Shown here: piece by piece, positions 1 to 64,000 of the stretch | How the letters are laid out: each line of letters opens with the position of its first letter | How positions within the stretch are numbered: position 1 is the stretch's first letter | Program-made: the position numbers and the translations under genes | The notes under the pieces: model-generated | Databases searched by the model: none | Told to the model about the DNA's origin: nothing | Seen by the model: the letters and a program-made list of their open reading frames with translations, nothing else | Source: Streptomyces sp. NA02950 | Lineage (GTDB): Bacteria > Actinomycetota > Actinomycetes > Streptomycetales > Streptomycetaceae | Direction: 5' to 3' | Assembly: GCF_013364155.1 (NCBI RefSeq) | Contig: NZ_CP054916.1 | Location: forward strand, 8,214,001 to 8,278,000 | DNA length: 64,000 nt

Positions 1-837
1 ACAGCAGCCGACCGCGGCCCCGTCGTCCGGATCGCGCAGCAACAGCACCTCGGCGACCTCGCCCGCCAGCTCGCCGTGGCGGCGGAAGCCCTCGGTGAAC
101 GCCTCCAGGTCCACCGCATGGCCGTACCGCCGCTGGGTCCCGGCCGCCAGCCGGGCCACGTCGCCGTACACCTCGGGCAGCGGATGGTGCTCCACCCGGT
201 ACCCGGCGCGCTCGAAGTCGGACAGTTCCCGGCGCACCGTCTGCCGCCGCTTGGAGGTCAGCGAGGCCAGCCAGGCGTCCCGGTCGCCCTCCGGTACGTC
301 GATCGCCGCGTCCGCGGCCAGCACGACCGGCAGGGTGTCCACCCCGGCGGAGCGCAGCGCGGCCACGTCCTCGCTGGTGAAGTACATCGCCACCCGGGTG
401 CGGGTGTCCTCCAGCGGGGAACCGGCCGCGCGGACCCCCGCCAGCAGGCCCCCGGCCGCGTCAGCGGTGTGCGAAGCGTCCGGGGTGGCGCGCGGCCCGG
501 TGAGCAGATGGGCGAGATAGCCACGCCGCTGGCCCACCAGGATGCCCTGCGGCGGGGGCTGGGGGAGGCCGTGCCGGGCCAGCACATCGCTCCAGCGGTA
601 GTTGGTGTTCTGTTCGCCCGTCACCGCGGAGACCGGTACCGCGGCCCGTCCGCCGCCCGTGAGCCGGGTGTGGACCGCCCCCGACACACCGCCGGGCTCC
701 AGCGCGCACAGCCGCAGCCACAGAGCCGAGGAGTAGAAGCGGTCGGCAGCCAGTTCGTCCCACGTGGTGTCGTCCAGACCGCCCAGGGGATCCGTGAAGC
801 AGCCGGTGGTCGTCGACGGACTCGTTGAGTGGTCCAT
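1..837 (-). CDS. FemAB-like / GNAT-fold transferase (partial, C-terminus off left edge)
   Basis: An open frame of 279 codons runs from the ATG at 837 to the window edge; the 3' end is missing. Around residues 190-205 it carries a basic TSKRRQTVRRELSDFE segment and then an F-x-RAGYRVEHH stretch. The same arrangement (KRRWSIQREVRGFAEAGV; ERWSVRRARRIAAEDGV) occurs in two other proteins here at 45.5-47.7 kb. This is typical of the FemAB-like/Acetyltransf_6 superfamily, whose known members move aminoacyl or acyl groups onto amines. The start has no visible Shine-Dalgarno; a TATGCT hexamer lies just upstream, so the message may be leaderless (inference). It is divergent from the ATP-grasp gene, suggesting a shared role in peptide or amide bond formation. 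Substrate unknown. Confidence 0.7.
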   Translation of the reverse strand, partial: MDHSTSPSTTTGCFTDPLGGLDDTTWDELAADRFYSSALWLRLCALEPGGVSGAVHTRLTGGGRAAVPVSAVTGEQNTNYRWSDVLARHGLPQPPPQGILVGQRRGYLAHLLTGPRATPDASHTADAAGGLLAGVRAAGSPLEDTRTRVAMYFTSEDVAALRSAGVDTLPVVLAADAAIDVPEGDRDAWLASLTSKRRQTVRRELSDFERAGYRVEHHPLPEVYGDVARLAAGTQRRYGHAVDLEAFTEGFRRHGELAGEVAEVLLLRDPDDGAAVGCC

Positions 838-980
838 ATGGGCAGCATACAAAGGCAGTTGACGCAGATCACGGATGTCGTGGCGTCCTCGACTCGATAT
901 GTCACGCGCCGTAGACTCGGCTGACGATCTGACAGATGGCGCCGGTCTCCGCACCGTCGGTGCCCGCTCGGAAGGCGGAC

Positions 981-2264
981 ATGACCCACACCCCTGCCCG
1001 TTCCGATGGCTACCTCCTGGCGATCGGGGCACATATGGCTCTGCGGGAGCGGGCGCTGGTGTCCGCGATCCGCCTGTTCCCGGGACCGATCGCCACCATC
1101 TTCGCCGCCCCCGGCGCGCGCTCGGCCAAGTTCTTCGATCACATCATCACCGGAGACCCCTTCGCCCCACGGGCGGCCCTCGAAGCGGTCCAGGCGTTCG
1201 AGCGGGAGACCGGGCTGCGCCCGGCGGCCGTCGTCCCCTTCATCGACGGCGGCCTCTGGGCGGGCTTCGCCATCGCCGAGCACTACGGGGTCCCGTACCT
1301 CTCCCGGGAGGCGATCGAGAACTCCTCCATCAACAAGGACCGGATGAAGGACGTGCTGCGGGCCGCCGGGGTGCGGACACCGCGCTACGTCAAGGTCGCG
1401 GGCGCCGCCGAGGTGGCGGCGGCCGTCGCCGAGCTGGGACTGCCGTGTGTGATCAAGCCCGCCGCGTTCGGCGGCAGCCTGGGCGTACGCCTGGTCGGCT
1501 CCACGGCCGAGGCCCAGGAGGCCTTCCGGTACGTCATGGAGATCATCGACCGCAACGCCGCCACCTTCTCCGTCGTCAACCGAAGTGTTCAGGTCGAGGA
1601 GTTCTGCGACCTCACCGAAGAGGTGTCCGTGGAGGTGCTCAACCACGGCGACCGGCGTGAGGTGCTGGCCGTCGTGGACAAGGCGCTGGGCCCGCGTCCG
1701 CACTTCGCCGAGATCGGACACCGGGTGCCGAGTGTTCACACGGACGATACGGAGCTGCGTGACCTGGCCGTCAGGGCCTGTCAGGCGATCGGGCTCGACC
1801 GGGGTCTGGCCCATGTCGAGATCCGGCGGCAGGACGGGCATGAGCCGGCCGTCATCGAAGTGGGCGCCCGGACGGCCGGTGGCGGCATCCTCGACCAGGT
1901 GGAACGGGCCACCGGCCTTGCCCCGTACGCCCTGCACATCGCGTCCTACCTCGACCTCGACCCCGACTTTCCCGACCCGGGCCCGACCAGTCCGGAGGCC
2001 AGGGGAGTGGCCGCCATCGCGGTGCTCAAGGCCGACAACGGCACCATCACCGCGATCGACGCACCCTCCCGCGTCCCGGAGGTGGTGACCGCGTACGAGG
2101 TCTCCGCCACCGTGGGGGCCGTCTCCGAACCTCCGGCGAACTACCTCACCCGTGAGGGGTACGTCGAATGCTTCTGGCCGGGCCGCAAGGCGCAGGACGT
2201 CCCGCCCGCGGAACACCTGGACATCGCCGACGACCTCGCCGCCCAGATCTTCCGGGTGACCTGA
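981..2264 (+). CDS. ATP-grasp domain ligase (carboxylate-amine ligase type)
   Basis: A 427-residue ATP-grasp protein. A Rossmann-like N-terminal part (LLAIGAHMALRERAL) is followed by the ATP-grasp core: CVIKPAAFGGSLGVRLV near residues 155-172, the E-x-x-x-x-V-E segment VQVEEFCDLTEEVSVEVL near 205-222, and the metal/ATP motif VIEVGARTAGGG near 290-301. The family activates a carboxylate as acyl-phosphate and couples it to an amine or thiol; related enzymes make dipeptides. The start at 981 is preferred because GGAAGGCGG precedes it; an upstream in-frame ATG at 936 lacks this. It is divergent from a FemAB-like gene and converges on metH with only 41 bases between. Substrates cannot be read from sequence. 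Confidence 0.85.
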   Translation: MTHTPARSDGYLLAIGAHMALRERALVSAIRLFPGPIATIFAAPGARSAKFFDHIITGDPFAPRAALEAVQAFERETGLRPAAVVPFIDGGLWAGFAIAEHYGVPYLSREAIENSSINKDRMKDVLRAAGVRTPRYVKVAGAAEVAAAVAELGLPCVIKPAAFGGSLGVRLVGSTAEAQEAFRYVMEIIDRNAATFSVVNRSVQVEEFCDLTEEVSVEVLNHGDRREVLAVVDKALGPRPHFAEIGHRVPSVHTDDTELRDLAVRACQAIGLDRGLAHVEIRRQDGHEPAVIEVGARTAGGGILDQVERATGLAPYALHIASYLDLDPDFPDPGPTSPEARGVAAIAVLKADNGTITAIDAPSRVPEVVTAYEVSATVGAVSEPPANYLTREGYVECFWPGRKAQDVPPAEHLDIADDLAAQIFRVT

Positions 2265-2283
2265 GAGCGTGGCGGCGGGCGGT

Positions 2284-2321
2284 GGCTACCGCGCATTGAA
2301 GGCGGCTACCGTGCGTTGAAG
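2284..2321. repeat. Imperfect 20-bp-offset tandem duplication over the metH stop
   Basis: The 18-base string at 2284-2301 repeats at 2304-2321 with two differences. The inner copy encodes the final F-N-A-R-stop of metH; the outer copy would encode the same residues in a shifted frame. Consistent with a slipped-strand duplication. Confidence 0.7.
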
Positions 2322-5300
2322 TACTTGGCCTCGGGGTGGTGGATGATGATGGCGTCCGTGGACTGCTCCGGGTGCAGCTGGAACTCTTCGGAGAGCTTCA
2401 CGCCGATGCGCTCGGGCTGGAGGAGTTCGGCGATCTTGGCGCGGTCCTCCAGGTCGGGGCAGGCGCCGTAGCCGAGGGAGAAGCGGGCGCCGCGGTACTT
2501 CAGCGCGAACATGTCCTCGATCTCGCCCGGGTCCTCTCCGGCGAAGCCCAGTTCGGCGCGGACGCGGGCGTGCCAGTACTCGGCGAGGGCCTCGGCGAGC
2601 TGGACGGACAGGCCGTGGAGTTCGAGGTAGTCGCGGTAGGAGTTGGCCTCGAAGAGTTCGGCGGTGGCTTCGCCGATCCGGGAGCCGACGGTGACGACCT
2701 GGAGGCCGACGACGTCGGTCTGGCCGGATTCCTCGGGCCGGAAGAAGTCGGCCAGGCACAGGCGGCGGCCGCGGCGCTGGCGGGGGAAGGTGAAGCGGGT
2801 GCGCTCGCTGCCGTCCTCGTTGAGCAGGACCAGGTCATCGCCCTTGGAGACACAGGGGAAGTAGCCATGGACGACGGCCGCCTCCAACAGGTTCTCGGTG
2901 TGCAGCTTGTCCAGCAGACCACGCAGCCGCGGACGGCCGTCGGTCTCGACGAGTTCCTCGTAGGTCGGTCCGTCGCCGGTGCGGGCCTGCTTCAGCCCCC
3001 ACTGGCCCTTGAACAGCGCGCCCTCGTCCAGCCAGCTCGCATACTCCTTGAGCTGGATGCCCTTGACCACGCGGGTGCCCCAGAAGGGCGGCGTGGGCAC
3101 CGGGTTGTCGGTGGCCACGTCGGAGCGCGCCGGCCCCTGGTCCGGCTCCGGCTCACGCACCTGGGCGGCGTCGCGGCGGGGGACCCGGCGCTGCTTGAGC
3201 TCGGGCAGCTTGGCGCCGGGGACACCGCGCTTCACCGCGATGAGGGCGTCCATGAGGCGCAGGCCCTCGAAGGCGTCGCGGGCGTAGCGCACCTCGCCTT
3301 CGTAGATCTCGTGGAGGTCCTGTTCGACGTAGGCCCGGGTGAGGGCGGCGCCGCCGAGGATGACCGGGTAGGTGGCGGCCAGCTTGCGCTGGTTGAGCTC
3401 CTCCAGGTTCTCCTTCATGATCACCGTGGACTTCACCAGCAGCCCGGACATGCCGATGACATCCGCGCGGTTCTCCTCGGCGGCCTCCAGGATCGCGGAG
3501 ACCGGCTGCTTGATACCGAGATTGACCACGTTGTAGCCGTTGTTGGACAGGATGATGTCCACGAGGTTCTTGCCGATGTCATGGACGTCACCGCGGACGG
3601 TGGCCAGCACGATGGTGCCCTTGCCCTCCGCGTCGGACTTCTCCATATGCGGTTCCAGGTGGGCCACGGCGGTCTTCATGACCTCGGCGGACTGGAGCAC
3701 GAACGGCAGCTGCATCTGGCCGGACCCGAACAGCTCACCGACCACCTTCATCCCGTCCAGCAGCGTCTCGTTGACGATGTCCAGGGCCGGCCGCTCCTCG
3801 AGCGCGGCATCGAGATCCTGCTCGAGGCCGTTGCGCTCACCGTCGATGATGCGGCGCTTGAGGCGCTCCTCCAGCGGAAGGGCGGCCAGCTCCTCGGCCT
3901 TGCCGGCCTTCAGCGAGGAGGCGGTGGCGCCCTCGAACAGCTCCATGAGCTTCTGGAGCGGGTCATAGCCCTCGGCGCGGCGGTCGTGGATCAGATCCAG
4001 GGCGGTGGTGACCTGCTCCTCGTCGAACCGCGCGATGGGCAGGATCTTCGAGGCGTGGACGATGGCGGAGTCCAGGCCCGCCTTCACGCACTCGTCCAGG
4101 AAGACGGAGTTGAGCAGGATCCGGGCGGCCGGGTTGAGGCCGAAGGAGATGTTCGACAGACCCAGGGTGGTCTGGACCTCGGGGTGGCGGCGCTTGAGTT
4201 CGCGGATGGCCCCGATGGTGGCGATACCGTCCTTGCGGGACTCCTCCTGCCCGGTGCAGATGGTGAAGGTCAGACAGTCGATGAGGATGTCCTCCTCACG
4301 GATGCCCCAGTCACCGGTCAGATCGGCGATGATCCGCTCGGCGATCTCGACCTTCTTCTCGACGGTACGGGCCTGGCCCTCCTCATCGATGGTCAGCGCG
4401 ATGAGCGCGGCGCCGTGCTCCTGGGCGAGCCGGGTCACCTTGGCGAACCGCGAATCCGGTCCCGCGCCGTCCTCGTAGTTGACGGAGTTGATGACCGCGC
4501 GGCCACCCAGCTTCTCCAGCCCCGCCCGGATCACCTCGACCTCGGTGGAGTCCAGCACGATCGGCAGGGTGGAGGCGGTGGCGAAACGCCCCGCCAGCTC
4601 CTCCATGTCGGCCACACCGTCCCGGCCGACGTAGTCCACGCACAGGTCGAGCAGGTGGGCGCCTTCGCGGATCTGCTCACGGGCCATCTCCACACAGTCG
4701 TCCCAGCGGCCCTCGAGCATGGCCTCCCGGAACTTCTTCGACCCGTTGGCGTTCGTCCGCTCCCCGATGGCCAGATACGAGGTGTCCTGCCGGAACGGAA
4801 CGGTCTGGTAGAGCGAGGCGGCACCCGCCTCGGGCCGCGGCTCACGCTCGGCCGGGACCATTCCCCGCACACGCTCCACGACCTGACGCAAATGCTCAGG
4901 CGTGGTACCGCAGCAGCCACCGACCAGGGAGAGACCGTAGTCGCGGACGAAGGTCTCCTGCGCCTCCGCCAACTCGGCCGGGGTGAGCGGATAACGGGCG
5001 CCGTCCTTGGTGAGGATCGGCAGCCCGGCATTCGGCATACAGGACAGCGGCACACGTGAGGTGCGGGCGAGATAGCGCAGATGCTCGCTCATCTCGGCCG
5101 GGCCGGTGGCGCAGTTCAGCCCGATCATGTCGATGCCCAGCGGCTCCATAGCGGTCAGCGCGGCACCGATCTCCGAGCCCAGCAGCATCGTGCCGGTGGT
5201 CTCCACCGTCACCGAGCAGATCAGCGGGATGTCCGCCCCGAGCTTGTCCATCGCCCGGCGGGCGCCGAGCACGGCGGACCGCGCCTGCAACAGGTCCTGG

Positions 5301-5833
5301 GAGGTCTCCACCAGCAGCGCGTCGGTGCCCCCGCCGATCAGTCCCTCGGCGCTCGCCTGATAGGCGTCACGCAGCGTGATGTACGGCAGATGGCCCAGCG
5401 TCGGCAGCTTGGTACCGGGGCCCATCGAGCCCAGCACCCAGCGCTGCTGCCCGCTCGCCTCGGCGGCGCGGTCGGCGGCGGCGCGGGCGATCCGGGCGCT
5501 GGCCTCGGACAGCTCGAAGACGCGGTCGGCGATGTCGTACTCGGCGAGCGCGGAGTAGTTGCCGCCGAAGGTGTTGGTCTTGATGCAGTCGACGCCCGCG
5601 TCCAGATAGGCGACGTGGACGGAGTCGACGAGATCGGGGCGGCTGACGCTGAGGACCTCGTTGCAGCCCTCCAGCCCGGTGAAGTCCTCCAACGTGGGCT
5701 CCAGCGACTGGAGCATCGTGCCGGTGGCACCGTCGGCCACCACCACGCGGCTCGCCAGCGCGTCGCGCAGGGCCTGCACACGGGCGGAGCGGGACGGACC
5801 GGAAACACCGGTGAGGACAGGGCTCGAGACCAT
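2306..5833 (-). CDS. metH: Cobalamin-dependent methionine synthase
   Basis: A full-length 1175-residue MetH, methylating homocysteine with 5-methyltetrahydrofolate through methylcobalamin. Domain order is visible. The homocysteine-binding barrel begins at DGATGTMLQSL (about 34-44), with zinc ligands in GLNCATG (about 240) and GGCCGTTPEH (about 302-311). The pterin-binding domain starts at IGERTNANGSKKF (about 352). The cobalamin domain has GDVHDIGKNLVDIILSNNGY (about 747-766) supplying the axial His, and the C-terminal SAM-dependent activation domain contains FRPEESGQTDVVGLQVVT. The start at 5833 follows AGGAG; a longer frame to 5902 has no ribosome site. It appears monocistronic. I searched the leader by eye for a cobalamin-riboswitch B12 box and saw none. 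A short imperfect duplication of the last codons lies just downstream of the stop. Confidence 0.97.
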   Translation of the reverse strand: MVSSPVLTGVSGPSRSARVQALRDALASRVVVADGATGTMLQSLEPTLEDFTGLEGCNEVLSVSRPDLVDSVHVAYLDAGVDCIKTNTFGGNYSALAEYDIADRVFELSEASARIARAAADRAAEASGQQRWVLGSMGPGTKLPTLGHLPYITLRDAYQASAEGLIGGGTDALLVETSQDLLQARSAVLGARRAMDKLGADIPLICSVTVETTGTMLLGSEIGAALTAMEPLGIDMIGLNCATGPAEMSEHLRYLARTSRVPLSCMPNAGLPILTKDGARYPLTPAELAEAQETFVRDYGLSLVGGCCGTTPEHLRQVVERVRGMVPAEREPRPEAGAASLYQTVPFRQDTSYLAIGERTNANGSKKFREAMLEGRWDDCVEMAREQIREGAHLLDLCVDYVGRDGVADMEELAGRFATASTLPIVLDSTEVEVIRAGLEKLGGRAVINSVNYEDGAGPDSRFAKVTRLAQEHGAALIALTIDEEGQARTVEKKVEIAERIIADLTGDWGIREEDILIDCLTFTICTGQEESRKDGIATIGAIRELKRRHPEVQTTLGLSNISFGLNPAARILLNSVFLDECVKAGLDSAIVHASKILPIARFDEEQVTTALDLIHDRRAEGYDPLQKLMELFEGATASSLKAGKAEELAALPLEERLKRRIIDGERNGLEQDLDAALEERPALDIVNETLLDGMKVVGELFGSGQMQLPFVLQSAEVMKTAVAHLEPHMEKSDAEGKGTIVLATVRGDVHDIGKNLVDIILSNNGYNVVNLGIKQPVSAILEAAEENRADVIGMSGLLVKSTVIMKENLEELNQRKLAATYPVILGGAALTRAYVEQDLHEIYEGEVRYARDAFEGLRLMDALIAVKRGVPGAKLPELKQRRVPRRDAAQVREPEPDQGPARSDVATDNPVPTPPFWGTRVVKGIQLKEYASWLDEGALFKGQWGLKQARTGDGPTYEELVETDGRPRLRGLLDKLHTENLLEAAVVHGYFPCVSKGDDLVLLNEDGSERTRFTFPRQRRGRRLCLADFFRPEESGQTDVVGLQVVTVGSRIGEATAELFEANSYRDYLELHGLSVQLAEALAEYWHARVRAELGFAGEDPGEIEDMFALKYRGARFSLGYGACPDLEDRAKIAELLQPERIGVKLSEEFQLHPEQSTDAIIIHHPEAKYFNAR

Positions 5834-6002
5834 GAGGCTCTCCTGCGGTTGCGACGGCTGTCGGCTTCGCTGCTGCCGGGATGAGCGGCAGGCATGACAC
5901 AACGGTACTCGTAGTCACCGTTCGGGGACTCCTGAACCGGGAATCCGCCGGTGTCACGGGACACGTTCGGACGAGCGGAGTTGCGCGTTCCGGGGCGGCC
6001 GG

Positions 6003-6740
6003 TTATGCGGGAGACCCGGTGGGGGCGGGCCGAGTGCGGGCGCACAGCACCCGGAAGCCGATGTACGGCACGGTACTCAGTTCATCGGCGGTGAACGCGG
6101 TGGCGTTCTCGAAGCTCTCCGGGTTGCGCACGGTGTACGCCCCGCCCTTGATGACCCGTGAACCGAGACCCTCACCCGATGGAGTGGTCAGCTCGTCCTC
6201 GCACCACTCGAAGACGTTTCCGGTCAGATCCCGCAGGCCGAAGGCGTTGGCCGGTGTGGCCCCGACCGGGCGGGGACCGCTCGCCTGCGGCGCGTAGGTC
6301 GCGCGGTCGAACTCGTTCCCGAGCGACCAGCGCAGCCGCTCCGGCCCTGCCGCCGCGTACTGCCACTCGGCGGCCGACGGGAGGCGGCAGTGCGCCCCGG
6401 TGCGGACCGTGAGCCAGTCGCAGTAGGCGACCGCGCCGCGCCAGGTCACCCTGGTCACCGGCAGCCCGCTCAGCTCCTCGTCGAGGGTCACGGCGCCGGG
6501 CGGGGCGGCGCGCAGTCCGGTGCCGTGGCCGGTGGGGAAGGCATGCAGTTCGGGGCGGGGCTTCTCCCGCAGGCCCTGGGCCACCAGATAGTGCCAGTAC
6601 TGCCCGATGGTGATCGGGAGAGCGGCGAGGCGGAACCCGGGCGTCCGTACGGGAGCCGCGCCGGACGACGGGAGTTCGCCCGCCGGCACCTCGACGAAGC
6701 ACGGCATGTCAGCCGAGGGCGGGCTGTCGTACGTGGTCAT
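6003..6740 (-). CDS. SUMF1/formylglycine-generating-enzyme-fold protein A
   Basis: A 245-residue protein of the FGE-sulfatase (SUMF1) fold. Visible signatures are PCFVEVPAGE near the start, the ITIGQYWHYL helix, VTRVTWRGAVAYCDWL, CRLPSAAEWQYAA, FGLRDLTGNVFEWCEDEL and the C-terminal IKGGAYTVR plus IGFRVLCAR. Genuine formylglycine-generating enzymes have a paired-cysteine copper site near the C-terminus; I do not see it, so sulfatase activation is unlikely. Better analogues are SUMF1-fold non-haem iron oxygenases or partner domains in natural-product loci. The start at 6740 forms an ATGA overlap with the upstream SUMF1 gene, so the two are probably translated together. Confidence 0.8.
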   Translation of the reverse strand: MTTYDSPPSADMPCFVEVPAGELPSSGAAPVRTPGFRLAALPITIGQYWHYLVAQGLREKPRPELHAFPTGHGTGLRAAPPGAVTLDEELSGLPVTRVTWRGAVAYCDWLTVRTGAHCRLPSAAEWQYAAAGPERLRWSLGNEFDRATYAPQASGPRPVGATPANAFGLRDLTGNVFEWCEDELTTPSGEGLGSRVIKGGAYTVRNPESFENATAFTADELSTVPYIGFRVLCARTRPAPTGSPA

Positions 6741-7576
6741 CCCCGGCGCACCACCCGGAAGCCGTAGACCTCGCACCGGGTGTCCTCATGCGCGGCCATC
6801 CGGCCGGCGGGCCCGATGGTGTCCGCCGGATCGGCGAACGAACCGCCCCGCACCACCCGGAACGCGCCCCGGGGCGCACCGGTGGGGTTGCGAAGCGTGC
6901 CGGAGCCGGGGGCATAGCCGCCGAAGCGGTCGTGGCACCACTCGCGTACGTTGCCCAGCATCTGGTAGAGCCCGGCGGCATCCGGAGGCAGGCTCGCCAC
7001 CGGGACGGGCGCGGGCGCGCCCGGCAGGAAGGCGCCCGCCAGCGACTCGCCCGCCCGCAGCGCCCGGCACAACGGCCCCGCGTCCCGCGAGTTGCACTCC
7101 TCGGGGCCCGGTAGGGTGCCGTCCGGTCGGCCGTCCCGGCAGGCCGCCTCCCATTCGGCCTCGGTGGGCAGCCGATAGCCGTCCCGGCCGAGGTCGGCGG
7201 TGTGCGCGGCGAGGTGGTACACCGGACGCAGCCCCTCCAGGCGCGACAGCCAGTTGCAGTACGCCGCGGCGCCCCAGTAGCTGATCTGGATCATCGGGAA
7301 CCCATCGCAGCCTGGGCGGAGTTCGAACCCCGCGGCCCTGCTCACGATGAACGCCGGATCGATGCAGTCGATCTGTGTGTGATCCAGGTCGTGGGGTGCG
7401 TCGCGCAGGAACGCGAGGAAGTCGGCGGCGCTGACACAGCGGTCGGCGAGCTGGAAGGAGTCGATCTCCACCTCGTGCAACGGCTCCGCGTGATGGGCCG
7501 GGTGTGTCGATCCGACCGTGAACCGGCGGCCGGGAAACTCGATCATGGCAAAGGTCCGGTGTACCACGCTGTGCAC
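6737..7576 (-). CDS. SUMF1/formylglycine-generating-enzyme-fold protein B
   Basis: A 279-residue SUMF1-fold protein: MIEFPGRRFTVGSTHP, then IQISYWGAAAYCNWLSRLEGL, YRLPTEAEWEAACRDG, GLYQMLGNVREWCHDRF, FRVVRGGSF and the terminal YGFRVVRRG. Several extra cysteines (for example CIDP, GCDGF) occur in the middle, but the paired catalytic Cys motif of true formylglycine-generating enzymes is absent. It leads a two-gene operon, overlapping its paralogue by ATGA, and is divergent from an adenylate-forming enzyme across 7577-7728. Two diverged tandem copies suggest a heterodimer or two sequential oxidations; the role is unknown. The exact start is uncertain: the codon at 7543 (MIEFPG) is an alternative. 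Confidence 0.8.
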   Translation of the reverse strand: MHSVVHRTFAMIEFPGRRFTVGSTHPAHHAEPLHEVEIDSFQLADRCVSAADFLAFLRDAPHDLDHTQIDCIDPAFIVSRAAGFELRPGCDGFPMIQISYWGAAAYCNWLSRLEGLRPVYHLAAHTADLGRDGYRLPTEAEWEAACRDGRPDGTLPGPEECNSRDAGPLCRALRAGESLAGAFLPGAPAPVPVASLPPDAAGLYQMLGNVREWCHDRFGGYAPGSGTLRNPTGAPRGAFRVVRGGSFADPADTIGPAGRMAAHEDTRCEVYGFRVVRRG

Positions 7577-7728
7577 CCCTGCACCCCCAAGTGCCTTGCA
7601 GCAGTGGGCATTTCACAAAAAAAACAACCGTGGTCGGCATCGTGTCAGCCGGGCAGGGGCTCAGCAAGACCCACGGGGGCGCGCCACGGCCGTACCCGGC
7701 CGGGTCGATGCTCATTATCATCGCCGGA
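7577..7728. promoter_or_regulatory. Divergent promoter region between SUMF1 pair and AMP ligase
   Basis: About 150 bases separate two divergent genes. It contains an A-rich run near 7614-7628, very unusual in this GC-rich sequence, and an AT-rich patch (CTCATTATCATC) just before the ligase start. Likely holds both promoters; no operator could be assigned. Confidence 0.4.
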
Positions 7729-9324
7729 ATGAGGCCCTCTTCCGTGTGCACTGTCGAAGTCCTCGTCAACTCCGCTGCGGAACAGTTCGGTGCCCGTCCT
7801 GCCGTCGAGGACGACCACCAGTCACTGAGCTTCCGAGAGCTGCGCAACACCGCGGCAGCCACCGCCGCGGCGCTGCGAAGGGCCGGTGTGCGCCGGGGCG
7901 ACCGGGTGGGTGTCTGCATGGCGAAGAGCGCCGACCAGGCCGTGGCCGTCCTGGGTGTGCTGCTCGCCGACGCGATCCTGGTCCCCGTGCTGCCGAAGCT
8001 CAAGCGGGAGGGGGTGGCGCATATCGTGGGCGACTCCGGGATGTGTTTGATGATCACCGATGAGGCCCGCGCCCGGGAGGTCATCGACGCGGTGCCCGGG
8101 CTTCCGCTGCTGTACGGGCAGGAGGCCGAGGTCGATCCGGAGCTGAACCTGCCGTGGCTGCGGACGCAGCGGTACGACGCCATCGCGGGGGCGTCCATCG
8201 GGTCCGATGTGGCGGCCGTCATCTATTCATCGGGGTCGACCGGACGCCCCAAGGGCATCATGATCACCCATCGCAATATCACCGACGGGGCCCGGATCAC
8301 CGCCGACTACCTGGGAACGAGCGCTGAGGACCGGATCGGCAGTCTGCTCTCCCTCAACTTCGACTACGGACTCAACCAGTTGTGGCAGTCACTGCTCACC
8401 GGCGCCTGTCTGTGTCTGCATGAACTGGTCTTCCCGGCCGACGCCTTCCGCTTTCTGTTCGAACAGCGGATCACCGTACTGCCCGTCATGCCTGTGATCA
8501 TCACGCGGCTGTTCGACCCCCGGCTGCTGCGCCGACGGCCCACCTGCGATCTGTCCTCGGTGCGTTATGTATCGACGTCCGGCGGAGCGGTCTCCCAGCG
8601 GATGCTGGATGAGCTGGCGGCCACCTTTCCGGCGGCCCGTGTGTTCCTCATGTACGGGCTGACCGAGGCGTTCCGCTCGACGTATCTGGAGCCGGATCAG
8701 CTCTCCCAGCGGCCGGACTCCATCGGCAAGGCGATTCCCGATGTGGAGATCCTGGTGCTCGACGAGGAACTGCGCGAGGTCGGTCCCGGGGAGCCCGGTG
8801 AACTGGTGCACCGCGGCGGCTGCGTGAGCAAGGGGTACTGGAACGCGCCCGAGGCCACCGCCGCCAGGTTCCGCACTCTGCCGCAGTTCCCGGGGGAGCG
8901 GGTGGTGTTCAGCGGTGACATCGTGACCAGGGACAACGAGGGCTTTCTCTACTTCGCCGGACGCCGGGACGCCATGATCAAAACATTGGGCTTCCGGGTC
9001 AGCCCGACGGAGGTCGAGGACATCGCGGCCCGCTTCCCGGAGATCGCGGCCTGTGCCGCCGTCGGCGTGCCCAATGTCGAGATCGGCGAGGAGATCGCGC
9101 TGTTCTATTCGGCCACCGGGACAGTGGCCGAGACCGAGTACCGCCACTTCCTCAAGGACCGTCTGCCCTCGCATATGGTGCCGCGGCACCTCTGGCAGCG
9201 CGACACCCTGCCGTCCACCGGTAACGACGGCAAGATCGACCGGCAGGCGCTGGCTGCGGAGGCCATCGACCTGCTCCACCGGGTGGCGAAGGACGAGGTC
9301 AGTCGTTCCCCGGAGGACGGCTGA
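7729..9324 (+). CDS. Class I adenylate-forming enzyme (AMP-dependent synthetase/ligase)
   Basis: About 531 residues with the full adenylation fold. The phosphate loop YSSGSTGRPKG sits near 165-175, the A5-type motif YGLTEAF near 308, and FSGDIVTRD near 392-400 with the ribose-binding Asp. The hinge region is GRRDAMIKTLGFRVSPTEVED, and GNDGKIDRQAL near 497-507 carries the catalytic Lys. It activates a carboxylic acid as acyl-adenylate for transfer to CoA, a carrier protein or an amine. No carrier protein lies next to it. The start at 7729 is chosen where homology-like sequence begins; the open frame extends further upstream and a GTG at 7744 is also possible. Its 3' end overlaps the convergent radical SAM gene by 26 bases. 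Probably works with the SUMF1 and radical SAM neighbours. Confidence 0.85.
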   Translation: MRPSSVCTVEVLVNSAAEQFGARPAVEDDHQSLSFRELRNTAAATAAALRRAGVRRGDRVGVCMAKSADQAVAVLGVLLADAILVPVLPKLKREGVAHIVGDSGMCLMITDEARAREVIDAVPGLPLLYGQEAEVDPELNLPWLRTQRYDAIAGASIGSDVAAVIYSSGSTGRPKGIMITHRNITDGARITADYLGTSAEDRIGSLLSLNFDYGLNQLWQSLLTGACLCLHELVFPADAFRFLFEQRITVLPVMPVIITRLFDPRLLRRRPTCDLSSVRYVSTSGGAVSQRMLDELAATFPAARVFLMYGLTEAFRSTYLEPDQLSQRPDSIGKAIPDVEILVLDEELREVGPGEPGELVHRGGCVSKGYWNAPEATAARFRTLPQFPGERVVFSGDIVTRDNEGFLYFAGRRDAMIKTLGFRVSPTEVEDIAARFPEIAACAAVGVPNVEIGEEIALFYSATGTVAETEYRHFLKDRLPSHMVPRHLWQRDTLPSTGNDGKIDRQALAAEAIDLLHRVAKDEVSRSPEDG

Positions 9325-10345
9325 TCAGCTGGGGCATGGGCAGCAGGACCGACGGCTTGTCGGCCTTCTTGCCCTGGGTGTCGAAGTGGCGGAAACAGGA
9401 GAACGTGGCTTCCTCGTGCTTGCTCTGCACGAACTCCCGCAACTTCTCGCTCTCTTCGTAGAGGCGCAGCAGAGGGGTGTCGAAGATATTGCCGATCACC
9501 TCGGGCGCGCCGAGTTCGCAGATCAGCACATCGCCGTTGGAATGCAGATGGAGCTGCGCCTTGCCCTCGATACAGCTGGCGTAGATGACCCCCGGATCGC
9601 GCAGTAACGGCTGGAGACGCCTCCAGGATTCGCTGCCCGGCCGGAAATAGGCGGACAGACAGCTGAAGAAGATCGTGGTTCGCGGGTCGCGTGCGGTGAC
9701 CAGACGGGTGATGGCGTCGCAGATGGCATCGGCGGAGAGGGTGTTCTCATAGCCCTGGTGGACACCGGGGATCTCCATCTGGATCTCGTGCTTGCCCACT
9801 CCGAGATCCGCCGCGAACCGATGCACATCGGCCATCCGGTCGCGGGTCTCGTCGAACAGGATCGTCTCGACGACCGTGTCGATCGAGGACGACGCCACCG
9901 AGCGGCCGATCGCCTTGACGATCTTCGGGAACATCTTCTCGGTGACCTTGTAGAACGCCGAGTGGCTCACCGCGTCGGTGTGGTTGAGGGAGAAGTGCAG
10001 CACGCCCAGCCCGGCCGCTTCCAGACGGTCGAACTTCTCGTCCGTCAGCAGGGTGCCGTTGGAGTTGATCTGGGTGTGGATCCCCTTCTCGGAGCAGTGG
10101 GCGACGATGCTTTCGCAGAGGTCGAACTCAAGGAGCACCTCACCGCCGGACAGCTTGACCCGTTCCAGGTCGGGGAGCGTTTCAACGGTCTGCTTCACCT
10201 CGTCGAGGGAGAGGACGCGGCGCTCTTGGAGATCGTAGGCGCCGCAGTAGGAACACCGGAAGTTGCACCGCGAGGTGACGCCTATCTCGATCGAGCGCAA
10301 CTTGCCGAATCCGGTCTCGCTCTTCTCGATCAACTTGAATGACAT
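9299..10345 (-). CDS. Radical SAM protein with SPASM-like C-terminus
   Basis: A 348-residue radical SAM enzyme. The cluster-binding CNFRCSYC (Cys27, 31, 34) and the SAM-contacting LSGGEVLLEF are clear. The C-terminal part has further cysteines (ASCIEGKAQLHLHSNGDVLICELG and FSCFRHF) in a pattern like a SPASM/twitch auxiliary-cluster domain. INSNGTLLT and HFSLNHTD match the barrel strands of this group. Such enzymes often modify peptides (RiPP maturases) or small amines. No precursor peptide was found by eye in the flanks. GGGGGAA precedes the ATG. Convergent with the adenylate-forming gene; a SAM methyltransferase follows the same strand upstream. Confidence 0.88.
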   Translation of the reverse strand: MSFKLIEKSETGFGKLRSIEIGVTSRCNFRCSYCGAYDLQERRVLSLDEVKQTVETLPDLERVKLSGGEVLLEFDLCESIVAHCSEKGIHTQINSNGTLLTDEKFDRLEAAGLGVLHFSLNHTDAVSHSAFYKVTEKMFPKIVKAIGRSVASSSIDTVVETILFDETRDRMADVHRFAADLGVGKHEIQMEIPGVHQGYENTLSADAICDAITRLVTARDPRTTIFFSCLSAYFRPGSESWRRLQPLLRDPGVIYASCIEGKAQLHLHSNGDVLICELGAPEVIGNIFDTPLLRLYEESEKLREFVQSKHEEATFSCFRHFDTQGKKADKPSVLLPMPQLISRPPGND

Positions 10346-10463
10346 GATTCCCCCGTCTGGCCGTCCGAAGTGTGAACGCCTGGGTCACGCACGGTCGCAG
10401 CATAAGTACGGACACATCCGCCGACAAGCCCCTATGTGGCTGTCTACGCTCTCCCAACTCGCC

Positions 10464-11069
10464 TTATCCGCCGTTGAGTTGAGGCGACGTCACAGAATCG
10501 CCGACCGGACCCCGCAGAACGAGGACGGCGAGGCCGTCCGCCGCCAGCCGCTCCGCCTCGTCCCAGCCGGTGGTCAGCAGGCCGATCTCGTCCTCGTCCA
10601 GGGCAATGTCCCGCCGCTTCACGGGTGTGTGTTCAGCCAGGGGCGTGATCACCACGACAGTGCCGCCGGGGCGCGGTCGCTCCGCGAGACCGCGCAGGGT
10701 CCGGGCCCGGTCCTTCAAGAACGCGTAGACCAGCCGAAGGGTGATGAGGTCGTATCCGTCGCCACTCAGCTCGGCCAGGTCGTCGCGCTCGATGTCCAGG
10801 TGCAGCCAGCGGATGTTCTCGGCGTCGGCGCGCTCCCTCGTGGCCCGGGTGACCGCGCTGGAGGCGAAGTCGACGGCATCGACGTGATAGCCGAGATCGG
10901 CCAGGTGGGCGGCGAGTTCACCGGTGCCGCAGCCGACGTCCAGGGCTCGTCCGGAGTCGGGTGGGGGTGTGTAGGCGGCGAGCAGGGTTCTCTCGGCGTG
11001 TCTCAGGGGCCGGAAATCACGGCCGTCGGCATAGTGCTGATCCCACTGGTCCTGGGCGACGTATCCCAA
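10464..11069 (-). CDS. Class I SAM-dependent methyltransferase
   Basis: A 201-residue methyltransferase. Motif I LDVGCGTGELAAHL is near residues 43-56, then VDAVDFASSAV (motif post I), YDLITLRLVYAFLKD and a PRPGGTVVVITPL strand. The start is TTG at 11069, chosen because AGGAG lies about 8 bases upstream and the following WDQHYADG is the normal N-terminus of this group. Substrate unknown. It lies upstream of, and on the same strand as, the radical SAM gene, separated by about 120 bases, so co-expression is possible but not shown. Confidence 0.82.
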   Translation of the reverse strand: MGYVAQDQWDQHYADGRDFRPLRHAERTLLAAYTPPPDSGRALDVGCGTGELAAHLADLGYHVDAVDFASSAVTRATRERADAENIRWLHLDIERDDLAELSGDGYDLITLRLVYAFLKDRARTLRGLAERPRPGGTVVVITPLAEHTPVKRRDIALDEDEIGLLTTGWDEAERLAADGLAVLVLRGPVGDSVTSPQLNGG

Positions 11070-11165
11070 GAGGCTGCTCCTGTCGTGGTTGGGCCTGGCG
11101 GGTGCCGGGGGCGGGGGGCACGGCCAGCCGATCTCTTGATGCGTATGTGACGGATGGGCTCACCG

Positions 11166-11318
11166 TCAGCGGTCCTTCAGGAGGAGGTGCAGCAGTGTGA
11201 CCACGCCGACGCCGACCAGCAGCGCGGTTCCGAACGAAGGGTGCTCGAAGGTGACGTACACGGTGACGCTGCCCGCCAGCAGCAACAGTGCCATGCGCTG
11301 ATCCATGTGACCGTTCAT
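11166..11318 (-). CDS. Small membrane protein (50 aa)
   Basis: A 50-residue frame with a strong GGGAGGA ribosome site before the ATG at 11318. The protein starts MNGHMDQRMALLLLAGSVTV and contains two hydrophobic segments, about residues 9-23 and 31-47, ending LLLKDR. It looks like a two-helix membrane hairpin. Function unknown; no close family recognised. Confidence 0.6.
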   Translation of the reverse strand: MNGHMDQRMALLLLAGSVTVYVTFEHPSFGTALLVGVGVVTLLHLLLKDR

Positions 11319-11463
11319 GAGCCACAGTCCTCCCGGGCGACACGGCCCGCCCGTGATGTTGGCGGTGCCTGGTGGGAGGGAGAGCGGGTCGCGGCGGAAC
11401 CCTTACGCGGGTACGAGCCCCGATGTTCTGTGATGCGCGTCACATGCGATGAGGGCGTGGTCG

Positions 11464-14364
11464 CTACACCCGGTCGGTCACCCGGCCGGACGACGCCTTG
11501 AGCAGATCGCGGAGCTGGGAGCGGGCGGTGACGCCCAGCTTGGGGAAGCTGCGGTAGAGGTGTGAGCCGACGGTGCGCGGTGAGAGGAAGAGACGTTCGC
11601 CGATCTCACGGTTGCTCAGCCCCTGCGCTGCCAACCGGATGATGTGCTGCTGCTGCGGGGTCAGGGAGTTCAGCGCGTCCGGGGCGGCGGGGGCGGAGTC
11701 GACGCCGGCGGCGCGGAGTTCGGCCTGCGTACGGTCGATCCAGGGGCGGGCGCCGAGACGGCGGAACGATTCCAGCGCGGTGCTCAGCCGGGCGCGGGCC
11801 TCGGTGATGCGATGGCGGCGGCGCAGCCATTCGGCGTGGTCCAGCAGGATCTGCGCGCGTTCGAAGGGCCACTGGACGCCCGCGGGGTCGGCGAGCGCGG
11901 CGTCGAAGTGCGGTTCGGCCCGCGACGGTTCGAGCAGCGCCTGGGCGCGGTGGAGGAGGATTTGCAGCCGCGGGGACGGATCACCGGCGAGCCGTTTGGC
12001 GATACGTGCCACGACGGCGGTGGCCTCGGTGCCGTTGCCGGTGCGTACGGCCGCGGCCGCGAGTTCGGCGAGCCCGGCGAGGGAGCACGCGTAGTGGACG
12101 GGGTCGCCGTCGGCGGTGAACAGCAGCCGGAACTGTTCGTACGCGCTCACCTGGTCGCCGTCGGCCACTGCTGCCATGCCCAGCGCCCAGCGGGCCCGTA
12201 CGGCGACCGCACGGCTGCGGTCCGGGTCGATGAGGGACAGCGCGGTCCCGGCACCGCTACGGGCCTCGCTGGTCTGCCCGGTGAGCGCAAGGACGGCGGC
12301 GTCCAGCGACCGTACGGCGGCGTCGAGATGCGGGAGCCCGGCACCGGCGGACGCGGTGTTCGCGGCGGCGAGCCGGGCCTGCGCCCAGAGTCCGTGGTCC
12401 AGATACGCCCACCCCGCCGAACAGCCCAGCCCGGTGGGCAGCGCACCGCGCAGACGCCAGCGGTGGAGCGCGTCGTCGAAGATCCGTACCGCGAGCGCGG
12501 TCTCGTCGAGCAGCCACGCCATGGCGCCCAGCGAGGTGAGGAGGGAGGGGTCGTCGCCCGCCCGCTCCACCAGCGCCGGAATCGCCGCCACCCGCTCCGA
12601 CCTGTGCTCGGTGGGGTCGGTCACGGTGAGGGTCCACGGATCGTCCTGCGCCTGCGCCCGTACCGCGAGCCGGTGTTCCTCGTCGCCGGAGTAGAAACCG
12701 GCCACGGACGCGGTGGCGATCGCGACCCGGCGCAGACCCGGCGCTTCCGCCGCTCGCAGCAGCGAGGAGAGTGCGGTGGTGTGCTCGGCGGTCAGGGTGA
12801 GCACCTGTCCGATCCGCAGCGATGCCTCCGCCACGAGTGCCGGGTCATCCGTGAGCGCCCCGGCCCGCGCGGCGAGTTGACGCACCCAGCGGGGCTGCCC
12901 GGTGGAGGCCGCCGCGCCGGCGGCGCCCACCAGGCGGCGGGCGCGGTCGTGTCCGTCGGGGCTCAGTTCGGCGGCGCGTTCCAGCGTGGTGGCGGCCGCG
13001 GTGTAGCCACCGCGTTCCCGGGCCCTGGCCGCGGACTCCTCCAGCGCGGCGGCGATCTCCTCGTCGGGCCCCTCCGCGGCGGCGGCCAGGTGCCAGGCGC
13101 GGCGGTCGGGTTCAGCGGTGAGCGAGGCGGCGAGGTGGCGGTGGGCCTGCCGCCGGGCGGCCAGCGGTACGGAGTGGTAGATGGCGGACCTGATGAGCGG
13201 ATGCCGGAAACGGGCGCGTGGGCCGTTGCCCCCGCCGCCGGTGATCCTCAGCAGCCCGGCGGCCTCGGCCGGGGCCAGATCCTCGATCCGGCCCGCCACC
13301 GCCCGGTCGTCCGCCGCGACCAGGAGCAGCGCCTGCCGGGTGGTGTCGGGCAGGGCGTCGAGGTCGGCTGCGAAGACCCGCATCAGCCGGTCGGTGGGCG
13401 GCAGCAGCTCTTCGTCGGCGGTGTCCGTGCCGCAGGCGCCGTACGCGCGGGCCAGTTCGACCAGGGCCAGGGGGTTTCCGGCGGCCTGGTCGAGGATGCG
13501 CGACCGGCGGCTGCCGCTGGGCGGATGCGGCTGCCGGTCCAGCAGGAGACCCGCGGCGGTGGCGTCCAGCGGGCCCAGCGGAAGGGTGGGAAAGCCGGAG
13601 AACGGTGCGGGGGCCCCGGACCCGCCGCCCCGTGTGCCGTGGACCGGTGTGCCGCCTGGTGCGTCCCCGCCCGCTGTGCCGCCTGGCATGCCGTCGCCTG
13701 TGAGGTCCCTCGCACCGGCGAGTACGGCGAGGGGTTCGTCGTCGATGCGGCGGGCGACGAAGGCCAGCGTCTCCAGTGAGCCGGTGTCGATCCACTGCAC
13801 ATCGTCGACGATCACGAGGAGGGGTGAGCGACGGGCGAGGTCGGAGAGCAGGGCGAGGAGCGCAACGCCGAGCAGCAGGCGTCCGGGCGGGCGGGGTATG
13901 GCCGGCCGCCCGTCGATACGGGTGAGGCCGGGGTGCGCGAGGCCCGCGTCGGCCGGGCTCGCGTCCCCTGCGCCCACGTCTCCCCGGCGTGCGCCGTCCG
14001 GACCCGCGTTCCTCGGTACCGCGCCCGCTGGGTCCGCGGCCCCTGGGCGGACGTCACCCAGGCCCGCGTCGCCCGGATCGCCGTCCCCCAGACCCATCGC
14101 ACCCAGCAGCGCCGACCGCTGCCGCGCGGGCAGCCGGGCCGTCTCGCCCAGAACCGGCCGCAGCAACTGGTGCAGCCCCGCGAACGGCAGATCCGCCTCG
14201 CTCTCGCTGCCCGTCATCCGCAGCACCCGGCCCCCGTGCCGGTCCGCCGCGAGCGCGAGCAGCGTGCTCTTGCCCGCGCCCGGTTCTCCCGTCACGATCA
14301 GCACACCGCTGGTCAGCCCGAGCACGGCCGCGCTCTCCCTCTCCCGCCCGACCATGGTCACCAT
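11464..14364 (-). CDS. LuxR-family ATPase regulator (LAL type)
   Basis: About 966 residues. An N-terminal AAA/STAND ATPase has Walker A GEPGAGKSTLLALA near residues 26-39 and Walker B LLVIVDDVQWID. A long tetratricopeptide-like alpha-helical middle follows. The C-terminal LuxR helix-turn-helix is LTPQQQHIIRLAAQGLSNRE then IGERLFLSPRTVGSHLYRSF. LAL proteins are large transcriptional activators that often switch on specialised-metabolism genes. Odd feature: a repetitive D/G/P/A-rich insertion at about residues 100-165 (nucleotides near 13900-14100), with a second glycine-rich stretch near nucleotides 13600-13700, both between the ATPase motifs. Start uncertain: ATG at 14364, 14355 or the longer frame to 14391. 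Divergent from the MBL hydrolase, which it may control. Confidence 0.9.
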   Translation of the reverse strand: MVTMVGRERESAAVLGLTSGVLIVTGEPGAGKSTLLALAADRHGGRVLRMTGSESEADLPFAGLHQLLRPVLGETARLPARQRSALLGAMGLGDGDPGDAGLGDVRPGAADPAGAVPRNAGPDGARRGDVGAGDASPADAGLAHPGLTRIDGRPAIPRPPGRLLLGVALLALLSDLARRSPLLVIVDDVQWIDTGSLETLAFVARRIDDEPLAVLAGARDLTGDGMPGGTAGGDAPGGTPVHGTRGGGSGAPAPFSGFPTLPLGPLDATAAGLLLDRQPHPPSGSRRSRILDQAAGNPLALVELARAYGACGTDTADEELLPPTDRLMRVFAADLDALPDTTRQALLLVAADDRAVAGRIEDLAPAEAAGLLRITGGGGNGPRARFRHPLIRSAIYHSVPLAARRQAHRHLAASLTAEPDRRAWHLAAAAEGPDEEIAAALEESAARARERGGYTAAATTLERAAELSPDGHDRARRLVGAAGAAASTGQPRWVRQLAARAGALTDDPALVAEASLRIGQVLTLTAEHTTALSSLLRAAEAPGLRRVAIATASVAGFYSGDEEHRLAVRAQAQDDPWTLTVTDPTEHRSERVAAIPALVERAGDDPSLLTSLGAMAWLLDETALAVRIFDDALHRWRLRGALPTGLGCSAGWAYLDHGLWAQARLAAANTASAGAGLPHLDAAVRSLDAAVLALTGQTSEARSGAGTALSLIDPDRSRAVAVRARWALGMAAVADGDQVSAYEQFRLLFTADGDPVHYACSLAGLAELAAAAVRTGNGTEATAVVARIAKRLAGDPSPRLQILLHRAQALLEPSRAEPHFDAALADPAGVQWPFERAQILLDHAEWLRRRHRITEARARLSTALESFRRLGARPWIDRTQAELRAAGVDSAPAAPDALNSLTPQQQHIIRLAAQGLSNREIGERLFLSPRTVGSHLYRSFPKLGVTARSQLRDLLKASSGRVTDRV

Positions 14365-14465
14365 CCGACTGTATCCCGCACCGTGAGCCACGATGTCCGA
14401 CTGCGTCCCACGGTGCAGTCAGGTGACTGATACCGCTGTCGCCGACCGTCGCACAGGCTGGGGGC

Positions 14466-15362
14466 ATGGATACCATCACCTTGGGAAATACCGAGATCAC
14501 CCGCGTCGTCGAGCTGCCCACGAAGGGCCTCGCGCGCGACTTCGTCTTCCCCGACGTGGCCATGGAGCACTGGCGCGCGAACGAGAACTGGCTGGCCCCC
14601 GAATTCCTCGACGCGGTCGCCGACGAGATCCGCACCATGATCCAGACCTGGCTGATCCGCAGCGAGGGCCGGACGATCCTGATCGACACCGGGGTCGGCA
14701 ACGGCAGGGAGCGCCCGGCCATGCCGTTCTTCCACCAGCTGAACACCGACTACCTGAGCGGGCTGGCCGCAGCCGGGGTTCGCCCCGAGGACGTGGACAC
14801 GGTGATCTGCACCCATCTGCACGGGGACCACGTCGGCTGGAACACCTCCCTGACGGACGGCGAATGGCGGCCGACCTTCCCCAACGCCGAGTACGTGTTC
14901 CCGCGCGCCGACTTCGACTACTGGAACCCGGTGAACGGACACCGGACCCGTTCGGGGCCCAAGATGGCCAACGTCTTCGAGGACAGTGTCGCCCCCGTCC
15001 ACCAGGCCGGACAGACCGTGCTGTGGGAGGGGGACCACCACGACGTCGGCGCCGAGCTGCGGATCGAGCCCGCCCCCGGCCATACGCCCGGTTCCTCGGT
15101 CGTATGGCTGCGGTCCGGTACGGACAGGGCGGTATTCGTGGGCGATCTGCTGCACAGCCCCTTGCAGATCGTCGAGCCCGACTGCTGCCCCTGCTTCGAC
15201 GAGGACGAGACGGGGGCTCGGGCCTCCCGGCGCCGGGTGCTGGAGGAAGCCGCCGACCGGGGAGCCCTGCTGTTCCCCGCGCACTTCCCCGGCCCGGGCG
15301 CGGCCGAAGTGCGGCGCGACGGCGACCGGTTCGCGGTGAAGGAGTGGGCGGCATGGCGGTGA
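14466..15362 (+). CDS. MBL-fold metallo-hydrolase
   Basis: A 298-residue metallo-beta-lactamase-fold hydrolase. The zinc motif CTHLHGDHVGWN is near residues 115-126; LIDTGVGNGRERP supplies the preceding strand and Asp; later zinc ligands are APGHTPGSSVVW, VFVGDLLHSP and LFPAHFPGPG. This sub-branch resembles lactonase/quinolone-response-like hydrolases, so lactone or ester hydrolysis is plausible but unproven. The last 10 bases overlap the esterase gene, so the two form an operon. Confidence 0.9.
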   Translation: MDTITLGNTEITRVVELPTKGLARDFVFPDVAMEHWRANENWLAPEFLDAVADEIRTMIQTWLIRSEGRTILIDTGVGNGRERPAMPFFHQLNTDYLSGLAAAGVRPEDVDTVICTHLHGDHVGWNTSLTDGEWRPTFPNAEYVFPRADFDYWNPVNGHRTRSGPKMANVFEDSVAPVHQAGQTVLWEGDHHDVGAELRIEPAPGHTPGSSVVWLRSGTDRAVFVGDLLHSPLQIVEPDCCPCFDEDETGARASRRRVLEEAADRGALLFPAHFPGPGAAEVRRDGDRFAVKEWAAWR

Positions 15363-16480
15363 AGGCGTTCCACAACATCCCGTACGCGGCCGCCCCGACC
15401 GGCGCCGCCCGGTTCGCCGCCCCGGTCCCCGTGGACGGCACACCCGGCGCCGACGGACCGGGGCCGACCGCCCCGGCGCCCGCGCGGCGGTTCGCGCTCG
15501 ATCTGAGCCCTGTCGTAGGGCCGGGCTGGGTACGCGGCGAGAACTATCTGACCCTCAACGCCTGGACACCGCGCACCGACGGCAGCGCACCGGTGATGGT
15601 GTTCGTGCACGGCGGAGGCTTCGTCTCCGGCACCGGCCGGGCGCCGCTGTACGACGGGACGTCCTTCGCCCGCGACGGGGTGGTGCTGGTCACCCTCAAC
15701 TACCGCCTGGGCGCGCCCGGTTGGATCGATCTGCCGGGCGCGCCGCGCAACCGGGGCCTGCTGGATGTGATCGCCGCGCTGCGATGGGTGCGGGAGCACA
15801 TCGCGGAGTACGGCGGGGACCCGGGCCGTGTCACGGTGTTCGGGCAGTCGGCGGGCGCGATGATCGTCAGCGCGCTGCTGGTGACGCCCGAGGCGGCCGG
15901 GCTGTTCCACCGTGCGATCAGCCAGAGCGGTGGTCTGCACACCCTGACCGGCGAGGAGGCGGCGGAGACCACCCGGGCCCTGGCCGACCGGCTGGGCGTT
16001 CCGCCGACGGCCGAGGCGTTCGCGGACATCCCCGACGAACGCCTGGTGTCCGCGCTGGCCGAAGTGCCGGGGAGCGGAGCGCGGCTGTCCCCGCTGGGGG
16101 TGGTGCTGGACGACGCGGGACCGGCGCTTCCGGCGGATGTACTGGTGGGCACCAACACCCAGGAGTCCCGGCTCTACCAGCGGCCGGAACACACCGCGGC
16201 CATCGACGCGCTCTTCCGCGGCGCCCGGGAGCGGCTGGCGGCCCGGTACGACGGGGCGTTCGTCTACGACTTCGACTGGCGTGGAGGCCCGCTCGGCGCC
16301 TGCCACACCGCGGAACTCCCGTTCGTGTTCGACAACACCGCCCTGCCCGCCCTCCGTACGGCGAACGGCCTCCTGGGCCCGGACATCCCGCCCGCGCTCG
16401 CTGCGGAGATGCACGGGGCGTGGGTGCGGTTCGCGGCGACGGGAGATCCCGGCTGGTCGGGTACGCACACCTTCCGTTAG
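15353..16480 (+). CDS. Carboxylesterase-family hydrolase (short form)
   Basis: A 375-residue alpha/beta hydrolase of the carboxylesterase type-B family. Visible motifs are FHNIPYAAAPTGAARF, the oxyanion-hole VFVHGGGFVSGTG near 82-94, NYRLGAPGW and the nucleophile elbow VFGQSAGAMIVSALL near 161-175. A C-terminal His region includes GACHTAELPFVFDN. Family members are usually near 500 residues; this one lacks much of the middle cap region, so it is a reduced form. The ATG at 15353 overlaps the end of the MBL gene. The two hydrolases may act on the same ester or lactone. Confidence 0.85.
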   Translation: MAVKAFHNIPYAAAPTGAARFAAPVPVDGTPGADGPGPTAPAPARRFALDLSPVVGPGWVRGENYLTLNAWTPRTDGSAPVMVFVHGGGFVSGTGRAPLYDGTSFARDGVVLVTLNYRLGAPGWIDLPGAPRNRGLLDVIAALRWVREHIAEYGGDPGRVTVFGQSAGAMIVSALLVTPEAAGLFHRAISQSGGLHTLTGEEAAETTRALADRLGVPPTAEAFADIPDERLVSALAEVPGSGARLSPLGVVLDDAGPALPADVLVGTNTQESRLYQRPEHTAAIDALFRGARERLAARYDGAFVYDFDWRGGPLGACHTAELPFVFDNTALPALRTANGLLGPDIPPALAAEMHGAWVRFAATGDPGWSGTHTFR

Positions 16481-16616
16481 GTGGCGTCACCTCCCCACCA
16501 CGCTCCTCGAGATCGACGTCGGTGTCTTCCGTGCGCCGGACACGCCGGACACGGAAGACGGAGAGGCGCGGAGCGCGCGTACGGAGGCGGCCGCCGAGCT
16601 GATGAAGACGCACTGA
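16481..16616 (+). other. Possible gene remnant
   Basis: After the esterase stop, a short open stretch reads LLEIDVGVFRAPDTPDTEDG and ends AAELMKTH-stop. It has coding-like third-position GC but no start or ribosome site, so it may be the tail of a deleted gene. Weak evidence. Confidence 0.2.
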
Positions 16617-16687
16617 CCGGCGCGTCCGGAGAACGGGCCGATATCGGAGTGTGGGGGTGGGCTGGGTGAGGGGAACCGGTGCCGGGG

Positions 16688-17677
16688 TCACTCCCCGGGG
16701 AAGAGGTTGCCCACGGTCCGGCGGATCTCGTCCAGCGTCCGCATGATGCGCAGCGTCTCGTCAAGTGGCATCAGATCGGACTCCGGACGGCCTTCGGAGA
16801 CACATCGCGCCACCTCCGCGGCCTCGAAGCACAGCCCGCCGTGGAGCCGGGCCGGGGTGAAGACGTCCAGCACGGTGTTCTCCCGGCCGATGAGACGAAC
16901 CGAGGTGGGCGCGTAGAAGTCGCCGTCGAGTTCAAGGCGGGCCAGGGTGCCCGAAATGGACGCCGTGGTGGGTGTGCGTGCGAAGAGCGTGGTGTTCAGC
17001 ATGGCGTGGGCCCCGGTGTCGTTGGTGACGACCACGGACACCTGGCCGTCGACACCGGTGAAGGCACTGGTGCCGACGACGGACACCGTGGCGAACTCGC
17101 CGAGCACCATCGACGCGAAGGACACCGGATAGACACCCAGGTCGAGGAGGGCGCCACCGGCCAGCTCCGGCGCGTACAGCCGGTGGGCCGCGTCCGGCAC
17201 CATGTACTGCCCGTGATCGGCGACAATCGTCCGCACCTCACCGAGGACACCGGAGTCGAGCACCTGCCGGACCACGTCGATATGTGGCAGGAAGCGCGTC
17301 CACATCGCCTCCATGAGGAAGACACCCCGCTGCCGCGCCGCGGCGATCAGCTGCTCCGCCTCCTCCGCGTTGCGGGTGAACGCCTTCTCCACCAGGACGT
17401 GCCTGCCCGCCTCGATGGCGCGCAGCGCGTGGATGAAGTGCGCGGAGTGCGGCGACGCGACGTAGACGACATCGACGCGAGGGTCGCGGAGAAGCTCGTC
17501 GTAACTGCCGTAGGCGTTCGGTACGTCAAATCGGGAGGCGAAGGCGCGGGCGCGCTCGATGGTGCGTGATGCCACCGCGACAATGCGCTGTGCCGTGTAG
17601 GTGTGCACCGCATCGGCGAATGAGGACGCGATACCGCCGGGTGCGACCACACCCCAGTTGAGACGGGGGACTTTCAT
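16688..17677 (-). CDS. Gfo/Idh/MocA-family oxidoreductase
   Basis: A 329-residue NAD(P)-dependent oxidoreductase. It has the N-terminal Rossmann motif WGVVAPGGIASSFADAV, the family's substrate-site segment HVLVEKAFTRNAEEAEQL with the conserved E-K, and MWTRFLPHIDVV. The C-terminal half contains GGALLDLGVYPVSFASMVLG with the conserved D-x-G-x-Y. The group oxidises or reduces sugars, inositols or trans-dihydrodiols. The start at MKVPRLNW (17677) is preferred, although no strong ribosome site is visible; the frame remains open to 17866. Stands alone between an esterase and a TetR gene. Confidence 0.88.
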   Translation of the reverse strand: MKVPRLNWGVVAPGGIASSFADAVHTYTAQRIVAVASRTIERARAFASRFDVPNAYGSYDELLRDPRVDVVYVASPHSAHFIHALRAIEAGRHVLVEKAFTRNAEEAEQLIAAARQRGVFLMEAMWTRFLPHIDVVRQVLDSGVLGEVRTIVADHGQYMVPDAAHRLYAPELAGGALLDLGVYPVSFASMVLGEFATVSVVGTSAFTGVDGQVSVVVTNDTGAHAMLNTTLFARTPTTASISGTLARLELDGDFYAPTSVRLIGRENTVLDVFTPARLHGGLCFEAAEVARCVSEGRPESDLMPLDETLRIMRTLDEIRRTVGNLFPGE

Positions 17678-17905
17678 CGGGTCCGGGGTGCTCGGCGGGG
17701 GCAGGGATCGGTCGCGCGATTCATCGCGGCCCTGTCCACCGGTCGTGAGAAGACTCGTCACCGGACCCGCCCTCCTGACGTATGGGAAATCGCCGGTGAT
17801 CCCCTGTCCGTGCGCGCTCTCCGACCGGCGGAGTTCACCCAATCCGATGTCTCCTCGCTTGCGCAAGCCCCTTACTCGCGCAGGCCCCTTGAACGGTCGG
17901 GCCGA

Positions 17906-18454
17906 TCAGGTCCTGATCAGCTTGACCGCGAGTTCGTAGACCTCTTCGCGGGTGCGGCCGCCGTGGTCGGCGGCCAGGAAGTGATTGCCGACCACGAGCG
18001 AGAAGGAGAGCATGCAGCGCGCCTCGACCTCGTCCTCGTCGCTGTAGCGCTCACGGAACAGTGAGCGCAGATACTCCATGCGCCGGTTGTCGACGCGCCG
18101 CAGCCGGTGCGCGACGGCCCGGTCCCGCCGTGCCCAGTCGCGGACCGCGAGGTCGATCGCCAGCAGCCGGTCGTCGGAGGCCAGCGCGCCCGCCGTCCGC
18201 ATCCTGGCCTCGGCATCACCGCCCTCGCGCTCGACCCGCGCCGGCAGATCGTCGACGCTTTCGCGCTCCCAGGTGTCGAGCATTTCCTCCAGCAGGGCGT
18301 TCCGGTCGGCGAAGTAGCCGTAGAAGCCGCCCTTGGTGACCCCGAGGGTTTTCGCGAGGGCTTCGACGCGGACGGCGTCCGGACCGCCGTCGGCGAGTGC
18401 CCGCAGCCCGGCCTCGATCCATTTCCCGCGCGGCGTTCGGGTTTCGGCACCCAT
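17906..18454 (-). CDS. TetR-family transcriptional regulator
   Basis: A 182-residue TetR repressor. The N-terminal helix-turn-helix [20 protein letters not shown] lies near residues 31-50; the C-terminal helices form the ligand pocket. AGGAAG precedes the ATG at 18454; the open frame extends to 18508 without a better start. The divergent intergenic region contains a TATACG-N4-CGTATA palindrome, a typical TetR-type operator, so it probably represses itself and the small ABM-like gene at 18619. Ligand unknown. Confidence 0.9.
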
Positions 18455-18518
18455 GGCTCTTCCTGCCTCTGTCCGTGGTGACTGAAGGGCGACGGACCCG
18501 CCGGGCACCGCAGCGTTC

Positions 18519-18534
18519 TATACGGTAGCGTATA
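18519..18534. promoter_or_regulatory. Probable TetR operator (perfect 6-4-6 palindrome)
   Basis: TATACG GTAG CGTATA, a perfect inverted repeat with a four-base spacer, lies between the divergent TetR gene and the ABM-like gene. Position and form match operators of many TetR repressors; it overlaps AT-rich promoter-like sequence. Confidence 0.7.
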
Positions 18535-18618
18535 TATCGTGTCAGCGGAGACCACGGGCAGCCGCCGGTGGTCTTCGAACCCGGCTTCCTCTGCTGATAT
18601 CTGCCTAAGGAGAACAGC

Positions 18619-18900
18619 GTGAAAGCATGTCTCGTGGCATTCCATTATCCGCGGGCACCTCACCGGGAAGAGTTCATCGCCCGCGTCCATCGCGTCGCCG
18701 AGGTGTTCCGGGCCGCTCCGGGATGTCTGTCGGCCGAATGCTGGGTGAACGACGACGCGGTGGTGTCGACGGTGCGATGCGAATCCGCGGAAGCGCTGGA
18801 CTCGGCGCTTTCCGTCGTCACGGCGAAGGCGGGATCCGACATCGTTTTCGACGAGCGTGAATCGCGGCCTCGTGAGATTTTCCAGCTCATGTCGCCCTGA
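18619..18900 (+). CDS. Small ABM-like (dimeric alpha/beta barrel) protein
   Basis: A 93-residue protein starting at GTG 18619 behind AAGGAG. The pattern of an early beta strand (KACLVAFHYPRAP), a helix with EEFIARVHRVAEVFRAAPGC and a second strand (SAECWVNDDAVVSTVRCES) resembles ABM-type dimeric alpha/beta-barrel proteins, which include cofactor-free monooxygenases. Assignment is by shape, not firm homology. It is divergent from a TetR gene and shares the palindromic operator, so it is probably induced by the TetR ligand. Confidence 0.7.
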   Translation: MKACLVAFHYPRAPHREEFIARVHRVAEVFRAAPGCLSAECWVNDDAVVSTVRCESAEALDSALSVVTAKAGSDIVFDERESRPREIFQLMSP

Positions 18901-18930
18901 CGGCGCGCGCCCCGCACCCGCTTCGTCGTC

Positions 18931-18954
18931 GAGCCGGCCGGTGATACCCGGCTC
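18931..18954. terminator. Hairpin between convergent genes
   Basis: GAGCCGG and CCGGCTC form a 7-bp stem with a 10-base loop between the ABM-like gene and the convergent MFS gene, placed to end both transcripts. Confidence 0.4.
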
Positions 18955-19030
18955 TCCGGACATCACCGATCGGCTCCTGAGGGCTGGACTCCGTGTCCCC
19001 TCGGCCCGCCACCGATCGGACCGGCAGCGA

Positions 19031-20380
19031 TCAGAGCCCCACCGAAGGACCCGCACGCCTCACCGCGGAGCGGGGAAGCGGTGCGATACGGCCGCGCAGG
19101 GCCACCACGGTCAGCAGGGCCGGCGCCGTACCGGCCAGCGGCACCGTGAAGGCGGCGCTCGCGCCGAAGCCGTCCGCCACCTGCCCGGCCGCCGTCACCG
19201 CCGTGGCCTGCCCCAGCGCCACCGAGCCGGTCAGCCAGGTGAACGCCTCCGTGCGGGACGTGGCCGGGACCAGGGACTCGACCAGGGTGTATCCGGTGAT
19301 CAGCGCCGGTGCGATGCACAGACCGACCAGCAGCCCGAGCCCGCCCAGCGCCAGTGGTGTGTGCACCGCCCACAGGACAGAGCAGGTCAGCGCCAGCGCG
19401 GCGTAGGAGACCAGCAGCCGCCGCTGCGGTGAGGTACGCCACGCGATGGCGCCGCACGCCACGCCCGCGAGCATGTTGCCCGCGGCGAAGACCCCGTACA
19501 GCACACCGTTCAGACCCGGTTGACCGACCTCCTGGGTGAAGGCCGTCAGGGCCACCTGCATACCGCCGAAGACCGAGCCGATGCCCAGGAAGGCCACGGC
19601 CAGGACCCGTACACCCGGCACCGACAGGGCCGAGGCGCGCCGCTCACGGGTCCCCGGCGTCGCCGGGTTCACGGGCGGTGCGGTACGGCGCTGCGCCGCG
19701 AAGAGCAGCCCGCCCGCCAGGGTCAGCGCGGCCTCCGCGATCAGCCCGGAGGCCGGATGCACCCCGGTGCTCAGGGCGGTCGCCAGCACCGGGCCGATGA
19801 CGAACGTCAGCTCGTCCGTCACCGACTCGAACGCCGCCGCGGTGGCCGGCAGCCGACCGCGCCGTCCGCCGGGCCCGGGCCGGGACCCGTCCGGGGATCC
19901 CTCCCCGAGCGTCGCCGCCCAGCGGGCCCGCACCATGGGGCCGACCTGCGGAACGGACGCGCCCGTCGGCACCGCGGCGGCGAACAGCGCCCACAGCGGG
20001 GCGTACCCCAGCGCGAGTGCCGTCAGCAGCGTCGCGGACGCCGCGTGGATCAGCACACCCGGCACCAGGACCGCGCTCTGCCCGTACCGGTCGGCCAGCT
20101 TGCCGCCCTGCGGGGCGAAGAGCGCCATGGAGACACCGGTGACCGCCGCCACCGCACCGGCCACACCGTACGAGCCGGTGGTGTGGCGCAGCAGGAGCAC
20201 GATGCTGATCGTGAGCATCGCGAACGGCTGCCGTGCGGCGAAGCCGGGCAGCAGGAACGTCCACGCGCCGGGTGTGCGCAGCAGCTGCCCGTAGCCGGGG
20301 CGCTTGACGGGTTCCGGGCGCTCGGCGGGCTCGGGGTGCCGGACGGGAGGGGTGGTGGAGACCGCGGTTGCCACGGCCAT
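19031..20380 (-). CDS. MFS transporter
   Basis: A 449-residue major facilitator with about twelve hydrophobic segments, for example FAMLTISIVLLLRH, VAGAVAAVTGVSMALFAP and GALALGYAPL-like stretches. The loop-2-like motif GGKLADRYGQSAVLVPG corresponds to the MFS motif A (G-x-x-x-D-R-x-G). The long hydrophilic loop containing GSRPGPGGRRGRLP separates the two halves. Substrate cannot be told; a drug or metabolite exporter is likely. AAAGGG precedes the ATG at 20380. Convergent with the ABM-like gene. Confidence 0.88.
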   Translation of the reverse strand: MAVATAVSTTPPVRHPEPAERPEPVKRPGYGQLLRTPGAWTFLLPGFAARQPFAMLTISIVLLLRHTTGSYGVAGAVAAVTGVSMALFAPQGGKLADRYGQSAVLVPGVLIHAASATLLTALALGYAPLWALFAAAVPTGASVPQVGPMVRARWAATLGEGSPDGSRPGPGGRRGRLPATAAAFESVTDELTFVIGPVLATALSTGVHPASGLIAEAALTLAGGLLFAAQRRTAPPVNPATPGTRERRASALSVPGVRVLAVAFLGIGSVFGGMQVALTAFTQEVGQPGLNGVLYGVFAAGNMLAGVACGAIAWRTSPQRRLLVSYAALALTCSVLWAVHTPLALGGLGLLVGLCIAPALITGYTLVESLVPATSRTEAFTWLTGSVALGQATAVTAAGQVADGFGASAAFTVPLAGTAPALLTVVALRGRIAPLPRSAVRRAGPSVGL

Positions 20381-20804
20381 GCCCTTTCTGCCGCCTGGTA
20401 GCGCACCCGAGCGTCGTCGCGGAGTGCGCCGAGAGCTGTCCTCTCGCGCAGGACCGGGGTAGATACCGGGTCCGCGCCGAAAGGGGGCAGAAGGACCGCG
20501 GCCGCCGAGCGGTCGCGCCAGCTCTGCGTCAGGCAGAGTGGTTCGTTGCTTGCCGGTTCATGATACAGGCAATCCCGTGGTCGATCCGTGACGCCATCCG
20601 GCCACGGGCATGTCCTGGTGATGCCGCCCCGCCCTGGGGAGCTCGCCGGCCAACCCCCCTTCTCCGGTGGGATGTTCCCTCATCCCGCGTCATCCGCCGC
20701 ACGGGTGGCAAGGCCGTCCGACGGCCGGGGACCACCCGGCACAAGCGGACGGAGGCGCCGCCGCACACATGCGGTGGCCATGACCGCCGTGCCACACTCG
20801 TCGG
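20381..20804. other. Intergenic region without a supported gene
   Basis: About 420 bases between the leftward MFS gene and the rightward SDR gene. Open frames here have no convincing ribosome sites or recognisable products. It must contain the two divergent promoters, but I could not place them. Confidence 0.4.
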
Positions 20805-21731
20805 GTGAGCCGATCACTCGATCAGGACGCGCTGCGCGGACGGGTCGCCGTCGTCGCGGGAGCTACCCGGGGCGCCGGACGCGGAATCGCCGCCGCGCTG
20901 GGTGAGGCCGGTGCGACCGTCATCTGCACCGGACGCAGCAGTGTGACGGGCCCGGGCGGCTCGGACTACGACCGGCCCGAGACGATCGAGGAGACCGCCG
21001 AGCTCGTCACCCGGCTCGGCGGCACGGGGATCGCCGCCCGGACCGACCATCTGAACTCCGAGCAGGTCCGTCGGCTGGCCGAGCGCATCCGCCGCGACCA
21101 CGGCGCCATCGATGTGCTGGTCAACAACATCTGGGGCGCCGAGCGGCTCAAGGGAGGGCCCGCCGACTGGAACACCCCGATCTGGGACCACCGTCTCGAC
21201 GACGGTCTGCGCATCCTCCGGCTCGGCCTCGAGACACACCTCATCACCTCGCACCACCTGCTGCCGCTGCTGATCGGGAAGCCGGGCGGCCTGCTGGTCG
21301 AGGTGACCGACGGCACCGCCGCGTACAACGCCGAGCGGTACCGCATCTCGGTCTTCTACGACCTGGTGAAGACGGCGGTGAACCGGCTGGCGTTCTCCCA
21401 GGGCCATGAACTGGCACCGTACGGGGCCACCGCGGTCGCCCTGACACCCGGCTGGCTGCGTTCGGAGATGATGCTCGACAACTACGGGGTGGGGGAGGCG
21501 AACTGGCGCGAGGCGCTCGCTCCCGACCGGGGCGAGGGCCGCCCGACCGCCCCCGCGGGCTTCGCGTCCTCCGAGTCACCCCGCTATGTCGGCCGCGCCG
21601 TTGCCGCGTTGGCCGCGGACACCGGCCGGGCCAGATGGAACCAGCGGTCGGTCAGCTCCGCGCAGCTCGCCCGGGAGTACGGATTCACCGATGTCGACGG
21701 CGCCCAGCCCGATGTCTGGGGCGCAGGCTGA
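20805..21731 (+). CDS. Short-chain dehydrogenase/reductase
   Basis: A 308-residue SDR. The cofactor motif VVAGATRGAGRGIA is near residues 16-29 and the LVNNIWG strand near 104-110. The catalytic region YDLVKTAVNRLA carries Tyr-x-x-x-Lys after VEVTDGTAAYNAERYRISVF, and ALTPGWLRSEMM is the usual P-G segment. The unusual NNIWGAE and extended C-terminus match a subgroup of actinobacterial SDRs of unknown substrate. GTG start at 20805. The next gene is convergent. Confidence 0.88.
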   Translation: MSRSLDQDALRGRVAVVAGATRGAGRGIAAALGEAGATVICTGRSSVTGPGGSDYDRPETIEETAELVTRLGGTGIAARTDHLNSEQVRRLAERIRRDHGAIDVLVNNIWGAERLKGGPADWNTPIWDHRLDDGLRILRLGLETHLITSHHLLPLLIGKPGGLLVEVTDGTAAYNAERYRISVFYDLVKTAVNRLAFSQGHELAPYGATAVALTPGWLRSEMMLDNYGVGEANWREALAPDRGEGRPTAPAGFASSESPRYVGRAVAALAADTGRARWNQRSVSSAQLAREYGFTDVDGAQPDVWGAG

Positions 21732-21795
21732 ACCGGACCCGGTCCACGGCCCGGACCTGCACTCTGGCCCGGTCCACGACCCGCGGCCGGCCGCT

Positions 21796-22677
21796 TCACC
21801 CCGCCAGGGCCGCCCGGGCCACAGCGAGCGTCTGCTCGGCATAGCCACGGCCGAACAGCACCGTGTGCACCAGCAGGGGGAAGAGCTGGTGCAGTCCGAC
21901 GCGGCCCCGCCAGCCGTCGGCGAGCGGCGCCGCTTCCTGATAGCCGTCCAGCACCCGGTCCAGCTGCGGACAGCCGAACAGATGGAGCATCGCCAGATCG
22001 GTCTCCCGGTGACCGCCGTGCGCGGCCGGGTCGATCAGCCAGACCTGCCCGTGGGCATCCCAGAGCACATTGCCGTTCCACAGATCGCCGTGCAGCCGGG
22101 CGGGCGGTTCGGCCGGGCCCGCCAGTTCGGGCAGCCGCTCACAGACGCGTTCCACCACGGTGGCCTCGGCGGAGCGCACCGTGCCGCCGTCGACGGCGCG
22201 GCGCAGATACGGCAGCACCCGGTGCTCGGCGTACCAGCGTGGCCAGTCGGTGCCGGGCACATTGCGCATCGGGGCGAGCCCGATGTACGCGTCCGCGGGG
22301 CCGTCGGGCGGCGGTGCGCCGAACGCGGGTGCGCCGGAGGTGTGCAGGGCGGCCAGTTCGCGGCCGAACCGGGCCGCCGCCCGGGCGCTCGGCGTCCCGC
22401 TCGGGACCCGTTCGGTGACCAGCCAGTGCCGGTCGTGGCCGTACACCGCGGGAACGCGGACCGCACCGGCGTCGGCCAGCCAGCGCAGCCCCGCCGCCTC
22501 GGCCCGTACCGCGCCGGGCTGGTCACCGCGCTTGACCATCACCACCTGCCCGTCGCCCAGCCCGACTTCGGCGAGCGCGCCCGACAGCGGACGCTCGGCG
22601 GTCACCCGGCGGCCGGTGAACCGGGCCGCCGCCGCACCCGGGCCTTCGGCGTCCCCGGACGCCGGACGGGCGGTCAT
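21796..22677 (-). CDS. Fructosamine kinase-family protein
   Basis: A 293-residue aminoglycoside-phosphotransferase-fold kinase of the fructosamine kinase type. Catalytic loop LHGDLWNGNVLWDAHG (about 201-216) contains the conserved H-G-D-L-W-x-G-N, followed by the metal-binding IDPAAHGGHRETDLAML (about 221-237). Members phosphorylate protein-bound ketosamines, which then fall off (deglycation). The ATG overlaps the stop of the upstream LMW phosphatase by ATGA, so the two are co-translated. The kinase/phosphatase pairing fits a protein-deglycation repair unit (inference). Confidence 0.88.
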   Translation of the reverse strand: MTARPASGDAEGPGAAAARFTGRRVTAERPLSGALAEVGLGDGQVVMVKRGDQPGAVRAEAAGLRWLADAGAVRVPAVYGHDRHWLVTERVPSGTPSARAAARFGRELAALHTSGAPAFGAPPPDGPADAYIGLAPMRNVPGTDWPRWYAEHRVLPYLRRAVDGGTVRSAEATVVERVCERLPELAGPAEPPARLHGDLWNGNVLWDAHGQVWLIDPAAHGGHRETDLAMLHLFGCPQLDRVLDGYQEAAPLADGWRGRVGLHQLFPLLVHTVLFGRGYAEQTLAVARAALAG

Positions 22678-23135
22678 GCGGGGAGGCGCTCGCGCACCCA
22701 GGCGAGCAGGCCGGGCACCGAGGCTTCGATCATGGCCAGTACCTCGTGGAATCCCTCCGGGCCGCCGTAGTACGGATCGGGTACGTCCAGGTCACGGGCG
22801 TCCGGGTCGAAGGACCGCAGCAGCCGGACCGTGGACGGATCGTCGACCAGCCGCCGCAGCGCCTTCTCGTGGCCGACGTCCATCGCCAGGAAGAGGTCGG
22901 CGTCCTCGTGCTCGGCACCGACCTGGGCCGCGATGTGCTCGACGGGGTAACCGTGCCGGGCCAGCAGCTCACCGGCCCGCTCGTCGATGGGTTCCCCGAC
23001 GTGCCAGGGGCCGATACCGGCGCTGCTGACCCGTACGGCGCCGTCGAGCCCTTCCCGGCGCAGACGCTCGGCGAAGACCAGCGCGGCCGACGGTGACCGG
23101 CAGATGTTCCCGGTGCAGACGAAGCAGATGTGCAC
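22674..23135 (-). CDS. Low-molecular-weight protein-tyrosine phosphatase
   Basis: A 153-residue LMW-PTP. The P-loop VCTGNICRSPSA (C-x5-R-S) starts near residue 6 and the general-acid DPYYGGPEGFHEV lies near 120-132. The start is GTG at 23135 (VHICFVCTGN); an in-frame GTG two codons upstream at 23141 is equally possible. It overlaps the fructosamine kinase gene by four bases. LMW phosphatases paired with deglycating kinases in bacteria have been linked to fructosamine-6-phosphate removal as well as tyrosine dephosphorylation. Confidence 0.92.
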   Translation of the reverse strand: MHICFVCTGNICRSPSAALVFAERLRREGLDGAVRVSSAGIGPWHVGEPIDERAGELLARHGYPVEHIAAQVGAEHEDADLFLAMDVGHEKALRRLVDDPSTVRLLRSFDPDARDLDVPDPYYGGPEGFHEVLAMIEASVPGLLAWVRERLPA

Positions 23136-23294
23136 GGGCACCAGGGTACGGCCCGCCCGGTGGGGGCGGGCACCGTTCGCCACGGCAGGAACGCTCACGA
23201 CAGGAAGGGCCGGAGCACCACGGCCATAATGGAGTCGGACCCGCCGTACGGCCGACGGCCACCAGGGGCGACACACGGAGGCGGTGACCGACCC

Positions 23295-24146
23295 ATGTGC
23301 GCACACATCCGCCCCGGCGCACCGCAGCCGGGGCCCGCCAACACGGCGGGCCGCTACGGCGAGGATGTGTTCCGGCCCGAGCGGACCGGCGAGGGCGACC
23401 GGATCGATCTCGGCGCGCTCGCCTACGATGCCATCACGCTGGCCCGCCTGCGGGACCTGGGCGCCGGACCGGGGTGGCGCTGTCTCGACGCCGGCGCCGG
23501 TACCGGCACCGTCGCCCGGCGGCTGCTGAGCGAGGCCGGTGTCGACACCGTGCTCGCCGTCGACCGCGACATACGCTTCCTCGGGGCCCGCCCCGTCCCC
23601 GGGCTCCAGGTCATGGAGGCGGACATCACCTCACCGGACTTCGACCCGGGCCGGTTCCATCTGGTCCACGCCCGGTTCGTCCTGATGCATCTTTCCCCGT
23701 GGCGGCGGCTGATCGACCGACTCGCCGAACTCCTGCTCCCCGGTGGGGTGTTGGTGCTCAGCGACGCCATCGACCTGACCACCGCGACCGCGCCGGTGAC
23801 GCCGTACACCACGGTCATGCGCGCCATGTGGCGGGGGCTGCACAACACCATCGGCACCGACATCTCCTGGGTGCCCGAATACCCCCAGCTGCTGCACGCC
23901 GCCGGACTCACCTCCGTCGCCGCCGAGATCCAGGTGCCCCCGCTGCTCCCGGCCGGCCCCATCAGCCGCTTCTGGGCGGAGACCTGGAACCGGGCGCGGG
24001 AGGCGATCGTGGCCACCGGACTGGTGGACGGCGCCGGGGTCGACGCGGCGATCCGGTATCTCGACTCGCCCGGCTGTGCCGCGCTCTCCGCCGGAATGAT
24101 CACGGCCTGGGGCAGCAGACCCGGGCCCGAGGAGGCCACGCGATGA
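23295..24146 (+). CDS. Class I SAM-dependent methyltransferase
   Basis: A 283-residue methyltransferase. Motif I CLDAGAGTGTVARRLL near residues 64-79, VLAVDRDIRFL, the segment DFDPGRFHLVHARFVLMHL and LLPGGVLVLSDAIDL are the SAM-fold landmarks; AGRYGEDVFRPERTGEGDRI precedes them. ATG at 23295 has GGAGG about 13 bases upstream. Its stop overlaps an ATG that begins a degraded NTF2-like gene fragment (ATGA), suggesting the intact ancestor operon had a second gene. Substrate unknown. Confidence 0.85.
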   Translation: MCAHIRPGAPQPGPANTAGRYGEDVFRPERTGEGDRIDLGALAYDAITLARLRDLGAGPGWRCLDAGAGTGTVARRLLSEAGVDTVLAVDRDIRFLGARPVPGLQVMEADITSPDFDPGRFHLVHARFVLMHLSPWRRLIDRLAELLLPGGVLVLSDAIDLTTATAPVTPYTTVMRAMWRGLHNTIGTDISWVPEYPQLLHAAGLTSVAAEIQVPPLLPAGPISRFWAETWNRAREAIVATGLVDGAGVDAAIRYLDSPGCAALSAGMITAWGSRPGPEEATR

Positions 24147-24350
24147 CGGCCACCGCCCACCGCGCGGAACCGGTGCGCGTCTGGGAACTGCACACCAGCA
24201 GCGAGTTCGACACCCGCGACGCCGACATCGCCCCGACCGGCCGCCCCCTCGGCATCGGTCGTCGCCGTGGTGTCCCTCGACGACCACCGTATCTCCGGTG
24301 AACACAGCTACTGGGACCAGGCGTCGGTGCTGGCCCAGGCCGGTCTCACG
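24143..24350 (+). pseudogene. Degraded SnoaL/NTF2-like (ester cyclase-type) gene fragment
   Basis: Starting at the ATG overlapping the methyltransferase stop, the frame gives ...WELHTSSEFDTRDADIAPTG and soon stops at 24301. In another frame the expected continuation appears: VVAVVSLDDHRISGEHSYWD then QASVLAQAGL. The pair 'PTGRP...' and 'EH-x-YWDQASVL-x-Q-x-GL' is characteristic of the C-terminal half of NTF2-like ester cyclases. The normal length is about 140 residues, so an internal deletion and at least one frameshift have occurred. It abuts an opposite-strand dead fragment. Confidence 0.65.
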
Positions 24351-24563
24351 CCACGGCCGGGACGACAGCAGCGCCGACTCGAGCTCCGGGCCCAGCTTTC
24401 TGTCCGCAACCAGCAGGTCCCCTCGCCCGCGCTGCTGGTGCCCCCACCGCCCCGCGCTCCACCACGTGGACGCTCAGTCCTGCGGCCGTGCGGGGTAGTA
24501 CGCCGCTCCCACGGCGCCTGCTCCGATGACGAGGACGTCGGGACGGAAAGGCGTATCCGTCAC
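24345..24563 (-). pseudogene. Degraded N-terminus of an FAD-dependent (DAO-type) oxidoreductase
   Basis: Reading left from GTG 24563 gives VTDTPFRPDVLVIGAGAVGA, an FAD Rossmann motif, then a stop; shifted frames continue AGLSVHVVERGAVG, TSSAGEG and LLVADRKLGPELESALL. Together these match the first about 75 residues of an amino-acid-oxidase-type flavoprotein, with at least two frameshifts. The rest of the gene is absent: the sequence runs straight into the NTF2-like remnant. The junction near 24345 therefore looks like a deletion breakpoint. Confidence 0.7.
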
Positions 24564-24578
24564 GGCACCATGTCGTAT

Positions 24579-24599
24579 ACCACTGATAATGCCAGTGGT
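24579..24599. promoter_or_regulatory. Perfect 7-7-7 palindrome upstream of the dead flavoprotein gene
   Basis: ACCACTG and CAGTGGT flank a seven-base AT-rich centre. It lies just upstream of the degraded oxidoreductase start and could be its old operator. The ACTGATA inside it also appears in the palindrome next to the GntR gene at 60204-60217. Confidence 0.4.
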
Positions 24600-24720
24600 C
24601 TTGCCGGGGAATGCAGTCTTCCGGCGATCACGGGGTATGCCCTATGACGTGTGCATGGCGCGGCCTTCCGTCGTGTCCGCACACGACCTGTCACCCCCCA
24701 CAGAGAAAAGGGCACCTGCC

Positions 24721-25338
24721 ATGACGAGGACATCTGCCCGGAAGATCACCACACGGCTGCTGCTGGCCCTCGCTGGTCTGACCGCGATGGCCGTGCCGGC
24801 CACCGCGGCGCAGGGCGCCGAGCGGTTACCGCAGGACAACGCGGCGAAGGGGCACCGTGGCTGTGTGGTGGTGTACTTCGACCTCGGAGAGACGCTCATC
24901 CACACGGCCGACGACGGAAGCATCCGGTACCTGCCCGGAGCGGCCGAGCATCTGCGGGCGCTGCGGGCCCGGCACATACCCGTCGGCCTGATCACCAACG
25001 TCCCCTCGTCCTGGGGGAGCACCGACGCCGAGCGGGCGGCGGAGCTGAAGAAGGTCATCGCCGAGGACTGGACGGACTCGCGTCCGTTCGCCTGGTCCGA
25101 CTTCGGCGACCGGATCCTCACTCCGCGCACGGAGGCCGAGCGCAAGCCCGCCACGGTCCTGTGGGAACGCGCCCGGAGCGCCTCCGGTGACTGCCGACTC
25201 GTCTACCAGGCCGAGACCACCGACGAGATCAAGGCGAGCAGGTCCCTCGGGTATGTGTCCTATCTGGTGGGCCGCCCCCACTGGCCGGTCTTCATGCCCG
25301 TCCAGCTGATCGCCGCGCTGGCGCATCTGCCGACCTGA
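24721..25338 (+). CDS. Secreted HAD-like hydrolase
   Basis: A 205-residue protein with a classical signal peptide: basic MTRTSARKITTRLL, hydrophobic LALAGLTAMAVPATA and probable cleavage after ATAAQGA (about residue 30). The mature part has HAD motif I VVYFDLGETLIHT, motif II-like LITNVPSSWGS and a C-terminal RPHWPVFMP. The second Asp of the usual DxD motif is replaced by Gly (D-L-G-E-T), so it may not be a standard phosphatase. AAAAGGG precedes ATG 24721. A strong hairpin follows the stop. Unlinked to obvious partners. Confidence 0.78.
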   Translation: MTRTSARKITTRLLLALAGLTAMAVPATAAQGAERLPQDNAAKGHRGCVVVYFDLGETLIHTADDGSIRYLPGAAEHLRALRARHIPVGLITNVPSSWGSTDAERAAELKKVIAEDWTDSRPFAWSDFGDRILTPRTEAERKPATVLWERARSASGDCRLVYQAETTDEIKASRSLGYVSYLVGRPHWPVFMPVQLIAALAHLPT

Positions 25339-25364
25339 CGCCGGTCCGCGGCGCGTTACGGGCT

Positions 25365-25393
25365 CCGGTGTGTCACGGCGGCTGACACACCGG
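25365..25393. terminator. Perfect 11-bp hairpin after the HAD gene
   Basis: CCGGTGTGTCA and TGACACACCGG form an 11-bp perfect stem with a 7-base loop, 27 bases past the stop at 25338. Likely an intrinsic-type terminator of the GC-rich, U-poor actinobacterial kind. Confidence 0.7.
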
Positions 25394-25509
25394 GGAGGCG
25401 CCCTTGTCCCCGAAGACGCCCTCGGATGGAACCTCGAAGGCGCTTGACGGTCGTGCCAGAGGTGTGGACGAAACCTCGGCCGGACGTCCTTCAGCGGAGG
25501 GGAAACGGA

Positions 25510-25926
25510 ATGAGCAGCCGCAGCCCGGGGGTACGCGACGGTGAGCCCCCGCGGCAGGTGGAAAACGCCTTCCTGCACTCCCTCGGAGCCATCGCGCTCC
25601 AGCTCGTCTCCTGGGTGCTGGACGCGTTTGTCTTCGCCCCCACCGGGCTCGGCGAGACGCGGTACGAGGTGGGGCGGCGCGTGGTCAGCGCGCTCTGGCT
25701 GTTCCTCGCCGTCAGAATGCGCGCGGGGCGCAACTGGGCACGGACCGTGCTCACCGCCGCCACGGCTCTCAGCGCGCTGTTCCTCCTCAACAGTCTGAGC
25801 ATGAGCGGCTATCCCTGGGACGGTCGCACCGGAGGCCAGCAGGGCGGCTCCCGGATCGGTGCCGGCGCTCTCCCCGGGAGCCGCGGGCGGAAGGGCTTGC
25901 CGGGAACATCGAGAGTTTGCGTGTGA
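25510..25926 (+). CDS. Small integral membrane protein, possibly C-terminally altered
   Basis: A 138-residue protein with GGAGGGGAAACGG before the ATG at 25510. Hydrophobic segments: SLGAIALQLVSWVLDAFVF (about 24-42), VVSALWLFLAVRM and VLTAATALSALFLLNSLSM. After about residue 100 the sequence becomes a G/R/S-rich non-membrane tail (TGGQQGGSRIGAGALPGSRG). Related small actinobacterial membrane proteins usually continue with another helix, so a late frameshift or deletion is possible. Function unknown. Confidence 0.6.
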   Translation: MSSRSPGVRDGEPPRQVENAFLHSLGAIALQLVSWVLDAFVFAPTGLGETRYEVGRRVVSALWLFLAVRMRAGRNWARTVLTAATALSALFLLNSLSMSGYPWDGRTGGQQGGSRIGAGALPGSRGRKGLPGTSRVCV

Positions 25927-26022
25927 TCAGGGACAATACCGGCATGGGTGAGGCGCTCCGGGAGAGGTCCGGGGCAGGCTGGGATCCGGCGGGCCCCGGC
26001 GCCCGCCACCAGGAGGATCACG

Positions 26023-26760
26023 ATGCGAGGACAACCACCGCGGCTCACAGACCCCGGCTCCCGACGGGATCCGTCACCGGACGGCTCCGCCCTGCGCGTC
26101 GTCACCGGCCCCGCGGGCGCCGACGCCGCCGTGCTGGTGCTGCACGGCGGCCGGGAGCACGGACGGCGGCCCGCCCGCCCCTGGCAGCCGGCGGCGGTCC
26201 GGATGCGCCCCTTCCTGCGGGCGGTGGACCGTGCCGTCCCGGACCGGCGGCTCTTCGTCGGCACCGTCCGTTACCGCTACCAGGGCTGGAACGGCACCCT
26301 CGCCGACCCCCTGCGGGACACCGAACGGGCGCTGGCCGAACTGGCCCGGCGCGCCGGTGAGGTACCGGTGGTGCTCATCGGACACTCCATGGGCGGGCGG
26401 GCCGCCCTGCGCGCCGCCGCCGACCCGCGGGTGGCGGGAGTGGTCGCACTGGCTCCGTGGTGTCCGGAAGGTGAGCCGGTGGCGCAGCTGCGCGGCGGCA
26501 CCGTGGTCATCCTGCACGGCGACCGGGACCGTACGACCGATCCGGACGCCTCGCTCGACCTGGTCCGCCGCGCCCGTGTGGACGGGGCCCGCGCCGGGAC
26601 CCTGCTCATCACCGGAGGCGACCACGCGATGCTGCGGCGCGGCGGTGTCTGGCACCGTACGGCGGGCGCCGCGGTGGCCGAGATCCTCGCCCCGGACGGC
26701 GCCACCGGGTCCGGCCTGATCGCGGACACTCTCGCCTCGGCCCTACCGGTCCGCATCTAG
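26023..26760 (+). CDS. Alpha/beta-hydrolase
   Basis: A 245-residue alpha/beta-hydrolase. Oxyanion/early strand VLVLHGGREHG, nucleophile elbow VLIGHSMGGRAAL (about 121-133), the acid region VVILHGDRDRTTDPDASL and the catalytic His in LITGGDHAMLRRG are all present. AGGAGG precedes the ATG at 26023. This group includes esterases and small-molecule hydrolases; substrate unknown. A strong hairpin follows 14 bases after the stop. Confidence 0.87.
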   Translation: MRGQPPRLTDPGSRRDPSPDGSALRVVTGPAGADAAVLVLHGGREHGRRPARPWQPAAVRMRPFLRAVDRAVPDRRLFVGTVRYRYQGWNGTLADPLRDTERALAELARRAGEVPVVLIGHSMGGRAALRAAADPRVAGVVALAPWCPEGEPVAQLRGGTVVILHGDRDRTTDPDASLDLVRRARVDGARAGTLLITGGDHAMLRRGGVWHRTAGAAVAEILAPDGATGSGLIADTLASALPVRI

Positions 26761-26773
26761 CCCGGGTGTCCGT

Positions 26774-26794
26774 CCCCCGCCCCGAGGGCGGGGG
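26774..26794. terminator. Perfect 9-bp GC hairpin
   Basis: CCCCCGCCC CGA GGGCGGGGG, a perfect stem with a 3-base loop starting 14 bases after the hydrolase stop. Confidence 0.75.
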
Positions 26795-26905
26795 AGCGGC
26801 GCGCCACCCATGCGGTCCGTGCGGTGTACCGCTGTCGGTGCCGTATGACATCGTCTTCTCCATCAGCACGACACAGCACCACACAGCACGATGCGGGGAG
26901 TTCGG

Positions 26906-27946
26906 ATGACGGGGGCCTTGGACGAGGCACGCTTGGTGGACCTGGCGCGGCGGCTCAAGGGGGCGGAGACCGGCGACTGGAGCGGTGCGGCACTCCGGCC
27001 GCTGGCCGAGGACCTCGACCAGCGGCGGAACGGCGCGGACGCGTCCGCATGGGCGGTGCGGCTGCGCTCGGTCGGCCGTTTCGAGCGGGACTTCGTTCCT
27101 GACGGCCAGGAATACGTCGGGCTGTATGTGCCCGTCGCGGTGCCGGAGGGCGGGGCGGCGGGGAAGGCGGCCGCGTTCCGCGATGCCGCACAGATCCTGA
27201 CCAAGGAGTTCGGGCCCGCCCCCATCATGGGTGTCTACGGTGACCCCGGACCGTTCTACGACTCCGCCCCGCTCTGGGGCAGCCCGTTCCTGCGCTGGCG
27301 CGACCGCGAGGACACCCTGGAGCTGCACGCCGGTGAACACGGCCCGGAACTGCTGCTCCAGCCGACCGAACCGGTGGAGAACTGGTTCTGGCGGCAGGGC
27401 CACGGTGAGCACCACGCCATCGGCGGGTTCTTCGGCACCCGACAGGATCCGGCCAACGCGGGTCTCGGGTTCCCGGGCCGCTGGCGCACCGACGACTGGG
27501 ACGTCTTCGCCGGCGCCCTGGGCGACTTCCTCACCACCCTCCCGGCCGAAACCACCGCCCTGGGCATTGAACTGGACCTGGGATTCCACGCGTTGGTGCC
27601 CGGCACCTACGGCCCGATCCTGTTCCATCTCAGCTGCGGTGAGCGGCTGGAGATCGTCTACGACACCGAGCCGCTCGGCGCCGACATCACCGATCCGGCG
27701 TCCTTCGGCTGGATCGCGCAGGCCACGCGTCCGGCGGCGCTGGACCACTGGCTCGAGTGCCCGTACCACTCGGGGGACTTCGGCATCGGCGAGGTGGACG
27801 GCCGTGCGCTGGGCCGGATGATCGTCGACACCCTGCGCGACCTGGGTGTCGAATCCCCGAAGCAGCTGAGTCTGTCGGACCATGCGCAGCGGGTCGGGGA
27901 GTACCGCGTCGACTACTACGGGCTCACCCTCCAGGAGAACCCCTAG
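26906..27946 (+). CDS. Hypothetical protein of unknown function
   Basis: A 346-residue soluble protein with GGGGAG before the ATG at 26906. No signal peptide or membrane segment. It contains many Trp/Phe/His-rich segments (FGPAPIMGVYGDPGPFYD, WFWRQGHGEHHAIGGFF, DDWDVFAGALGDFLTTLP). I do not recognise the family with confidence. Its stop codon TAG is part of the CTAG end of the MITE-like element that begins at 27943, so insertion may have set the C-terminus. Confidence 0.75.
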   Translation: MTGALDEARLVDLARRLKGAETGDWSGAALRPLAEDLDQRRNGADASAWAVRLRSVGRFERDFVPDGQEYVGLYVPVAVPEGGAAGKAAAFRDAAQILTKEFGPAPIMGVYGDPGPFYDSAPLWGSPFLRWRDREDTLELHAGEHGPELLLQPTEPVENWFWRQGHGEHHAIGGFFGTRQDPANAGLGFPGRWRTDDWDVFAGALGDFLTTLPAETTALGIELDLGFHALVPGTYGPILFHLSCGERLEIVYDTEPLGADITDPASFGWIAQATRPAALDHWLECPYHSGDFGIGEVDGRALGRMIVDTLRDLGVESPKQLSLSDHAQRVGEYRVDYYGLTLQENP

Positions 27947-28111
27947 GCCCTGTCCTGCCGATCTTCGCGGGGCCGCGACGCCTGGCACCGCACCTCGCCG
28001 CGTTGTCGGGATCATCCGAGTACGCCCGGTACGAGGACGACCCTCCGCCTTGCGATCCACGGCACCAGACGCCGCGGCCTGATCCACGAAGATCGACAGG
28101 ACAGGACCTAG
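27943..28111. mobile_element. MITE-like element with 27-bp terminal inverted repeats and CTAG ends
   Basis: The two ends are inverted repeats: TAGGCCCTGTCCTG... at 27944 and its complement, TAGGTCCTGTCCTG..., at 28110, agreeing at 24 of 27 bases. The similarity continues inward with gaps, so the whole 169 bases could fold into a long hairpin. Both ends are CTAG. IS630-family transposons target CTAG/TA, so this is probably a non-autonomous IS630-type relative (inference). No transposase reading frame. I believe similar short repeats occur scattered in other Streptomyces, but that needs a search. Confidence 0.75.
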
Positions 28112-28140
28112 CCACGGCGCCGCGTCCGCACCGGCGGGCT

Positions 28141-28161
28141 GGTCACCGCGCCACGGTGACC
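28141..28161. terminator. Perfect 8-bp hairpin downstream of the COG0523 operon
   Basis: GGTCACCG CGCCA CGGTGACC lies about 43 bases past the stop (28204) of the leftward COG0523 gene, in terminator position. Confidence 0.55.
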
Positions 28162-28203
28162 ACCTCCTCCGCCGGTACGGACGCGTACGGCGCATACGAG
28201 CCG

Positions 28204-29358
28204 TCAGACGACGGGATCGAGCAGCTCGTCGAACGCATGCGACAGGTGGCGCCACGCCTGCCGCCCCGCGGCGTACTCCTGGTCGGTGAGCAGACACGAC
28301 TCGAGCAGCCGGACCAGTCCGTCGCGGTCCAGGCCGGGCGAGACGAACACCAGGTGCTGGCAGCGGTCCCCGTGTTCGGCGTGCCAGTCCAGTGCGGCGG
28401 CGGCCCGCCGCACCGGCGGAACCATCTCCCAGGCCGCGTCGGGGAGGGCGGCCAGCCACGGGCCCGCCCCCTCCACACACAGGGCTCCCCCGGCCGCGTC
28501 CCAGGCGAGCAGGGTGTCCGGCCGGTCGGCCAGGTAGAAGCGGCCCCGGCTGCGGGCGGCCGCACATGTCAGATCCTCCAGCGCCTGGTGCAGACGGCCG
28601 GGGTGGAACGGGCGGCGGTGGCGCCACACCACCGTGCTGACACCCGCCTCGTCGGCCTCCTGGGGCAGCAGCGCACAGGCCGGATGCTGGGCAGCGGCGG
28701 CCGCCGCCACATCGAATCCCGCGAACGCGGCACGCCCCAACTCGCCCGAGCTGACGGACAGCTGACGTGCGGTGGGGTGCAGTTGCCGGAGCAGGGAGCG
28801 GTCCTCGTCGTCCGCGTCCTCGCTGTCGACGAGTGCCAGCACGGCGGCGTACTCCAGTTGCCGGGCGAAGGTGTCGCCGACGGTGCGCTGATCGGTGGCC
28901 GCCGCGGCGAGACCCGCCTCGGTCAGATCGTCGCCGTTGGCCAGACAGGGCAGCACCAGCGCGGGATCGACGGCGGTCAGCACATTGCTGACGGCGAGCG
29001 AATCCCCGCCGTGTGCGGCGACCACCTCCGCCATGGCCCGGGGCTCGACGGAATCCCACAACTCCACGACGGCGAGCCGGACCAGACCTCCGTCGGCCAG
29101 TCGCTCCAGCTCGGGGACAAGATCTTCCCGCAGCGCACAGCAGGCGCAGTCGTTGACGAGCGGCGTCTCCCCGTGGGACAGCTCGCCGGACGCGTCGCGA
29201 ACAACGCGCCGGACCGTGCCGTCGGCGGCCGTGGCCAGATCGTGGTGGAGCGCGACGCTGCCGGGGACGGTGTGCAGCAGGTGGTCCACAACGGTCCGGC
29301 GGGCGTCGCGGTGCAGCCCCGCGACGATCACCACGGGCAGAGCGGTCTTCCCCGGCAT
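28204..29358 (-). CDS. COG0523 (CobW/ZigA-like) protein with degenerate Walker A
   Basis: A 384-residue member of the COG0523 GTPase/metal-chaperone family by architecture: N-terminal strand LPVVIVAGLHRDARRTVVDH, the metal-binding NDCACCALREDLVPEL (C-x-C-C, about residues 68-83), VELWDSVEPRAMAEVV, VLTAVDPAL and a C-terminal CobW_C-type domain. The GxxxxGK[ST] P-loop expected after VIVAG is replaced by GLHRDARRT, lacking the Lys, so nucleotide hydrolysis is doubtful. The start overlaps the rpmE2 stop (TGATG), and the operon with zinc-free ribosomal proteins implies zinc-starvation expression. In this family such genes are often Zur-controlled zinc chaperones. Confidence 0.85.
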   Translation of the reverse strand: MPGKTALPVVIVAGLHRDARRTVVDHLLHTVPGSVALHHDLATAADGTVRRVVRDASGELSHGETPLVNDCACCALREDLVPELERLADGGLVRLAVVELWDSVEPRAMAEVVAAHGGDSLAVSNVLTAVDPALVLPCLANGDDLTEAGLAAAATDQRTVGDTFARQLEYAAVLALVDSEDADDEDRSLLRQLHPTARQLSVSSGELGRAAFAGFDVAAAAAAQHPACALLPQEADEAGVSTVVWRHRRPFHPGRLHQALEDLTCAAARSRGRFYLADRPDTLLAWDAAGGALCVEGAGPWLAALPDAAWEMVPPVRRAAAALDWHAEHGDRCQHLVFVSPGLDRDGLVRLLESCLLTDQEYAAGRQAWRHLSHAFDELLDPVV

Positions 29359-29612
29359 CACTTCGCCCCGCGCAGGCCGTAGCGGCGCTCGAACCGCTCG
29401 ACGCGTCCCGCGGTGTCCATCACCCGTGCCGTTCCGGTGTAGAAGGGATGGCTCGCGGAGGAGATCTCGACGTCGACGACGGGGTAGGTGTTTCCGTCCT
29501 CCCATTCGACGGTGTGCTCGCTCGTCATGGTGGAGCGGGTGAGGAAGGCGTAGTCGGCGGCCCGGTCCCGGAAGACGACGGGACCGTAGGCGGGGTGGAT
29601 GCCGGGTTTCAT
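29358..29612 (-). CDS. rpmE2: Zinc-free 50S ribosomal protein L31 (type B)
   Basis: An 84-residue L31 type [41 protein letters not shown] and [20 protein letters not shown] are diagnostic. There is no cysteine, so no zinc ribbon; such paralogues replace the zinc form under zinc limitation. The start at 29612 follows AAGGGATC; an upstream in-frame extension to 29669 is not supported. Middle gene of the rpmG2-rpmE2-COG0523 operon. Confidence 0.95.
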
Positions 29613-29643
29613 GGCGGATCCCTTCAGTGCGGCGGGGAGTTGG

Positions 29644-29808
29644 TCAGCGTTCTTCGCGGAAGTCGACATGGCGGCCGATGACCGGGTCGTACTTGCGCAG
29701 CGTCAGGCGGGCGGGGTCGTTTCTGCGGTTCTTGCGGGTGACGTAGGTGTAGCCGGTGCCCGCGGTGGAGCGCAGCTTGATCACCGGCCGGAGTTCATCG
29801 CGTGCCAT
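29644..29808 (-). CDS. rpmG2: Zinc-free 50S ribosomal protein L33
   Basis: A 54-residue L33: [54 protein letters not shown]. The two C-x-x-C pairs of the zinc form are missing, marking the C-minus paralogue used when zinc is scarce. First gene of the operon. A TATAAT box lies only six bases before the ATG, so the transcript may be leaderless, and a Zur-like motif overlaps the promoter. Confidence 0.93.
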
Positions 29809-29819
29809 GCCCTCATTAT

Positions 29820-29837
29820 ATGGCAGTGGTTTTCATT
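29820..29837 (-). promoter_or_regulatory. Probable Zur site A (rpmG2 promoter)
   Basis: On the minus strand the sequence reads AATGAAAACCACTGCCAT, directly followed by TATAAT. It matches the rpsR2 promoter site (30737-30754) at 16 of 18 positions. Adjacent genes are the classic Zur regulon of actinomycetes. Confidence 0.65.
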
Positions 29838-29865
29838 ATCGATAAGCGGAGGTGCACCGGTCCCG

Positions 29866-30190
29866 ATGTCGCTCTCCGACTTCAGCTCCCGTGCGGTCTG
29901 GGATGCCCGCGGCGCCCTGTGGGGCCGCACCGTCCGCCTCACCGGGTTCGTCACCCGGGACACCACGGCACCTGGTACGTCAGCCGTCTCGCCCTCGGCT
30001 GCCGCGCCGCCGACGCGAGGTGCGCGAGGTGCGGGTGCGCGGGGCCGCGGCGCCGCGCGGCGACTCCTGGGTGACCGTGACCGGCACCTGGCGTCCCGCC
30101 GGGAGGGCCGGTGCGCACGCCGCGAGCCCGGCCCTGGACGCCACGGCCGTCAGACGCGTTCCCGAGTCCAAGGACCGTGCAACGGTGTGG
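29866..30190 (+). pseudogene. Decayed TIGR03943-family protein (C-terminal remnant)
   Basis: Behind a GGAGG site, frame one gives MSLSDFSSRAVWDARGALWG and RTVRLTGFVTRD. A second frame continues GTWYVSRLALGCRAADA and a third VREVRVRGAAAPRGDSWVTV then TGTWRPAG...[12 protein letters not shown]. These are the successive segments of the C-terminal domain of the TIGR03943/YcgQ-like protein that is often encoded with a permease near Zur-controlled genes. The N-terminal membrane half is missing and at least two frameshifts are present. Confidence 0.65.
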
Positions 30191-30255
30191 TGGCCACGCG
30201 GACGGGGGGCTGAGGCCGGCTCCCCGCCCGGACATCCGGTGCCGCCGGGAGCGGG

Positions 30256-30559
30256 CTACCGGCTGATCTTGGTCGCGCCGGGGAGTTCACCCGCGTGTGC
30301 CATCTCGCGCATCCGGACACGGGACAGGCCGAACGCGCGCAGATGCCGCGGGGTCGCCCGTCGACGGTGTCACGGTGGTGCACACGGGTGGCGCCGGCGT
30401 CGCGCGGCCGGCGGCGCAGCTCCCGCTGAGCGGTCACGCGCTCCTCGTCGGAGGTGCGCGGCCGGCGATGAGCGCCTTCAGTTCCGCGCGGCGCTTCGCG
30501 TAACGGGTGACGATCAGCCGCCGCTGCTCATTCTTGGCGATCTTGCTCTTCTTCGCCAT
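30256..30559 (-). pseudogene. rpsN2: Frameshifted zinc-free ribosomal protein S14
   Basis: The start [20 protein letters not shown] is a perfect C-minus S14 N-terminus behind AGGGAAGG. After ALIAG a one-base loss moves the frame; the next segment [20 protein letters not shown]...[17 protein letters not shown] is intact in a second frame. Another one-base loss shifts to [20 protein letters not shown] and [13 protein letters not shown]. Every part of S14 is present but in three frames. Either a recent double frameshift or sequencing indels at GG runs. Confidence 0.8.
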
Positions 30560-30683
30560 CAGGCCTTCCCTCCCCGCGAGCGGGTCCGGGTCACGGCGGC
30601 CTCGGCGGGCCGCGGCGGTGCGCATGGGAGAGGTGGTGGCCGGAGCCGGGTCGGCGGCCGGTGAGTTGGCAGTGCGCGGACAT
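30559..30683 (-). pseudogene. rpmB2: Internally deleted ribosomal protein L28
   Basis: The frame from ATG 30683 reads [20 protein letters not shown] then AHRR, the L28 N-terminus. The downstream end reads [18 protein letters not shown], the L28 C-terminus, overlapping the S14 start by TGATG. Only about 125 bases remain of a gene usually near 235, so roughly 40 codons in the middle are lost and the two ends are out of frame. A deletion of this size cannot be a base-calling error. Confidence 0.8.
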
Positions 30684-30736
30684 GGCCCTGTTCCTCGTAG
30701 GGGGTCGGTGCGGCGGCGCCGCAGCAGCTACATGAA

Positions 30737-30754
30737 AATGAAAACCAATGCTAT
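30737..30754 (+). promoter_or_regulatory. Probable Zur site B (rpsR2/rpmB2 divergent promoter)
   Basis: AATGAAAACCAATGCTAT, 16 of 18 identical to site A and followed by a TATGTA -10-like box, in the same geometry relative to rpsR2. It lies between divergent rpmB2 (decayed) and rpsR2. Confidence 0.65.
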
Positions 30755-30791
30755 GTATCCTGTGGTGGGCCTCTACGGGAAGGACCCGCTC

Positions 30792-31037
30792 ATGACCCGC
30801 CGCACCAGCACCGCCACCCGCCGTGGCGCCAAGCGTCCCCGCGTCAATCCGCTGGACGCCGCCGGTATCACCTACGTCGACTACAAGAACACCGATCTGC
30901 TGCGGAAGTTCATCTCCGACCGCGGCAAGATCCGCAGCCGTCGGGTGACCCATGTGACCCGTCAGCAGCAGCGGCAGATCGCCCGTGCCATCAAGAACGC
31001 CCGGGAGATGGCCCTGCTCCCGTACGGCTCCCGTTAG
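30792..31037 (+). CDS. rpsR2: 30S ribosomal protein S18 (alternative paralogue)
   Basis: An 81-residue S18: [60 protein letters not shown]. Cysteine-free, consistent with the zinc-independent paralogue. Start ATG 30792 follows GGAAGGA. Expressed from the Zur-like promoter just upstream, opposite the decayed rpmB2-rpsN2 pair. Confidence 0.95.
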
Positions 31038-31193
31038 CGGTTACGGCTCGCGCCGGCGGGTACGGCTTCCGTTCGCGGGCGCGGTCACGCGGGGGCGGCG
31101 GTCTCGCCACGGCGACCGTGCGCTTCCTACACTGGTCTTCAGCTCGACCGCGGGGCTGTTGTCGGGGCGCGCCACGTCGAAGGGGCCGAGAGC

Positions 31194-32150
31194 ATGCGTG
31201 CGTTGGGGTTCGGGGCGGCGACCATCGGCAATCTCTACCGGGCGATCACCGACGACACGGCGCGCGGCGCCGTCGACGCCGCCTGGGACGCCGGCGTGCG
31301 CTCCTTCGACACCGCACCGCACTACGGGCTGGGGCTGTCCGAACGGAGGCTGGGCGCCGCCCTCGCGGACCGGCCGCGGGACGCCTTCGTGCTGTCCACC
31401 AAGGTGGGCCGGTGGCTGGAGCCCTCCGGCCGGGGCGGCACCGACCTGGAGATCGGCGGGTACGACGTGCCCGCGGATCTGCGCCGGGTGTGGGACTTCA
31501 GCGCCGACGGGGTGAAGCGCTCGCTGGAGGCGTCGTTGCACCGGCTGGGTACGGACCGGGTGGACACCGTCTATCTGCACGACCCGGACGACCACTGGGC
31601 CGAAGCGGTCGGTACGGCCTATCCGGCCCTGGCCGACCTGCGGGCCCAGGGTGTGGTCGGCAGGATCGGGGTGGGCATGAACCAGTGGGAGATGCCCGCC
31701 GCCTTCGTCCGGGAGACCGATATTGACGAGGTCATGCTGGCGGGCCGCTACACCCTGCTTGAACAGCCCGCCCTCGGCGGGCTGTTGACGCTGTGCGCCG
31801 AGCGCGGAGTGTCCGTGGTGGCCGCCGCGGTGTTCAACACCGGGCTGCTGTCCCGCCCCGAGGTCGCCGACGACGCCCGCTACAACTTCACCCGGGCGCC
31901 CCAGGAGCGGATCGCCCGCGCCCGTGAGATCGCCGCCGTGTGCGCCCGCCACGGTGTGGCGCTGCCGCAGGCGGCGATCCAGTTCCCGCTTGCCCACCCC
32001 GCGGTGTCCTCGGTGGTCATCGGATGCCGCACGGCCGAGCAGGTCAACGACGCCGTCACCTGGATGGACACCCCGATCCCCGGGGAGCTCTGGGACGATC
32101 TGCGCGCCGAGGGCCTGCTCGGCCCGGAGGTGCCGGTGCCGTCACACTGA
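31194..32150 (+). CDS. Aldo/keto reductase
   Basis: A 318-residue aldo/keto reductase. FGAATIGNLYRAITDD opens the barrel; FDTAPHYGLGLSERRLG holds the catalytic Asp and Tyr, STKVGRW the Lys, and VYLHDPDDHW the active-site His region. VVSSVVIGCRTAEQV-like sequence near the end binds NADPH. The subgroup resembles L-fucose/D-threo-aldose dehydrogenases and pyridoxal dehydrogenase, so a sugar or lactol substrate is likely. Its 3' end overlaps the convergent Gfo/Idh gene by nine bases; it may or may not belong to the neighbouring biosynthetic cluster. Confidence 0.9.
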   Translation: MRALGFGAATIGNLYRAITDDTARGAVDAAWDAGVRSFDTAPHYGLGLSERRLGAALADRPRDAFVLSTKVGRWLEPSGRGGTDLEIGGYDVPADLRRVWDFSADGVKRSLEASLHRLGTDRVDTVYLHDPDDHWAEAVGTAYPALADLRAQGVVGRIGVGMNQWEMPAAFVRETDIDEVMLAGRYTLLEQPALGGLLTLCAERGVSVVAAAVFNTGLLSRPEVADDARYNFTRAPQERIARAREIAAVCARHGVALPQAAIQFPLAHPAVSSVVIGCRTAEQVNDAVTWMDTPIPGELWDDLRAEGLLGPEVPVPSH

Positions 32151-33200
32151 CACCATCACACCCCCTTCGCGGACGGAGCGGTACGCCGCCTCCGCCAGCC
32201 GTACCGCGTAGGCGGCGTCCTCGGCGGTGACGGCGGGGGAACGCCCGGAGCGGACCGCGCGTACGAAGTCGGCCGCGCCGCGGTGCATCGACGCCGTACG
32301 CCAGCCACGGGGATCGGTGGACACCCCGGGCAGAACGGACCCGAAGTCGGACGCGTCACGGTAGAAGGTCGCCACCGGGTCGGTCAGCTGGTCGCACACC
32401 ACCGATCCGGCCTCGCCGTAGATCTCGAACCGTTCGCCCCACGGCACTTCGAGGTTCAGCGCGATCTCGACGGAGAAGTGTCCACCGCCCGCGAACCGGC
32501 CGGTGACCACCGCGCCGTCCTCCACCGTGGACTTTGGAACACCGTGGTCCACCGACCAGTGGCGGGTGGTCGCCTGGAGGGAGACCACCGGCTCGAACAT
32601 CCACCGCAGTACGTAGAAGACGTGCGTCGCGGCGTCGAGGATGGCGGCGAAGCCGAAGTCCTGGTGCTTCCACGACTCGTCCGGATCGGCCAGTTCGGAC
32701 ACGGCGGAGCCGGAGATGAACGCCCGCACCAGCCGGACACCGCCGATCCGGCCGGTGTCCAGCAGCTCCTTGACCCGCAGATAGCTCTCCACGAAACGGC
32801 TGTTCTCCGACACCGACAGCACCACCCCGCGCGCCCGGGCGGCGTCGATCAGCTCCCGGCACTGCGCTTCCGACACCGCCAGCGGCTTCTCGACCGTCAC
32901 GTGTTTGCCTGCCGCCACGGCCGCCGCCACCACCGGATGGTGCAGCAGATGGGGGAGGAGGATCACCGCACAGTCCACACCGGGGTGTGCCAGCAGGTCC
33001 GTGTGATCGGTGAACCCGGGCACGCCCAGCCCGGTGGAGACCGCGTCCGCCTTCCTCCTGTCGATGTCGCACACCGCCACCACCTGTGCTTCGCCCGGCA
33101 GTGCGAGATAGCCCTCCAGATGCGCGGGACTGACCCGCCCCAGCCCGATGACACCGACGCCGAGCGGCCCCGATGTGCCCGCGTGGCCCTCCGGGTTCAC
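32142..33200 (-). CDS. Gfo/Idh/MocA-family oxidoreductase (cluster gene)
   Basis: A 352-residue NAD(P)-dependent oxidoreductase. Rossmann motif VGVIGLGRVSPAHLEGY near 13-29, the substrate-site HVTVEKPLAVSEAQCREL with conserved E-K-P near 93-110, and FAAILDAATHVFYVLRWMF with the conserved D-x-x-x-H. Inositol dehydrogenases belong here, and the operon also encodes inositol-3-phosphate synthase, so oxidation of a cyclitol is the leading guess. GTG start at 33200 overlaps the SDR stop (GTGA). Last gene of the leftward operon. Confidence 0.88.
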   Translation of the reverse strand: MNPEGHAGTSGPLGVGVIGLGRVSPAHLEGYLALPGEAQVVAVCDIDRRKADAVSTGLGVPGFTDHTDLLAHPGVDCAVILLPHLLHHPVVAAAVAAGKHVTVEKPLAVSEAQCRELIDAARARGVVLSVSENSRFVESYLRVKELLDTGRIGGVRLVRAFISGSAVSELADPDESWKHQDFGFAAILDAATHVFYVLRWMFEPVVSLQATTRHWSVDHGVPKSTVEDGAVVTGRFAGGGHFSVEIALNLEVPWGERFEIYGEAGSVVCDQLTDPVATFYRDASDFGSVLPGVSTDPRGWRTASMHRGAADFVRAVRSGRSPAVTAEDAAYAVRLAEAAYRSVREGGVMVSV

Positions 33201-33943
33201 TTCGCCACCCACCCCGAGTCGACCAGCAGGTCGGTGCCGGTGATGAAGGACGCCTGACGGCTCGCCAGGAAGGCGATGGCATGCGCCACTTCCTCCGGAC
33301 GGGCCCAGCGTCCCAGCGCCTGTTCACCCTCGCGCTCGGCCTTCACGCGCTCGAAGGGCTGCCCCAGCCGACGGGCCTCGATACCGATGTCCTCGCGCAG
33401 CATCGCGGTGTCGACCGAGCCCGGCGAGACGGTGTTGACGCGGATGCCCAGGGGCGCCAGTTCCCAGGCCAGCCCCCGTGACATCGACAGCACCGCCCCC
33501 TTGCTGGCGGCGTAGACGGCGTGCTGGGTCTGGCCGATGTGCCCGGAGATCGACGCCACATTGACGATGACGCCGCCGTCCCGCATCAGCGGTACGGCAT
33601 ACCGGCACGCCAGGATCGTCCCGCCGAGGTTCACATCGAGGGTCCGGCGGTAGTCGGCCCAGGTGGTGTCGAGGAAGGGCTTCACCAGCACCGTACCGGC
33701 GACGTTCACCAGCACATCGATCCGGTCCAGCCCGTCGAAGGCCCGGGCCACGGCCGCTTCGTCGCTGACATCGGCGATCCGGTGCTCGAACCGCTCGGGG
33801 TGCTTCGCCACCACCGGTGACGGCTCGGCCGGGGGCAGCACATCCACCCCGACCACGGTGCCGCCCTCCTCCAGCAGCCGGTCGGCGGTGGCCGCGCCGA
33901 TACCCCGGGCCGCGCCCGTCACCACGGCCGTTCGCGCGCTCAT
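33197..33943 (-). CDS. Short-chain dehydrogenase/reductase (cluster gene)
   Basis: A 248-residue classical SDR: TAVVTGAARGIGAATADRLL (residues 5-24), LVNVAGTVLVKPF (NAG-type motif), VNVASISGHIGQT with the catalytic Ser, YAASKGAVLSMSRGLA with Tyr-x-x-x-Lys, and VNTVSPGSVDT. FITGTDLLVDSGWVAK is the usual C-terminus. Start overlaps the preceding dehydrogenase stop (TGATG). Probably reduces or oxidises a hydroxyl of the cluster's intermediate. Confidence 0.92.
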   Translation of the reverse strand: MSARTAVVTGAARGIGAATADRLLEEGGTVVGVDVLPPAEPSPVVAKHPERFEHRIADVSDEAAVARAFDGLDRIDVLVNVAGTVLVKPFLDTTWADYRRTLDVNLGGTILACRYAVPLMRDGGVIVNVASISGHIGQTQHAVYAASKGAVLSMSRGLAWELAPLGIRVNTVSPGSVDTAMLREDIGIEARRLGQPFERVKAEREGEQALGRWARPEEVAHAIAFLASRQASFITGTDLLVDSGWVAK

Positions 33944-34863
33944 CACGCCTCCTCCGTCCGCGGTGCGGGCCACTCGACCCCGGCCGCCCCGGCGACCAGG
34001 GGGGTGATCCGGGTGTAGTCGTCGTCCGCGTGTCCGTCGTCGGCGAGCACCTGCCACAGATCGCGCGCGCGGGTGAGCATCGCCGGATTCATCCCGCGCC
34101 GCCCCGCGAGATCCAGCGCCACTTGGGCGTCCTTGGCGTACTGGCCGACGGTGAACCGGGCGGTGTACCGGCCCTCCAGGGCGAATCCGGGGATCTGCGC
34201 GGTGGTGGCGAACGAGGTGCCACTTCCGGCGTTGACCACCTCGAGCAGCACCTCCACATCGAGCCCCTCGGCCAGACCGAGCGCAAGACCCTCCGAGGCG
34301 GCGGCCAGATTGGCGGCGGCCAGCAGGTTGTTGATGGTCTTGGCGATATCGCCGTCGCCCGGGCGCTCCGAGACATGGATGATCCGCTTGCCGAACACCT
34401 CCAGGACCGGCCGGGCCCGTTCCAGCAGGGGCGCGGGTCCGGCGGCCATCACCGTCAGCACGCCTCGCTCCGCGCCCGCGACCCCGCCCGCCACCGGGAC
34501 GTCCAGCAGTGCCAGACCGCGCCTCTCCGCGTCCGCCGCCAGCGCGCGGGTGACCTCGGGATGCGAGGAGCTCATCTCCAGCCAGCACGCGTCCGGTTCC
34601 ATCGCGGCGAGGATCTCCGGTGCCACCGACGCCACGACCGTGGCGTCGGGCAGGACGGTGATGACCGTGGCCGCCCCGCGCACCGCCGCCGCGCAGCTGT
34701 CCCCGGTGCGTACGCCCATCGCGTCCGCGTGTGCCGTCGCCGCGGCCGACACATCGAATCCGCTGACCTGGTACCCGGCGTCGACCAGCCGCCCGGCGAC
34801 GGCGGCACCGAGACGGCCCAGCCCGACGACGGCCAGCCACTCGTCCGGGGCCCGCCCGCTCAT
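33943..34863 (-). CDS. Beta-hydroxyacid dehydrogenase-type oxidoreductase A
   Basis: A 306-residue NAD-binding 6-phosphogluconate/3-hydroxyisobutyrate dehydrogenase-like enzyme. It has Rossmann motif LAVVGLGRLGAAVAGRL, the substrate-binding DVPVAGGVAGAERGVLTVMA and the catalytic Lys in GDIAKTINNLLAAANLAAAS. Family chemistry is NAD(P)-linked oxidation of beta-hydroxyacids or reduction of imines (imine reductases share this fold, often lacking the Lys; here the Lys is present). Overlaps both neighbours (ATGA and TGATG), so it is translationally coupled. Confidence 0.9.
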   Translation of the reverse strand: MSGRAPDEWLAVVGLGRLGAAVAGRLVDAGYQVSGFDVSAAATAHADAMGVRTGDSCAAAVRGAATVITVLPDATVVASVAPEILAAMEPDACWLEMSSSHPEVTRALAADAERRGLALLDVPVAGGVAGAERGVLTVMAAGPAPLLERARPVLEVFGKRIIHVSERPGDGDIAKTINNLLAAANLAAASEGLALGLAEGLDVEVLLEVVNAGSGTSFATTAQIPGFALEGRYTARFTVGQYAKDAQVALDLAGRRGMNPAMLTRARDLWQVLADDGHADDDYTRITPLVAGAAGVEWPAPRTEEA

Positions 34864-35741
34864 GACTCGCTCCGGGTGGCCAGATAGGTGGCGGCGTAGT
34901 CCGCGTCGCCGTGGCCGAGCCCGATGGCCCGGTCGAACTGCCGGACCACCGCCTCCACCACCGGTACCGGCAGTCCGGCGTCAGCGGCGGCGTCCAGCAC
35001 CAGCCGCAGGTCCTTGCGGGCCAGCCGCAGGGTGAAGTCCGGCGGGAACTCCTCCCGGTCCATCGCCGAACCCTTCAGCCGCACATACGGGAGGCTGACG
35101 CCGCCTTGTTCGATGGTGGCGAAGAAGGTCTCCGCGTCGAACCCCATCGCCTTGGCGAAAGCCACCGACTCGGCCAGCACCTCCACCAGCGACAGCAGCC
35201 AGGTGTTCACCACCAGCTTCAGCCGGGTGCCGGTGCCCGCCGCGCCCAGCCAGAGGGTGCGCTTGCCGATCGCCTCGAACACCGGGCGGCACACCTCCCG
35301 CGCCTCGTCCGGGCCGGAGGCCAGCAGCACCAACTGCCCGTTCTCCGCCGGGGTACGGGTGCCGAGCACGGGGGAGTCCACGAACGCCACCCCGGCGGTG
35401 CGGGCCGCCCCGGCCCAGCCCTCGGTGTCCTGGATGCCGACGGTGCTGGACTGCACCCAGACGGCGCCCGGTGTCATCGCCTCCAGACCGCCGTGGTCGC
35501 GCATCACCGAGGACACGGCGGTGGTGTCCGACAGCATGGTCAGTACGAGATCGGCGTCCGCCACCGCCTCCGCCACCGAGGCGCACACCCGGAGCCCGGC
35601 ATCCGCCAGGGGTTTGGTGCGTTCTGCCGTTCTGTTCCAGACGGTGACCTCGACACCGGTCGCCGCCACGTTGCGGGCCATCGGAGCCCCCAGTGTGCCG
35701 GTGCCGAGCACCGCCACCCGGGTGGCCGGGGCTGCCGCCAT
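34860..35741 (-). CDS. Beta-hydroxyacid dehydrogenase-type oxidoreductase B
   Basis: A 293-residue paralogue of the next gene. Motifs: VAVLGTGTLGAPMARNVAAT, WNRTAERTKPLADAG, VDSPVLGTRTPAENGQLVLL and catalytic Lys in GTRLKLVVNTWLLSLVEVLA. Its FDAETFFATIEQGGVSLPYV differs clearly from paralogue A, so the two likely act on different intermediates. Start either ATG 35741 (GAGGCGAA upstream) or GTG 35774, which overlaps the TOPRIM gene stop as GTGA. Confidence 0.9.
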   Translation of the reverse strand: MAAAPATRVAVLGTGTLGAPMARNVAATGVEVTVWNRTAERTKPLADAGLRVCASVAEAVADADLVLTMLSDTTAVSSVMRDHGGLEAMTPGAVWVQSSTVGIQDTEGWAGAARTAGVAFVDSPVLGTRTPAENGQLVLLASGPDEAREVCRPVFEAIGKRTLWLGAAGTGTRLKLVVNTWLLSLVEVLAESVAFAKAMGFDAETFFATIEQGGVSLPYVRLKGSAMDREEFPPDFTLRLARKDLRLVLDAAADAGLPVPVVEAVVRQFDRAIGLGHGDADYAATYLATRSES

Positions 35742-35770
35742 GGGTTTCGCCTCGCTTCCGTCCGTCGGGT

Positions 35771-36379
35771 TCACCGCTTCGGCGCCTTGCTGATCAGCTC
35801 CAGGAGGGCGGGCTCGAACCGCTCGGGATCCGCCCGGTAGAGCGCGTTGATGTCCTCGGCCACCGGTTCGAGGTCGAGCACCTTGACCGCCCCGTGGAAA
35901 CCGCAGACGGCCAGCCGCCGCACGACCCGGTCGACGAAGTCGCCGACACCGTCGGGGTAGGTGTCCGGGTCGTCCCACTCGGCGACGATCACCGCGGTCG
36001 ACGCCGGTGCCAGATGGCCGGCGTCCAGACAGTCGACCTGCTCGGCGCCGGGAAAGCCCGCCGCGGCGAACCCCCGGTACCACAGCGTCCAGCAGGTGGA
36101 CTCGCCCTCCGTGAGCAGCACCAAGTCACGTCGTCGCGCGAACTCCCGGCTCTCCGGGCGCCAGTACGCGGTGACCGGCCGGTCACTCTCCTCGAACGTC
36201 GACCCGGTCAGCCCGGTGACCTGCCAGCGGTGGCGGGCCCGGCCCGGGTGGCCGTCGGGGGTGAGGTAGTCGATGTGGACACCGCCGCCGGGGATGTCCC
36301 GCAGCCCGTACCCGGTCAGGACCTCGACGGGGATGTGCTTGAGGACGGACAGCTCAGCCACGCTGGTGAGATCGGCCAT
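35771..36379 (-). CDS. TOPRIM-domain (DNA primase-like) protein in biosynthetic operon
   Basis: A 202-residue protein resembling the C-terminal TOPRIM part of plasmid/phage-type primases. The N-terminal third (HIPVEVLTGYGLRDIPGGGV, then HIDYLTPDGHPGRARHRWQV) matches the lead-in of such primases. The TOPRIM core has VLLTEGESTCWTLWYRGF (EGES at 91-94), a GFPGA turn, and an acidic EWDDPD (134-139). It ends KVLDLEPVAEDINALYRADP ERF, like the 'D-x-N-x-L-x-x-ADP-x-RF' end of primase relatives (space added by me). No zinc finger or helicase. Location between inositol-phosphate synthase and dehydrogenase genes, with coupled starts, argues for a metabolic role, but this is inference. Confidence 0.65.
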   Translation of the reverse strand: MADLTSVAELSVLKHIPVEVLTGYGLRDIPGGGVHIDYLTPDGHPGRARHRWQVTGLTGSTFEESDRPVTAYWRPESREFARRRDLVLLTEGESTCWTLWYRGFAAAGFPGAEQVDCLDAGHLAPASTAVIVAEWDDPDTYPDGVGDFVDRVVRRLAVCGFHGAVKVLDLEPVAEDINALYRADPERFEPALLELISKAPKR

Positions 36380-36388
36380 GACGCCGCC

Positions 36389-37423
36389 TCAGCCGTCGTT
36401 CTCGGCCGACAGCTCCGTGAGTGCCTCCCGCGCGTGACGGCTCTGGAGCAGTGGATCCTCCACCAGGGTCGGCGACTTCAGCAGCGAGGTGGCCGCCACC
36501 GGGAAGCCGCCCTCACCGCGCCGCCTGGCCACCGCCGCGATCCGCACCAGGTCGATGATCACGCCCGCCGCGTTGCTGGAGTCCTGCACCTGGAGGGTGA
36601 CATCCAGCTTGACCGGCATATCGGCCCAGCCGCGCGCCTCCACCGACATATGCGCCACCTTGCGGTCGCCCAGGTGGGAGACGAACCCGGCGGACGGGAT
36701 GACCGTCACCGCGTCGGTCCGCCTCACCTTCTGCCGCAGCGCCCGGTGCTTGGACGCCTGCTTGCTCTCGCTGTGGGTGCGCAGATTCTCGAAGTCGGCG
36801 TTGCCGCCCATGTTGACCTGGTACGAGCCGCTGAGCGTGAGGCCGCGCTCCTCCAGCAGGGCCAGCAGCGAGCCGTGCACGATCGAGCTGCCGAAGTGGC
36901 TCTGGAGATCGTCGCCGACCAGCGGGACGCCCTTCGCCTCCGCCTCGGCTCGCAGTTCGGGCAGCCCCGCCATCGGATCGGGGGTGCAGTTGACCACCGC
37001 GACACCGGCCCCGAGCGCCGCGCGGCCGTAGGCCCGCGCCAGCTCCGGCAGTCCCGTGGGCAGTGAGTAGAGCAGGACCTCGGCCTCCTGCTCCCGCAGG
37101 ATCTTGGCAACCTGGTCGATCCGCGCCTCGTCGTCCGGATCGGCGATCCCCGGCGCGACCTCCGGATCCTCCGTCAGGGGCAGGGATTCCAGCACCGGGT
37201 AGTTGTTGGGCTCGGCGAAGAGGGCATCCGACAGCGGCCTGCCCCTCTTGTTGTCCGCGAGATCGAAGGCGGCCACCACCTCGATGTCCGTCACCCGCAC
37301 CCCGCCGAGCACGGGATGGGTGACCCCGGGAAGGGGCCCGTCCGCACCGGACCGGCGGTAGAACCCGATGCCCTGGACTAACGCGGAGATGTTGTTGCCG
37401 ACACCAGCGACCGCCAGTTTCAT
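36389..37423 (-). CDS. Inositol-3-phosphate synthase family protein
   Basis: A 344-residue myo-inositol-1(3)-phosphate synthase. N-terminal NAD motif VAGVGNNISALVQGI, VVNCTPDPMAGLPEL, the conserved GDDLQSHFGSSIVHGSLLAL, NMGGNADFENL and the Lys-rich active-site segment ESKQASKHRALRQKV, followed by DVTLQVQDSSNAAGVIIDLV. It makes inositol-3-phosphate from glucose-6-phosphate. Start ATG 37423 follows AAGGAG; it is the first gene of the six-gene leftward operon. A dedicated synthase away from a housekeeping setting, with oxidoreductases and an aminotransferase close by, points to a cyclitol-derived metabolite. Confidence 0.9.
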   Translation of the reverse strand: MKLAVAGVGNNISALVQGIGFYRRSGADGPLPGVTHPVLGGVRVTDIEVVAAFDLADNKRGRPLSDALFAEPNNYPVLESLPLTEDPEVAPGIADPDDEARIDQVAKILREQEAEVLLYSLPTGLPELARAYGRAALGAGVAVVNCTPDPMAGLPELRAEAEAKGVPLVGDDLQSHFGSSIVHGSLLALLEERGLTLSGSYQVNMGGNADFENLRTHSESKQASKHRALRQKVRRTDAVTVIPSAGFVSHLGDRKVAHMSVEARGWADMPVKLDVTLQVQDSSNAAGVIIDLVRIAAVARRRGEGGFPVAATSLLKSPTLVEDPLLQSRHAREALTELSAENDG

Positions 37424-37843
37424 GACTGTGCTCCTTCTGCTGGACCGATGGGGATGATCGGGGGGCGGCCGAGGAGATTCCGGGAACAAGAAAATGTCTT
37501 CACCCCGCGCCGAGGAGATAACGGGGCCGGCTGGGAAACAAATACGGAAGGGTCAATTCCGCTGCATCACGGCACGCCTCGGTAAAGGAAGGTCGAAGCT
37601 CATACAAGACAGAGAACGATTGAGGACCGGAAAATGCGCGGACGCGCCAACCCCCGCGTTGTTCGCGGTCGACCGCCCTCCAGGAAACCCGATCCACCAC
37701 GGGCCGTGCAAGACCCCGATCCTGAATCACCCCCGCCCCCCTCCGGTGCGGCGGCTACGCTTCCTCCGCGTGGACAGCCCCCTACAGCGAGTGATACACG
37801 TCGTGCCCATGTATGCCCCTGCACGCCGGAACGGAGCCCGCCC
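37424..37843. promoter_or_regulatory. Divergent regulatory region of the cyclitol cluster
   Basis: About 420 bases between the inositol-phosphate-synthase operon and the MFS gene. GC content drops between about 37480 and 37640 (AACAAGAAAATG, ATACAAGACAGAG). No convincing gene; it should carry two promoters. I could not identify a repeat or operator. Confidence 0.45.
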
Positions 37844-39094
37844 GTGAGCGCCGGGACCAAGGCCGCCAGGACGCTGCGGAGCAGGCCCGCGATCACCTAC
37901 ATGTCGGGCGAGTTCCTGTCCCAGAGCGGGACCTATCTGTCGGTGACGGCCCAGGCGTGGGTTGTCCTCGAGGCAGGTCACCAGCCGCTGGCGCTCGGTG
38001 TGCTGATGGCCGCCCGCTACGCGCCCGCCGCCTTGCTCGGCCCCGCCATAGGCAAGTACGTCGACAGCCGCGATCCGCGCCGGCTGGTGCTCCTGGCCAA
38101 CTACGCCCAGTCCCTGCTCGCCCTCGCCGTGATGGCCCTGGCGTTCACCCCCGGGTCGCTGCTGTTCGTCCCCTTCGTCATCGCCGGATCCGCCAGTCAG
38201 GTCTTCGCGATGCTCGAACACGCCGGGCGGATGGCCTATGTCGCGGCGATCGTCCCGGACGAGGCCCGCGCCCGGTTCGCGGGAGCCACCAGCTCGGCGA
38301 GCACTCTGGGCCGGATCGTGGGACCGGCGTTCGCCAGTGTGATCCTGACCTTCGGCCCGTCCGGGCTGTGCTTCGCGGTGGACGCGCTGACCTTCGTCCT
38401 CGCCGCGCTGCTGCTGCCCAGGCCGCGTTACGAGGTGCGGATCGCCGGACCCAGCCCGCTGCGCGAGGGGTTCCGGTACATCTGGTCGCTCCCCGCCGTC
38501 CGGGATCTGCTCATCATCTTCTCGCTGGTCAGCCTGGTGTCGTTCAATGTCGCCACCATGGTCCCGCTGGTGGTCCGGGAGGACTACCACAACGACCCGT
38601 GGGTGCTGGCCGCGTTCAACATCGCCTTCGGGATCGGCTCGTTCCTCGGCGGCGCGGTACGGGCCTGGCTGCGCACCAGCGCCGCCACCTCCGCCTTCCT
38701 CGGCCTGCTGCTGTTCGGCTCGGCGTTCGTGGCGCTCGGGCTGACGCCCTCTCTGGCCGTGGTGCCTGCCCTGCTGTTCGCGGGCGGATTCGGCAGGCTG
38801 ATGTTCACCGCGTCCTCCGAGGCGGTCCTCGCCGTCGGCGTCAGCCAGGAGCGCCGCGGGCTGGTCGGCAGCCTCTACGCGGTGGCGTTCACCGGGACCA
38901 CCCCGCTCGGCGCCATCCTGGTGACCTCGCTGTCGGGGAACGTGGGCACCAGCCCGACCCTGGTGATGTGCGGGCTCGCGGCCATCGCGGGCGGGGCCGC
39001 GTACGCGGTGTCGCTGGCCGTCCACCGCCGCCGCGGCGGTACGGCCACCGCGGACGAACCGGCCTCCCGGCGCGCCGAAACGGAGCCGCGATAG
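37844..39094 (+). CDS. MFS exporter (EntS/MFS_3-like)
   Basis: A 416-residue transporter with about eleven to twelve membrane segments. FLSQSGTYLSVTAQAWVVLE, LGVLMAARYAPAALLGPAIG and KYVDSRDPRRLVLLANYAQS (motif A-like D-x-R-D-x-R-R) are typical of the MFS_3 subgroup that exports siderophores and antibiotics. GTG start at 37844 follows GGAG. Placed at the head of the rightward arm of the cluster, it is the probable exporter or self-resistance pump for the product. Confidence 0.85.
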   Translation: MSAGTKAARTLRSRPAITYMSGEFLSQSGTYLSVTAQAWVVLEAGHQPLALGVLMAARYAPAALLGPAIGKYVDSRDPRRLVLLANYAQSLLALAVMALAFTPGSLLFVPFVIAGSASQVFAMLEHAGRMAYVAAIVPDEARARFAGATSSASTLGRIVGPAFASVILTFGPSGLCFAVDALTFVLAALLLPRPRYEVRIAGPSPLREGFRYIWSLPAVRDLLIIFSLVSLVSFNVATMVPLVVREDYHNDPWVLAAFNIAFGIGSFLGGAVRAWLRTSAATSAFLGLLLFGSAFVALGLTPSLAVVPALLFAGGFGRLMFTASSEAVLAVGVSQERRGLVGSLYAVAFTGTTPLGAILVTSLSGNVGTSPTLVMCGLAAIAGGAAYAVSLAVHRRRGGTATADEPASRRAETEPR

Positions 39095-39133
39095 CCACCC
39101 GGAACCCGCGCTGGTTCCCCGGGACTTCGGCCC

Positions 39134-39163
39134 TTGACTCCCGTGCGGGGCCGTGTCTACGCT
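39134..39163 (+). promoter_or_regulatory. Candidate sigma-70 promoter of the ACP operon
   Basis: TTGACT (39134-39139) and TACGCT (39158-39163) with 18 bases between. It lies in the 255-base gap after the MFS gene, about 190 bases before the ACP start, indicating separate transcription with a long leader. Confidence 0.6.
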
Positions 39164-39349
39164 CAAATGGAAAGAGCTTGCGTCGGGGGCTCGATTTCTG
39201 AGCCTTTATCAGGCATCCGGCGAATTCGGGAAAATCGGCGACAGATATCCGGTACGGGAGCGACTGTGACCGGATATTGCTCTTTTCCGCCTGTCCGCGC
39301 CCCTCGGTCCGCGCGCCCCGAACGTCGAGAACGAACAGGAGGGTTCGGC

Positions 39350-39628
39350 ATGCCTTCGCGTGACCGGGTGGTCCCGGTGCCCGACTCCGATTTCGACCGG
39401 CGGCTCGCGGAGGCGTTCCGGGAGGGACTGGACCTTCCGGCGGACACCGATGTGACGGCCCTCGCCTTCGAGCAGCACGAACACTGGGATTCCCTGGGCC
39501 ATATCTCCCTCGTCGCCGCCCTGGAGGAGAGCTTCGGCGTACGGCTCGACGAGGACGACGTCCAGGAGATCACCACCTACGCCGCCGCAGCGGAACGGCT
39601 CCGGACGCGCCACCCCGCCGACTCGTGA
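39350..39628 (+). CDS. Acyl carrier protein
   Basis: A 92-residue free-standing carrier protein with AGGAGGG before ATG 39350. The attachment site is HWDSLGHISLVAALEESFGV with Ser48; helix II and the acidic GVRLDEDDVQEITTYAAAAE follow. The stop overlaps the ligase GTG (GTGA). It should be loaded by that adenylation enzyme and present the acyl chain to the MaoC-like, aminotransferase or transferase enzymes. Confidence 0.92.
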   Translation: MPSRDRVVPVPDSDFDRRLAEAFREGLDLPADTDVTALAFEQHEHWDSLGHISLVAALEESFGVRLDEDDVQEITTYAAAAERLRTRHPADS

Positions 39629-40980
39629 GGCAGGCGATCCTCGGCTGGCTGGACGACCCGCCGCCGACCCCCGCCCTCGTGGACGCCGACGCGGACCGGA
39701 GCTGGAGCTACGCCCAACTCGCCGACCGGGTACGGCACCGGGCCACCGCCCTGGCCACCGGGCGGAAGGCGCTTGCGGTCTGTCTGGCCCGCCCCGACAT
39801 CGACAGCGTCACCGGATATCTCGCCGCCCTCGCCGCCGACCATGCCGTGCTCTTACTCGACGGCACCGCCGACCCCGCCGCCGTCGACGCCATCATCCGC
39901 GCCTACCGGCCGGAGTTCGTGCTCGACGGCGACCGCACCGTGCCTCTCGAGGGCGCGGCCGACCCGGTCCACCGGGACCTGGCAGTCCTGCTGTGCACCT
40001 CCGGCAGCACCGGCAGCCCCAAGTTCGTCCGCCTCAGCACCGGCAACCTCGACACCAACGCCGCCCAGATCGTGTCCTTCCTCGGTATCGGCCCTCATGA
40101 ACGCGCCGTCCAGAGCCTGCCGCTGCACTACTCCTACGGACTGTCGGTGCTCAACTCCCATCTGCTGGCCGGGGCTTCGGTGCTCCTGACCCGGTCCAGC
40201 CTGGTGCGCAAGGGCTTCTGGGACACCCTGCGGCACACCGGTTGCACCTCCTTCGCCGGGGTCCCCTCCGCGTACACCATCCTCGAGCGCACCGGATTCG
40301 AGCGCCGCGATCTGCCGGCGCTGACCACCCTCACCCAGGCGGGCGGCCGGATGGCACCCGAGACCGTGCTGCGCTTCGCCCGGACCATGCGGGACCGGGG
40401 CGGACGGCTGGTGGTGATGTACGGGCAGACCGAGGCCACCGCCCGGATCGCCTATCTGCCGCCGGACCGCGCCCTGGACAAGCCCGACCGCATCGGTGGC
40501 CCGGTGCCCGGCGGCGCCCTCTCGCTCGCCGACGACGGAGAACTGATCTACACCGGGCCCAATGTGATGCTCGGCTACGCCCGCGGCCGCGCCGATCTGG
40601 CCCGCGGCGACGACATGGGCGGCCGACTGCCCACCGGTGACCTCGCCCGGGTGGACGACGAGGGGCTGTTCACCATCGTCGGACGCAAACGCCGGGTGGC
40701 CAAGCTCTGCGGACAGCGCATCAACCTCGACGAACTCGAGTCGCTGCTCGCCGTCCACGCCACGGTGGCCACCCTGGAACTGGACGAGAAGCTGGTCATC
40801 GCCCGCGCCCCCGGCGCCGGTGCGGCCACCGCGGGCGACCTGGCCCGGATCGTCCGCGAGCGCATCCGCATCCCCACCCGGTTCATCCGGGTCCGGGACG
40901 TCGAGAGCATCCCGAGGACCACGTCCGGCAAGACGGACTACGCCCACCTGGAGGACGAGCTGAGCGCCGATGACGCATGA
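39625..40980 (+). CDS. Adenylation enzyme (AMP-dependent ligase) for the ACP
   Basis: A 451-residue adenylate-forming enzyme. LLCTSGSTGSPKFVRLS is the phosphate loop, VVMYGQTEATARIAYLPP the A5 motif, LPTGDLARVD the ribose-binding Asp, then GRKRRVAKLCGQRINLDELE and the terminal PRTTSGKTDYAHL with the catalytic Lys. It is shorter than the usual 500 or more residues because the N-terminal subdomain is trimmed. GTG start coupled to the ACP stop; substrate acid not predictable by eye. Probably charges the neighbouring ACP. Confidence 0.9.
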   Translation: MRQAILGWLDDPPPTPALVDADADRSWSYAQLADRVRHRATALATGRKALAVCLARPDIDSVTGYLAALAADHAVLLLDGTADPAAVDAIIRAYRPEFVLDGDRTVPLEGAADPVHRDLAVLLCTSGSTGSPKFVRLSTGNLDTNAAQIVSFLGIGPHERAVQSLPLHYSYGLSVLNSHLLAGASVLLTRSSLVRKGFWDTLRHTGCTSFAGVPSAYTILERTGFERRDLPALTTLTQAGGRMAPETVLRFARTMRDRGGRLVVMYGQTEATARIAYLPPDRALDKPDRIGGPVPGGALSLADDGELIYTGPNVMLGYARGRADLARGDDMGGRLPTGDLARVDDEGLFTIVGRKRRVAKLCGQRINLDELESLLAVHATVATLELDEKLVIARAPGAGAATAGDLARIVRERIRIPTRFIRVRDVESIPRTTSGKTDYAHLEDELSADDA

Positions 40981-42196
40981 CACCCAGACCCAGCCCGCCG
41001 CCGCGCCGGTGGCGGACACGGCCATCGAGGAACTGGTCCTCGCGGGCACACGGATCGTCGGCCATCTGGCACCGGATGTCGAGGCCGGTGTCGGCGTGGC
41101 GAGCTGGATCAACGTCAGCCGGTTCGTCGAGGCCACCGGCGACGAGAACCCCCTCTACACCGATGTGCAGTACGGCGCGGGCTCGGTGCACCACACCATG
41201 CTCGCCCCACCAGCGTTCGTGCTCGCGGTACGGATGCCCGACTCCTCCGGCGGGCTGGACCTCGACCGGTACGGGCTGCTCGACACCGTCCGCACCCTCC
41301 GGCTGACCTGGGACGACACCATCCGCCTCGGTGACCCGCTGACCGGCCGCGTCGAGATCGGCGCACTGGCCCGCCACCACGACGAGCGGGGCCGCCCGTT
41401 CGTCCGCGTCACCTCGGCCGCCGACTACCTGCGCCACGGGGTCCCGCTCGCCCGGGGCGCCTGCGAGGTCGACCTCACCCCGCACGACCGCGACCGCCCC
41501 ACCCGGCCCGTCCACCACTACGACAACGCCGAGGTGGAGCGGATGGTGCGGGAACTGGACACCGAGGAACCACCGCGCGGCGGACGGCCCCGGTTCTGGA
41601 GCGACACCGCCGTCGGCGACACCGGGCCCACCCTCCTCAAAGGGCCTTTGTCACTGGCCGAGTTGATGGTGTGGGTGTTCGCCGAAGGCCGTCCGGTGCG
41701 TGCCGGCAACCTCCACCACGAGCGGCTGGCGGGTCTCCCGGGACGGCAGATCACCAACCCGGTCACCGGCTGGCCCGCCTGGGACCGCACCGACGCCTGG
41801 CTGGACTCCGCGGCCGCGCACACCGCCGGACTGCCCGCGCCCGCGGCCCGCGGCGGACTGCTGTTCTCCCTCGCCGGGCAGTACGTGACCCACTGGATGG
41901 GCGACGACGCGTTCCTGCGGCGGCTCGAGGCCGGGATCCTCCGGCCCCTGCTGTACGGCGACGCCCTGCGGCTCACCGGCACCGTCACCGACCGCTACCC
42001 CGCCACCGACGAGGCCGGCCACCGCCATCACGTGGTGACCCTGCGGGTCACCGGGGTCAACCAGCGGCACGAGACCGTCCTGGACTGCGCGGCCACCGTG
42101 TTCCTCCCCGACCGGGGCAGGATGGTGACGCTGCCCGTGGTCGGCGGACTGGCACCCCTCGGCGGACCGGCACCCGAACACCCCGGGGGCGAGTGA
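40970..42196 (+). CDS. MaoC-like double hot-dog protein A
   Basis: A 408-residue protein with two hot-dog halves. The N-terminal half carries FVEATGDENPLYTDVQYG, the MaoC_dehydrat_N signature (Tyr where catalytic MaoC enzymes have His), and the second half carries VTGVNQRHETVLDCAATVFL. Members hydrate or dehydrate acyl-CoA or acyl-ACP. Start overlaps the ligase stop; the stop overlaps protein B (TGATG). Likely forms a heteromer or sequential pair with B. Confidence 0.85.
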   Translation: MTHDTQTQPAAAPVADTAIEELVLAGTRIVGHLAPDVEAGVGVASWINVSRFVEATGDENPLYTDVQYGAGSVHHTMLAPPAFVLAVRMPDSSGGLDLDRYGLLDTVRTLRLTWDDTIRLGDPLTGRVEIGALARHHDERGRPFVRVTSAADYLRHGVPLARGACEVDLTPHDRDRPTRPVHHYDNAEVERMVRELDTEEPPRGGRPRFWSDTAVGDTGPTLLKGPLSLAELMVWVFAEGRPVRAGNLHHERLAGLPGRQITNPVTGWPAWDRTDAWLDSAAAHTAGLPAPAARGGLLFSLAGQYVTHWMGDDAFLRRLEAGILRPLLYGDALRLTGTVTDRYPATDEAGHRHHVVTLRVTGVNQRHETVLDCAATVFLPDRGRMVTLPVVGGLAPLGGPAPEHPGGE

Positions 42197-43521
42197 TGCA
42201 GACCTTCGACGAGGCAGTCACCGAGTTCATCGAGCGCAGCCGCGAACTGCTCGGCCGGGAGAGCCCCGAGGACCGTCCGCCACCGCACCCGGCGCCCCTC
42301 GACCGCGACGCCGTCCCGGTGCCCAGCGCCCTGATCCTCGACCACGAGCTGATCCGCCGCTACGCCGGCACCATCGGGGACGACAACCCGCTGTACACCG
42401 ACCCCGGCTACGGGGAGCGGTCCTGGCTCGGCAGTCAGATCGCCCCGGGCACCGTCCTGGTCCACGTCCGCTACCCCGGTGACCACGGCGCACAGCGGGC
42501 AGAAGGCTACCCGGTGGCCAACTTCCTGTCCGGAGTGGCCTGGGAGTTCTACGACGTGCTGCGTCCCGGGATGCGTTTCACCTCCTCGAAGATCCCCCGG
42601 GAGATGACCATCGGCCGGGCCCGCCAGGCCCGGGTGATCTCCCACCACTCGGAGACCTTCTACTGGGACAACAGCCAGGAGCTGGTGGCCAAGGCCTACG
42701 GACGGCTGATCCACCTGCCGGTGGAGGAGATGGGCGGCACCCGGGTGATGCCCGTCGAACGCCTGGGCAAGCGGATGTTCTACGACCACGAACCCCACCG
42801 CTACGGCCCCGAGGAGACCGAGGAGATCGTCACCGCGCTGCGGCGGCAGTCGCGGCGCGGCGCCCGGCCCCTGTGGTGGGAGGACGTCACCGAGGGCGAG
42901 CGACTGCCCCGGATCGTGCAGCCGCCGTACAGCATCCGCGACGAACTGACCTACCAGTCGCTGCACCACGGACTCAACGCCGCCTTCGACCGCACCCGGC
43001 TGGTGCGCGCCTTCCGCCCCGCCTTCCAGCGGTGCCGGCTCAACCCCGACTTCGCCAGAACCCATCCACTCACCGGCTGGCCCTACACCGCCTACGACGA
43101 ACACGAGGACCGCCACCTCTCCGCCTACCGCTGCGAGCCGCTGCCGTTCGACTTCGGCATCCAGCGCGCGCAGATCCCGCTCCGGCTGCTCACCGACTGG
43201 GCGGGTGACACCGGCTTCGTCCACCGGATGTACACCTCCATGCGCAAACCCGTGTTCTACGGCGACACCGTGTTCTTCTCGGGCAAGGTGCTGCGCACCT
43301 ACCGCGCCGAACGCACCGACAACACCGGCCGCACCGCCACCTACCCGGCGGTGGCCATCGAGATCGTGGGTACCAACCAGCGCGGCGAGGTGCACTGCCT
43401 CGGATACGCCACCGTCTTCCTGCCCTCCCGGACCTCCGGCGAGCCGGTGCTGCCCGTCCCGCACCCGGAGCGGCCCGGGTACGAACCGTTCGACGTCCAC
43501 CGCCGAGCCGATTGGTACTGA
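42196..43521 (+). CDS. MaoC-like double hot-dog protein B
   Basis: A 441-residue relative of protein A: LIRRYAGTIGDDNPLYTDPG in the first half, IVGTNQRGEVHCLGYATVFL in the second. Between them is RLNPDFARTHPLTGWPYTAY with possible catalytic residues, and HLPVEEMGGTRVMPVERLGK. The parallel motifs show A and B are duplicated paralogues. Translationally coupled to A. Presumed acyl-ACP dehydratase or hydratase; active residues not settled. Confidence 0.85.
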   Translation: MQTFDEAVTEFIERSRELLGRESPEDRPPPHPAPLDRDAVPVPSALILDHELIRRYAGTIGDDNPLYTDPGYGERSWLGSQIAPGTVLVHVRYPGDHGAQRAEGYPVANFLSGVAWEFYDVLRPGMRFTSSKIPREMTIGRARQARVISHHSETFYWDNSQELVAKAYGRLIHLPVEEMGGTRVMPVERLGKRMFYDHEPHRYGPEETEEIVTALRRQSRRGARPLWWEDVTEGERLPRIVQPPYSIRDELTYQSLHHGLNAAFDRTRLVRAFRPAFQRCRLNPDFARTHPLTGWPYTAYDEHEDRHLSAYRCEPLPFDFGIQRAQIPLRLLTDWAGDTGFVHRMYTSMRKPVFYGDTVFFSGKVLRTYRAERTDNTGRTATYPAVAIEIVGTNQRGEVHCLGYATVFLPSRTSGEPVLPVPHPERPGYEPFDVHRRADWY

Positions 43522-43526
43522 CGCCC

Positions 43527-44831
43527 ATGGCCACCCTCGCCATCGCGGGCGGTGTCCCGCTCATCGAACCGCACCGGCACCGCCCCTGGCCCGACATCAC
43601 CGACGAGGACCGCCGCGCGGTGGACCGGGTGCTCCGGCGCGGTATCACCGCGGGGCCGCACGCACCGGAGCTGAAGGCGCTGGAGGAGGAGTACGCCGCA
43701 TACGTGGGCGTCCGCCACTGCGTGGCCACCAACGCGGGCACCTCCTCGCTGCACGCCGCCCTGGCCGCGGTCGGCGTCCGGCCCGGCGGCCAGGTCATCG
43801 TGCCCGCCTACACCTTCGTGGCCTCCGCGCTGGCCGCCGTCCACCAGGGCGCCGAGGTGGTCTTCTGCGATGTCGACCGCCGCTCCTTCAACCTCGATCC
43901 CACCCGGCTGGAAGCGCTGATCACCGACCGCACCCAGGCCGTCATGGCCGTGCACATCCACGGTGAACCCGCCGACCTCGACCCCATCCTCGCCATCGCC
44001 CGGCGGCACGGTGTCCCGGTGGTGGAGGACAACTCCCAGGCCCATGGCATCCGTTACAAGGGCCGGGTCACCGGCTCCTTCGGCCAGGCGTCCGGCGCCA
44101 GCATCAACCAGTCCAAGAACCTCTCCGGCGGCGAGGGCGGCCTGTTCACCACCGACCGCGAGGACCACGCCCGCACCGCCCGGCGGATGGTGCTCTACGG
44201 CGAGGACGTAACTGCGGACGCGGCCCGCCCGTACTGGTCGCACGGCGTGGGCTGGAACTACCGCGGCCAGGAGATGGTGTGCGCCCTCGCCCGCAGCCAG
44301 CTGCGCCGCCTGGAGGAGTACAACGCGCGCGCCCAGGCCAACGCCGAACGGCTCACCGCGGGGCTCGCCGGACTCAAGGGTCTCCAGCCGCCCCGGCACA
44401 GTCCCAACGGCGGCTGCTCGTACTGGAAATACGCGCTCCGGGTGTGCCCGGAGGAGCTCGGCTTCGACGGCGACCCCCGCGATCTGCGCGACCGCGTGCT
44501 GTACGCGCTGCGCGGCGAAGGCGTCGAGGCCGGCATCTGGCAGCCGCAGCCGGTCCCCGCGCAACCGGTGTTCCGCCGCGCCATCCAGGTGTGGCACCCC
44601 CGCACCGACGCGGTCCCGCTGCGCCCCTGGGACCGGTCGGAGTACCCGGTGGCGTCCGAGCTGTGCGATGTCACCCTGAGCCTGGGAACGGTGCGGCACC
44701 CGCTCTACGTCCAGGACGCGGAGCTGATGGACGGCTACATCAGCGCCGTGGACAAGGTGATGGCGAACCTGGACACGGTGCTGACGGCATCCGCCGAGTA
44801 CTCCCCGCGCCCGACCGACACCCCCTGCTGA
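43527..44831 (+). CDS. DegT/DnrJ/EryC1-family PLP aminotransferase
   Basis: A 434-residue sugar-aminotransferase-fold enzyme. HCVATNAGTSSLHAALAAVG, GGQVIVPAYTFVASALAAV, VVEDNSQAHGIRYKGRVTGS and the PLP-Lys segment ASINQSKNLSGGEGG are the family motifs. It normally aminates a keto-sugar or keto-inositol (as in scyllo-inosamine formation). With inositol-phosphate synthase and dehydrogenases nearby, amination of an oxidised inositol is the most economical reading. ATG at 43527. Confidence 0.92.
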   Translation: MATLAIAGGVPLIEPHRHRPWPDITDEDRRAVDRVLRRGITAGPHAPELKALEEEYAAYVGVRHCVATNAGTSSLHAALAAVGVRPGGQVIVPAYTFVASALAAVHQGAEVVFCDVDRRSFNLDPTRLEALITDRTQAVMAVHIHGEPADLDPILAIARRHGVPVVEDNSQAHGIRYKGRVTGSFGQASGASINQSKNLSGGEGGLFTTDREDHARTARRMVLYGEDVTADAARPYWSHGVGWNYRGQEMVCALARSQLRRLEEYNARAQANAERLTAGLAGLKGLQPPRHSPNGGCSYWKYALRVCPEELGFDGDPRDLRDRVLYALRGEGVEAGIWQPQPVPAQPVFRRAIQVWHPRTDAVPLRPWDRSEYPVASELCDVTLSLGTVRHPLYVQDAELMDGYISAVDKVMANLDTVLTASAEYSPRPTDTPC

Positions 44832-44852
44832 GCCCCTTCCCCCGGAGGTCCG

Positions 44853-45521
44853 GTGAACGTCACGGAAACCATCGAGTTCCTGCGCAGCAACGCACTCACC
44901 TTCTCCGCCCGCCCCGGGAAGCTGGAGGTGGTGCACACCATGGCCAGCCGGGTGGAGGCCGCCGGGGTCCCGGGCATCTTCCTGGAGGCCGGGGTGGCCA
45001 TGGGCGGATCGGCGATCGTGATCGCCCGGACCAAGGCGCGGGACCGGCCGCTGCGGCTCTACGACGTGTTCGCCATGATGCCCCCGCCGGGCGACCGGGA
45101 CGACGAGAAGTCGCACGCGGACCACACGGCGCTGCTGGAGGGGGTGGTCGGGCGCGAGGCGGACCGGATCTACCTCGAGCACAGCGGCGATCTGCTGGCG
45201 TTCACCCGGGAGAACATGCGCCGGGTGGGCATCGACCCCGACGAGGCGGGCATCGGCTTCGTCAAGGGTCTGTACGAGGACACCCTGAGGGTCGACGAGC
45301 CGGTGGCCTTCGCCCACATCGACTGCGACTGGTACGACTCGGTGCGGCTGTGCGTCGAGCGGATCGCGGACCGGATCAGCCCCGGCGGCATCGTGCTCTT
45401 CGACGACTACGTGGTCTACGACGGCTGCCGCCGGGCGGTGCACGAATGGCTCGGCCGGGACGACCGGTTCCGGGTCATCCACGCCGACCGGACACTGGCC
45501 GTCCAGCGGACAGCCGGATGA
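44853..45521 (+). CDS. TylF/MycF-family O-methyltransferase
   Basis: A 222-residue metal- and SAM-dependent methyltransferase of the macrocin O-methyltransferase type. IFLEAGVAMGGSAIVIARTK is the SAM motif, VAFAHIDCDWYDSVRLCVER has the D-x-D metal ligands, and ISPGGIVLFDDYVVYDGCRR follows. Known members methylate sugar hydroxyls. GGAGGTCCG precedes GTG 44853. Last rightward cluster gene; its end overlaps the convergent FemAB-like gene by 47 bases. Confidence 0.9.
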   Translation: MNVTETIEFLRSNALTFSARPGKLEVVHTMASRVEAAGVPGIFLEAGVAMGGSAIVIARTKARDRPLRLYDVFAMMPPPGDRDDEKSHADHTALLEGVVGREADRIYLEHSGDLLAFTRENMRRVGIDPDEAGIGFVKGLYEDTLRVDEPVAFAHIDCDWYDSVRLCVERIADRISPGGIVLFDDYVVYDGCRRAVHEWLGRDDRFRVIHADRTLAVQRTAG

Positions 45522-46431
45522 CCCGGACCCCGGCCATCAGATCGGTGCGATACGGGCCCAGATCGAGGTCGGGCGCGGAGGTGTAGAAGTGGCCCCAGCC
45601 GCCGAGCCAGCCGGGGGAGTCCGGATAGCCCAGGATCATTCCGGGGTCCTCCAGGCCCCCGAGGTGGAGCACCCGGTCCGCCTCGACCCCGCCCGCGTTC
45701 CCCAGGTCCTGCGAGGGCATCGGGGCGAAGCCCATCCGCCGCTTGAAGCTGAACAGCCCGGCCTTGGCGATATGGCCGTAGACATTCGGCTCGGTGCCCA
45801 GGCTCGTGGCGGTGAACCCCCGCTCCCGGCTGGCGCGCACGGCCTCCAGATAGACCGCCCGGGACAGCCCGGTGTCCCGGAACCGCCCGGCCACCGCGGC
45901 GTACCGGATCTTGGTGTACGGCGCGCCCGGGGCGGCCACCACCAGACAGCCGCCGAGCAGCTCCGCCCCCGCACAGGCCCACACCGCGAAGAAGGGCCCG
46001 CCGAGGATGGCCTCGCGCTGACCGCCGGCGTAGGGAACGCCGTGACGCATCGTGCCGATGTGGTGGTGGTAGATGTGCAGAAAGGCATCCAGCGCGGTGG
46101 CCTCGACGGGCTCCTGGACCACGAACCGCACCCCGTCCTCGGCCGCGATCCGGCGGGCGCGGCGGACGCTCCACCGCTCGCCCTTCGGCAGCCGGGCGAG
46201 GAACTCCTCGTCGCTGTCCCGGGTTTCGGTGATCCAGCTGATCTTCGCCGGTTTGGGTACGAAGCCACGGGCGCGCAGTGCGGACCAGGCGTCGCGCGGG
46301 GGTTCGGCGACCCGCAGCACATCGGCGTTCCCGCCGCCGTTCTGGACGCCCTCCGTGTGGCCCGCGCCGTCCAGCGCCTCGTCGAGCGTCAGCCACCGTA
46401 CGGTCAGCCCGTCCTCGTCGCGTGTCTCCAC
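45475..46431 (-). CDS. FemAB-like/GNAT-fold transferase B
   Basis: A 318-residue protein with ITETRDSDEEFLARLPKGER then WSVRRARRIAAEDGVRF, a two-lobed GNAT layout and SRAVYLEAVRASRERGFTAT, GTEPNVYGHIAKAGLFSFKR near the end. FemAB-like enzymes transfer aminoacyl groups, sometimes from tRNA (shown for a streptothricin-type pathway), making amide bonds. GTG start at 46431, three bases from the upstream paralogue's stop. It may condense the ACP- or tRNA-bound acid with the aminocyclitol. Speculative. Confidence 0.8.
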   Translation of the reverse strand: METRDEDGLTVRWLTLDEALDGAGHTEGVQNGGGNADVLRVAEPPRDAWSALRARGFVPKPAKISWITETRDSDEEFLARLPKGERWSVRRARRIAAEDGVRFVVQEPVEATALDAFLHIYHHHIGTMRHGVPYAGGQREAILGGPFFAVWACAGAELLGGCLVVAAPGAPYTKIRYAAVAGRFRDTGLSRAVYLEAVRASRERGFTATSLGTEPNVYGHIAKAGLFSFKRRMGFAPMPSQDLGNAGGVEADRVLHLGGLEDPGMILGYPDSPGWLGGWGHFYTSAPDLDLGPYRTDLMAGVRVIRLSAGRPVSGRRG

Positions 46432-46434
46432 CGG

Positions 46435-47673
46435 TCACCCCCGGCCGCGGTGGGTGTGGGCCCGCGCGATCCGGTCGAACCGCCGGTGCTGTATCCGGTC
46501 GGCCACCTCCAGATCGGCGGCCAGCCCCGCGTCGCCGGCGGTGCGCACATAGGCCAGAAGGTGCCGGGGTGCACACCCCCGGCTGCATTTTGTCTCGTAG
46601 GAGCCCATCGAGTACGAGATCGAGGAAATCCCCTCGCTGATGGCCACCTGGATCGGATGGTAAAAGAGGAGGTTGAAATAGAGATAGATGTCCGATCCCG
46701 CGGAATAGTCGAATCCGGGGAACCGGGCCCACCATACCGGTCCGTCCTCGATGAAGGTCACGAACCCCAGTGCGCGTCCCTGTCGCCGGGCGACGAAGAC
46801 CGTCATCGCGTCACCGACATGTTCACGCAGTTCCCGGTAATCGGCGACGGTGGCCTCCAGATCGGCCTTTCTGCCGTATTTCCGGCGCCATTGGAGCTCC
46901 AGGCCCGCCAATTCCGGGCCGAGCGCCTCGGCGCCGTGCCGCTCGACGGTCACCCCCGCTTCGGCGAACCCCCGCACCTCCCGCTGGATCGACCACCGGC
47001 GCTTTGCGCTGAAGCCGCGCAGATATCCGTCGAAGCTGTCCCAGGTGATCGGAAGGTGGCAGTCCGCCCCCACCGACACCCGGGTGTACCCCCGCTCCCG
47101 CAGCACGGTGTCCACGGTGGCGTCGGCGTCCTCGATGAAGTAGACCCAGCAGACCAACTCCGCCGAAGCGGCTTCGGCCTGCCGCTCCAACGCGTCCGTG
47201 GCGAGGCCGAGGGCGTCCGCGCGCTCCCGTGGGGACAGCGTCCCGGCGTAACTGACGCCCCCCATCCGCCCCGGTGAGCCGCTCACCACGGAAGGGCGGG
47301 ACTCCAGAGTCCTGAGCCGTCCGCGCAGCCGTGCCAGCGCCGCCGCGCCGCCGGGCTCGGCCGCGACGTCCTCCTCCGGGATGTCGTCCATGACCAGAAA
47401 GCGCGCCGGGTCATAACCCGGATGGGAGTCGCTGTCGGTGAGAAAGGCGGGCGCCCCCAGAACCGCTTCACCATCCGGTCCCGCCACCCCGATGAACCGC
47501 GGCTTCCCGTGAATGGTCGCGCTTCGGGCCCGTAACCAGTCGAAACTGAGATAGGCCGAGGGATGGGACAGACTCTCCCACCACTCCCGGGAGATTTCCG
47601 AGGGATCGGAATACGCATGGACGGTGAGTGCGGAAAGCGTGCCCTGGTCGGAATCGCGGCCAGATGAGTACAC
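46435..47673 (-). CDS. FemAB-like/GNAT-fold transferase A
   Basis: A 412-residue member of the FemAB_like (PF04339-type) group. SHPSAYLSFDWLRARSATIH, FSAKRRWSIQREVRGFAEAG, VTVFVARRQGRALGFVTFIE, FNLLFYHPIQVAISEGISSI and the C-terminal CSRGCAPRHLLAYVRTAG are typical. Start GTG 47673 follows GGGGAG with five bases spacing; the frame is open to 47745. Two tandem members, facing the cluster, are probably part of it. An inverted repeat TTGAC-N5-GTCAA lies at 47731-47745 upstream. Confidence 0.82.
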   Translation of the reverse strand: MYSSGRDSDQGTLSALTVHAYSDPSEISREWWESLSHPSAYLSFDWLRARSATIHGKPRFIGVAGPDGEAVLGAPAFLTDSDSHPGYDPARFLVMDDIPEEDVAAEPGGAAALARLRGRLRTLESRPSVVSGSPGRMGGVSYAGTLSPRERADALGLATDALERQAEAASAELVCWVYFIEDADATVDTVLRERGYTRVSVGADCHLPITWDSFDGYLRGFSAKRRWSIQREVRGFAEAGVTVERHGAEALGPELAGLELQWRRKYGRKADLEATVADYRELREHVGDAMTVFVARRQGRALGFVTFIEDGPVWWARFPGFDYSAGSDIYLYFNLLFYHPIQVAISEGISSISYSMGSYETKCSRGCAPRHLLAYVRTAGDAGLAADLEVADRIQHRRFDRIARAHTHRGRG

Positions 47674-47730
47674 CAAGTCTCCCCAATCTGCGACGATCAA
47701 ACCCACCGTACCGCACGGCACGGCATTCCG

Positions 47731-47745
47731 TTGACCCTCCGTCAA
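47731..47745. promoter_or_regulatory. Inverted repeat upstream of the FemAB-like pair
   Basis: TTGAC CCTCC GTCAA, perfect 5-5-5 inverted repeat, about 60 bases before the proposed start at 47673. Could be a regulator site or half of a promoter. Weak. Confidence 0.3.
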
Positions 47746-47793
47746 TACCGGATCGGCAATCCCTTCAGAAGGATCTTGAGGGGTGAAACGGGG

Positions 47794-48408
47794 TCAGCCG
47801 ACGAGGTGGTAGGGGTTCTCCACCAGCCTGCCGCCGACCCAGATCTTCGCGTGGGCCTTGACCAGCGGGACGATCAGGTCGCCGCCGAACACCTCCAGGT
47901 CGTACATGCAGACGCCCACCTGGGGATACGACCCCAGCCAGGGCGCCACCCGCATCTCGTACCGGATCAGTCCGCGGATGAAGGCGGGCCGGAGCAGTGG
48001 TCCGGCCCAGCTCATATCGGCGGTCAGCCGGGCCATATCGCCGTCGTGGCCGTGGAACATCTCCGCCGACCAGTCGGCCATCCGGCGCAGCATCCGGTCG
48101 CCGTCGAAGGCCCCGTCCTCCAGATAGCCGTCCTGCGGCACCTTGATCTGGAGGCGGCCGGACGGACCGTCGCCGGAGGGCGTCTCGTGTGCGGCCAGCG
48201 TCTCGCGGAACGAGGTGGCGTCGTCCGGCGCGGCCAGCAGCAGACAGATGTGCCCGGCCCGCAATCCGTCGGCGAGGAACGGGCGGACCAGCTCGTCCCG
48301 TTCGGTGGGCCCCCGGTAGAGCGCGCACAGATGGTCGCCCGGAGCCACGGGTATCCCGTCCCAGGAGACCGCGGTCTCCTGGCCGGCTGCCGCTGTGTGC
48401 TGAGCCAT
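47794..48408 (-). CDS. MEDS-domain protein
   Basis: A 204-residue protein with a MEDS (DcmR sensory) domain: PGDHLCALYRGPTERDELVR, FLADGLRAGHICLLLAAPDD and LTADMSWAGPLLRPAFIRGL. These domains resemble degenerate RecA/KaiC folds and are found in signalling proteins that bind hydrocarbons or anti-sigma partners. GGAGGG precedes ATG 48408, only 12 bases after the PucR-type gene, so the two are co-transcribed. Confidence 0.85.
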   Translation of the reverse strand: MAQHTAAAGQETAVSWDGIPVAPGDHLCALYRGPTERDELVRPFLADGLRAGHICLLLAAPDDATSFRETLAAHETPSGDGPSGRLQIKVPQDGYLEDGAFDGDRMLRRMADWSAEMFHGHDGDMARLTADMSWAGPLLRPAFIRGLIRYEMRVAPWLGSYPQVGVCMYDLEVFGGDLIVPLVKAHAKIWVGGRLVENPYHLVG

Positions 48409-48420
48409 CGAACCCTCCGA

Positions 48421-50151
48421 TCAGGACGCTCCGTCCAGGACCTTCCACACCCGGGTGGCGACGTGCAGGTTCAGTCGGCTGTCGACGTTCGCGAGATCGC
48501 TGCCGCTGACGTCGCGGATGCGCCGCAGCCGGTAGCGCAGGGTGCTGCGGTGGATCCCGAGGGCGGCGGCCGTGGCGTCGTAGTTGCCGCCGCACTCGAA
48601 GTACTGGGAGAGGGTCTGTGTCAGATCCGTGTGGTGCGCCGCGTCGTAGTCCAGCAGGGGGCCCAGCCACACCCGGACGAACCGCTGGATCTCCCGGTGG
48701 TCGCTGCCCGGACCGAGCAGCCGGTACAGACCCAGGTCGTCGAAGGTGGTGGTGCCGTGGGGGACGCGGGACCGCCGGCGCACCTCCAGGGCGCGCAGAG
48801 CCTCCCGGTACGCGCGCGGTATCCCGCCCGGGGTGTCACAGCGGGCGCTGACACCGATCGCGCCGTTGGGGGAGCCCAGTTCGCGGACGACCGCCTGGTA
48901 CAGCGCGTCCCCCCGCGGTGGCCCCTGGCACACCAGCACGGCCATGCCCGGCCGTCTCGCCAGCAGCGACCGGCCCCGCAACCCCGCGGCCGCCCGGCCG
49001 ACCGCCTGGAGGAACGCGTCGTCGGCCGCCCGGTCCGCCCACTGCGCCACGGCGAGGTGGTGCGCACCGCGCAGATCGTGGCCGACCGCGGCGGCCCGGG
49101 CGTAGGCGCTCTCGTCGTCGGTACCGGTGATCAGGTCGTCCACCAGCTCTCGGCGCAGCCGCAGCTCGACCTCGGCGAGGCTGCGCACATGGGCCAGCTC
49201 CACGGCGAGTACGGCGCACGCGTGGTCGAGGACGAAGACGTCCTCGTCACCGGCGCTTACGTCCGGGTCGATCAGGGCCATGGCGCCGAGCACCTCACCG
49301 CGGTGGGTAACCGCGGCGACCAGCCGCCTGCCCGCCCGGACCGGATGCGCCCGGCGGGCCGCCTCCTGGAGAAGCTCCTCGTGCCGGGTCGCGTCGGGTT
49401 TCGGATAGCGCGTGGGGCGGCCGGGTCCGGCCCAGGCCCGGAGGTTGCCGAAACGGTCCTCGACGGCGACGGGGCGGCCGGTGAGGCGGTGCACGGCGGT
49501 GGCGATGCCCGCCACCCCGCCACCGGCGGCCGCGGTCTCGGCGAGCACCTCATGGACGCTGCGCTGATGCTCCAGGGTGGAGACGGCGGTGGCCAGCCGG
49601 GTGTTCACAGCCGCCCGGTCCTCGTTCAGCTGCCGCAGTTCCCGGGCATGATCGCGGTCCAGCCGCCGTGCGGTGGCGATCGCCAGCGCCGCCGCGGTCT
49701 GCTGCGCCAGGACACGGATCAGGAAGACATCGCCGTCGGCCGGGGGCGCGGGGGCGCTCACCACCAGATAGCCGCCGGCGCCGTCCCGGGTGTGGTGCAG
49801 GGCGACCGCCCAGCCCCACTCCCGGCCCGGCACCCGGACCGGCCCGTCCTGGCCGCGCAGCCGGTGCAGCTGATCGGCGAGTCCGTCCACACCGTCCGCG
49901 GCGCCATCGGCGGACCGGTCGCCGTCGGCGGACGGATACAGGGGAGCCTCACCGAGGACGGCGACACCCGCCTCGGCCCGGCAGGGGCCGAGTGCTCCCA
50001 CGGAGGTCATCGCCAGCCGCAGGATGTCCGCCTCGTCCTCCCGCGCATTCATGATCATCGAGAGCACGGACAGGCTGTACAGATTGGCCACGTGCTCCCG
50101 GCCCCAGGTGTCCGGGCGGGAAGGAGCGCCCTCGCCCGGCGTGGCGGTCAT
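48421..50151 (-). CDS. PucR/CdaR-type transcriptional regulator with GAF-like sensor
   Basis: A 576-residue regulator. GAF-like N-terminal domains ([40 protein letters not shown]) precede a coiled linker. The C-terminal PucR helix-turn-helix is [20 protein letters not shown] then [20 protein letters not shown]. Family members control catabolic or stress genes on a small effector. It is divergent from the dnaK island and adjoins MEDS, so it may control the island. Start ATG 50151 (frame open to 50214). Confidence 0.88.
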
Positions 50152-50432
50152 GGTGGAGGTCCCAGCGCTTCGCGTCGAGAAACCGTCTCTCGATCCTTCA
50201 TCCAGGCTACCCACCCGGCGGTGTTTCCGGGCGTCCGGCGGCCGGGGCGGCGATCACCCCGCCGTGTGTGTACCCGGGGGAGGACCAGCGCGCCGAGATT
50301 CGACCCCGCAGGCGCAGGCGCACCGGCCCCGGGGCTTGCGACGGTGAGGATGTAGGTCTTTCACCGAGCCCCGTCCGGATTTGTCGGTGCGCACCGGGGC
50401 GGGTGCCCGTCGGCGCCTCGGAAGGAGCGGCC

Positions 50433-52346
50433 ATGGCCAAGGCAGTCGGAATCGACCTGGGCACCACCAACTCGGTGATCGCTGCGTGGGAGGGCGGCGA
50501 GGCCTCGGTCGTACCCAACTCCGAAGGCAGTCGCACCACCCCCTCCGTCGTGGCGTTCACCGACAGCGGCGAGCGCCTGGTGGGCCAGCTGGCGCGGCGC
50601 CAGGCGATCCTGAACCCCAAGGGCACCATCTACTCGGCCAAGAGGTTCATCGGCCGGATGTACGACGAGATCCCTGACGAGGCCAGGGCGGTCGCCTATG
50701 ACGTCGTCGAGGGCGAGGGGGGTGTGGCGCGCTTCGAGGTCGGCGACAAGCTGTACGCACCGGAGGAGATCAGCGCCCTGGTGCTGCGCAAACTGGCCGA
50801 CGACGCGGGGAAGCAACTGGGGGAGCGGGTGACCGAGGCGGTCATCACCGTGCCCGCCTACTTCAACGACGCACAGCGCACCGCCACCAAGGACGCGGGC
50901 CGGATCGCCGGTCTCGAGGTGCTGCGGATCATCAACGAGCCGACCGCGGCCGCCCTCGCCTACGGCATGGACAAGAAGCAACACGAGACGGTGCTCGTCT
51001 TCGACCTCGGCGGCGGCACCTTCGACGTGTCCATCCTCGACGTCGGGGACGGAGTGGTGGAGGTGCGCTCGACCGCGGGTGACAGCCACCTGGGCGGCGA
51101 CGACTTCGACCGCCGTCTGGTGGACCACCTCGCCGACTCCTTCCAGCAGGACAACGGCATCGACCTGCGGCAGGACCCGCAGGCGCTCCAGCGGCTCTTC
51201 GAGGCCGCCGAGAAGGCCAAGACCGAGCTGAGCACGGTCACCCAGGCCCAGGTCGGCCTGCCGTTCATCACCGCCGACGCCGCGGGCCCGAAACACCTGA
51301 CCCAGTCGGTGATGCGGTCCACCTTCGAGCAGCTCACCGCCGATCTGGTGGAGCGCTGCCTCGGCCCGGTCGAGCAGGCCATGGCCGACGCCAAGGTGGG
51401 CGGGAACGACATCGACGAGGTGATCCTGGTCGGCGGCTCCACCCGGATGCCCGCCGTGCAGGCCCTGGTCCGCCGGCTCACCGGTGGCAAGGAGCCCAAT
51501 ATGAGCGTCAACCCCGACGAGGTGGTGGCGCTGGGCGCCGCGATCCAGGCCGGGGTGCTCAAAGGCGAGGTCAAGGACGTCCTGCTGCTGGACGTCACCC
51601 CGCTGTCGCTGGGTGTGGAGACCCGCGGCGGTGTGATGACGAAGATCATCGACCGGAACACCACCATCCCGGTGCGCCGCACGGAGACCTTCTCCACCGC
51701 CGACGACAACCAGCCCGCCGTCGACGTCGTGGTCCTCCAGGGCGAGCGCGAGCGCGCCGCCGACAACCGGGTGCTCGGCCGCTTCCAGCTGACCGACATC
51801 CGCCCGGCGCCGCGCGGCGAACCGCAGATCGAGGTCACCTTCGACATCGACGCCAACGGCATCCTCAATGTCACCGCACGGGACCGGGACACCGGCAAGG
51901 AGCAGTCCATCCGGATCACCGAGAGCTCCAACCTCGACCGCACCGAGGTGGAGCGCATGGTCACCGAGGCCGAGCGCAACCGGGGCGCGGACCAGGCGCT
52001 GCGCGAGGCCGTGGACATCCGCAACGAGCTGGACGCCGTCGCCTACCAGGTCGAGAAGCGGCTGACCGAGCTGGGCGCGGCGGCGCCCTCCCACGAGAAG
52101 GCGCGCGCCGAGATGCTGGTGTCCGACGCCCGCCAGGCCGTCAAGGACGAGGCGGGCGCCGACCGGACCCGGCCGCTGATCTCCGAGCTCCAGCAGATCC
52201 ACGCCGGGCTCACCGCCCATGGCGCGGCGGGCGCGGAAGGCGGTCCCGCGGGCGGCGCCGGCCCCGCCGGGGCACCGGGCACCGGGCCGGGCGCGGCCGG
52301 TGGGGGCGGCGACGACGTCATCGACGCCGAGTTCGACAAGGACTGA
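50433..52346 (+). CDS. dnaK: DnaK chaperone (additional copy, stress island)
   Basis: A 637-residue Hsp70. [20 protein letters not shown] (phosphate loop 1), [20 protein letters not shown] (phosphate 2), [20 protein letters not shown] and the linker/substrate-binding start [20 protein letters not shown] are all intact. C-terminal lid ends [11 protein letters not shown]. Start ATG 50433 follows GGAAGGAG. Likely a second paralogue, since actinomycetes keep a separate housekeeping dnaK operon with HspR control; no HAIR box was visible here. Confidence 0.97.
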
Positions 52347-52357
52347 GGCGGTGACCC

Positions 52358-52948
52358 ATGTCCACCCGCTCACAGCAGCCGGATCCGGTGCCCGAGGGCG
52401 CCGTGCCGGACCCCGAGCAGGAGCTGCCCGCCGCCGAGGGCCGGGAGCGGGCGGAGCCGCCGCCGGAGCCCGGCCCGGACGCGGCCACCGGCCCGGACAC
52501 GCACGAGCAGGACACCACCGCACGGGCCCTGGCCGAACTGGAGGACCGCTGGCGGCGCGCCCTGGCCGACCTGGACAACCTCCGCAAGCGCCACGCCCGC
52601 GAGCTGGAGCGGGAGCGGGCCGCCGAGCGCGCCCGTACGGCCACGACCCTGCTGCCCGTCATCGACAACCTCGAACTCGCCCTGGCCCATGCCGAGGCCG
52701 CCCCCGGTGCGATCGTCGAAGGCGTCAAGGCCGTGCGGGACCAGGCCGTGGACGCCTTCGCCCGCCTCGGCTACGAACGCCACTCCGAGACCGGGGTGCC
52801 GTTCGACCCGGCCCGGCACGAGGTGGTCAGCGTGGTGGAGGACCCCGAGGCCGAACCGGGAACGGTGGTCCAGGTCCTCCGCCCCGGCTACGGGGACGCG
52901 GACCGCCAGCTCCGGCCGGTCGCCGTCGTCGTGGCCAAACGGGAGTGA
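52358..52948 (+). CDS. grpE: GrpE nucleotide-exchange factor
   Basis: A 196-residue GrpE. Acidic, disordered N-terminus (PEPGPDAATGPDTHEQDTTA), the long helix ELEDRWRRALADLDNLRKRH and the beta-domain end HEVVSVVEDPEAEPGTVVQV. It releases ADP from DnaK. Twelve bases after the dnaK stop. Confidence 0.95.
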   Translation: MSTRSQQPDPVPEGAVPDPEQELPAAEGRERAEPPPEPGPDAATGPDTHEQDTTARALAELEDRWRRALADLDNLRKRHARELERERAAERARTATTLLPVIDNLELALAHAEAAPGAIVEGVKAVRDQAVDAFARLGYERHSETGVPFDPARHEVVSVVEDPEAEPGTVVQVLRPGYGDADRQLRPVAVVVAKRE

Positions 52949-52954
52949 CCGGCC

Positions 52955-53920
52955 ATGGCACGGGACTTCTACGACGTACTCGGTGTCTCGCGGGGCGCGG
53001 GCGCCGACGAGATCCAGCAGGCGTACCGCAACCTGGCCCGCAAGCACCATCCGGACGTCAACAGGGACCCGCGGGCAGAGGAGCGGTTCAAGGAGCTCAA
53101 CGAGGCGTACAGCGTGCTCTCCGACCCCGGGACCCGTGCCCGCTACGACCGGTTCGGCGAGGACTTCCGCAGGATCCCCGAGGACTGGGAGGAGCGGGTC
53201 GGCGCCGCCGCCGGAGGGGGCGGCGGTGGCTTCCGCGGCTGGACCGCCTCGGGCGACGGCGGCCACCGGGTCCGGGTGGTCCGCGGCTTCGGTGACGACC
53301 AAGGGGGAGCGGGCGTCGGCTTCGAGGACCTCTTCGGATCGTTCTTCGGCGCCGGTGGCGGTGGCGGCGTACGCGTGGACGTCCCCGGGGCCGACCAGGA
53401 GGCCGAACTGCCGCTCACCGTGGAGCAGGCCTACCGCGGCGGGCGGCGCGGTGTCACCCTCGCCGGAGCCGAGGGACAGCGCACCTACGACGTCGACGTC
53501 CCGCCCGGGGTCACCGACGGGCAGCGCGTCCGGCTGGCCGGACAGGGCGGCCGGGGCAGCGGTGACGCCCCCGCGGGCGATCTGTATCTGCGGGTACGGA
53601 TCCAGCCGCATCAGCGGTTCCGCCTGGACGGCCGGAACATCCACGTCCAGCTTCCGGTCACGCCCTGGGAGGCCGCCCTGGGCGCGACCGTCCCCGTGCC
53701 CACCCCCGGCGGCACCGCCAAGGTCACCGTCCCGGCCGGATCCTCCAGCGGGCGGCGGCTGCGGCTGCGCGGCGAGGGCATGCCCAACCCCCGCGGGACG
53801 GGCGGTGATCTCTACGCCGAGATCAGCGTCAAGGTGCCGCCCCGCCTCGACGACCGCGAGCGCGAGCTGTTCGAGAAGCTCGCCGCCGCCTCCTCGTTCG
53901 ACCCCAGGAGGGCGTCATGA
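52955..53920 (+). CDS. cbpA: CbpA-type DnaJ co-chaperone
   Basis: A 321-residue class-B J-protein: J-domain DFYDVLGVSRGAGADEIQQA with HHPD (residues about 31-34), a Gly-rich linker with FEDLFGSFFGAGG, then two C-terminal beta domains. The cysteine zinc-finger domain of class-A DnaJ is absent. Overlaps the next gene by four bases. Confidence 0.95.
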   Translation: MARDFYDVLGVSRGAGADEIQQAYRNLARKHHPDVNRDPRAEERFKELNEAYSVLSDPGTRARYDRFGEDFRRIPEDWEERVGAAAGGGGGGFRGWTASGDGGHRVRVVRGFGDDQGGAGVGFEDLFGSFFGAGGGGGVRVDVPGADQEAELPLTVEQAYRGGRRGVTLAGAEGQRTYDVDVPPGVTDGQRVRLAGQGGRGSGDAPAGDLYLRVRIQPHQRFRLDGRNIHVQLPVTPWEAALGATVPVPTPGGTAKVTVPAGSSSGRRLRLRGEGMPNPRGTGGDLYAEISVKVPPRLDDRERELFEKLAAASSFDPRRAS

Positions 53921-54288
53921 GCACCCATGCCACCGGGCCGGAGGCCGCCGCACCGGCCACCCCGCCCGTCGCCACCGCCCGCTTCGCCCTGGTGCCCGCC
54001 CGCAGGCTCTCGCTGGAGACCGTGGCGCGCCGGTCCGGACTCCACCCCGATCTGGTGCGGCGTTTCGTCGCCCTGGGCCTCGTCGGCGCCGAACGCGACG
54101 CCGGGGGGCGGCTGGTGTTCGCCCCCACCGCTCCGGCGACACTCGCCCGCGTCCAGCGGCTGCGCACCGGACTGTGCCTGAACTACGCATCCATCGGTCT
54201 GGTGCTCGATCTGCTCGACCGCATCGACCGGCTCGAGGCAGCCCTGCGCCGCGGCGGCACGAGGAGTGATCAACCACCATGGACATGA
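53917..54288 (+). CDS. CbpM-like MerR-family chaperone modulator
   Basis: A 123-residue protein with a MerR-like winged helix: [40 protein letters not shown] and a C-terminal coiled region [18 protein letters not shown]. Partner of CbpA-type J-proteins (CbpM) or an HspR-like repressor; it could sense and tune the operon. Overlaps cbpA (ATGA) and clpB. Confidence 0.85.
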
Positions 54289-56918
54289 ACCGCCTCACCC
54301 AGAGGTCCCAGGAGGCCCTCCAGGGCGCCCAGTCCATGGCCATGCGGCTCGGCCAGACCGAGGTCGACGGTGAGCATCTGCTCCTCGCCCTGCTCGACCA
54401 GCCCGGGGGCCTGGTGCCCCGGCTGCTCGACCAGCTCGGCGCCGACCCCACCGCGTTGCGCACCATGCTGGAGTCCGAGGTGGCCCGCAAACCGAAGGTC
54501 ACCGGCCCCGGCGCCATCCCCGGCCAGGTCTTCGTCACCCAGCGGCTGGCCCAGGTGCTGGACGAGGCCGAGAAGGAGGCCAAGCGGCTCAAGGACGAGT
54601 ACGTCTCGGTGGAACACCTCGTCCTCGCACTCGCCGACGAGGGTTCGGGCACCGCCGCCGGACGGGTGCTCAAGTACCACGGTGTCACCAAGGAGGCGTT
54701 CCTCTCCGCCCTCACCCACGTCCGCGGCAGCCAGCGCGTCACCTCCGCCAACCCCGAAGTGGCCTACGAGGCGCTCGAGAAGTACGGCCGCGACCTGGTG
54801 CTCGAAGCCCGCTCCGGCACACTCGACCCGGTCATCGGCCGGGACGCCGAGATCCGCCGGGTGACCCAGATCCTCAGCCGCAAGTCCAAGAACAACCCGG
54901 TGCTCATCGGCGACCCCGGCGTCGGCAAGACCGCTGTCGTCGAGGGACTGGCCCAGCGCATCGTCCGCGGCGACGTCCCCGAAGGGCTGCGGGAGAAGAC
55001 CGTGTTCGCCCTCGACATGGGCTCCCTGGTGGCCGGGGCCAAGTACCGGGGTGAGTTCGAGGAACGGCTCAAGGCCGTGCTCAGCGAGGTCAAGGCCGCC
55101 GCCGGGCGGATCCTGCTCTTCGTCGACGAACTGCACACGGTCGTCGGCGCCGGAGCCGCCGAAGGCGCCATGGACGCCGGGAACATGCTCAAGCCCATGC
55201 TGGCCCGCGGTGAACTGCACATGATCGGCGCCACCACCCTCGACGAGTACCGCAAGCACATCGAGAAGGACGCCGCCCTCGAACGCCGCTTCCAGCAGGT
55301 CCTGGTGGACGAGCCCAGCGTGGAGGACACCATCTCCATCCTGCGCGGACTGCGCGAACGCCTCGAGGTGTTCCACGGCGTCAAGATCCAGGACACCGCC
55401 CTGGTCTCCGCCGCCGCCCTCAGCCACCGCTACATCAGCGACCGGTTCCTGCCCGACAAGGCCATCGACCTGGTGGACGAGGCCTGCGCCCGGCTGCGCA
55501 CCGAGATCGACTCCATGCCCGCCGAACTCGACGAGGTCACCCGCCGGGTCACCCGGCTGGAGATCGAGGAAGCCGCGCTCTCCAAGGAGACCGACCCGGC
55601 CAGCCGGACCCGGCTGGCGGAACTGCGCAGGGAACTGGCCGATCTGCGGGCCGAGGCCGACGCCGAACACGCCCAGTGGGAGGCCGAACGGCAGTCCATC
55701 CGCCGGGTGCAGGAACTGCGCCAGGAACTGGAACAGGTCCGCCTCGAGGCCGAGGAGGCCGAACGCGCCTACGACCTCAACCGTGCCGCCGAACTGCGCT
55801 ACGGACGGCTACGGGAACTGGAACGCAGACTGGCCGCCGAGGAGGAACAGCTCGCCGCCCAACAGGGAGCACACCGGCTGCTCCGCGAGGTCGTCACCGA
55901 GGACGAGATCGCCGGGATCGTCGCCTCCTGGACCGGTGTCCCCGTCTCCCGCCTCCAGGAGGGCGAACGGGAGAAGCTGCTGCGCCTCGACGAGATCCTG
56001 AGCGACCGGGTCATCGGCCAGGAGGAGGCCGTCAAACTGGTCTCCGACGCCATCATCCGGGCCCGCTCCGGTATCCGCGACCCGCGCCGGCCGATCGGCT
56101 CGTTCATCTTCCTCGGCCCCACCGGCGTCGGAAAGACCGAGCTGGCCAAGACCCTCGCCGCGGCGCTGTTCGACTCCGAGGAGAACATCATCCGGCTGGA
56201 CATGAGCGAGTACCAGGAGCGCCACACGGTCAGCCGGATGCTCGGCGCGCCGCCCGGATACGTCGGCTTCGAGGAGGGCGGTCAGCTCACCGAGGCGGTG
56301 CGGCGCAAGCCGTACTCGGTGGTGCTCTTCGACGAGATCGAGAAGGCGCACCGCGATGTGTTCAACACGCTGTTGCAGGTCCTCGACGACGGGCGGATCA
56401 CCGACGCCCAGGGGCATGTGGTCGACTTCCGCAACACCGTGATCATCATGACCTCCAACATCGGCTCCGAACACCTCCTGGACGGCGTCACCTCCCAGGG
56501 AGAGCTCAAACCGGACGCCCGCAGCCTGGTCATGAGCGAACTGCGCGGCCACTTCCGCCCCGAGTTCCTCAACCGGGTCGACGACATCGTGCTCTTCAAG
56601 CCGCTCGGCGAACCCCAGATCGAGCGCATCGTGGAGCTCCAGTTCGACGAGCTGCGCAGGCGTCTCGGCGAGCGCCGGATCACCGTCGAACTCACCCCGG
56701 CCGGCCGCGAGGCCATCGCCCACGAGGGCTACGACCCGGTGTACGGCGCCCGGCCCCTGCGCCGCTTGATCTCCCACGAGGTCGAAACCCTCATCGGACG
56801 CGCCCTGCTGCGCGGTGACGTCCAGGACGGCGCCGTCGTACGTGTCGACGCCCAGCACGGTGAACTCATGGTCAGTTACGAGCAGTTCGAGACCGCGGGA
56901 GCGGGAGAGGCGGCGTGA
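54279..56918 (+). CDS. clpB: ClpB disaggregase
   Basis: An 879-residue Hsp100. Clp-N repeats at the start ([20 protein letters not shown]), first AAA module [20 protein letters not shown] near 210, the coiled-coil middle domain ([20 protein letters not shown]), second AAA module [19 protein letters not shown] near 613, and [20 protein letters not shown] as Walker B. Starts inside the CbpM gene end. It works with DnaK-GrpE-CbpA encoded just upstream to dissolve aggregates. Confidence 0.98.
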
Positions 56919-57373
56919 GAAGCGTGTCGTCCGGGATCGTGACATGCGCCCACTGCGGACACGCCAACGAGGTGCCCGCCGTGGCCGAGGGGCGGCCGCG
57001 CTGCGGCAACTGCAAGGAGCCGCTGCCGTGGATCACCGACGCGGGCGACGACGACTTCGCCGACATCGCCGAGAAGGCCACCCCACTCGTCCTGGTGGAC
57101 TTCTGGGCCACCTGGTGCGGACCCTGCCGGATATCCACCCCCGCACTGGAACAGGTCGCCCGGGAACTCGCCGGAACCATCAAACTCGTCACCGTCGACC
57201 TCGACCGCAACCCACGGCTCGCCGAGCGGTTCGGCATCCAGGCCGTGCCGACCCAGCTGATCCTCGACCGGGGCAAGACGGTTGCCCGCCGCGCGGGCGC
57301 GGCTCCCGCGGCAACCCTGCGCGCCTGGGCCGACCTGGTGATGACCGGCCTGCTGGACTGCCAGAAGAGGTGA
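56915..57373 (+). CDS. Thioredoxin with N-terminal zinc ribbon (Trx2-like)
   Basis: A 152-residue thioredoxin: N-terminal [11 protein letters not shown] and [11 protein letters not shown] (two C-x-x-C for zinc), then the fold with [20 protein letters not shown] active site and [11 protein letters not shown] cis-Pro. Like E. coli TrxC, which is stress responsive. GTG start 56915 overlaps the clpB stop. Confidence 0.95.
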
Positions 57374-57380
57374 ACGCGTC

Positions 57381-57644
57381 ATGACCATCGAATCCGATCC
57401 ACATCTGAGCATGGTGCGCGAAGTCACCCCGCGCACCCCCGAAGGATGCGAGGAATGCCTGCGCATCGGCTCCCCCTGGGTCCATCTGCGGCTCTGCCTC
57501 ACCTGCGGACACGTCGGCTGCTGCGACTCCTCACCGCTGAAGCACGCCCGCGCGCACGCCTACGCCGAGGAGCACCCCATTGTGGAGCCCCTGGAGCCGG
57601 CCGAGGAGTGGCGGTGGTGCTACGCCCATGAGGCCCTGGCCTGA
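57381..57644 (+). CDS. UBP-type zinc-finger protein
   Basis: An 87-residue protein with the ZnF-UBP pattern: CEECLRIGSPWVHLRLCLTC, GHVGCCDSSPLKHARAHAYA and a final WRWCYAHE. Bacterial members lack ubiquitin and are common in stress or redox loci, role unclear. Follows the thioredoxin gene after seven bases. Confidence 0.88.
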   Translation: MTIESDPHLSMVREVTPRTPEGCEECLRIGSPWVHLRLCLTCGHVGCCDSSPLKHARAHAYAEEHPIVEPLEPAEEWRWCYAHEALA

Positions 57645-57734
57645 TGACATCCAAGCTCCGCCCGGCCGGACCGCCGAGCCGGACGGTGATCGCACACATC
57701 CGCTCATCAGTGGCACAACCGGAGGTGATGGACG

Positions 57735-58226
57735 ATGAGCATGCCGGTGAGACGACAGCGGGGCCAAGGGGCGATGGAGCGCCCCCGGTGGGCCCGGAAT
57801 CCGCTGGCGGAATTCGACGATCTGCTCAACCAGATGGGCGGGTTGCTCGAATCCACGGTCGGGAGCACGGCACCCGGCGCCGGACTGGTGGTCTGGACGC
57901 CGTCCGCCGATGTGACCGAGGCCGACGACGCGTACCACATCGAGCTCGAACTTCCCGGTGTCAGCCGCAGGGACGTCGACATCGAGGTCAGCGGCCAGGA
58001 AGTGGCCGTCACCGGCGAGATCGCGGAACGGGAGCGCAAGGGCGTGCTGCGCCGCAGCGGCCGCCGTACCGGCCGCTTCGAGTACCGGATGCTGCTCCCG
58101 GGTGAAGTGAACACCGAACGCGTCAAGGCCACCATGTCCGAGGGGGTGCTGACGATCACCGTCCCCAAGGCGGAGACCGCCAAGCCCCGCCATATCGAGA
58201 TCACCGAGAGGGCCGAGGGCGGCTGA
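57735..58226 (+). CDS. Hsp20/alpha-crystallin small heat-shock protein
   Basis: A 163-residue sHsp. The alpha-crystallin domain runs from VWTPSADVTEADDAYHIELE through RRDVDIEVSGQEVAVTGEIA to the conserved LPGEVNTERVKATMSEGVLT and ITVPKAETAKPRHIEI. Holds unfolding proteins for DnaK/ClpB. A second start (MPVRRQ) is three codons in; either is possible. Confidence 0.95.
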   Translation: MSMPVRRQRGQGAMERPRWARNPLAEFDDLLNQMGGLLESTVGSTAPGAGLVVWTPSADVTEADDAYHIELELPGVSRRDVDIEVSGQEVAVTGEIAERERKGVLRRSGRRTGRFEYRMLLPGEVNTERVKATMSEGVLTITVPKAETAKPRHIEITERAEGG

Positions 58227-58301
58227 CGCCGCGGGCCCGGGCTCTCTCCTCGCGGTGGCCCGCCACATGCGGGCCGCCGCGGGGCACGGAAGGACCCCAC
58301 G

Positions 58302-58730
58302 ATGGTTGCGACAGGCTTTGCCTCATTCGACACCACGGTCGACAAGTCCAACCGGCTCCTGCGGGAGATCGAGGACGCCTACGGCTGGCCCAAGGAGCGC
58401 CGGAAGCAGTCGTACGCCGCCCTCCGGTCCGTACTGCACCACCTGCGGGACCGGCTGCCGGTGGACGAGGCCGTCCAGTTCGGCGCACAGCTGCCCACCC
58501 TGCTGCGCGGTGTCTACTACGACGGCTGGAAACCCGCGGAGACCCCGGTGAAGATGAACGGCGAGGAATTCCTCCGCCGGGTCCGGGAGGACTTCCCGTA
58601 CGCCATCCACGGGGACACCGAGCAATTGGTGCGCACCGTGCTCCAGGCGCTGCGACGGCACGTCAGCGAGGGCGAGTGGAAGGATCTCAAGGCGCGGATG
58701 CCCGCTTCACTGGCGTCCATGATCCCGTAG
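58302..58730 (+). CDS. DUF2267 protein
   Basis: A 142-residue DUF2267 protein: FDTTVDKSNRLLREIEDAYG, RRKQSYAALRSVLHHLRDRL, LPTLLRGVYYDGWKPAETPV and DTEQLVRTVLQALRRHVSEG. All-helical two-repeat domain, frequently next to Hsp20 and stress genes; function unknown. ATG 58302. Confidence 0.9.
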   Translation: MVATGFASFDTTVDKSNRLLREIEDAYGWPKERRKQSYAALRSVLHHLRDRLPVDEAVQFGAQLPTLLRGVYYDGWKPAETPVKMNGEEFLRRVREDFPYAIHGDTEQLVRTVLQALRRHVSEGEWKDLKARMPASLASMIP

Positions 58731-58861
58731 CGGCCCCGCCATCCCGTAACCGCCATCATCCCCGGGCGACATCGGTCCGGGCGGCGCGGACCCCCGCTGG
58801 CGAGGAATGTGGGCGGGGACGATAGTGGAAGGGAAGAATTCCCCGAAGATGGGAGGACGCA

Positions 58862-59017
58862 ATGATTGTCCTCGGGCTCATTCTTCTCATCATCGGCGCG
58901 CTGACCGGCGTCTCCATCCTGTGGACCATCGGAATCATCCTGCTGGTCATCGGCGCGGTTCTGTGGATCATGGGCTCCCTCGGCCACGCCGTGGGCGGCC
59001 GGAAGCACTATTGGTAG
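58862..59017 (+). CDS. Small hydrophobic protein (DUF6131-like)
   Basis: A 51-residue protein with GGGAGGACGC before the ATG. Two membrane segments (IVLGLILLIIGALTGVSILW; GIILLVIGAVLWIMGSLG) and an H-G-R-K tail HAVGGRKHYW. Common in actinomycetes; role unknown. Ends the stress island. Confidence 0.75.
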   Translation: MIVLGLILLIIGALTGVSILWTIGIILLVIGAVLWIMGSLGHAVGGRKHYW

Positions 59018-59071
59018 CGTCCCCGACCCGGGCGGTGTTTCCCCTCATGGTGACGCCACGCGTCCGTGCGG

Positions 59072-59310
59072 CTACTGTTCGCGCCACTCCTGGATCAGCT
59101 CCCCGATGGTGTCGCGCAGCACGGCCCTCCGGTCACCGGCGCTCCGGGTCACATCGATCCGTCCGGCCACGTCCTCGAGCGCGCGCCGGAACGCGGGATC
59201 CTCGTCCATGAGGGCAGCCCCGCCGGCGCCGGCGGTGTCGACCGCCAGTGCCGCACCCACCCGGGAGCCGGGGTCCTCGGTGAGGACCATGTCCGCACCC
59301 TGGCCAGCTC
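59072..59310 (-). pseudogene. Possible gene remnant
   Basis: A leftward frame ends GRIDVTRSAGDRRAVLRDTI and GELIQEWREQ-stop, with normal coding GC bias. Upstream the frame breaks up and a neighbouring frame reads MANAQNGAGNLVKFCPGSPR, suggesting a frameshifted gene of unknown family. The rest of 59018-59481 shows nothing I can name. Confidence 0.25.
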
Positions 59311-59481
59311 CCGCTGGGCATCGAGATGGCCATGGTGGCCGCGCGGGGAGCCAGGACAGAATTTGACGAGGTTTCCGGCCCCGTTCTGCGCGTTGGCCAT
59401 GACCTCGGTTCGGTGGGCGTGCCCGACCGGTCCGGTGACCACATATGCGGATCGCGGGGGCCGACGCGCCCCGAAGCGGGG

Positions 59482-60147
59482 TCAGATGATCTCGCGGATG
59501 GCCGCTTCGAAACCTTCCACATGGCTGGCGGCGAGGGCGGCGGCCTTCTGCGGATCGCCGTCGATGACGGCCCGCAGGAGTGGTCCGTGCTCGCGCACAT
59601 GCCCGGCCAGCCCCGGCAGCCGGTCGATGAACAGGCACCAGATGCGGGTGGCCAGGTTGTCGTAGCGGATCAGGGTGTCCTGGAGATACGGGTTGTAGGT
59701 GGTGGCGTAGAGGGCCCGGTGCACCGCCATGTCCAGCCGGATGAGATCCGCGCCGCCGTCCGGGGCGGCGTGGCTCTCGTTCTCCAGCCTGGTCAGCAGC
59801 TCACCGAGCCCGGTGCGGTCGCGGTCGGTGGCGCGTCCGGCGGCCAGGGAGGCGGCGAGCGGTTCGAGCTGCTGGCGGACCTCCGAGATATGTCCGAGGT
59901 CGGCGATCTGGACCTCGGTGGCGAAGGTGCCACGACGGGGATAGGCGACGATCAGCCGCTCGGTCTCCAGGCGCTTGAGCGCTTCGCGCACGGGGGTGCG
60001 GCCGAAGCCGAGCTCGGTGGCGATCCGCTCGTCGTTGACCGGCTCGCCGGGGCGGATGCGCAGGGTCACAAGACGCTCGGAAATCGCCTGGTAGGCGCGG
60101 TCGGCCAGGGTCTGGCCGCCCTGGCCCGCGACGGCTGAAGAAGTCAC
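59482..60147 (-). CDS. GntR-family (FCD/FadR-type) regulator
   Basis: A 221-residue GntR regulator. Winged helix-turn-helix VNDERIATELGFGRTPVREA then LKRLETERLIVAYPRRGTFA, followed by an FCD effector domain with DMAVHRALYATTYNPYLQDT. Divergent from glyA-sox with a perfect palindrome between, so it most likely represses the sarcosine/glycine operon. GTG start at 60147. Confidence 0.92.
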   Translation of the reverse strand: MTSSAVAGQGGQTLADRAYQAISERLVTLRIRPGEPVNDERIATELGFGRTPVREALKRLETERLIVAYPRRGTFATEVQIADLGHISEVRQQLEPLAASLAAGRATDRDRTGLGELLTRLENESHAAPDGGADLIRLDMAVHRALYATTYNPYLQDTLIRYDNLATRIWCLFIDRLPGLAGHVREHGPLLRAVIDGDPQKAAALAASHVEGFEAAIREII

Positions 60148-60203
60148 CCGGATCCCTCCCTTGACGCGCCCGGAAACGCACTCCTACCGTACCTCAACAG
60201 GCA

Positions 60204-60217
60204 ACTGATATATCAGT
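60204..60217. promoter_or_regulatory. Probable GntR operator (perfect 14-bp palindrome)
   Basis: ACTGATATATCAGT, perfectly self-complementary, 32 bases before the glyA start and about 57 from the GntR start. Typical form and place for an FCD-type GntR operator controlling both directions. Confidence 0.75.
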
Positions 60218-60248
60218 CGCCTTCTAGTCGGTCCTCAAGGGAGTTCGT

Positions 60249-61655
60249 ATGACTGCCGCCATCCCCGACCAGCGAGCGGCTCGCTCCGCGGTGCTCTCCG
60301 AGCAGCTCCACGACGCCGACCCCGAGGTCTCCGCGGCGATCGAGGCGGAGCTGGCCCGTCAGCGCGGGACCCTGGAGATGATCGCCAGCGAGAACTTCGC
60401 CCCGCTCGCGGTCATGCAGGCGCAGGGCTCGGTGCTCACCAACAAGTACGCCGAGGGCTACCCCGGCCGCCGTTACTACGGCGGCTGCGAGCACGTGGAC
60501 ATCGTCGAGCGGCTCGCGATCGACCGGGTGAAGGAGCTGTTCGGCGCCGAGGCGGCCAATGTGCAGCCGCATTCCGGCGCCCAGGCCAACGCGGCCGCCA
60601 TGGCGGCACTGCTGGAGCCCGGCGACACCATCCTGGGACTCGACCTGGCGCACGGCGGTCATCTGACCCACGGGATGCGGATCAACTTCTCCGGGCGGCT
60701 GTACACCGTGGCCGCGTACCAGGTCGGCGAGGACCACCACCGCATCGACATGGAGCGGGTCCGCGAGCTGGCCCGGGAACACCGGCCGAAGCTGATCGTG
60801 GCCGGGTGGTCCGCGTACCCGCGCCACCTGGACTTCGCCGCCTTCCGCGCCGTCGCCGATGAGGTCGGCGCCTATCTGATGGTGGACATGGCCCACTTCG
60901 CGGGCCTGGTGGCGGCCGGGCTGCACCCCTCGCCCGTTCCGCACGCCCACGTGGTGACCACCACGACCCACAAAACACTCGGCGGCCCGCGCGGCGGAGT
61001 GATCCTCTCCACGCGGGAGCTGGCCAAGAAGATCAACTCGGCGGTCTTCCCCGGTCAGCAGGGTGGCCCGCTGGAGCATGTCATCGCGGCCAAGGCGGTC
61101 GCGTTCGGGATGGCCGCCCGGCCCGAGTTCGCCGAACGCCAGCGGCGCACCCTGGAGGGCGCCTCGATCCTCGCCGCACGGCTGCTGGCCGAGGACACCA
61201 GGGCCGCCGGGGTCAGCGTGCTGACCGGCGGTACGGATGTGCATCTGGTCCTGGTGGACCTGCGCGACTCCGACCTGGACGGACAGCAGGCCGAGGACCG
61301 GCTGCACCAGGTGGGCATCACCGTCAACCGCAACGCCGTGCCCTTCGACCCCCGGCCGCCGATGGTCAGTTCGGGCGTCCGGATCGGCACCCCCGCGCTC
61401 GCCGCCCGTGGTTTCGGCGCGGAGGAGTTCCACGAGGTGGCGGACATCATCGCCACGGCGTTCCTGCCCGGCTTCGACGAGCAGGTGTCCGCCGCGCTGC
61501 GCAAGCGGGTCCAGGTCCTCGCCGACCGCTTCCCCCTCTACCCCGGTGGCTTCCCCGCGGCTCCCGGCCGTCCGTCGTCCGCAACCCCGTCCGCCCCCCG
61601 GCCGTCCGCGACCCCGTCCGCCGCCCAGTCCGCCACCCAGGAGGCCGACGCGTGA
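60249..61655 (+). CDS. glyA: Serine hydroxymethyltransferase
   Basis: A 468-residue SHMT, interconverting glycine plus methylene-THF and serine. [40 protein letters not shown], the PLP-Lys [19 protein letters not shown] near 241 and [20 protein letters not shown] are diagnostic. An odd Ala/Pro/Ser-rich repetitive tail ([20 protein letters not shown]) follows residue about 440. In this operon it takes methylene-THF made by sarcosine oxidase. Coupled to soxB. Confidence 0.96.
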
Positions 61656-62902
61656 TGCACCCCGCCGCGAACACCCCGCCCACCCCCGGGGACGTCCTGC
61701 CCGACCACCCCGACTTCCTGTGGCGCAACCCCGACCCCAAGCCCTCCTACGACGTGGTGGTCGTCGGCGGCGGCGGACACGGTCTGGCCACCGCCTACTA
61801 CCTGGCGAAGAACCACGGCATCACCAACATCGCCGTCCTGGAGAAGGGCTGGCTGGCCGGTGGAAACATGGCCCGCAACACCACCATCATCCGCTCCAAC
61901 TACCTGTGGGACGAGAGCTCCGGCATCTACGAGCACTCCCTGAAGCTGTGGGAGACCCTGGAGGAGGACCTCGACTACCCCATCCTGTTCAGCCAGCGCG
62001 GGGTGCTCAACCTCGCGCACAGCCTCCAGGACGTCCGCGACAGCAAGCGCCGGGTGTACGCCAACCAGCTCAACGGCATCGACGCCGAGTGGCTGGAGCC
62101 CGACGAGGTGGCCAAGGTCTGCCCCATCGTCAACGTCTCCTCCGACGTCCGGTACCCGGTGCACGGCGCCACCTACCAGCCGCGCGCGGGCATCGCCAAA
62201 CACGACTACGTGGCCTGGGGGTTCGCCCGCCGCGCCAATGACCTGGGCATCGACCTGATCCAGGACTGCGAAGTCACCGGCATCGACATCAGCGACGGCC
62301 GGGTGACGGGTGTGCGCACCACCCGTGGCCGGATCGCCGCCGGGAAGGTGGCACTCGCCGCCGCCGGACACTCCTCCGTCGTGGCCGCCATGGCCGGGCT
62401 GCGGCTGCCGTTGCAGAGCCATCCGCTCCAGGCCCTGGTCTCCGAACTCCTGGAGCCGGTGCACCCCACGGTGGTGATGTCCAACGCGGTGCACGTCTAC
62501 GTCTCCCAGGCGCACAAGGGCGAACTCGTCATGGGCGCGGGCATCGACAGCTACAACGGCTACGGACAGCGCGGCGCCTTCCACATCATCGAACGCCAGA
62601 TGGCCGCCGTCCTCGAGCTCTTCCCCGTGTTCGCCCGCGCCCACATGCTGCGCACCTGGGCCGGGATCGTCGATGTCACCCCGGACGCCTCACCCATCGT
62701 CGGACTGACCCCGGTCCGGAACCTCTATCTCAACTGCGGCTGGGGCACCGGTGGTTTCAAGGCCACCCCGGGGGTCGGCTGGTGCTTCGCGCACACCGTC
62801 GCCACCGGTGAACCCCACCCCTACAACGCGCCCTTCACCCTGTCCCGGTTCACCACCGGCGCACTGATCGACGAACACGGCGCCGCCGCCGTCGCCCACT
62901 GA
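61655..62902 (+). CDS. soxB: Sarcosine oxidase beta subunit
   Basis: A 415-residue flavoprotein (heterotetrameric sarcosine oxidase beta). [20 protein letters not shown] is the FAD motif, [15 protein letters not shown] the conserved loop and [20 protein letters not shown] contains the His expected to hold FMN covalently; [17 protein letters not shown] and [16 protein letters not shown] end the family pattern. Oxidises sarcosine to glycine. ATG 61655 overlaps the glyA stop (TGATG); GTG 61652 is an alternative. Confidence 0.95.
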
Positions 62903-62926
62903 CGACCGCCGGAGCGAGGAGACCCC

Positions 62927-63253
62927 ATGCAGCTCATCGACTGCCCCTGGTGCGGTGAACGCGAGGAAGCCGAATTCCACTACGGCGGACAGGCGCATGT
63001 CGCCCACCCCGAGGACCCCCACGCCCTGGACGACGAACAGTGGGCCCAGTACGTGTTCTTCCGCGACAACCCCAAGGGGCCGTTCGCTGAGCGGTGGACA
63101 CACTCCGCCGGCTGCCGCCGCTGGTTCAACGCCCTGCGCGACACGGTCACCCATGAGTTCCTCGCGGTCTACCGCGTCGGTGACCCACCGCCGCCCCTCA
63201 TCCGCACCGCCCCCGGCGCACAGCCGCGGCAGGACCCGGAGGCCACCTCATGA
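62927..63253 (+). CDS. soxD: Sarcosine oxidase delta subunit
   Basis: A 108-residue delta subunit: LIDCPWCGEREEAEFHYGGQ, FFRDNPKGPFAERWTHSAGC and RRWFNALRDTVTHEFLAVYR. Cys/His residues form the subunit zinc site. GGAGCGAGGAGACC precedes the ATG; the stop overlaps soxA by ATGA. Confidence 0.95.
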   Translation: MQLIDCPWCGEREEAEFHYGGQAHVAHPEDPHALDDEQWAQYVFFRDNPKGPFAERWTHSAGCRRWFNALRDTVTHEFLAVYRVGDPPPPLIRTAPGAQPRQDPEATS

Positions 63254-64000
63254 GCAACCCGTTCCGCACCGCGGGCCACGGCCACATCGACCGCGGCACC
63301 ACCCTCTCCTTCGTCTTCGACGGCACGACGTACACCGGGCACCCGGGGGACACCCTCGCCTCGGCCCTGCTCGCCAACGGAGTGCACCGGGTCGCCACCG
63401 GTATCAAGTTCGGCAGGCCGCGCGGCATCATGGCCGCCGGTGTCGAGGAGCCCAACGCCCTGGTGCAGATCGAGGCACCGTTCCCCGAGCCCATGCTCAC
63501 CGCGACCACCGTGGAGCTCTACGACGGACTGGTCGCGCGGGGGCTGGGCGGCCAGGGCCGGCTGAGCCAGCAGCCGGACCCGGCCCGCTACGACACCATG
63601 CACGCACACTGCGACGTCCTGGTCGTGGGCGCCGGACCGGCCGGTCTCTCGGCGGCGCTCACCGCCGCCCGCTCCGGTGCCCGGGTGGTCCTGGTGGACG
63701 AACTACCCTGGCCCGGCGGATCGTTGCTGAGCGGTCAGGAGACACTGGACGGCGCCCCGGCGACCGCATGGGCCACGGCCGTCACGGACGAGCTGGCCGC
63801 CTGCCCCGATGTGACGACGCTGAGCCGCACCACCGCCTTCGGCCACTACGACGACGGTCTGGTGCTCGCCCTGGAGAAGCGCACCGACCACCTCGGCGCC
63901 GCCGCGCCCGCCCATGTCTCCCGGCAGCGGGTCTGGCGGATCCGGGCCCGTCAGGTCGTCTACGCCACCGGGGCCTACGAGCGCACGGTGGCCTTCGACA
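63250..64000 (+). CDS. soxA: Sarcosine oxidase alpha subunit (partial, right edge)
   Basis: The first about 250 residues of an alpha subunit of nearly 1000 residues. N-terminal HIDRGTTLSFVFDGTTYTGH (ferredoxin-like start), FGRPRGIMAAGVEEPNALVQ, then the NAD/FAD Rossmann motif DVLVVGAGPAGLSAALTAAR near residues 121-140 and QVVYATGAYERTVAF. It binds NAD and carries the THF-dependent formaldehyde channel in the missing part. Expected next gene: soxG. Confidence 0.95.
   Translation, partial: MSNPFRTAGHGHIDRGTTLSFVFDGTTYTGHPGDTLASALLANGVHRVATGIKFGRPRGIMAAGVEEPNALVQIEAPFPEPMLTATTVELYDGLVARGLGGQGRLSQQPDPARYDTMHAHCDVLVVGAGPAGLSAALTAARSGARVVLVDELPWPGGSLLSGQETLDGAPATAWATAVTDELAACPDVTTLSRTTAFGHYDDGLVLALEKRTDHLGAAAPAHVSRQRVWRIRARQVVYATGAYERTVAFD

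Follow-up and report, generated by a model that had tools for sequence, protein, structure and literature searches.

The window analysed here, a stretch of 64,000 nucleotides from Streptomyces sp. NA02950, contains a cluster of 16 genes at positions 31194-47673:

31194-32150, forward strand: AKR, an aldo/keto reductase, L-galactose dehydrogenase/IolS-like (PF00248, E 3.5e-48)
32142-33212, reverse strand: Gfo/Idh, a Gfo/Idh/MocA oxidoreductase, inositol-2-dehydrogenase-like (PF01408, E 1.3e-26)
33197-33943, reverse strand: SDR, an SDR oxidoreductase (PF13561, E 1.6e-59)
33943-34863, reverse strand: HIBDH2, beta-hydroxyacid dehydrogenase family (PF03446, PF14833)
34860-35774, reverse strand: HIBDH1, beta-hydroxyacid dehydrogenase family (PF03446, PF14833)
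35771-36379, reverse strand: TOPRIM, a TOPRIM-fold protein of primase type, 202 aa (predicted structure)
36389-37423, reverse strand: IPS, an Ari2-type cyclitol-phosphate synthase homologue (PDB ranking, tree, alignment columns)
37844-39094, forward strand: MFS exporter (PF07690, E 3.4e-23)
39350-39628, forward strand: ACP, with a WDSLGH phosphopantetheine site (PF00550, 24.1 bits, cutoff 20.8)
39625-40980, forward strand: AMP-forming acyl-ACP ligase (PF00501, E 2.5e-41)
40970-42196, forward strand: MaoC1, a double hot-dog protein (PF13452, E 2.6e-10)
42196-43521, forward strand: MaoC2, a double hot-dog protein (PF13452, E 8.7e-06)
43527-44831, forward strand: DegT, a DegT-family PLP aminotransferase (PF01041, E 2.4e-83)
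44853-45521, forward strand: TylF, a TylF-type O-methyltransferase (PF05711, E 2.1e-23)
45475-46431, reverse strand: FemAB2, a lineage-specific FemAB/GNAT-like transferase (PF04339, 20.8 bits, under the cutoff of 27)
46435-47673, reverse strand: FemAB1, a conserved FemAB/GNAT-like transferase (PF04339, 49.3 bits, cutoff 27)

All the genes named in a first-pass annotation of this DNA were found. That annotation had set the limits of the cluster at 32142-47673; its gene set stands, but the left edge has been moved to include the AKR gene, which has an orthologue in all five IPS-type clusters. A GC-periodicity scan recovers 12 of the 16 genes. Those encoding SDR, HIBDH1, ACP and MaoC2 are nested in longer open frames, their support coming from Pfam matches and homologues, and the start positions of the genes are our choice. 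The proposed six-gene leftward operon with coupled starts (IPS, TOPRIM, HIBDH1, HIBDH2, SDR and Gfo/Idh, in this order) is borne out by the spacing of its members, with a gap of 9 bases 3' of IPS followed by overlaps of 4, 4, 1 and up to 16 bases. The rightward arm runs from MFS through ACP, the AMP ligase, MaoC1, MaoC2 and DegT to TylF, and FemAB2 and FemAB1 are oriented against it. The tRNA and Rfam scans gave no matches. At 47794-50214, MEDS and PucR genes were considered as parts of the cluster and discarded, being unmatched in the related locus L003, where a SpoIIE-type gene occupies their place; the dnaK-grpE-dnaJ-clpB genes lying beyond them are not cluster parts either.

The product of the IPS gene matches the Pfam family Inos-1-P_synth (PF01658, E 4.5e-22), and Gfo/Idh resembles inositol 2-dehydrogenase, with 134.9 bits against TIGR04380, under the cutoff of 355. 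Both observations would fit the initial proposal that the cyclase makes myo-inositol 3-phosphate, from which an O-methylated, acylated six-membered aminocyclitol would be derived. We consider this quite improbable, and canonical inositol synthesis was rejected as the function of IPS, given that the protein reaches 204.1 bits with the actinobacterial INO1 equivalog model TIGR03450, whose cutoff is 638, and is 37-38% identical to canonical INO1 enzymes, compared with 55% to Ari2. Its best PDB match is 6k96, "Five-membered-cyclitol-phosphate synthase" (349 bits, versus 192 for the INO1 structure 1gr0), and the profile comparison gives 441 against 265 bits. In the phylogenetic tree two INO1 sequences split from the clade of Ari2 and IPS with support 100/100, INO1 being on a very long branch and long branches having been flagged by the program. 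From 45 informative columns, 35 are Ari2-like, none is INO1-like and 10 are the clade's own; a further 83 are common to IPS, Ari2 and INO1 and include lysines K221, K225, K255 and K316, which we take to be the catalytic ones. The host genome also encodes a second, canonical INO1, 81% identical to 1gr0, and each of the four relatives with both arms likewise carries a further gene that scores in the range of INO1 (261-266 bits).

IPS thus groups with Ari2, apart from INO1, so that the myo-inositol starting point loses its support, while the cyclitol origin of the product is upheld. PMC11188666 describes Ari2 as converting fructose 6-phosphate into a five-membered cyclitol phosphate with NAD+ as cofactor, and the ring made by IPS is predicted to be a cyclopentitol rather than an inositol. 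Its exact product may differ from that of Ari2, since IPS belongs to a sister clade and not to the Ari2 subclade, in addition to having its 10 own columns. This clade comprises 22 rows and is separated with support 100/97 from the rows of other groups, a value in which 28 ungrouped rows are uncounted. Metagenomic cyclase rows occur among P0009-P0018. In the class sample of 394 genomes there are two Ari2-like genes outside the IPS clade, besides the window's own.

The TOPRIM protein, named as such in the first-pass annotation, is recognized by its predicted fold but not by Pfam or NCBIfam, neither of which gave a match at E 0.001. The fold seen in the model is of the primase type, and its acidic residues, the Glu and the acidic pair of the TOPRIM motif, are conserved. 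The primase-core match uses up residues 3-202 of 202, and the additional zinc-binding or helicase domains of a replication primase are absent from it. TOPRIM is linked to the IPS clade, being found in six out of six genomes with that clade versus none of six comparison genomes. The protein search gave at least seven relatives, a lower bound because it missed the approximately 50% identical copies of L006 and L009. The fold, the acidic residues and the linkage to the cyclase suggest that TOPRIM may be a primase fold turned small-molecule enzyme, acting on the phosphorylated ring delivered by the cyclase (phosphate removal or, more boldly, primase-like nucleotide joining), and an obligate partner of one Ari2-like clade; we put this forward tentatively, judging it somewhat more apt to fail than to hold. 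In genome G314 the cyclase has an inositol-monophosphatase-family gene at a distance of around 20 kb, so that phosphate removal is not necessarily the task of TOPRIM in that genome.

The rightward arm contains a set of genes that is also found in other contexts. The loci identified through MaoC2 number at least eight, a lower bound since the genome scan matches exact peptide patterns only; ACP, MaoC1 and MaoC2 are present in all eight, the ligase in order in seven and DegT in six. ACP, ligase, MaoC1, MaoC2 and usually DegT constitute a portable block, which seems to have been joined to sugar-phosphate cyclases of three kinds: besides IPS, it adjoins a DOI-synthase-like cyclase in one locus and a cyclase nearest to 4p53 in another, in two actinomycetes. 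The catalysis performed by MaoC1 and MaoC2 is uncertain because their N-terminal half reads GDxNPLY, with Tyr at the position where the usual hydratase motif has His. A low-confidence model of MaoC2 (63.6) matches the MaoC dehydratases 5i7n and 4v12, too weakly for an argument about the active site.

The role of DegT is relevant for the nature of the product. The combination of an inositol synthase and a DegT enzyme had been read as leading to an aminocyclitol, and a modified form of that idea would be an Ari2-type ring whose ketone is aminated by DegT to give an aminocyclopentitol, with ACP, ligase and MaoC proteins only supplying an acyl group that FemAB1 places on the amine. The PDB matches of DegT do include glutamine--scyllo-inositol and glutamine:DOI aminotransferases; the rest of the ACP block is present in G396 and G401, neither genome having anywhere a DegT relative at E 1e-60; and G314, which holds another IPS-clade cluster, has a DegT along with IPS and TOPRIM and no MaoC2. 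FemAB-type enzymes also make amide bonds in known pathways, according to PMC12945691. However, the DegT of G314 is only 38% identical to that of the window, while orthologues with 66-71% identity occur in L006-L009, two of which are the loci where the block adjoins other cyclases, and both of these carry an extra DegT pair of their own beside the DegT of the block. DegT is therefore weak evidence for an aminocyclitol, as its linkage is with the ACP block and not with a single type of cyclase (an indirect argument, in view of G396 and G401), and we regard amination of the ring as a rather doubtful alternative, although one to be kept in mind.

A different connection between the two arms can be envisaged, in which oxidation would turn the ring into a carboxylic acid that is charged onto ACP, dehydrated by MaoC1/MaoC2 and aminated by DegT while tethered, giving a cispentacin-like amino acid to be extended by FemAB1. 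Five oxidoreductases are on hand for acid formation, and the PDB entry nearest to DegT is 8gyh, presumably an aminotransferase of carrier-protein-bound substrates (a literature search for Fic25 returned nothing). ACP and ligase do match the models of the cispentacin proteins AmcB and AmcH, but far under their cutoffs (19.5 bits versus 80, and 66.6 versus 370), and the same block adjoins cyclases whose products are not known to have a carboxyl group. This route seems unlikely to us.

Both arms are present in the five clusters examined (the window and four relatives), with 15 genes in all five, in agreement with the single cluster originally proposed. The window, L003+L015 and L004+L016 have divergent arms, whereas in L006+L018 and L009+L020 all genes share the same direction. 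An interpretation of the arms as chance neighbours was rejected because two of the four relatives have re-ordered them and yet retain both. Co-conservation in other genomes, set beforehand as the check on this point, is nevertheless partial: four of nine MaoC2 clusters, window included, do not have the IPS arm, and G314 has IPS and TOPRIM but not MaoC2. A contig of S. xiamenensis has cyclase and TOPRIM, with no MaoC2 among the matches listed (120 of 152). The arms are, in consequence, separable.

With respect to the remaining genes, the best PDB matches of AKR are to L-galactose dehydrogenase, and HIBDH1 also matches the reductive-aminase-like C-terminal family PF21761 (30.8 bits, cutoff 27). 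TylF matches mycinamicin O-methyltransferase and NovP in the PDB, and in two relatives it shares one reading frame with MFS. From the pair of FemAB-like genes described initially, the assignment is maintained for FemAB1, which also matches PF13480 (30.8 bits, cutoff 22) and is present in all five clusters, and is less firm for FemAB2, which is below the family cutoff and is found in three of the five, with one copy split across two frames. Acylation or aminoacylation and O-methylation of the product, as had been suggested, are plausible from these gene families.

Altogether, the cluster would probably use a common sugar phosphate to make a five-membered ring that mimics a sugar, to which a separately built acyl group is attached. 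The specific version that we favour, and in which we place about half of our confidence, is an exported small molecule made by two converging lines, one providing an Ari2-type ring and the other an ACP-bound acyl group aminated by DegT. In the first line, the NAD-dependent Ari2-type enzyme would close fructose 6-phosphate to a hydroxymethyl-cyclopentitol phosphate, on which TOPRIM would act next by metal-dependent phosphate removal or nucleotide transfer, and Gfo/Idh, SDR, HIBDH1, HIBDH2 and AKR could tune the hydroxyl/keto pattern. In the second line, the ligase would charge ACP with an acid, MaoC1/MaoC2, as a paired hot-dog dehydratase or hydratase, could introduce or shift a functional group there, and the bound intermediate would be aminated by DegT. 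FemAB1, along with FemAB2 where present, may then furnish the product with an acyl or aminoacyl group; TylF would methylate a hydroxyl and the MFS protein would export the final compound. We infer the substrates, the order of the steps and the amide or ester character of the link from the gene content.

No description of this cluster was found in the open-licence literature, including searches on TOPRIM in biosynthesis, mannostatin, aminocyclopentitols, MaoC with aminocyclitol, trehazolin and the carrier species; within that literature, the initial impression that there is no described pathway with this gene set holds. The cluster suggests a class of cyclopentitol products that has yet to be described, and the new IPS clade offers a testable set of ring-forming enzymes. 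TOPRIM, whose fold is well known among DNA and RNA enzymes, is here tied to a metabolic cyclase, and the ACP block can be used as a handle for locating more such clusters.

Among known systems, Ari2 of the aristeromycin pathway is on the same side of the family as IPS, with which it shares the 35 columns mentioned above, but the latter is in a sister clade and is accompanied by the ACP block, TOPRIM, FemAB and TylF; the comparison is between the two enzymes. Canonical INO1 has the 83 common columns, with the four lysines, although IPS is distant in identity and far under the family cutoff. The cispentacin pair AmcB/AmcH has in common a free-standing ACP and an adenylating ligase, the scores being those given above, and there is no ketosynthase among the Pfam matches of 31194-47673. 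The FemXAB/GNAT-fold aminoacyl-tRNA transferases PacB, VlmA and Orf11, as presented in PMC12945691, resemble FemAB1, which is above the FemAB_like cutoff, but less so FemAB2, which is below it, a likeness seen at the level of the Pfam family. Finally, compared with the TOPRIM core of DnaG/T7 gp4-type primases, the protein encoded in this cluster stands alone and is linked to a cyclitol cyclase.

The genes named in the first-pass annotation were all borne out by open frames and family searches in the window, whose host genome comprises 9.77 Mb in two contigs. Twelve of the 16 genes in 31194-47673 were recovered by the coding scan; the support for SDR, HIBDH1, ACP and MaoC2 comes instead from Pfam matches within longer open frames. 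The cluster and its surroundings are as follows:

Leftward arm, junctions mostly overlapping: IPS (36389-37423, homologue of the cyclitol-phosphate synthase Ari2), TOPRIM (35771-36379, protein of predicted primase-type fold), two beta-hydroxyacid dehydrogenases (HIBDH1, HIBDH2), SDR, Gfo/Idh
Rightward arm: MFS, ACP, AMP ligase, MaoC1, MaoC2, DegT, TylF
Oriented against the rightward arm: two FemAB-like genes
47794-56918, downstream of the cluster: MEDS-domain gene, PucR-type regulator, then dnaK, grpE, dnaJ and a clpB-type gene
26891-27946: 351-aa protein without Pfam match at E 1e-5

Searches of Pfam and NCBIfam at E 0.001 gave no match for TOPRIM. HIBDH1 also scored above the cutoff of the reductive-aminase C-terminal family and could possibly be a second nitrogen source. 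In Streptomyces sp. NEAU-Y11 the same chaperone genes are found, with a SpoIIE-type gene replacing the MEDS-domain and PucR-type genes, and the 351-aa protein has a 77% relative.

Comparison with the PDB related the cyclase to Ari2 (6k96, named there five-membered-cyclitol-phosphate synthase), with 441 bits for the IPS clade profile versus 265 bits to INO1 of M. tuberculosis, and 349 versus 192 bits for the window protein alone. It shares 55% identity with Ari2, 38% with M. tuberculosis INO1 and 37% with the INO1 of the host itself. In a tree of 53 rows (43 from the best 120 of 390 matches and 10 further ones), both rows of INO1 were separated, with a very long branch and support of 100/100, and the IPS clade was distinct from the neighbours of Ari2 at 100/97, with 28 ungrouped rows left out and long branches flagged. 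With conservation assessed over 20 rows of the clade, 12 of the Ari2 side and the two of INO1, 83 conserved columns were common to the three groups, 35 to the clade and the Ari2 side only, and none to the clade and INO1 only; another 10 had a residue particular to the clade, Ari2 and INO1 being equal in one of these. According to a review (PMC11188666), Ari2 converts fructose 6-phosphate to a five-membered cyclitol phosphate, with NAD+. Given this reaction and the grouping of IPS on the Ari2 side, we predict the same kind of ring, or a close variant, in the window. An Ari2-like gene of Micromonospora chokoriensis (L029:9501-10397) lies without TOPRIM on a contig other than that of its ACP block, flanked by genes judged by eye to resemble those of glycogen metabolism.

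When the MaoC2 alignment was used for a pattern scan of 84,980 species, with one genome each, eight loci were obtained. In four of these (NEAU-Y11, S. fumanus, Mangrovihabitans endophyticus and S. orinoci) the IPS arm is present as well, which together with the window makes five two-arm clusters. Fifteen genes are present in all five (AKR, an aldo/keto reductase, Gfo/Idh, SDR, HIBDH2, HIBDH1, TOPRIM, IPS, MFS, ACP, ligase, MaoC1, MaoC2, DegT, TylF and FemAB1) and FemAB2 in three. The layout is divergent in the window, NEAU-Y11 and S. fumanus, and the same genes run in one direction in S. orinoci and Mangrovihabitans. Since the set was kept while its order changed, there is strong evidence that these genes function jointly. 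MFS and TylF share one frame in the latter two, and methylation may be coupled to export:

Mangrovihabitans, L006:20192 to L018:1254: continuous MFS-TylF frame, 632 aa
S. orinoci, L020:122-1981: continuous MFS-TylF frame, 619 aa

The co-conservation of the arms, lack of which the first-pass annotation would have counted against its proposal, held only in part: they occur together in five clusters, but four of the nine MaoC2 clusters (window counted) have no IPS arm, and a genome of the host genus, G314, holds IPS and TOPRIM with no MaoC2 at E 1e-20, so the two arms are separable. Sequence matches suggest additional carriers of IPS, TOPRIM and MaoC2, namely a MAG from the Pseudonocardiaceae and a contig from JGI; a S. 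xiamenensis contig matched IPS and TOPRIM, with no MaoC2 among the matches listed (120 of 152).

In G314 the IPS-clade cyclase and TOPRIM lie inside a different large cluster (L025:6430-17372 and L030) with a B12 radical-SAM enzyme, RidA, a PfkB kinase, a P450, DegT, a glycosyltransferase and carrier proteins, and an inositol-monophosphatase-family gene is found about 20 kb away. FemAB2 of NEAU-Y11 (L003:13300-14212) matches as two halves in different frames, and may therefore be a broken gene.

ACP, MaoC1 and MaoC2 are present in the eight loci, with the ligase between ACP and MaoC1 in seven; M. chokoriensis (L007) has a ligase relative (42%) on the opposite strand, some 2.3 kb away from ACP. 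DegT comes next in six. The sequence of L005, a MAG locus, stops 267 bases past MaoC2, and no DegT relative was found at E 1e-60 in its genome (G396) or in that of L010 (G401). Two loci combine the ACP block with a sugar-phosphate cyclase of the dehydroquinate-synthase family, two extra DegT genes and an ATP-grasp enzyme:

L007:4956-19995, M. chokoriensis: cyclase closest to 4p53 (141 vs 125 bits), a valiolone synthase; additionally, a free-standing condensation domain and an adenylating enzyme
L008:4750-17996, Umezawaea tangerina: cyclase closest to 2-deoxy-scyllo-inosose synthase (248 vs 136 bits)

The block DegT keeps 66-71% identity across L006-L009 irrespective of the cyclase, and we infer from this that it would act on what the clusters have in common, the group tethered to the ACP, rather than on the ring. 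FemAB1 would then join the ring and acyl parts, a role that ATP-grasp and condensation proteins would take in other ACP-block clusters. Aminoacyl-tRNAs are described (PMC12945691) as substrates of FemAB-like GNAT enzymes in several antibiotic pathways.

The product is most likely an exported, O-methylated, acylated cyclopentitol. No description of the gene combination, the cyclase clade or the TOPRIM partner was found in a limited search of open-licence papers, which did not extend to most subscription journals, MIBiG or antiSMASH. The cluster is an orphan, real and conserved, built from enzyme families that are already known.
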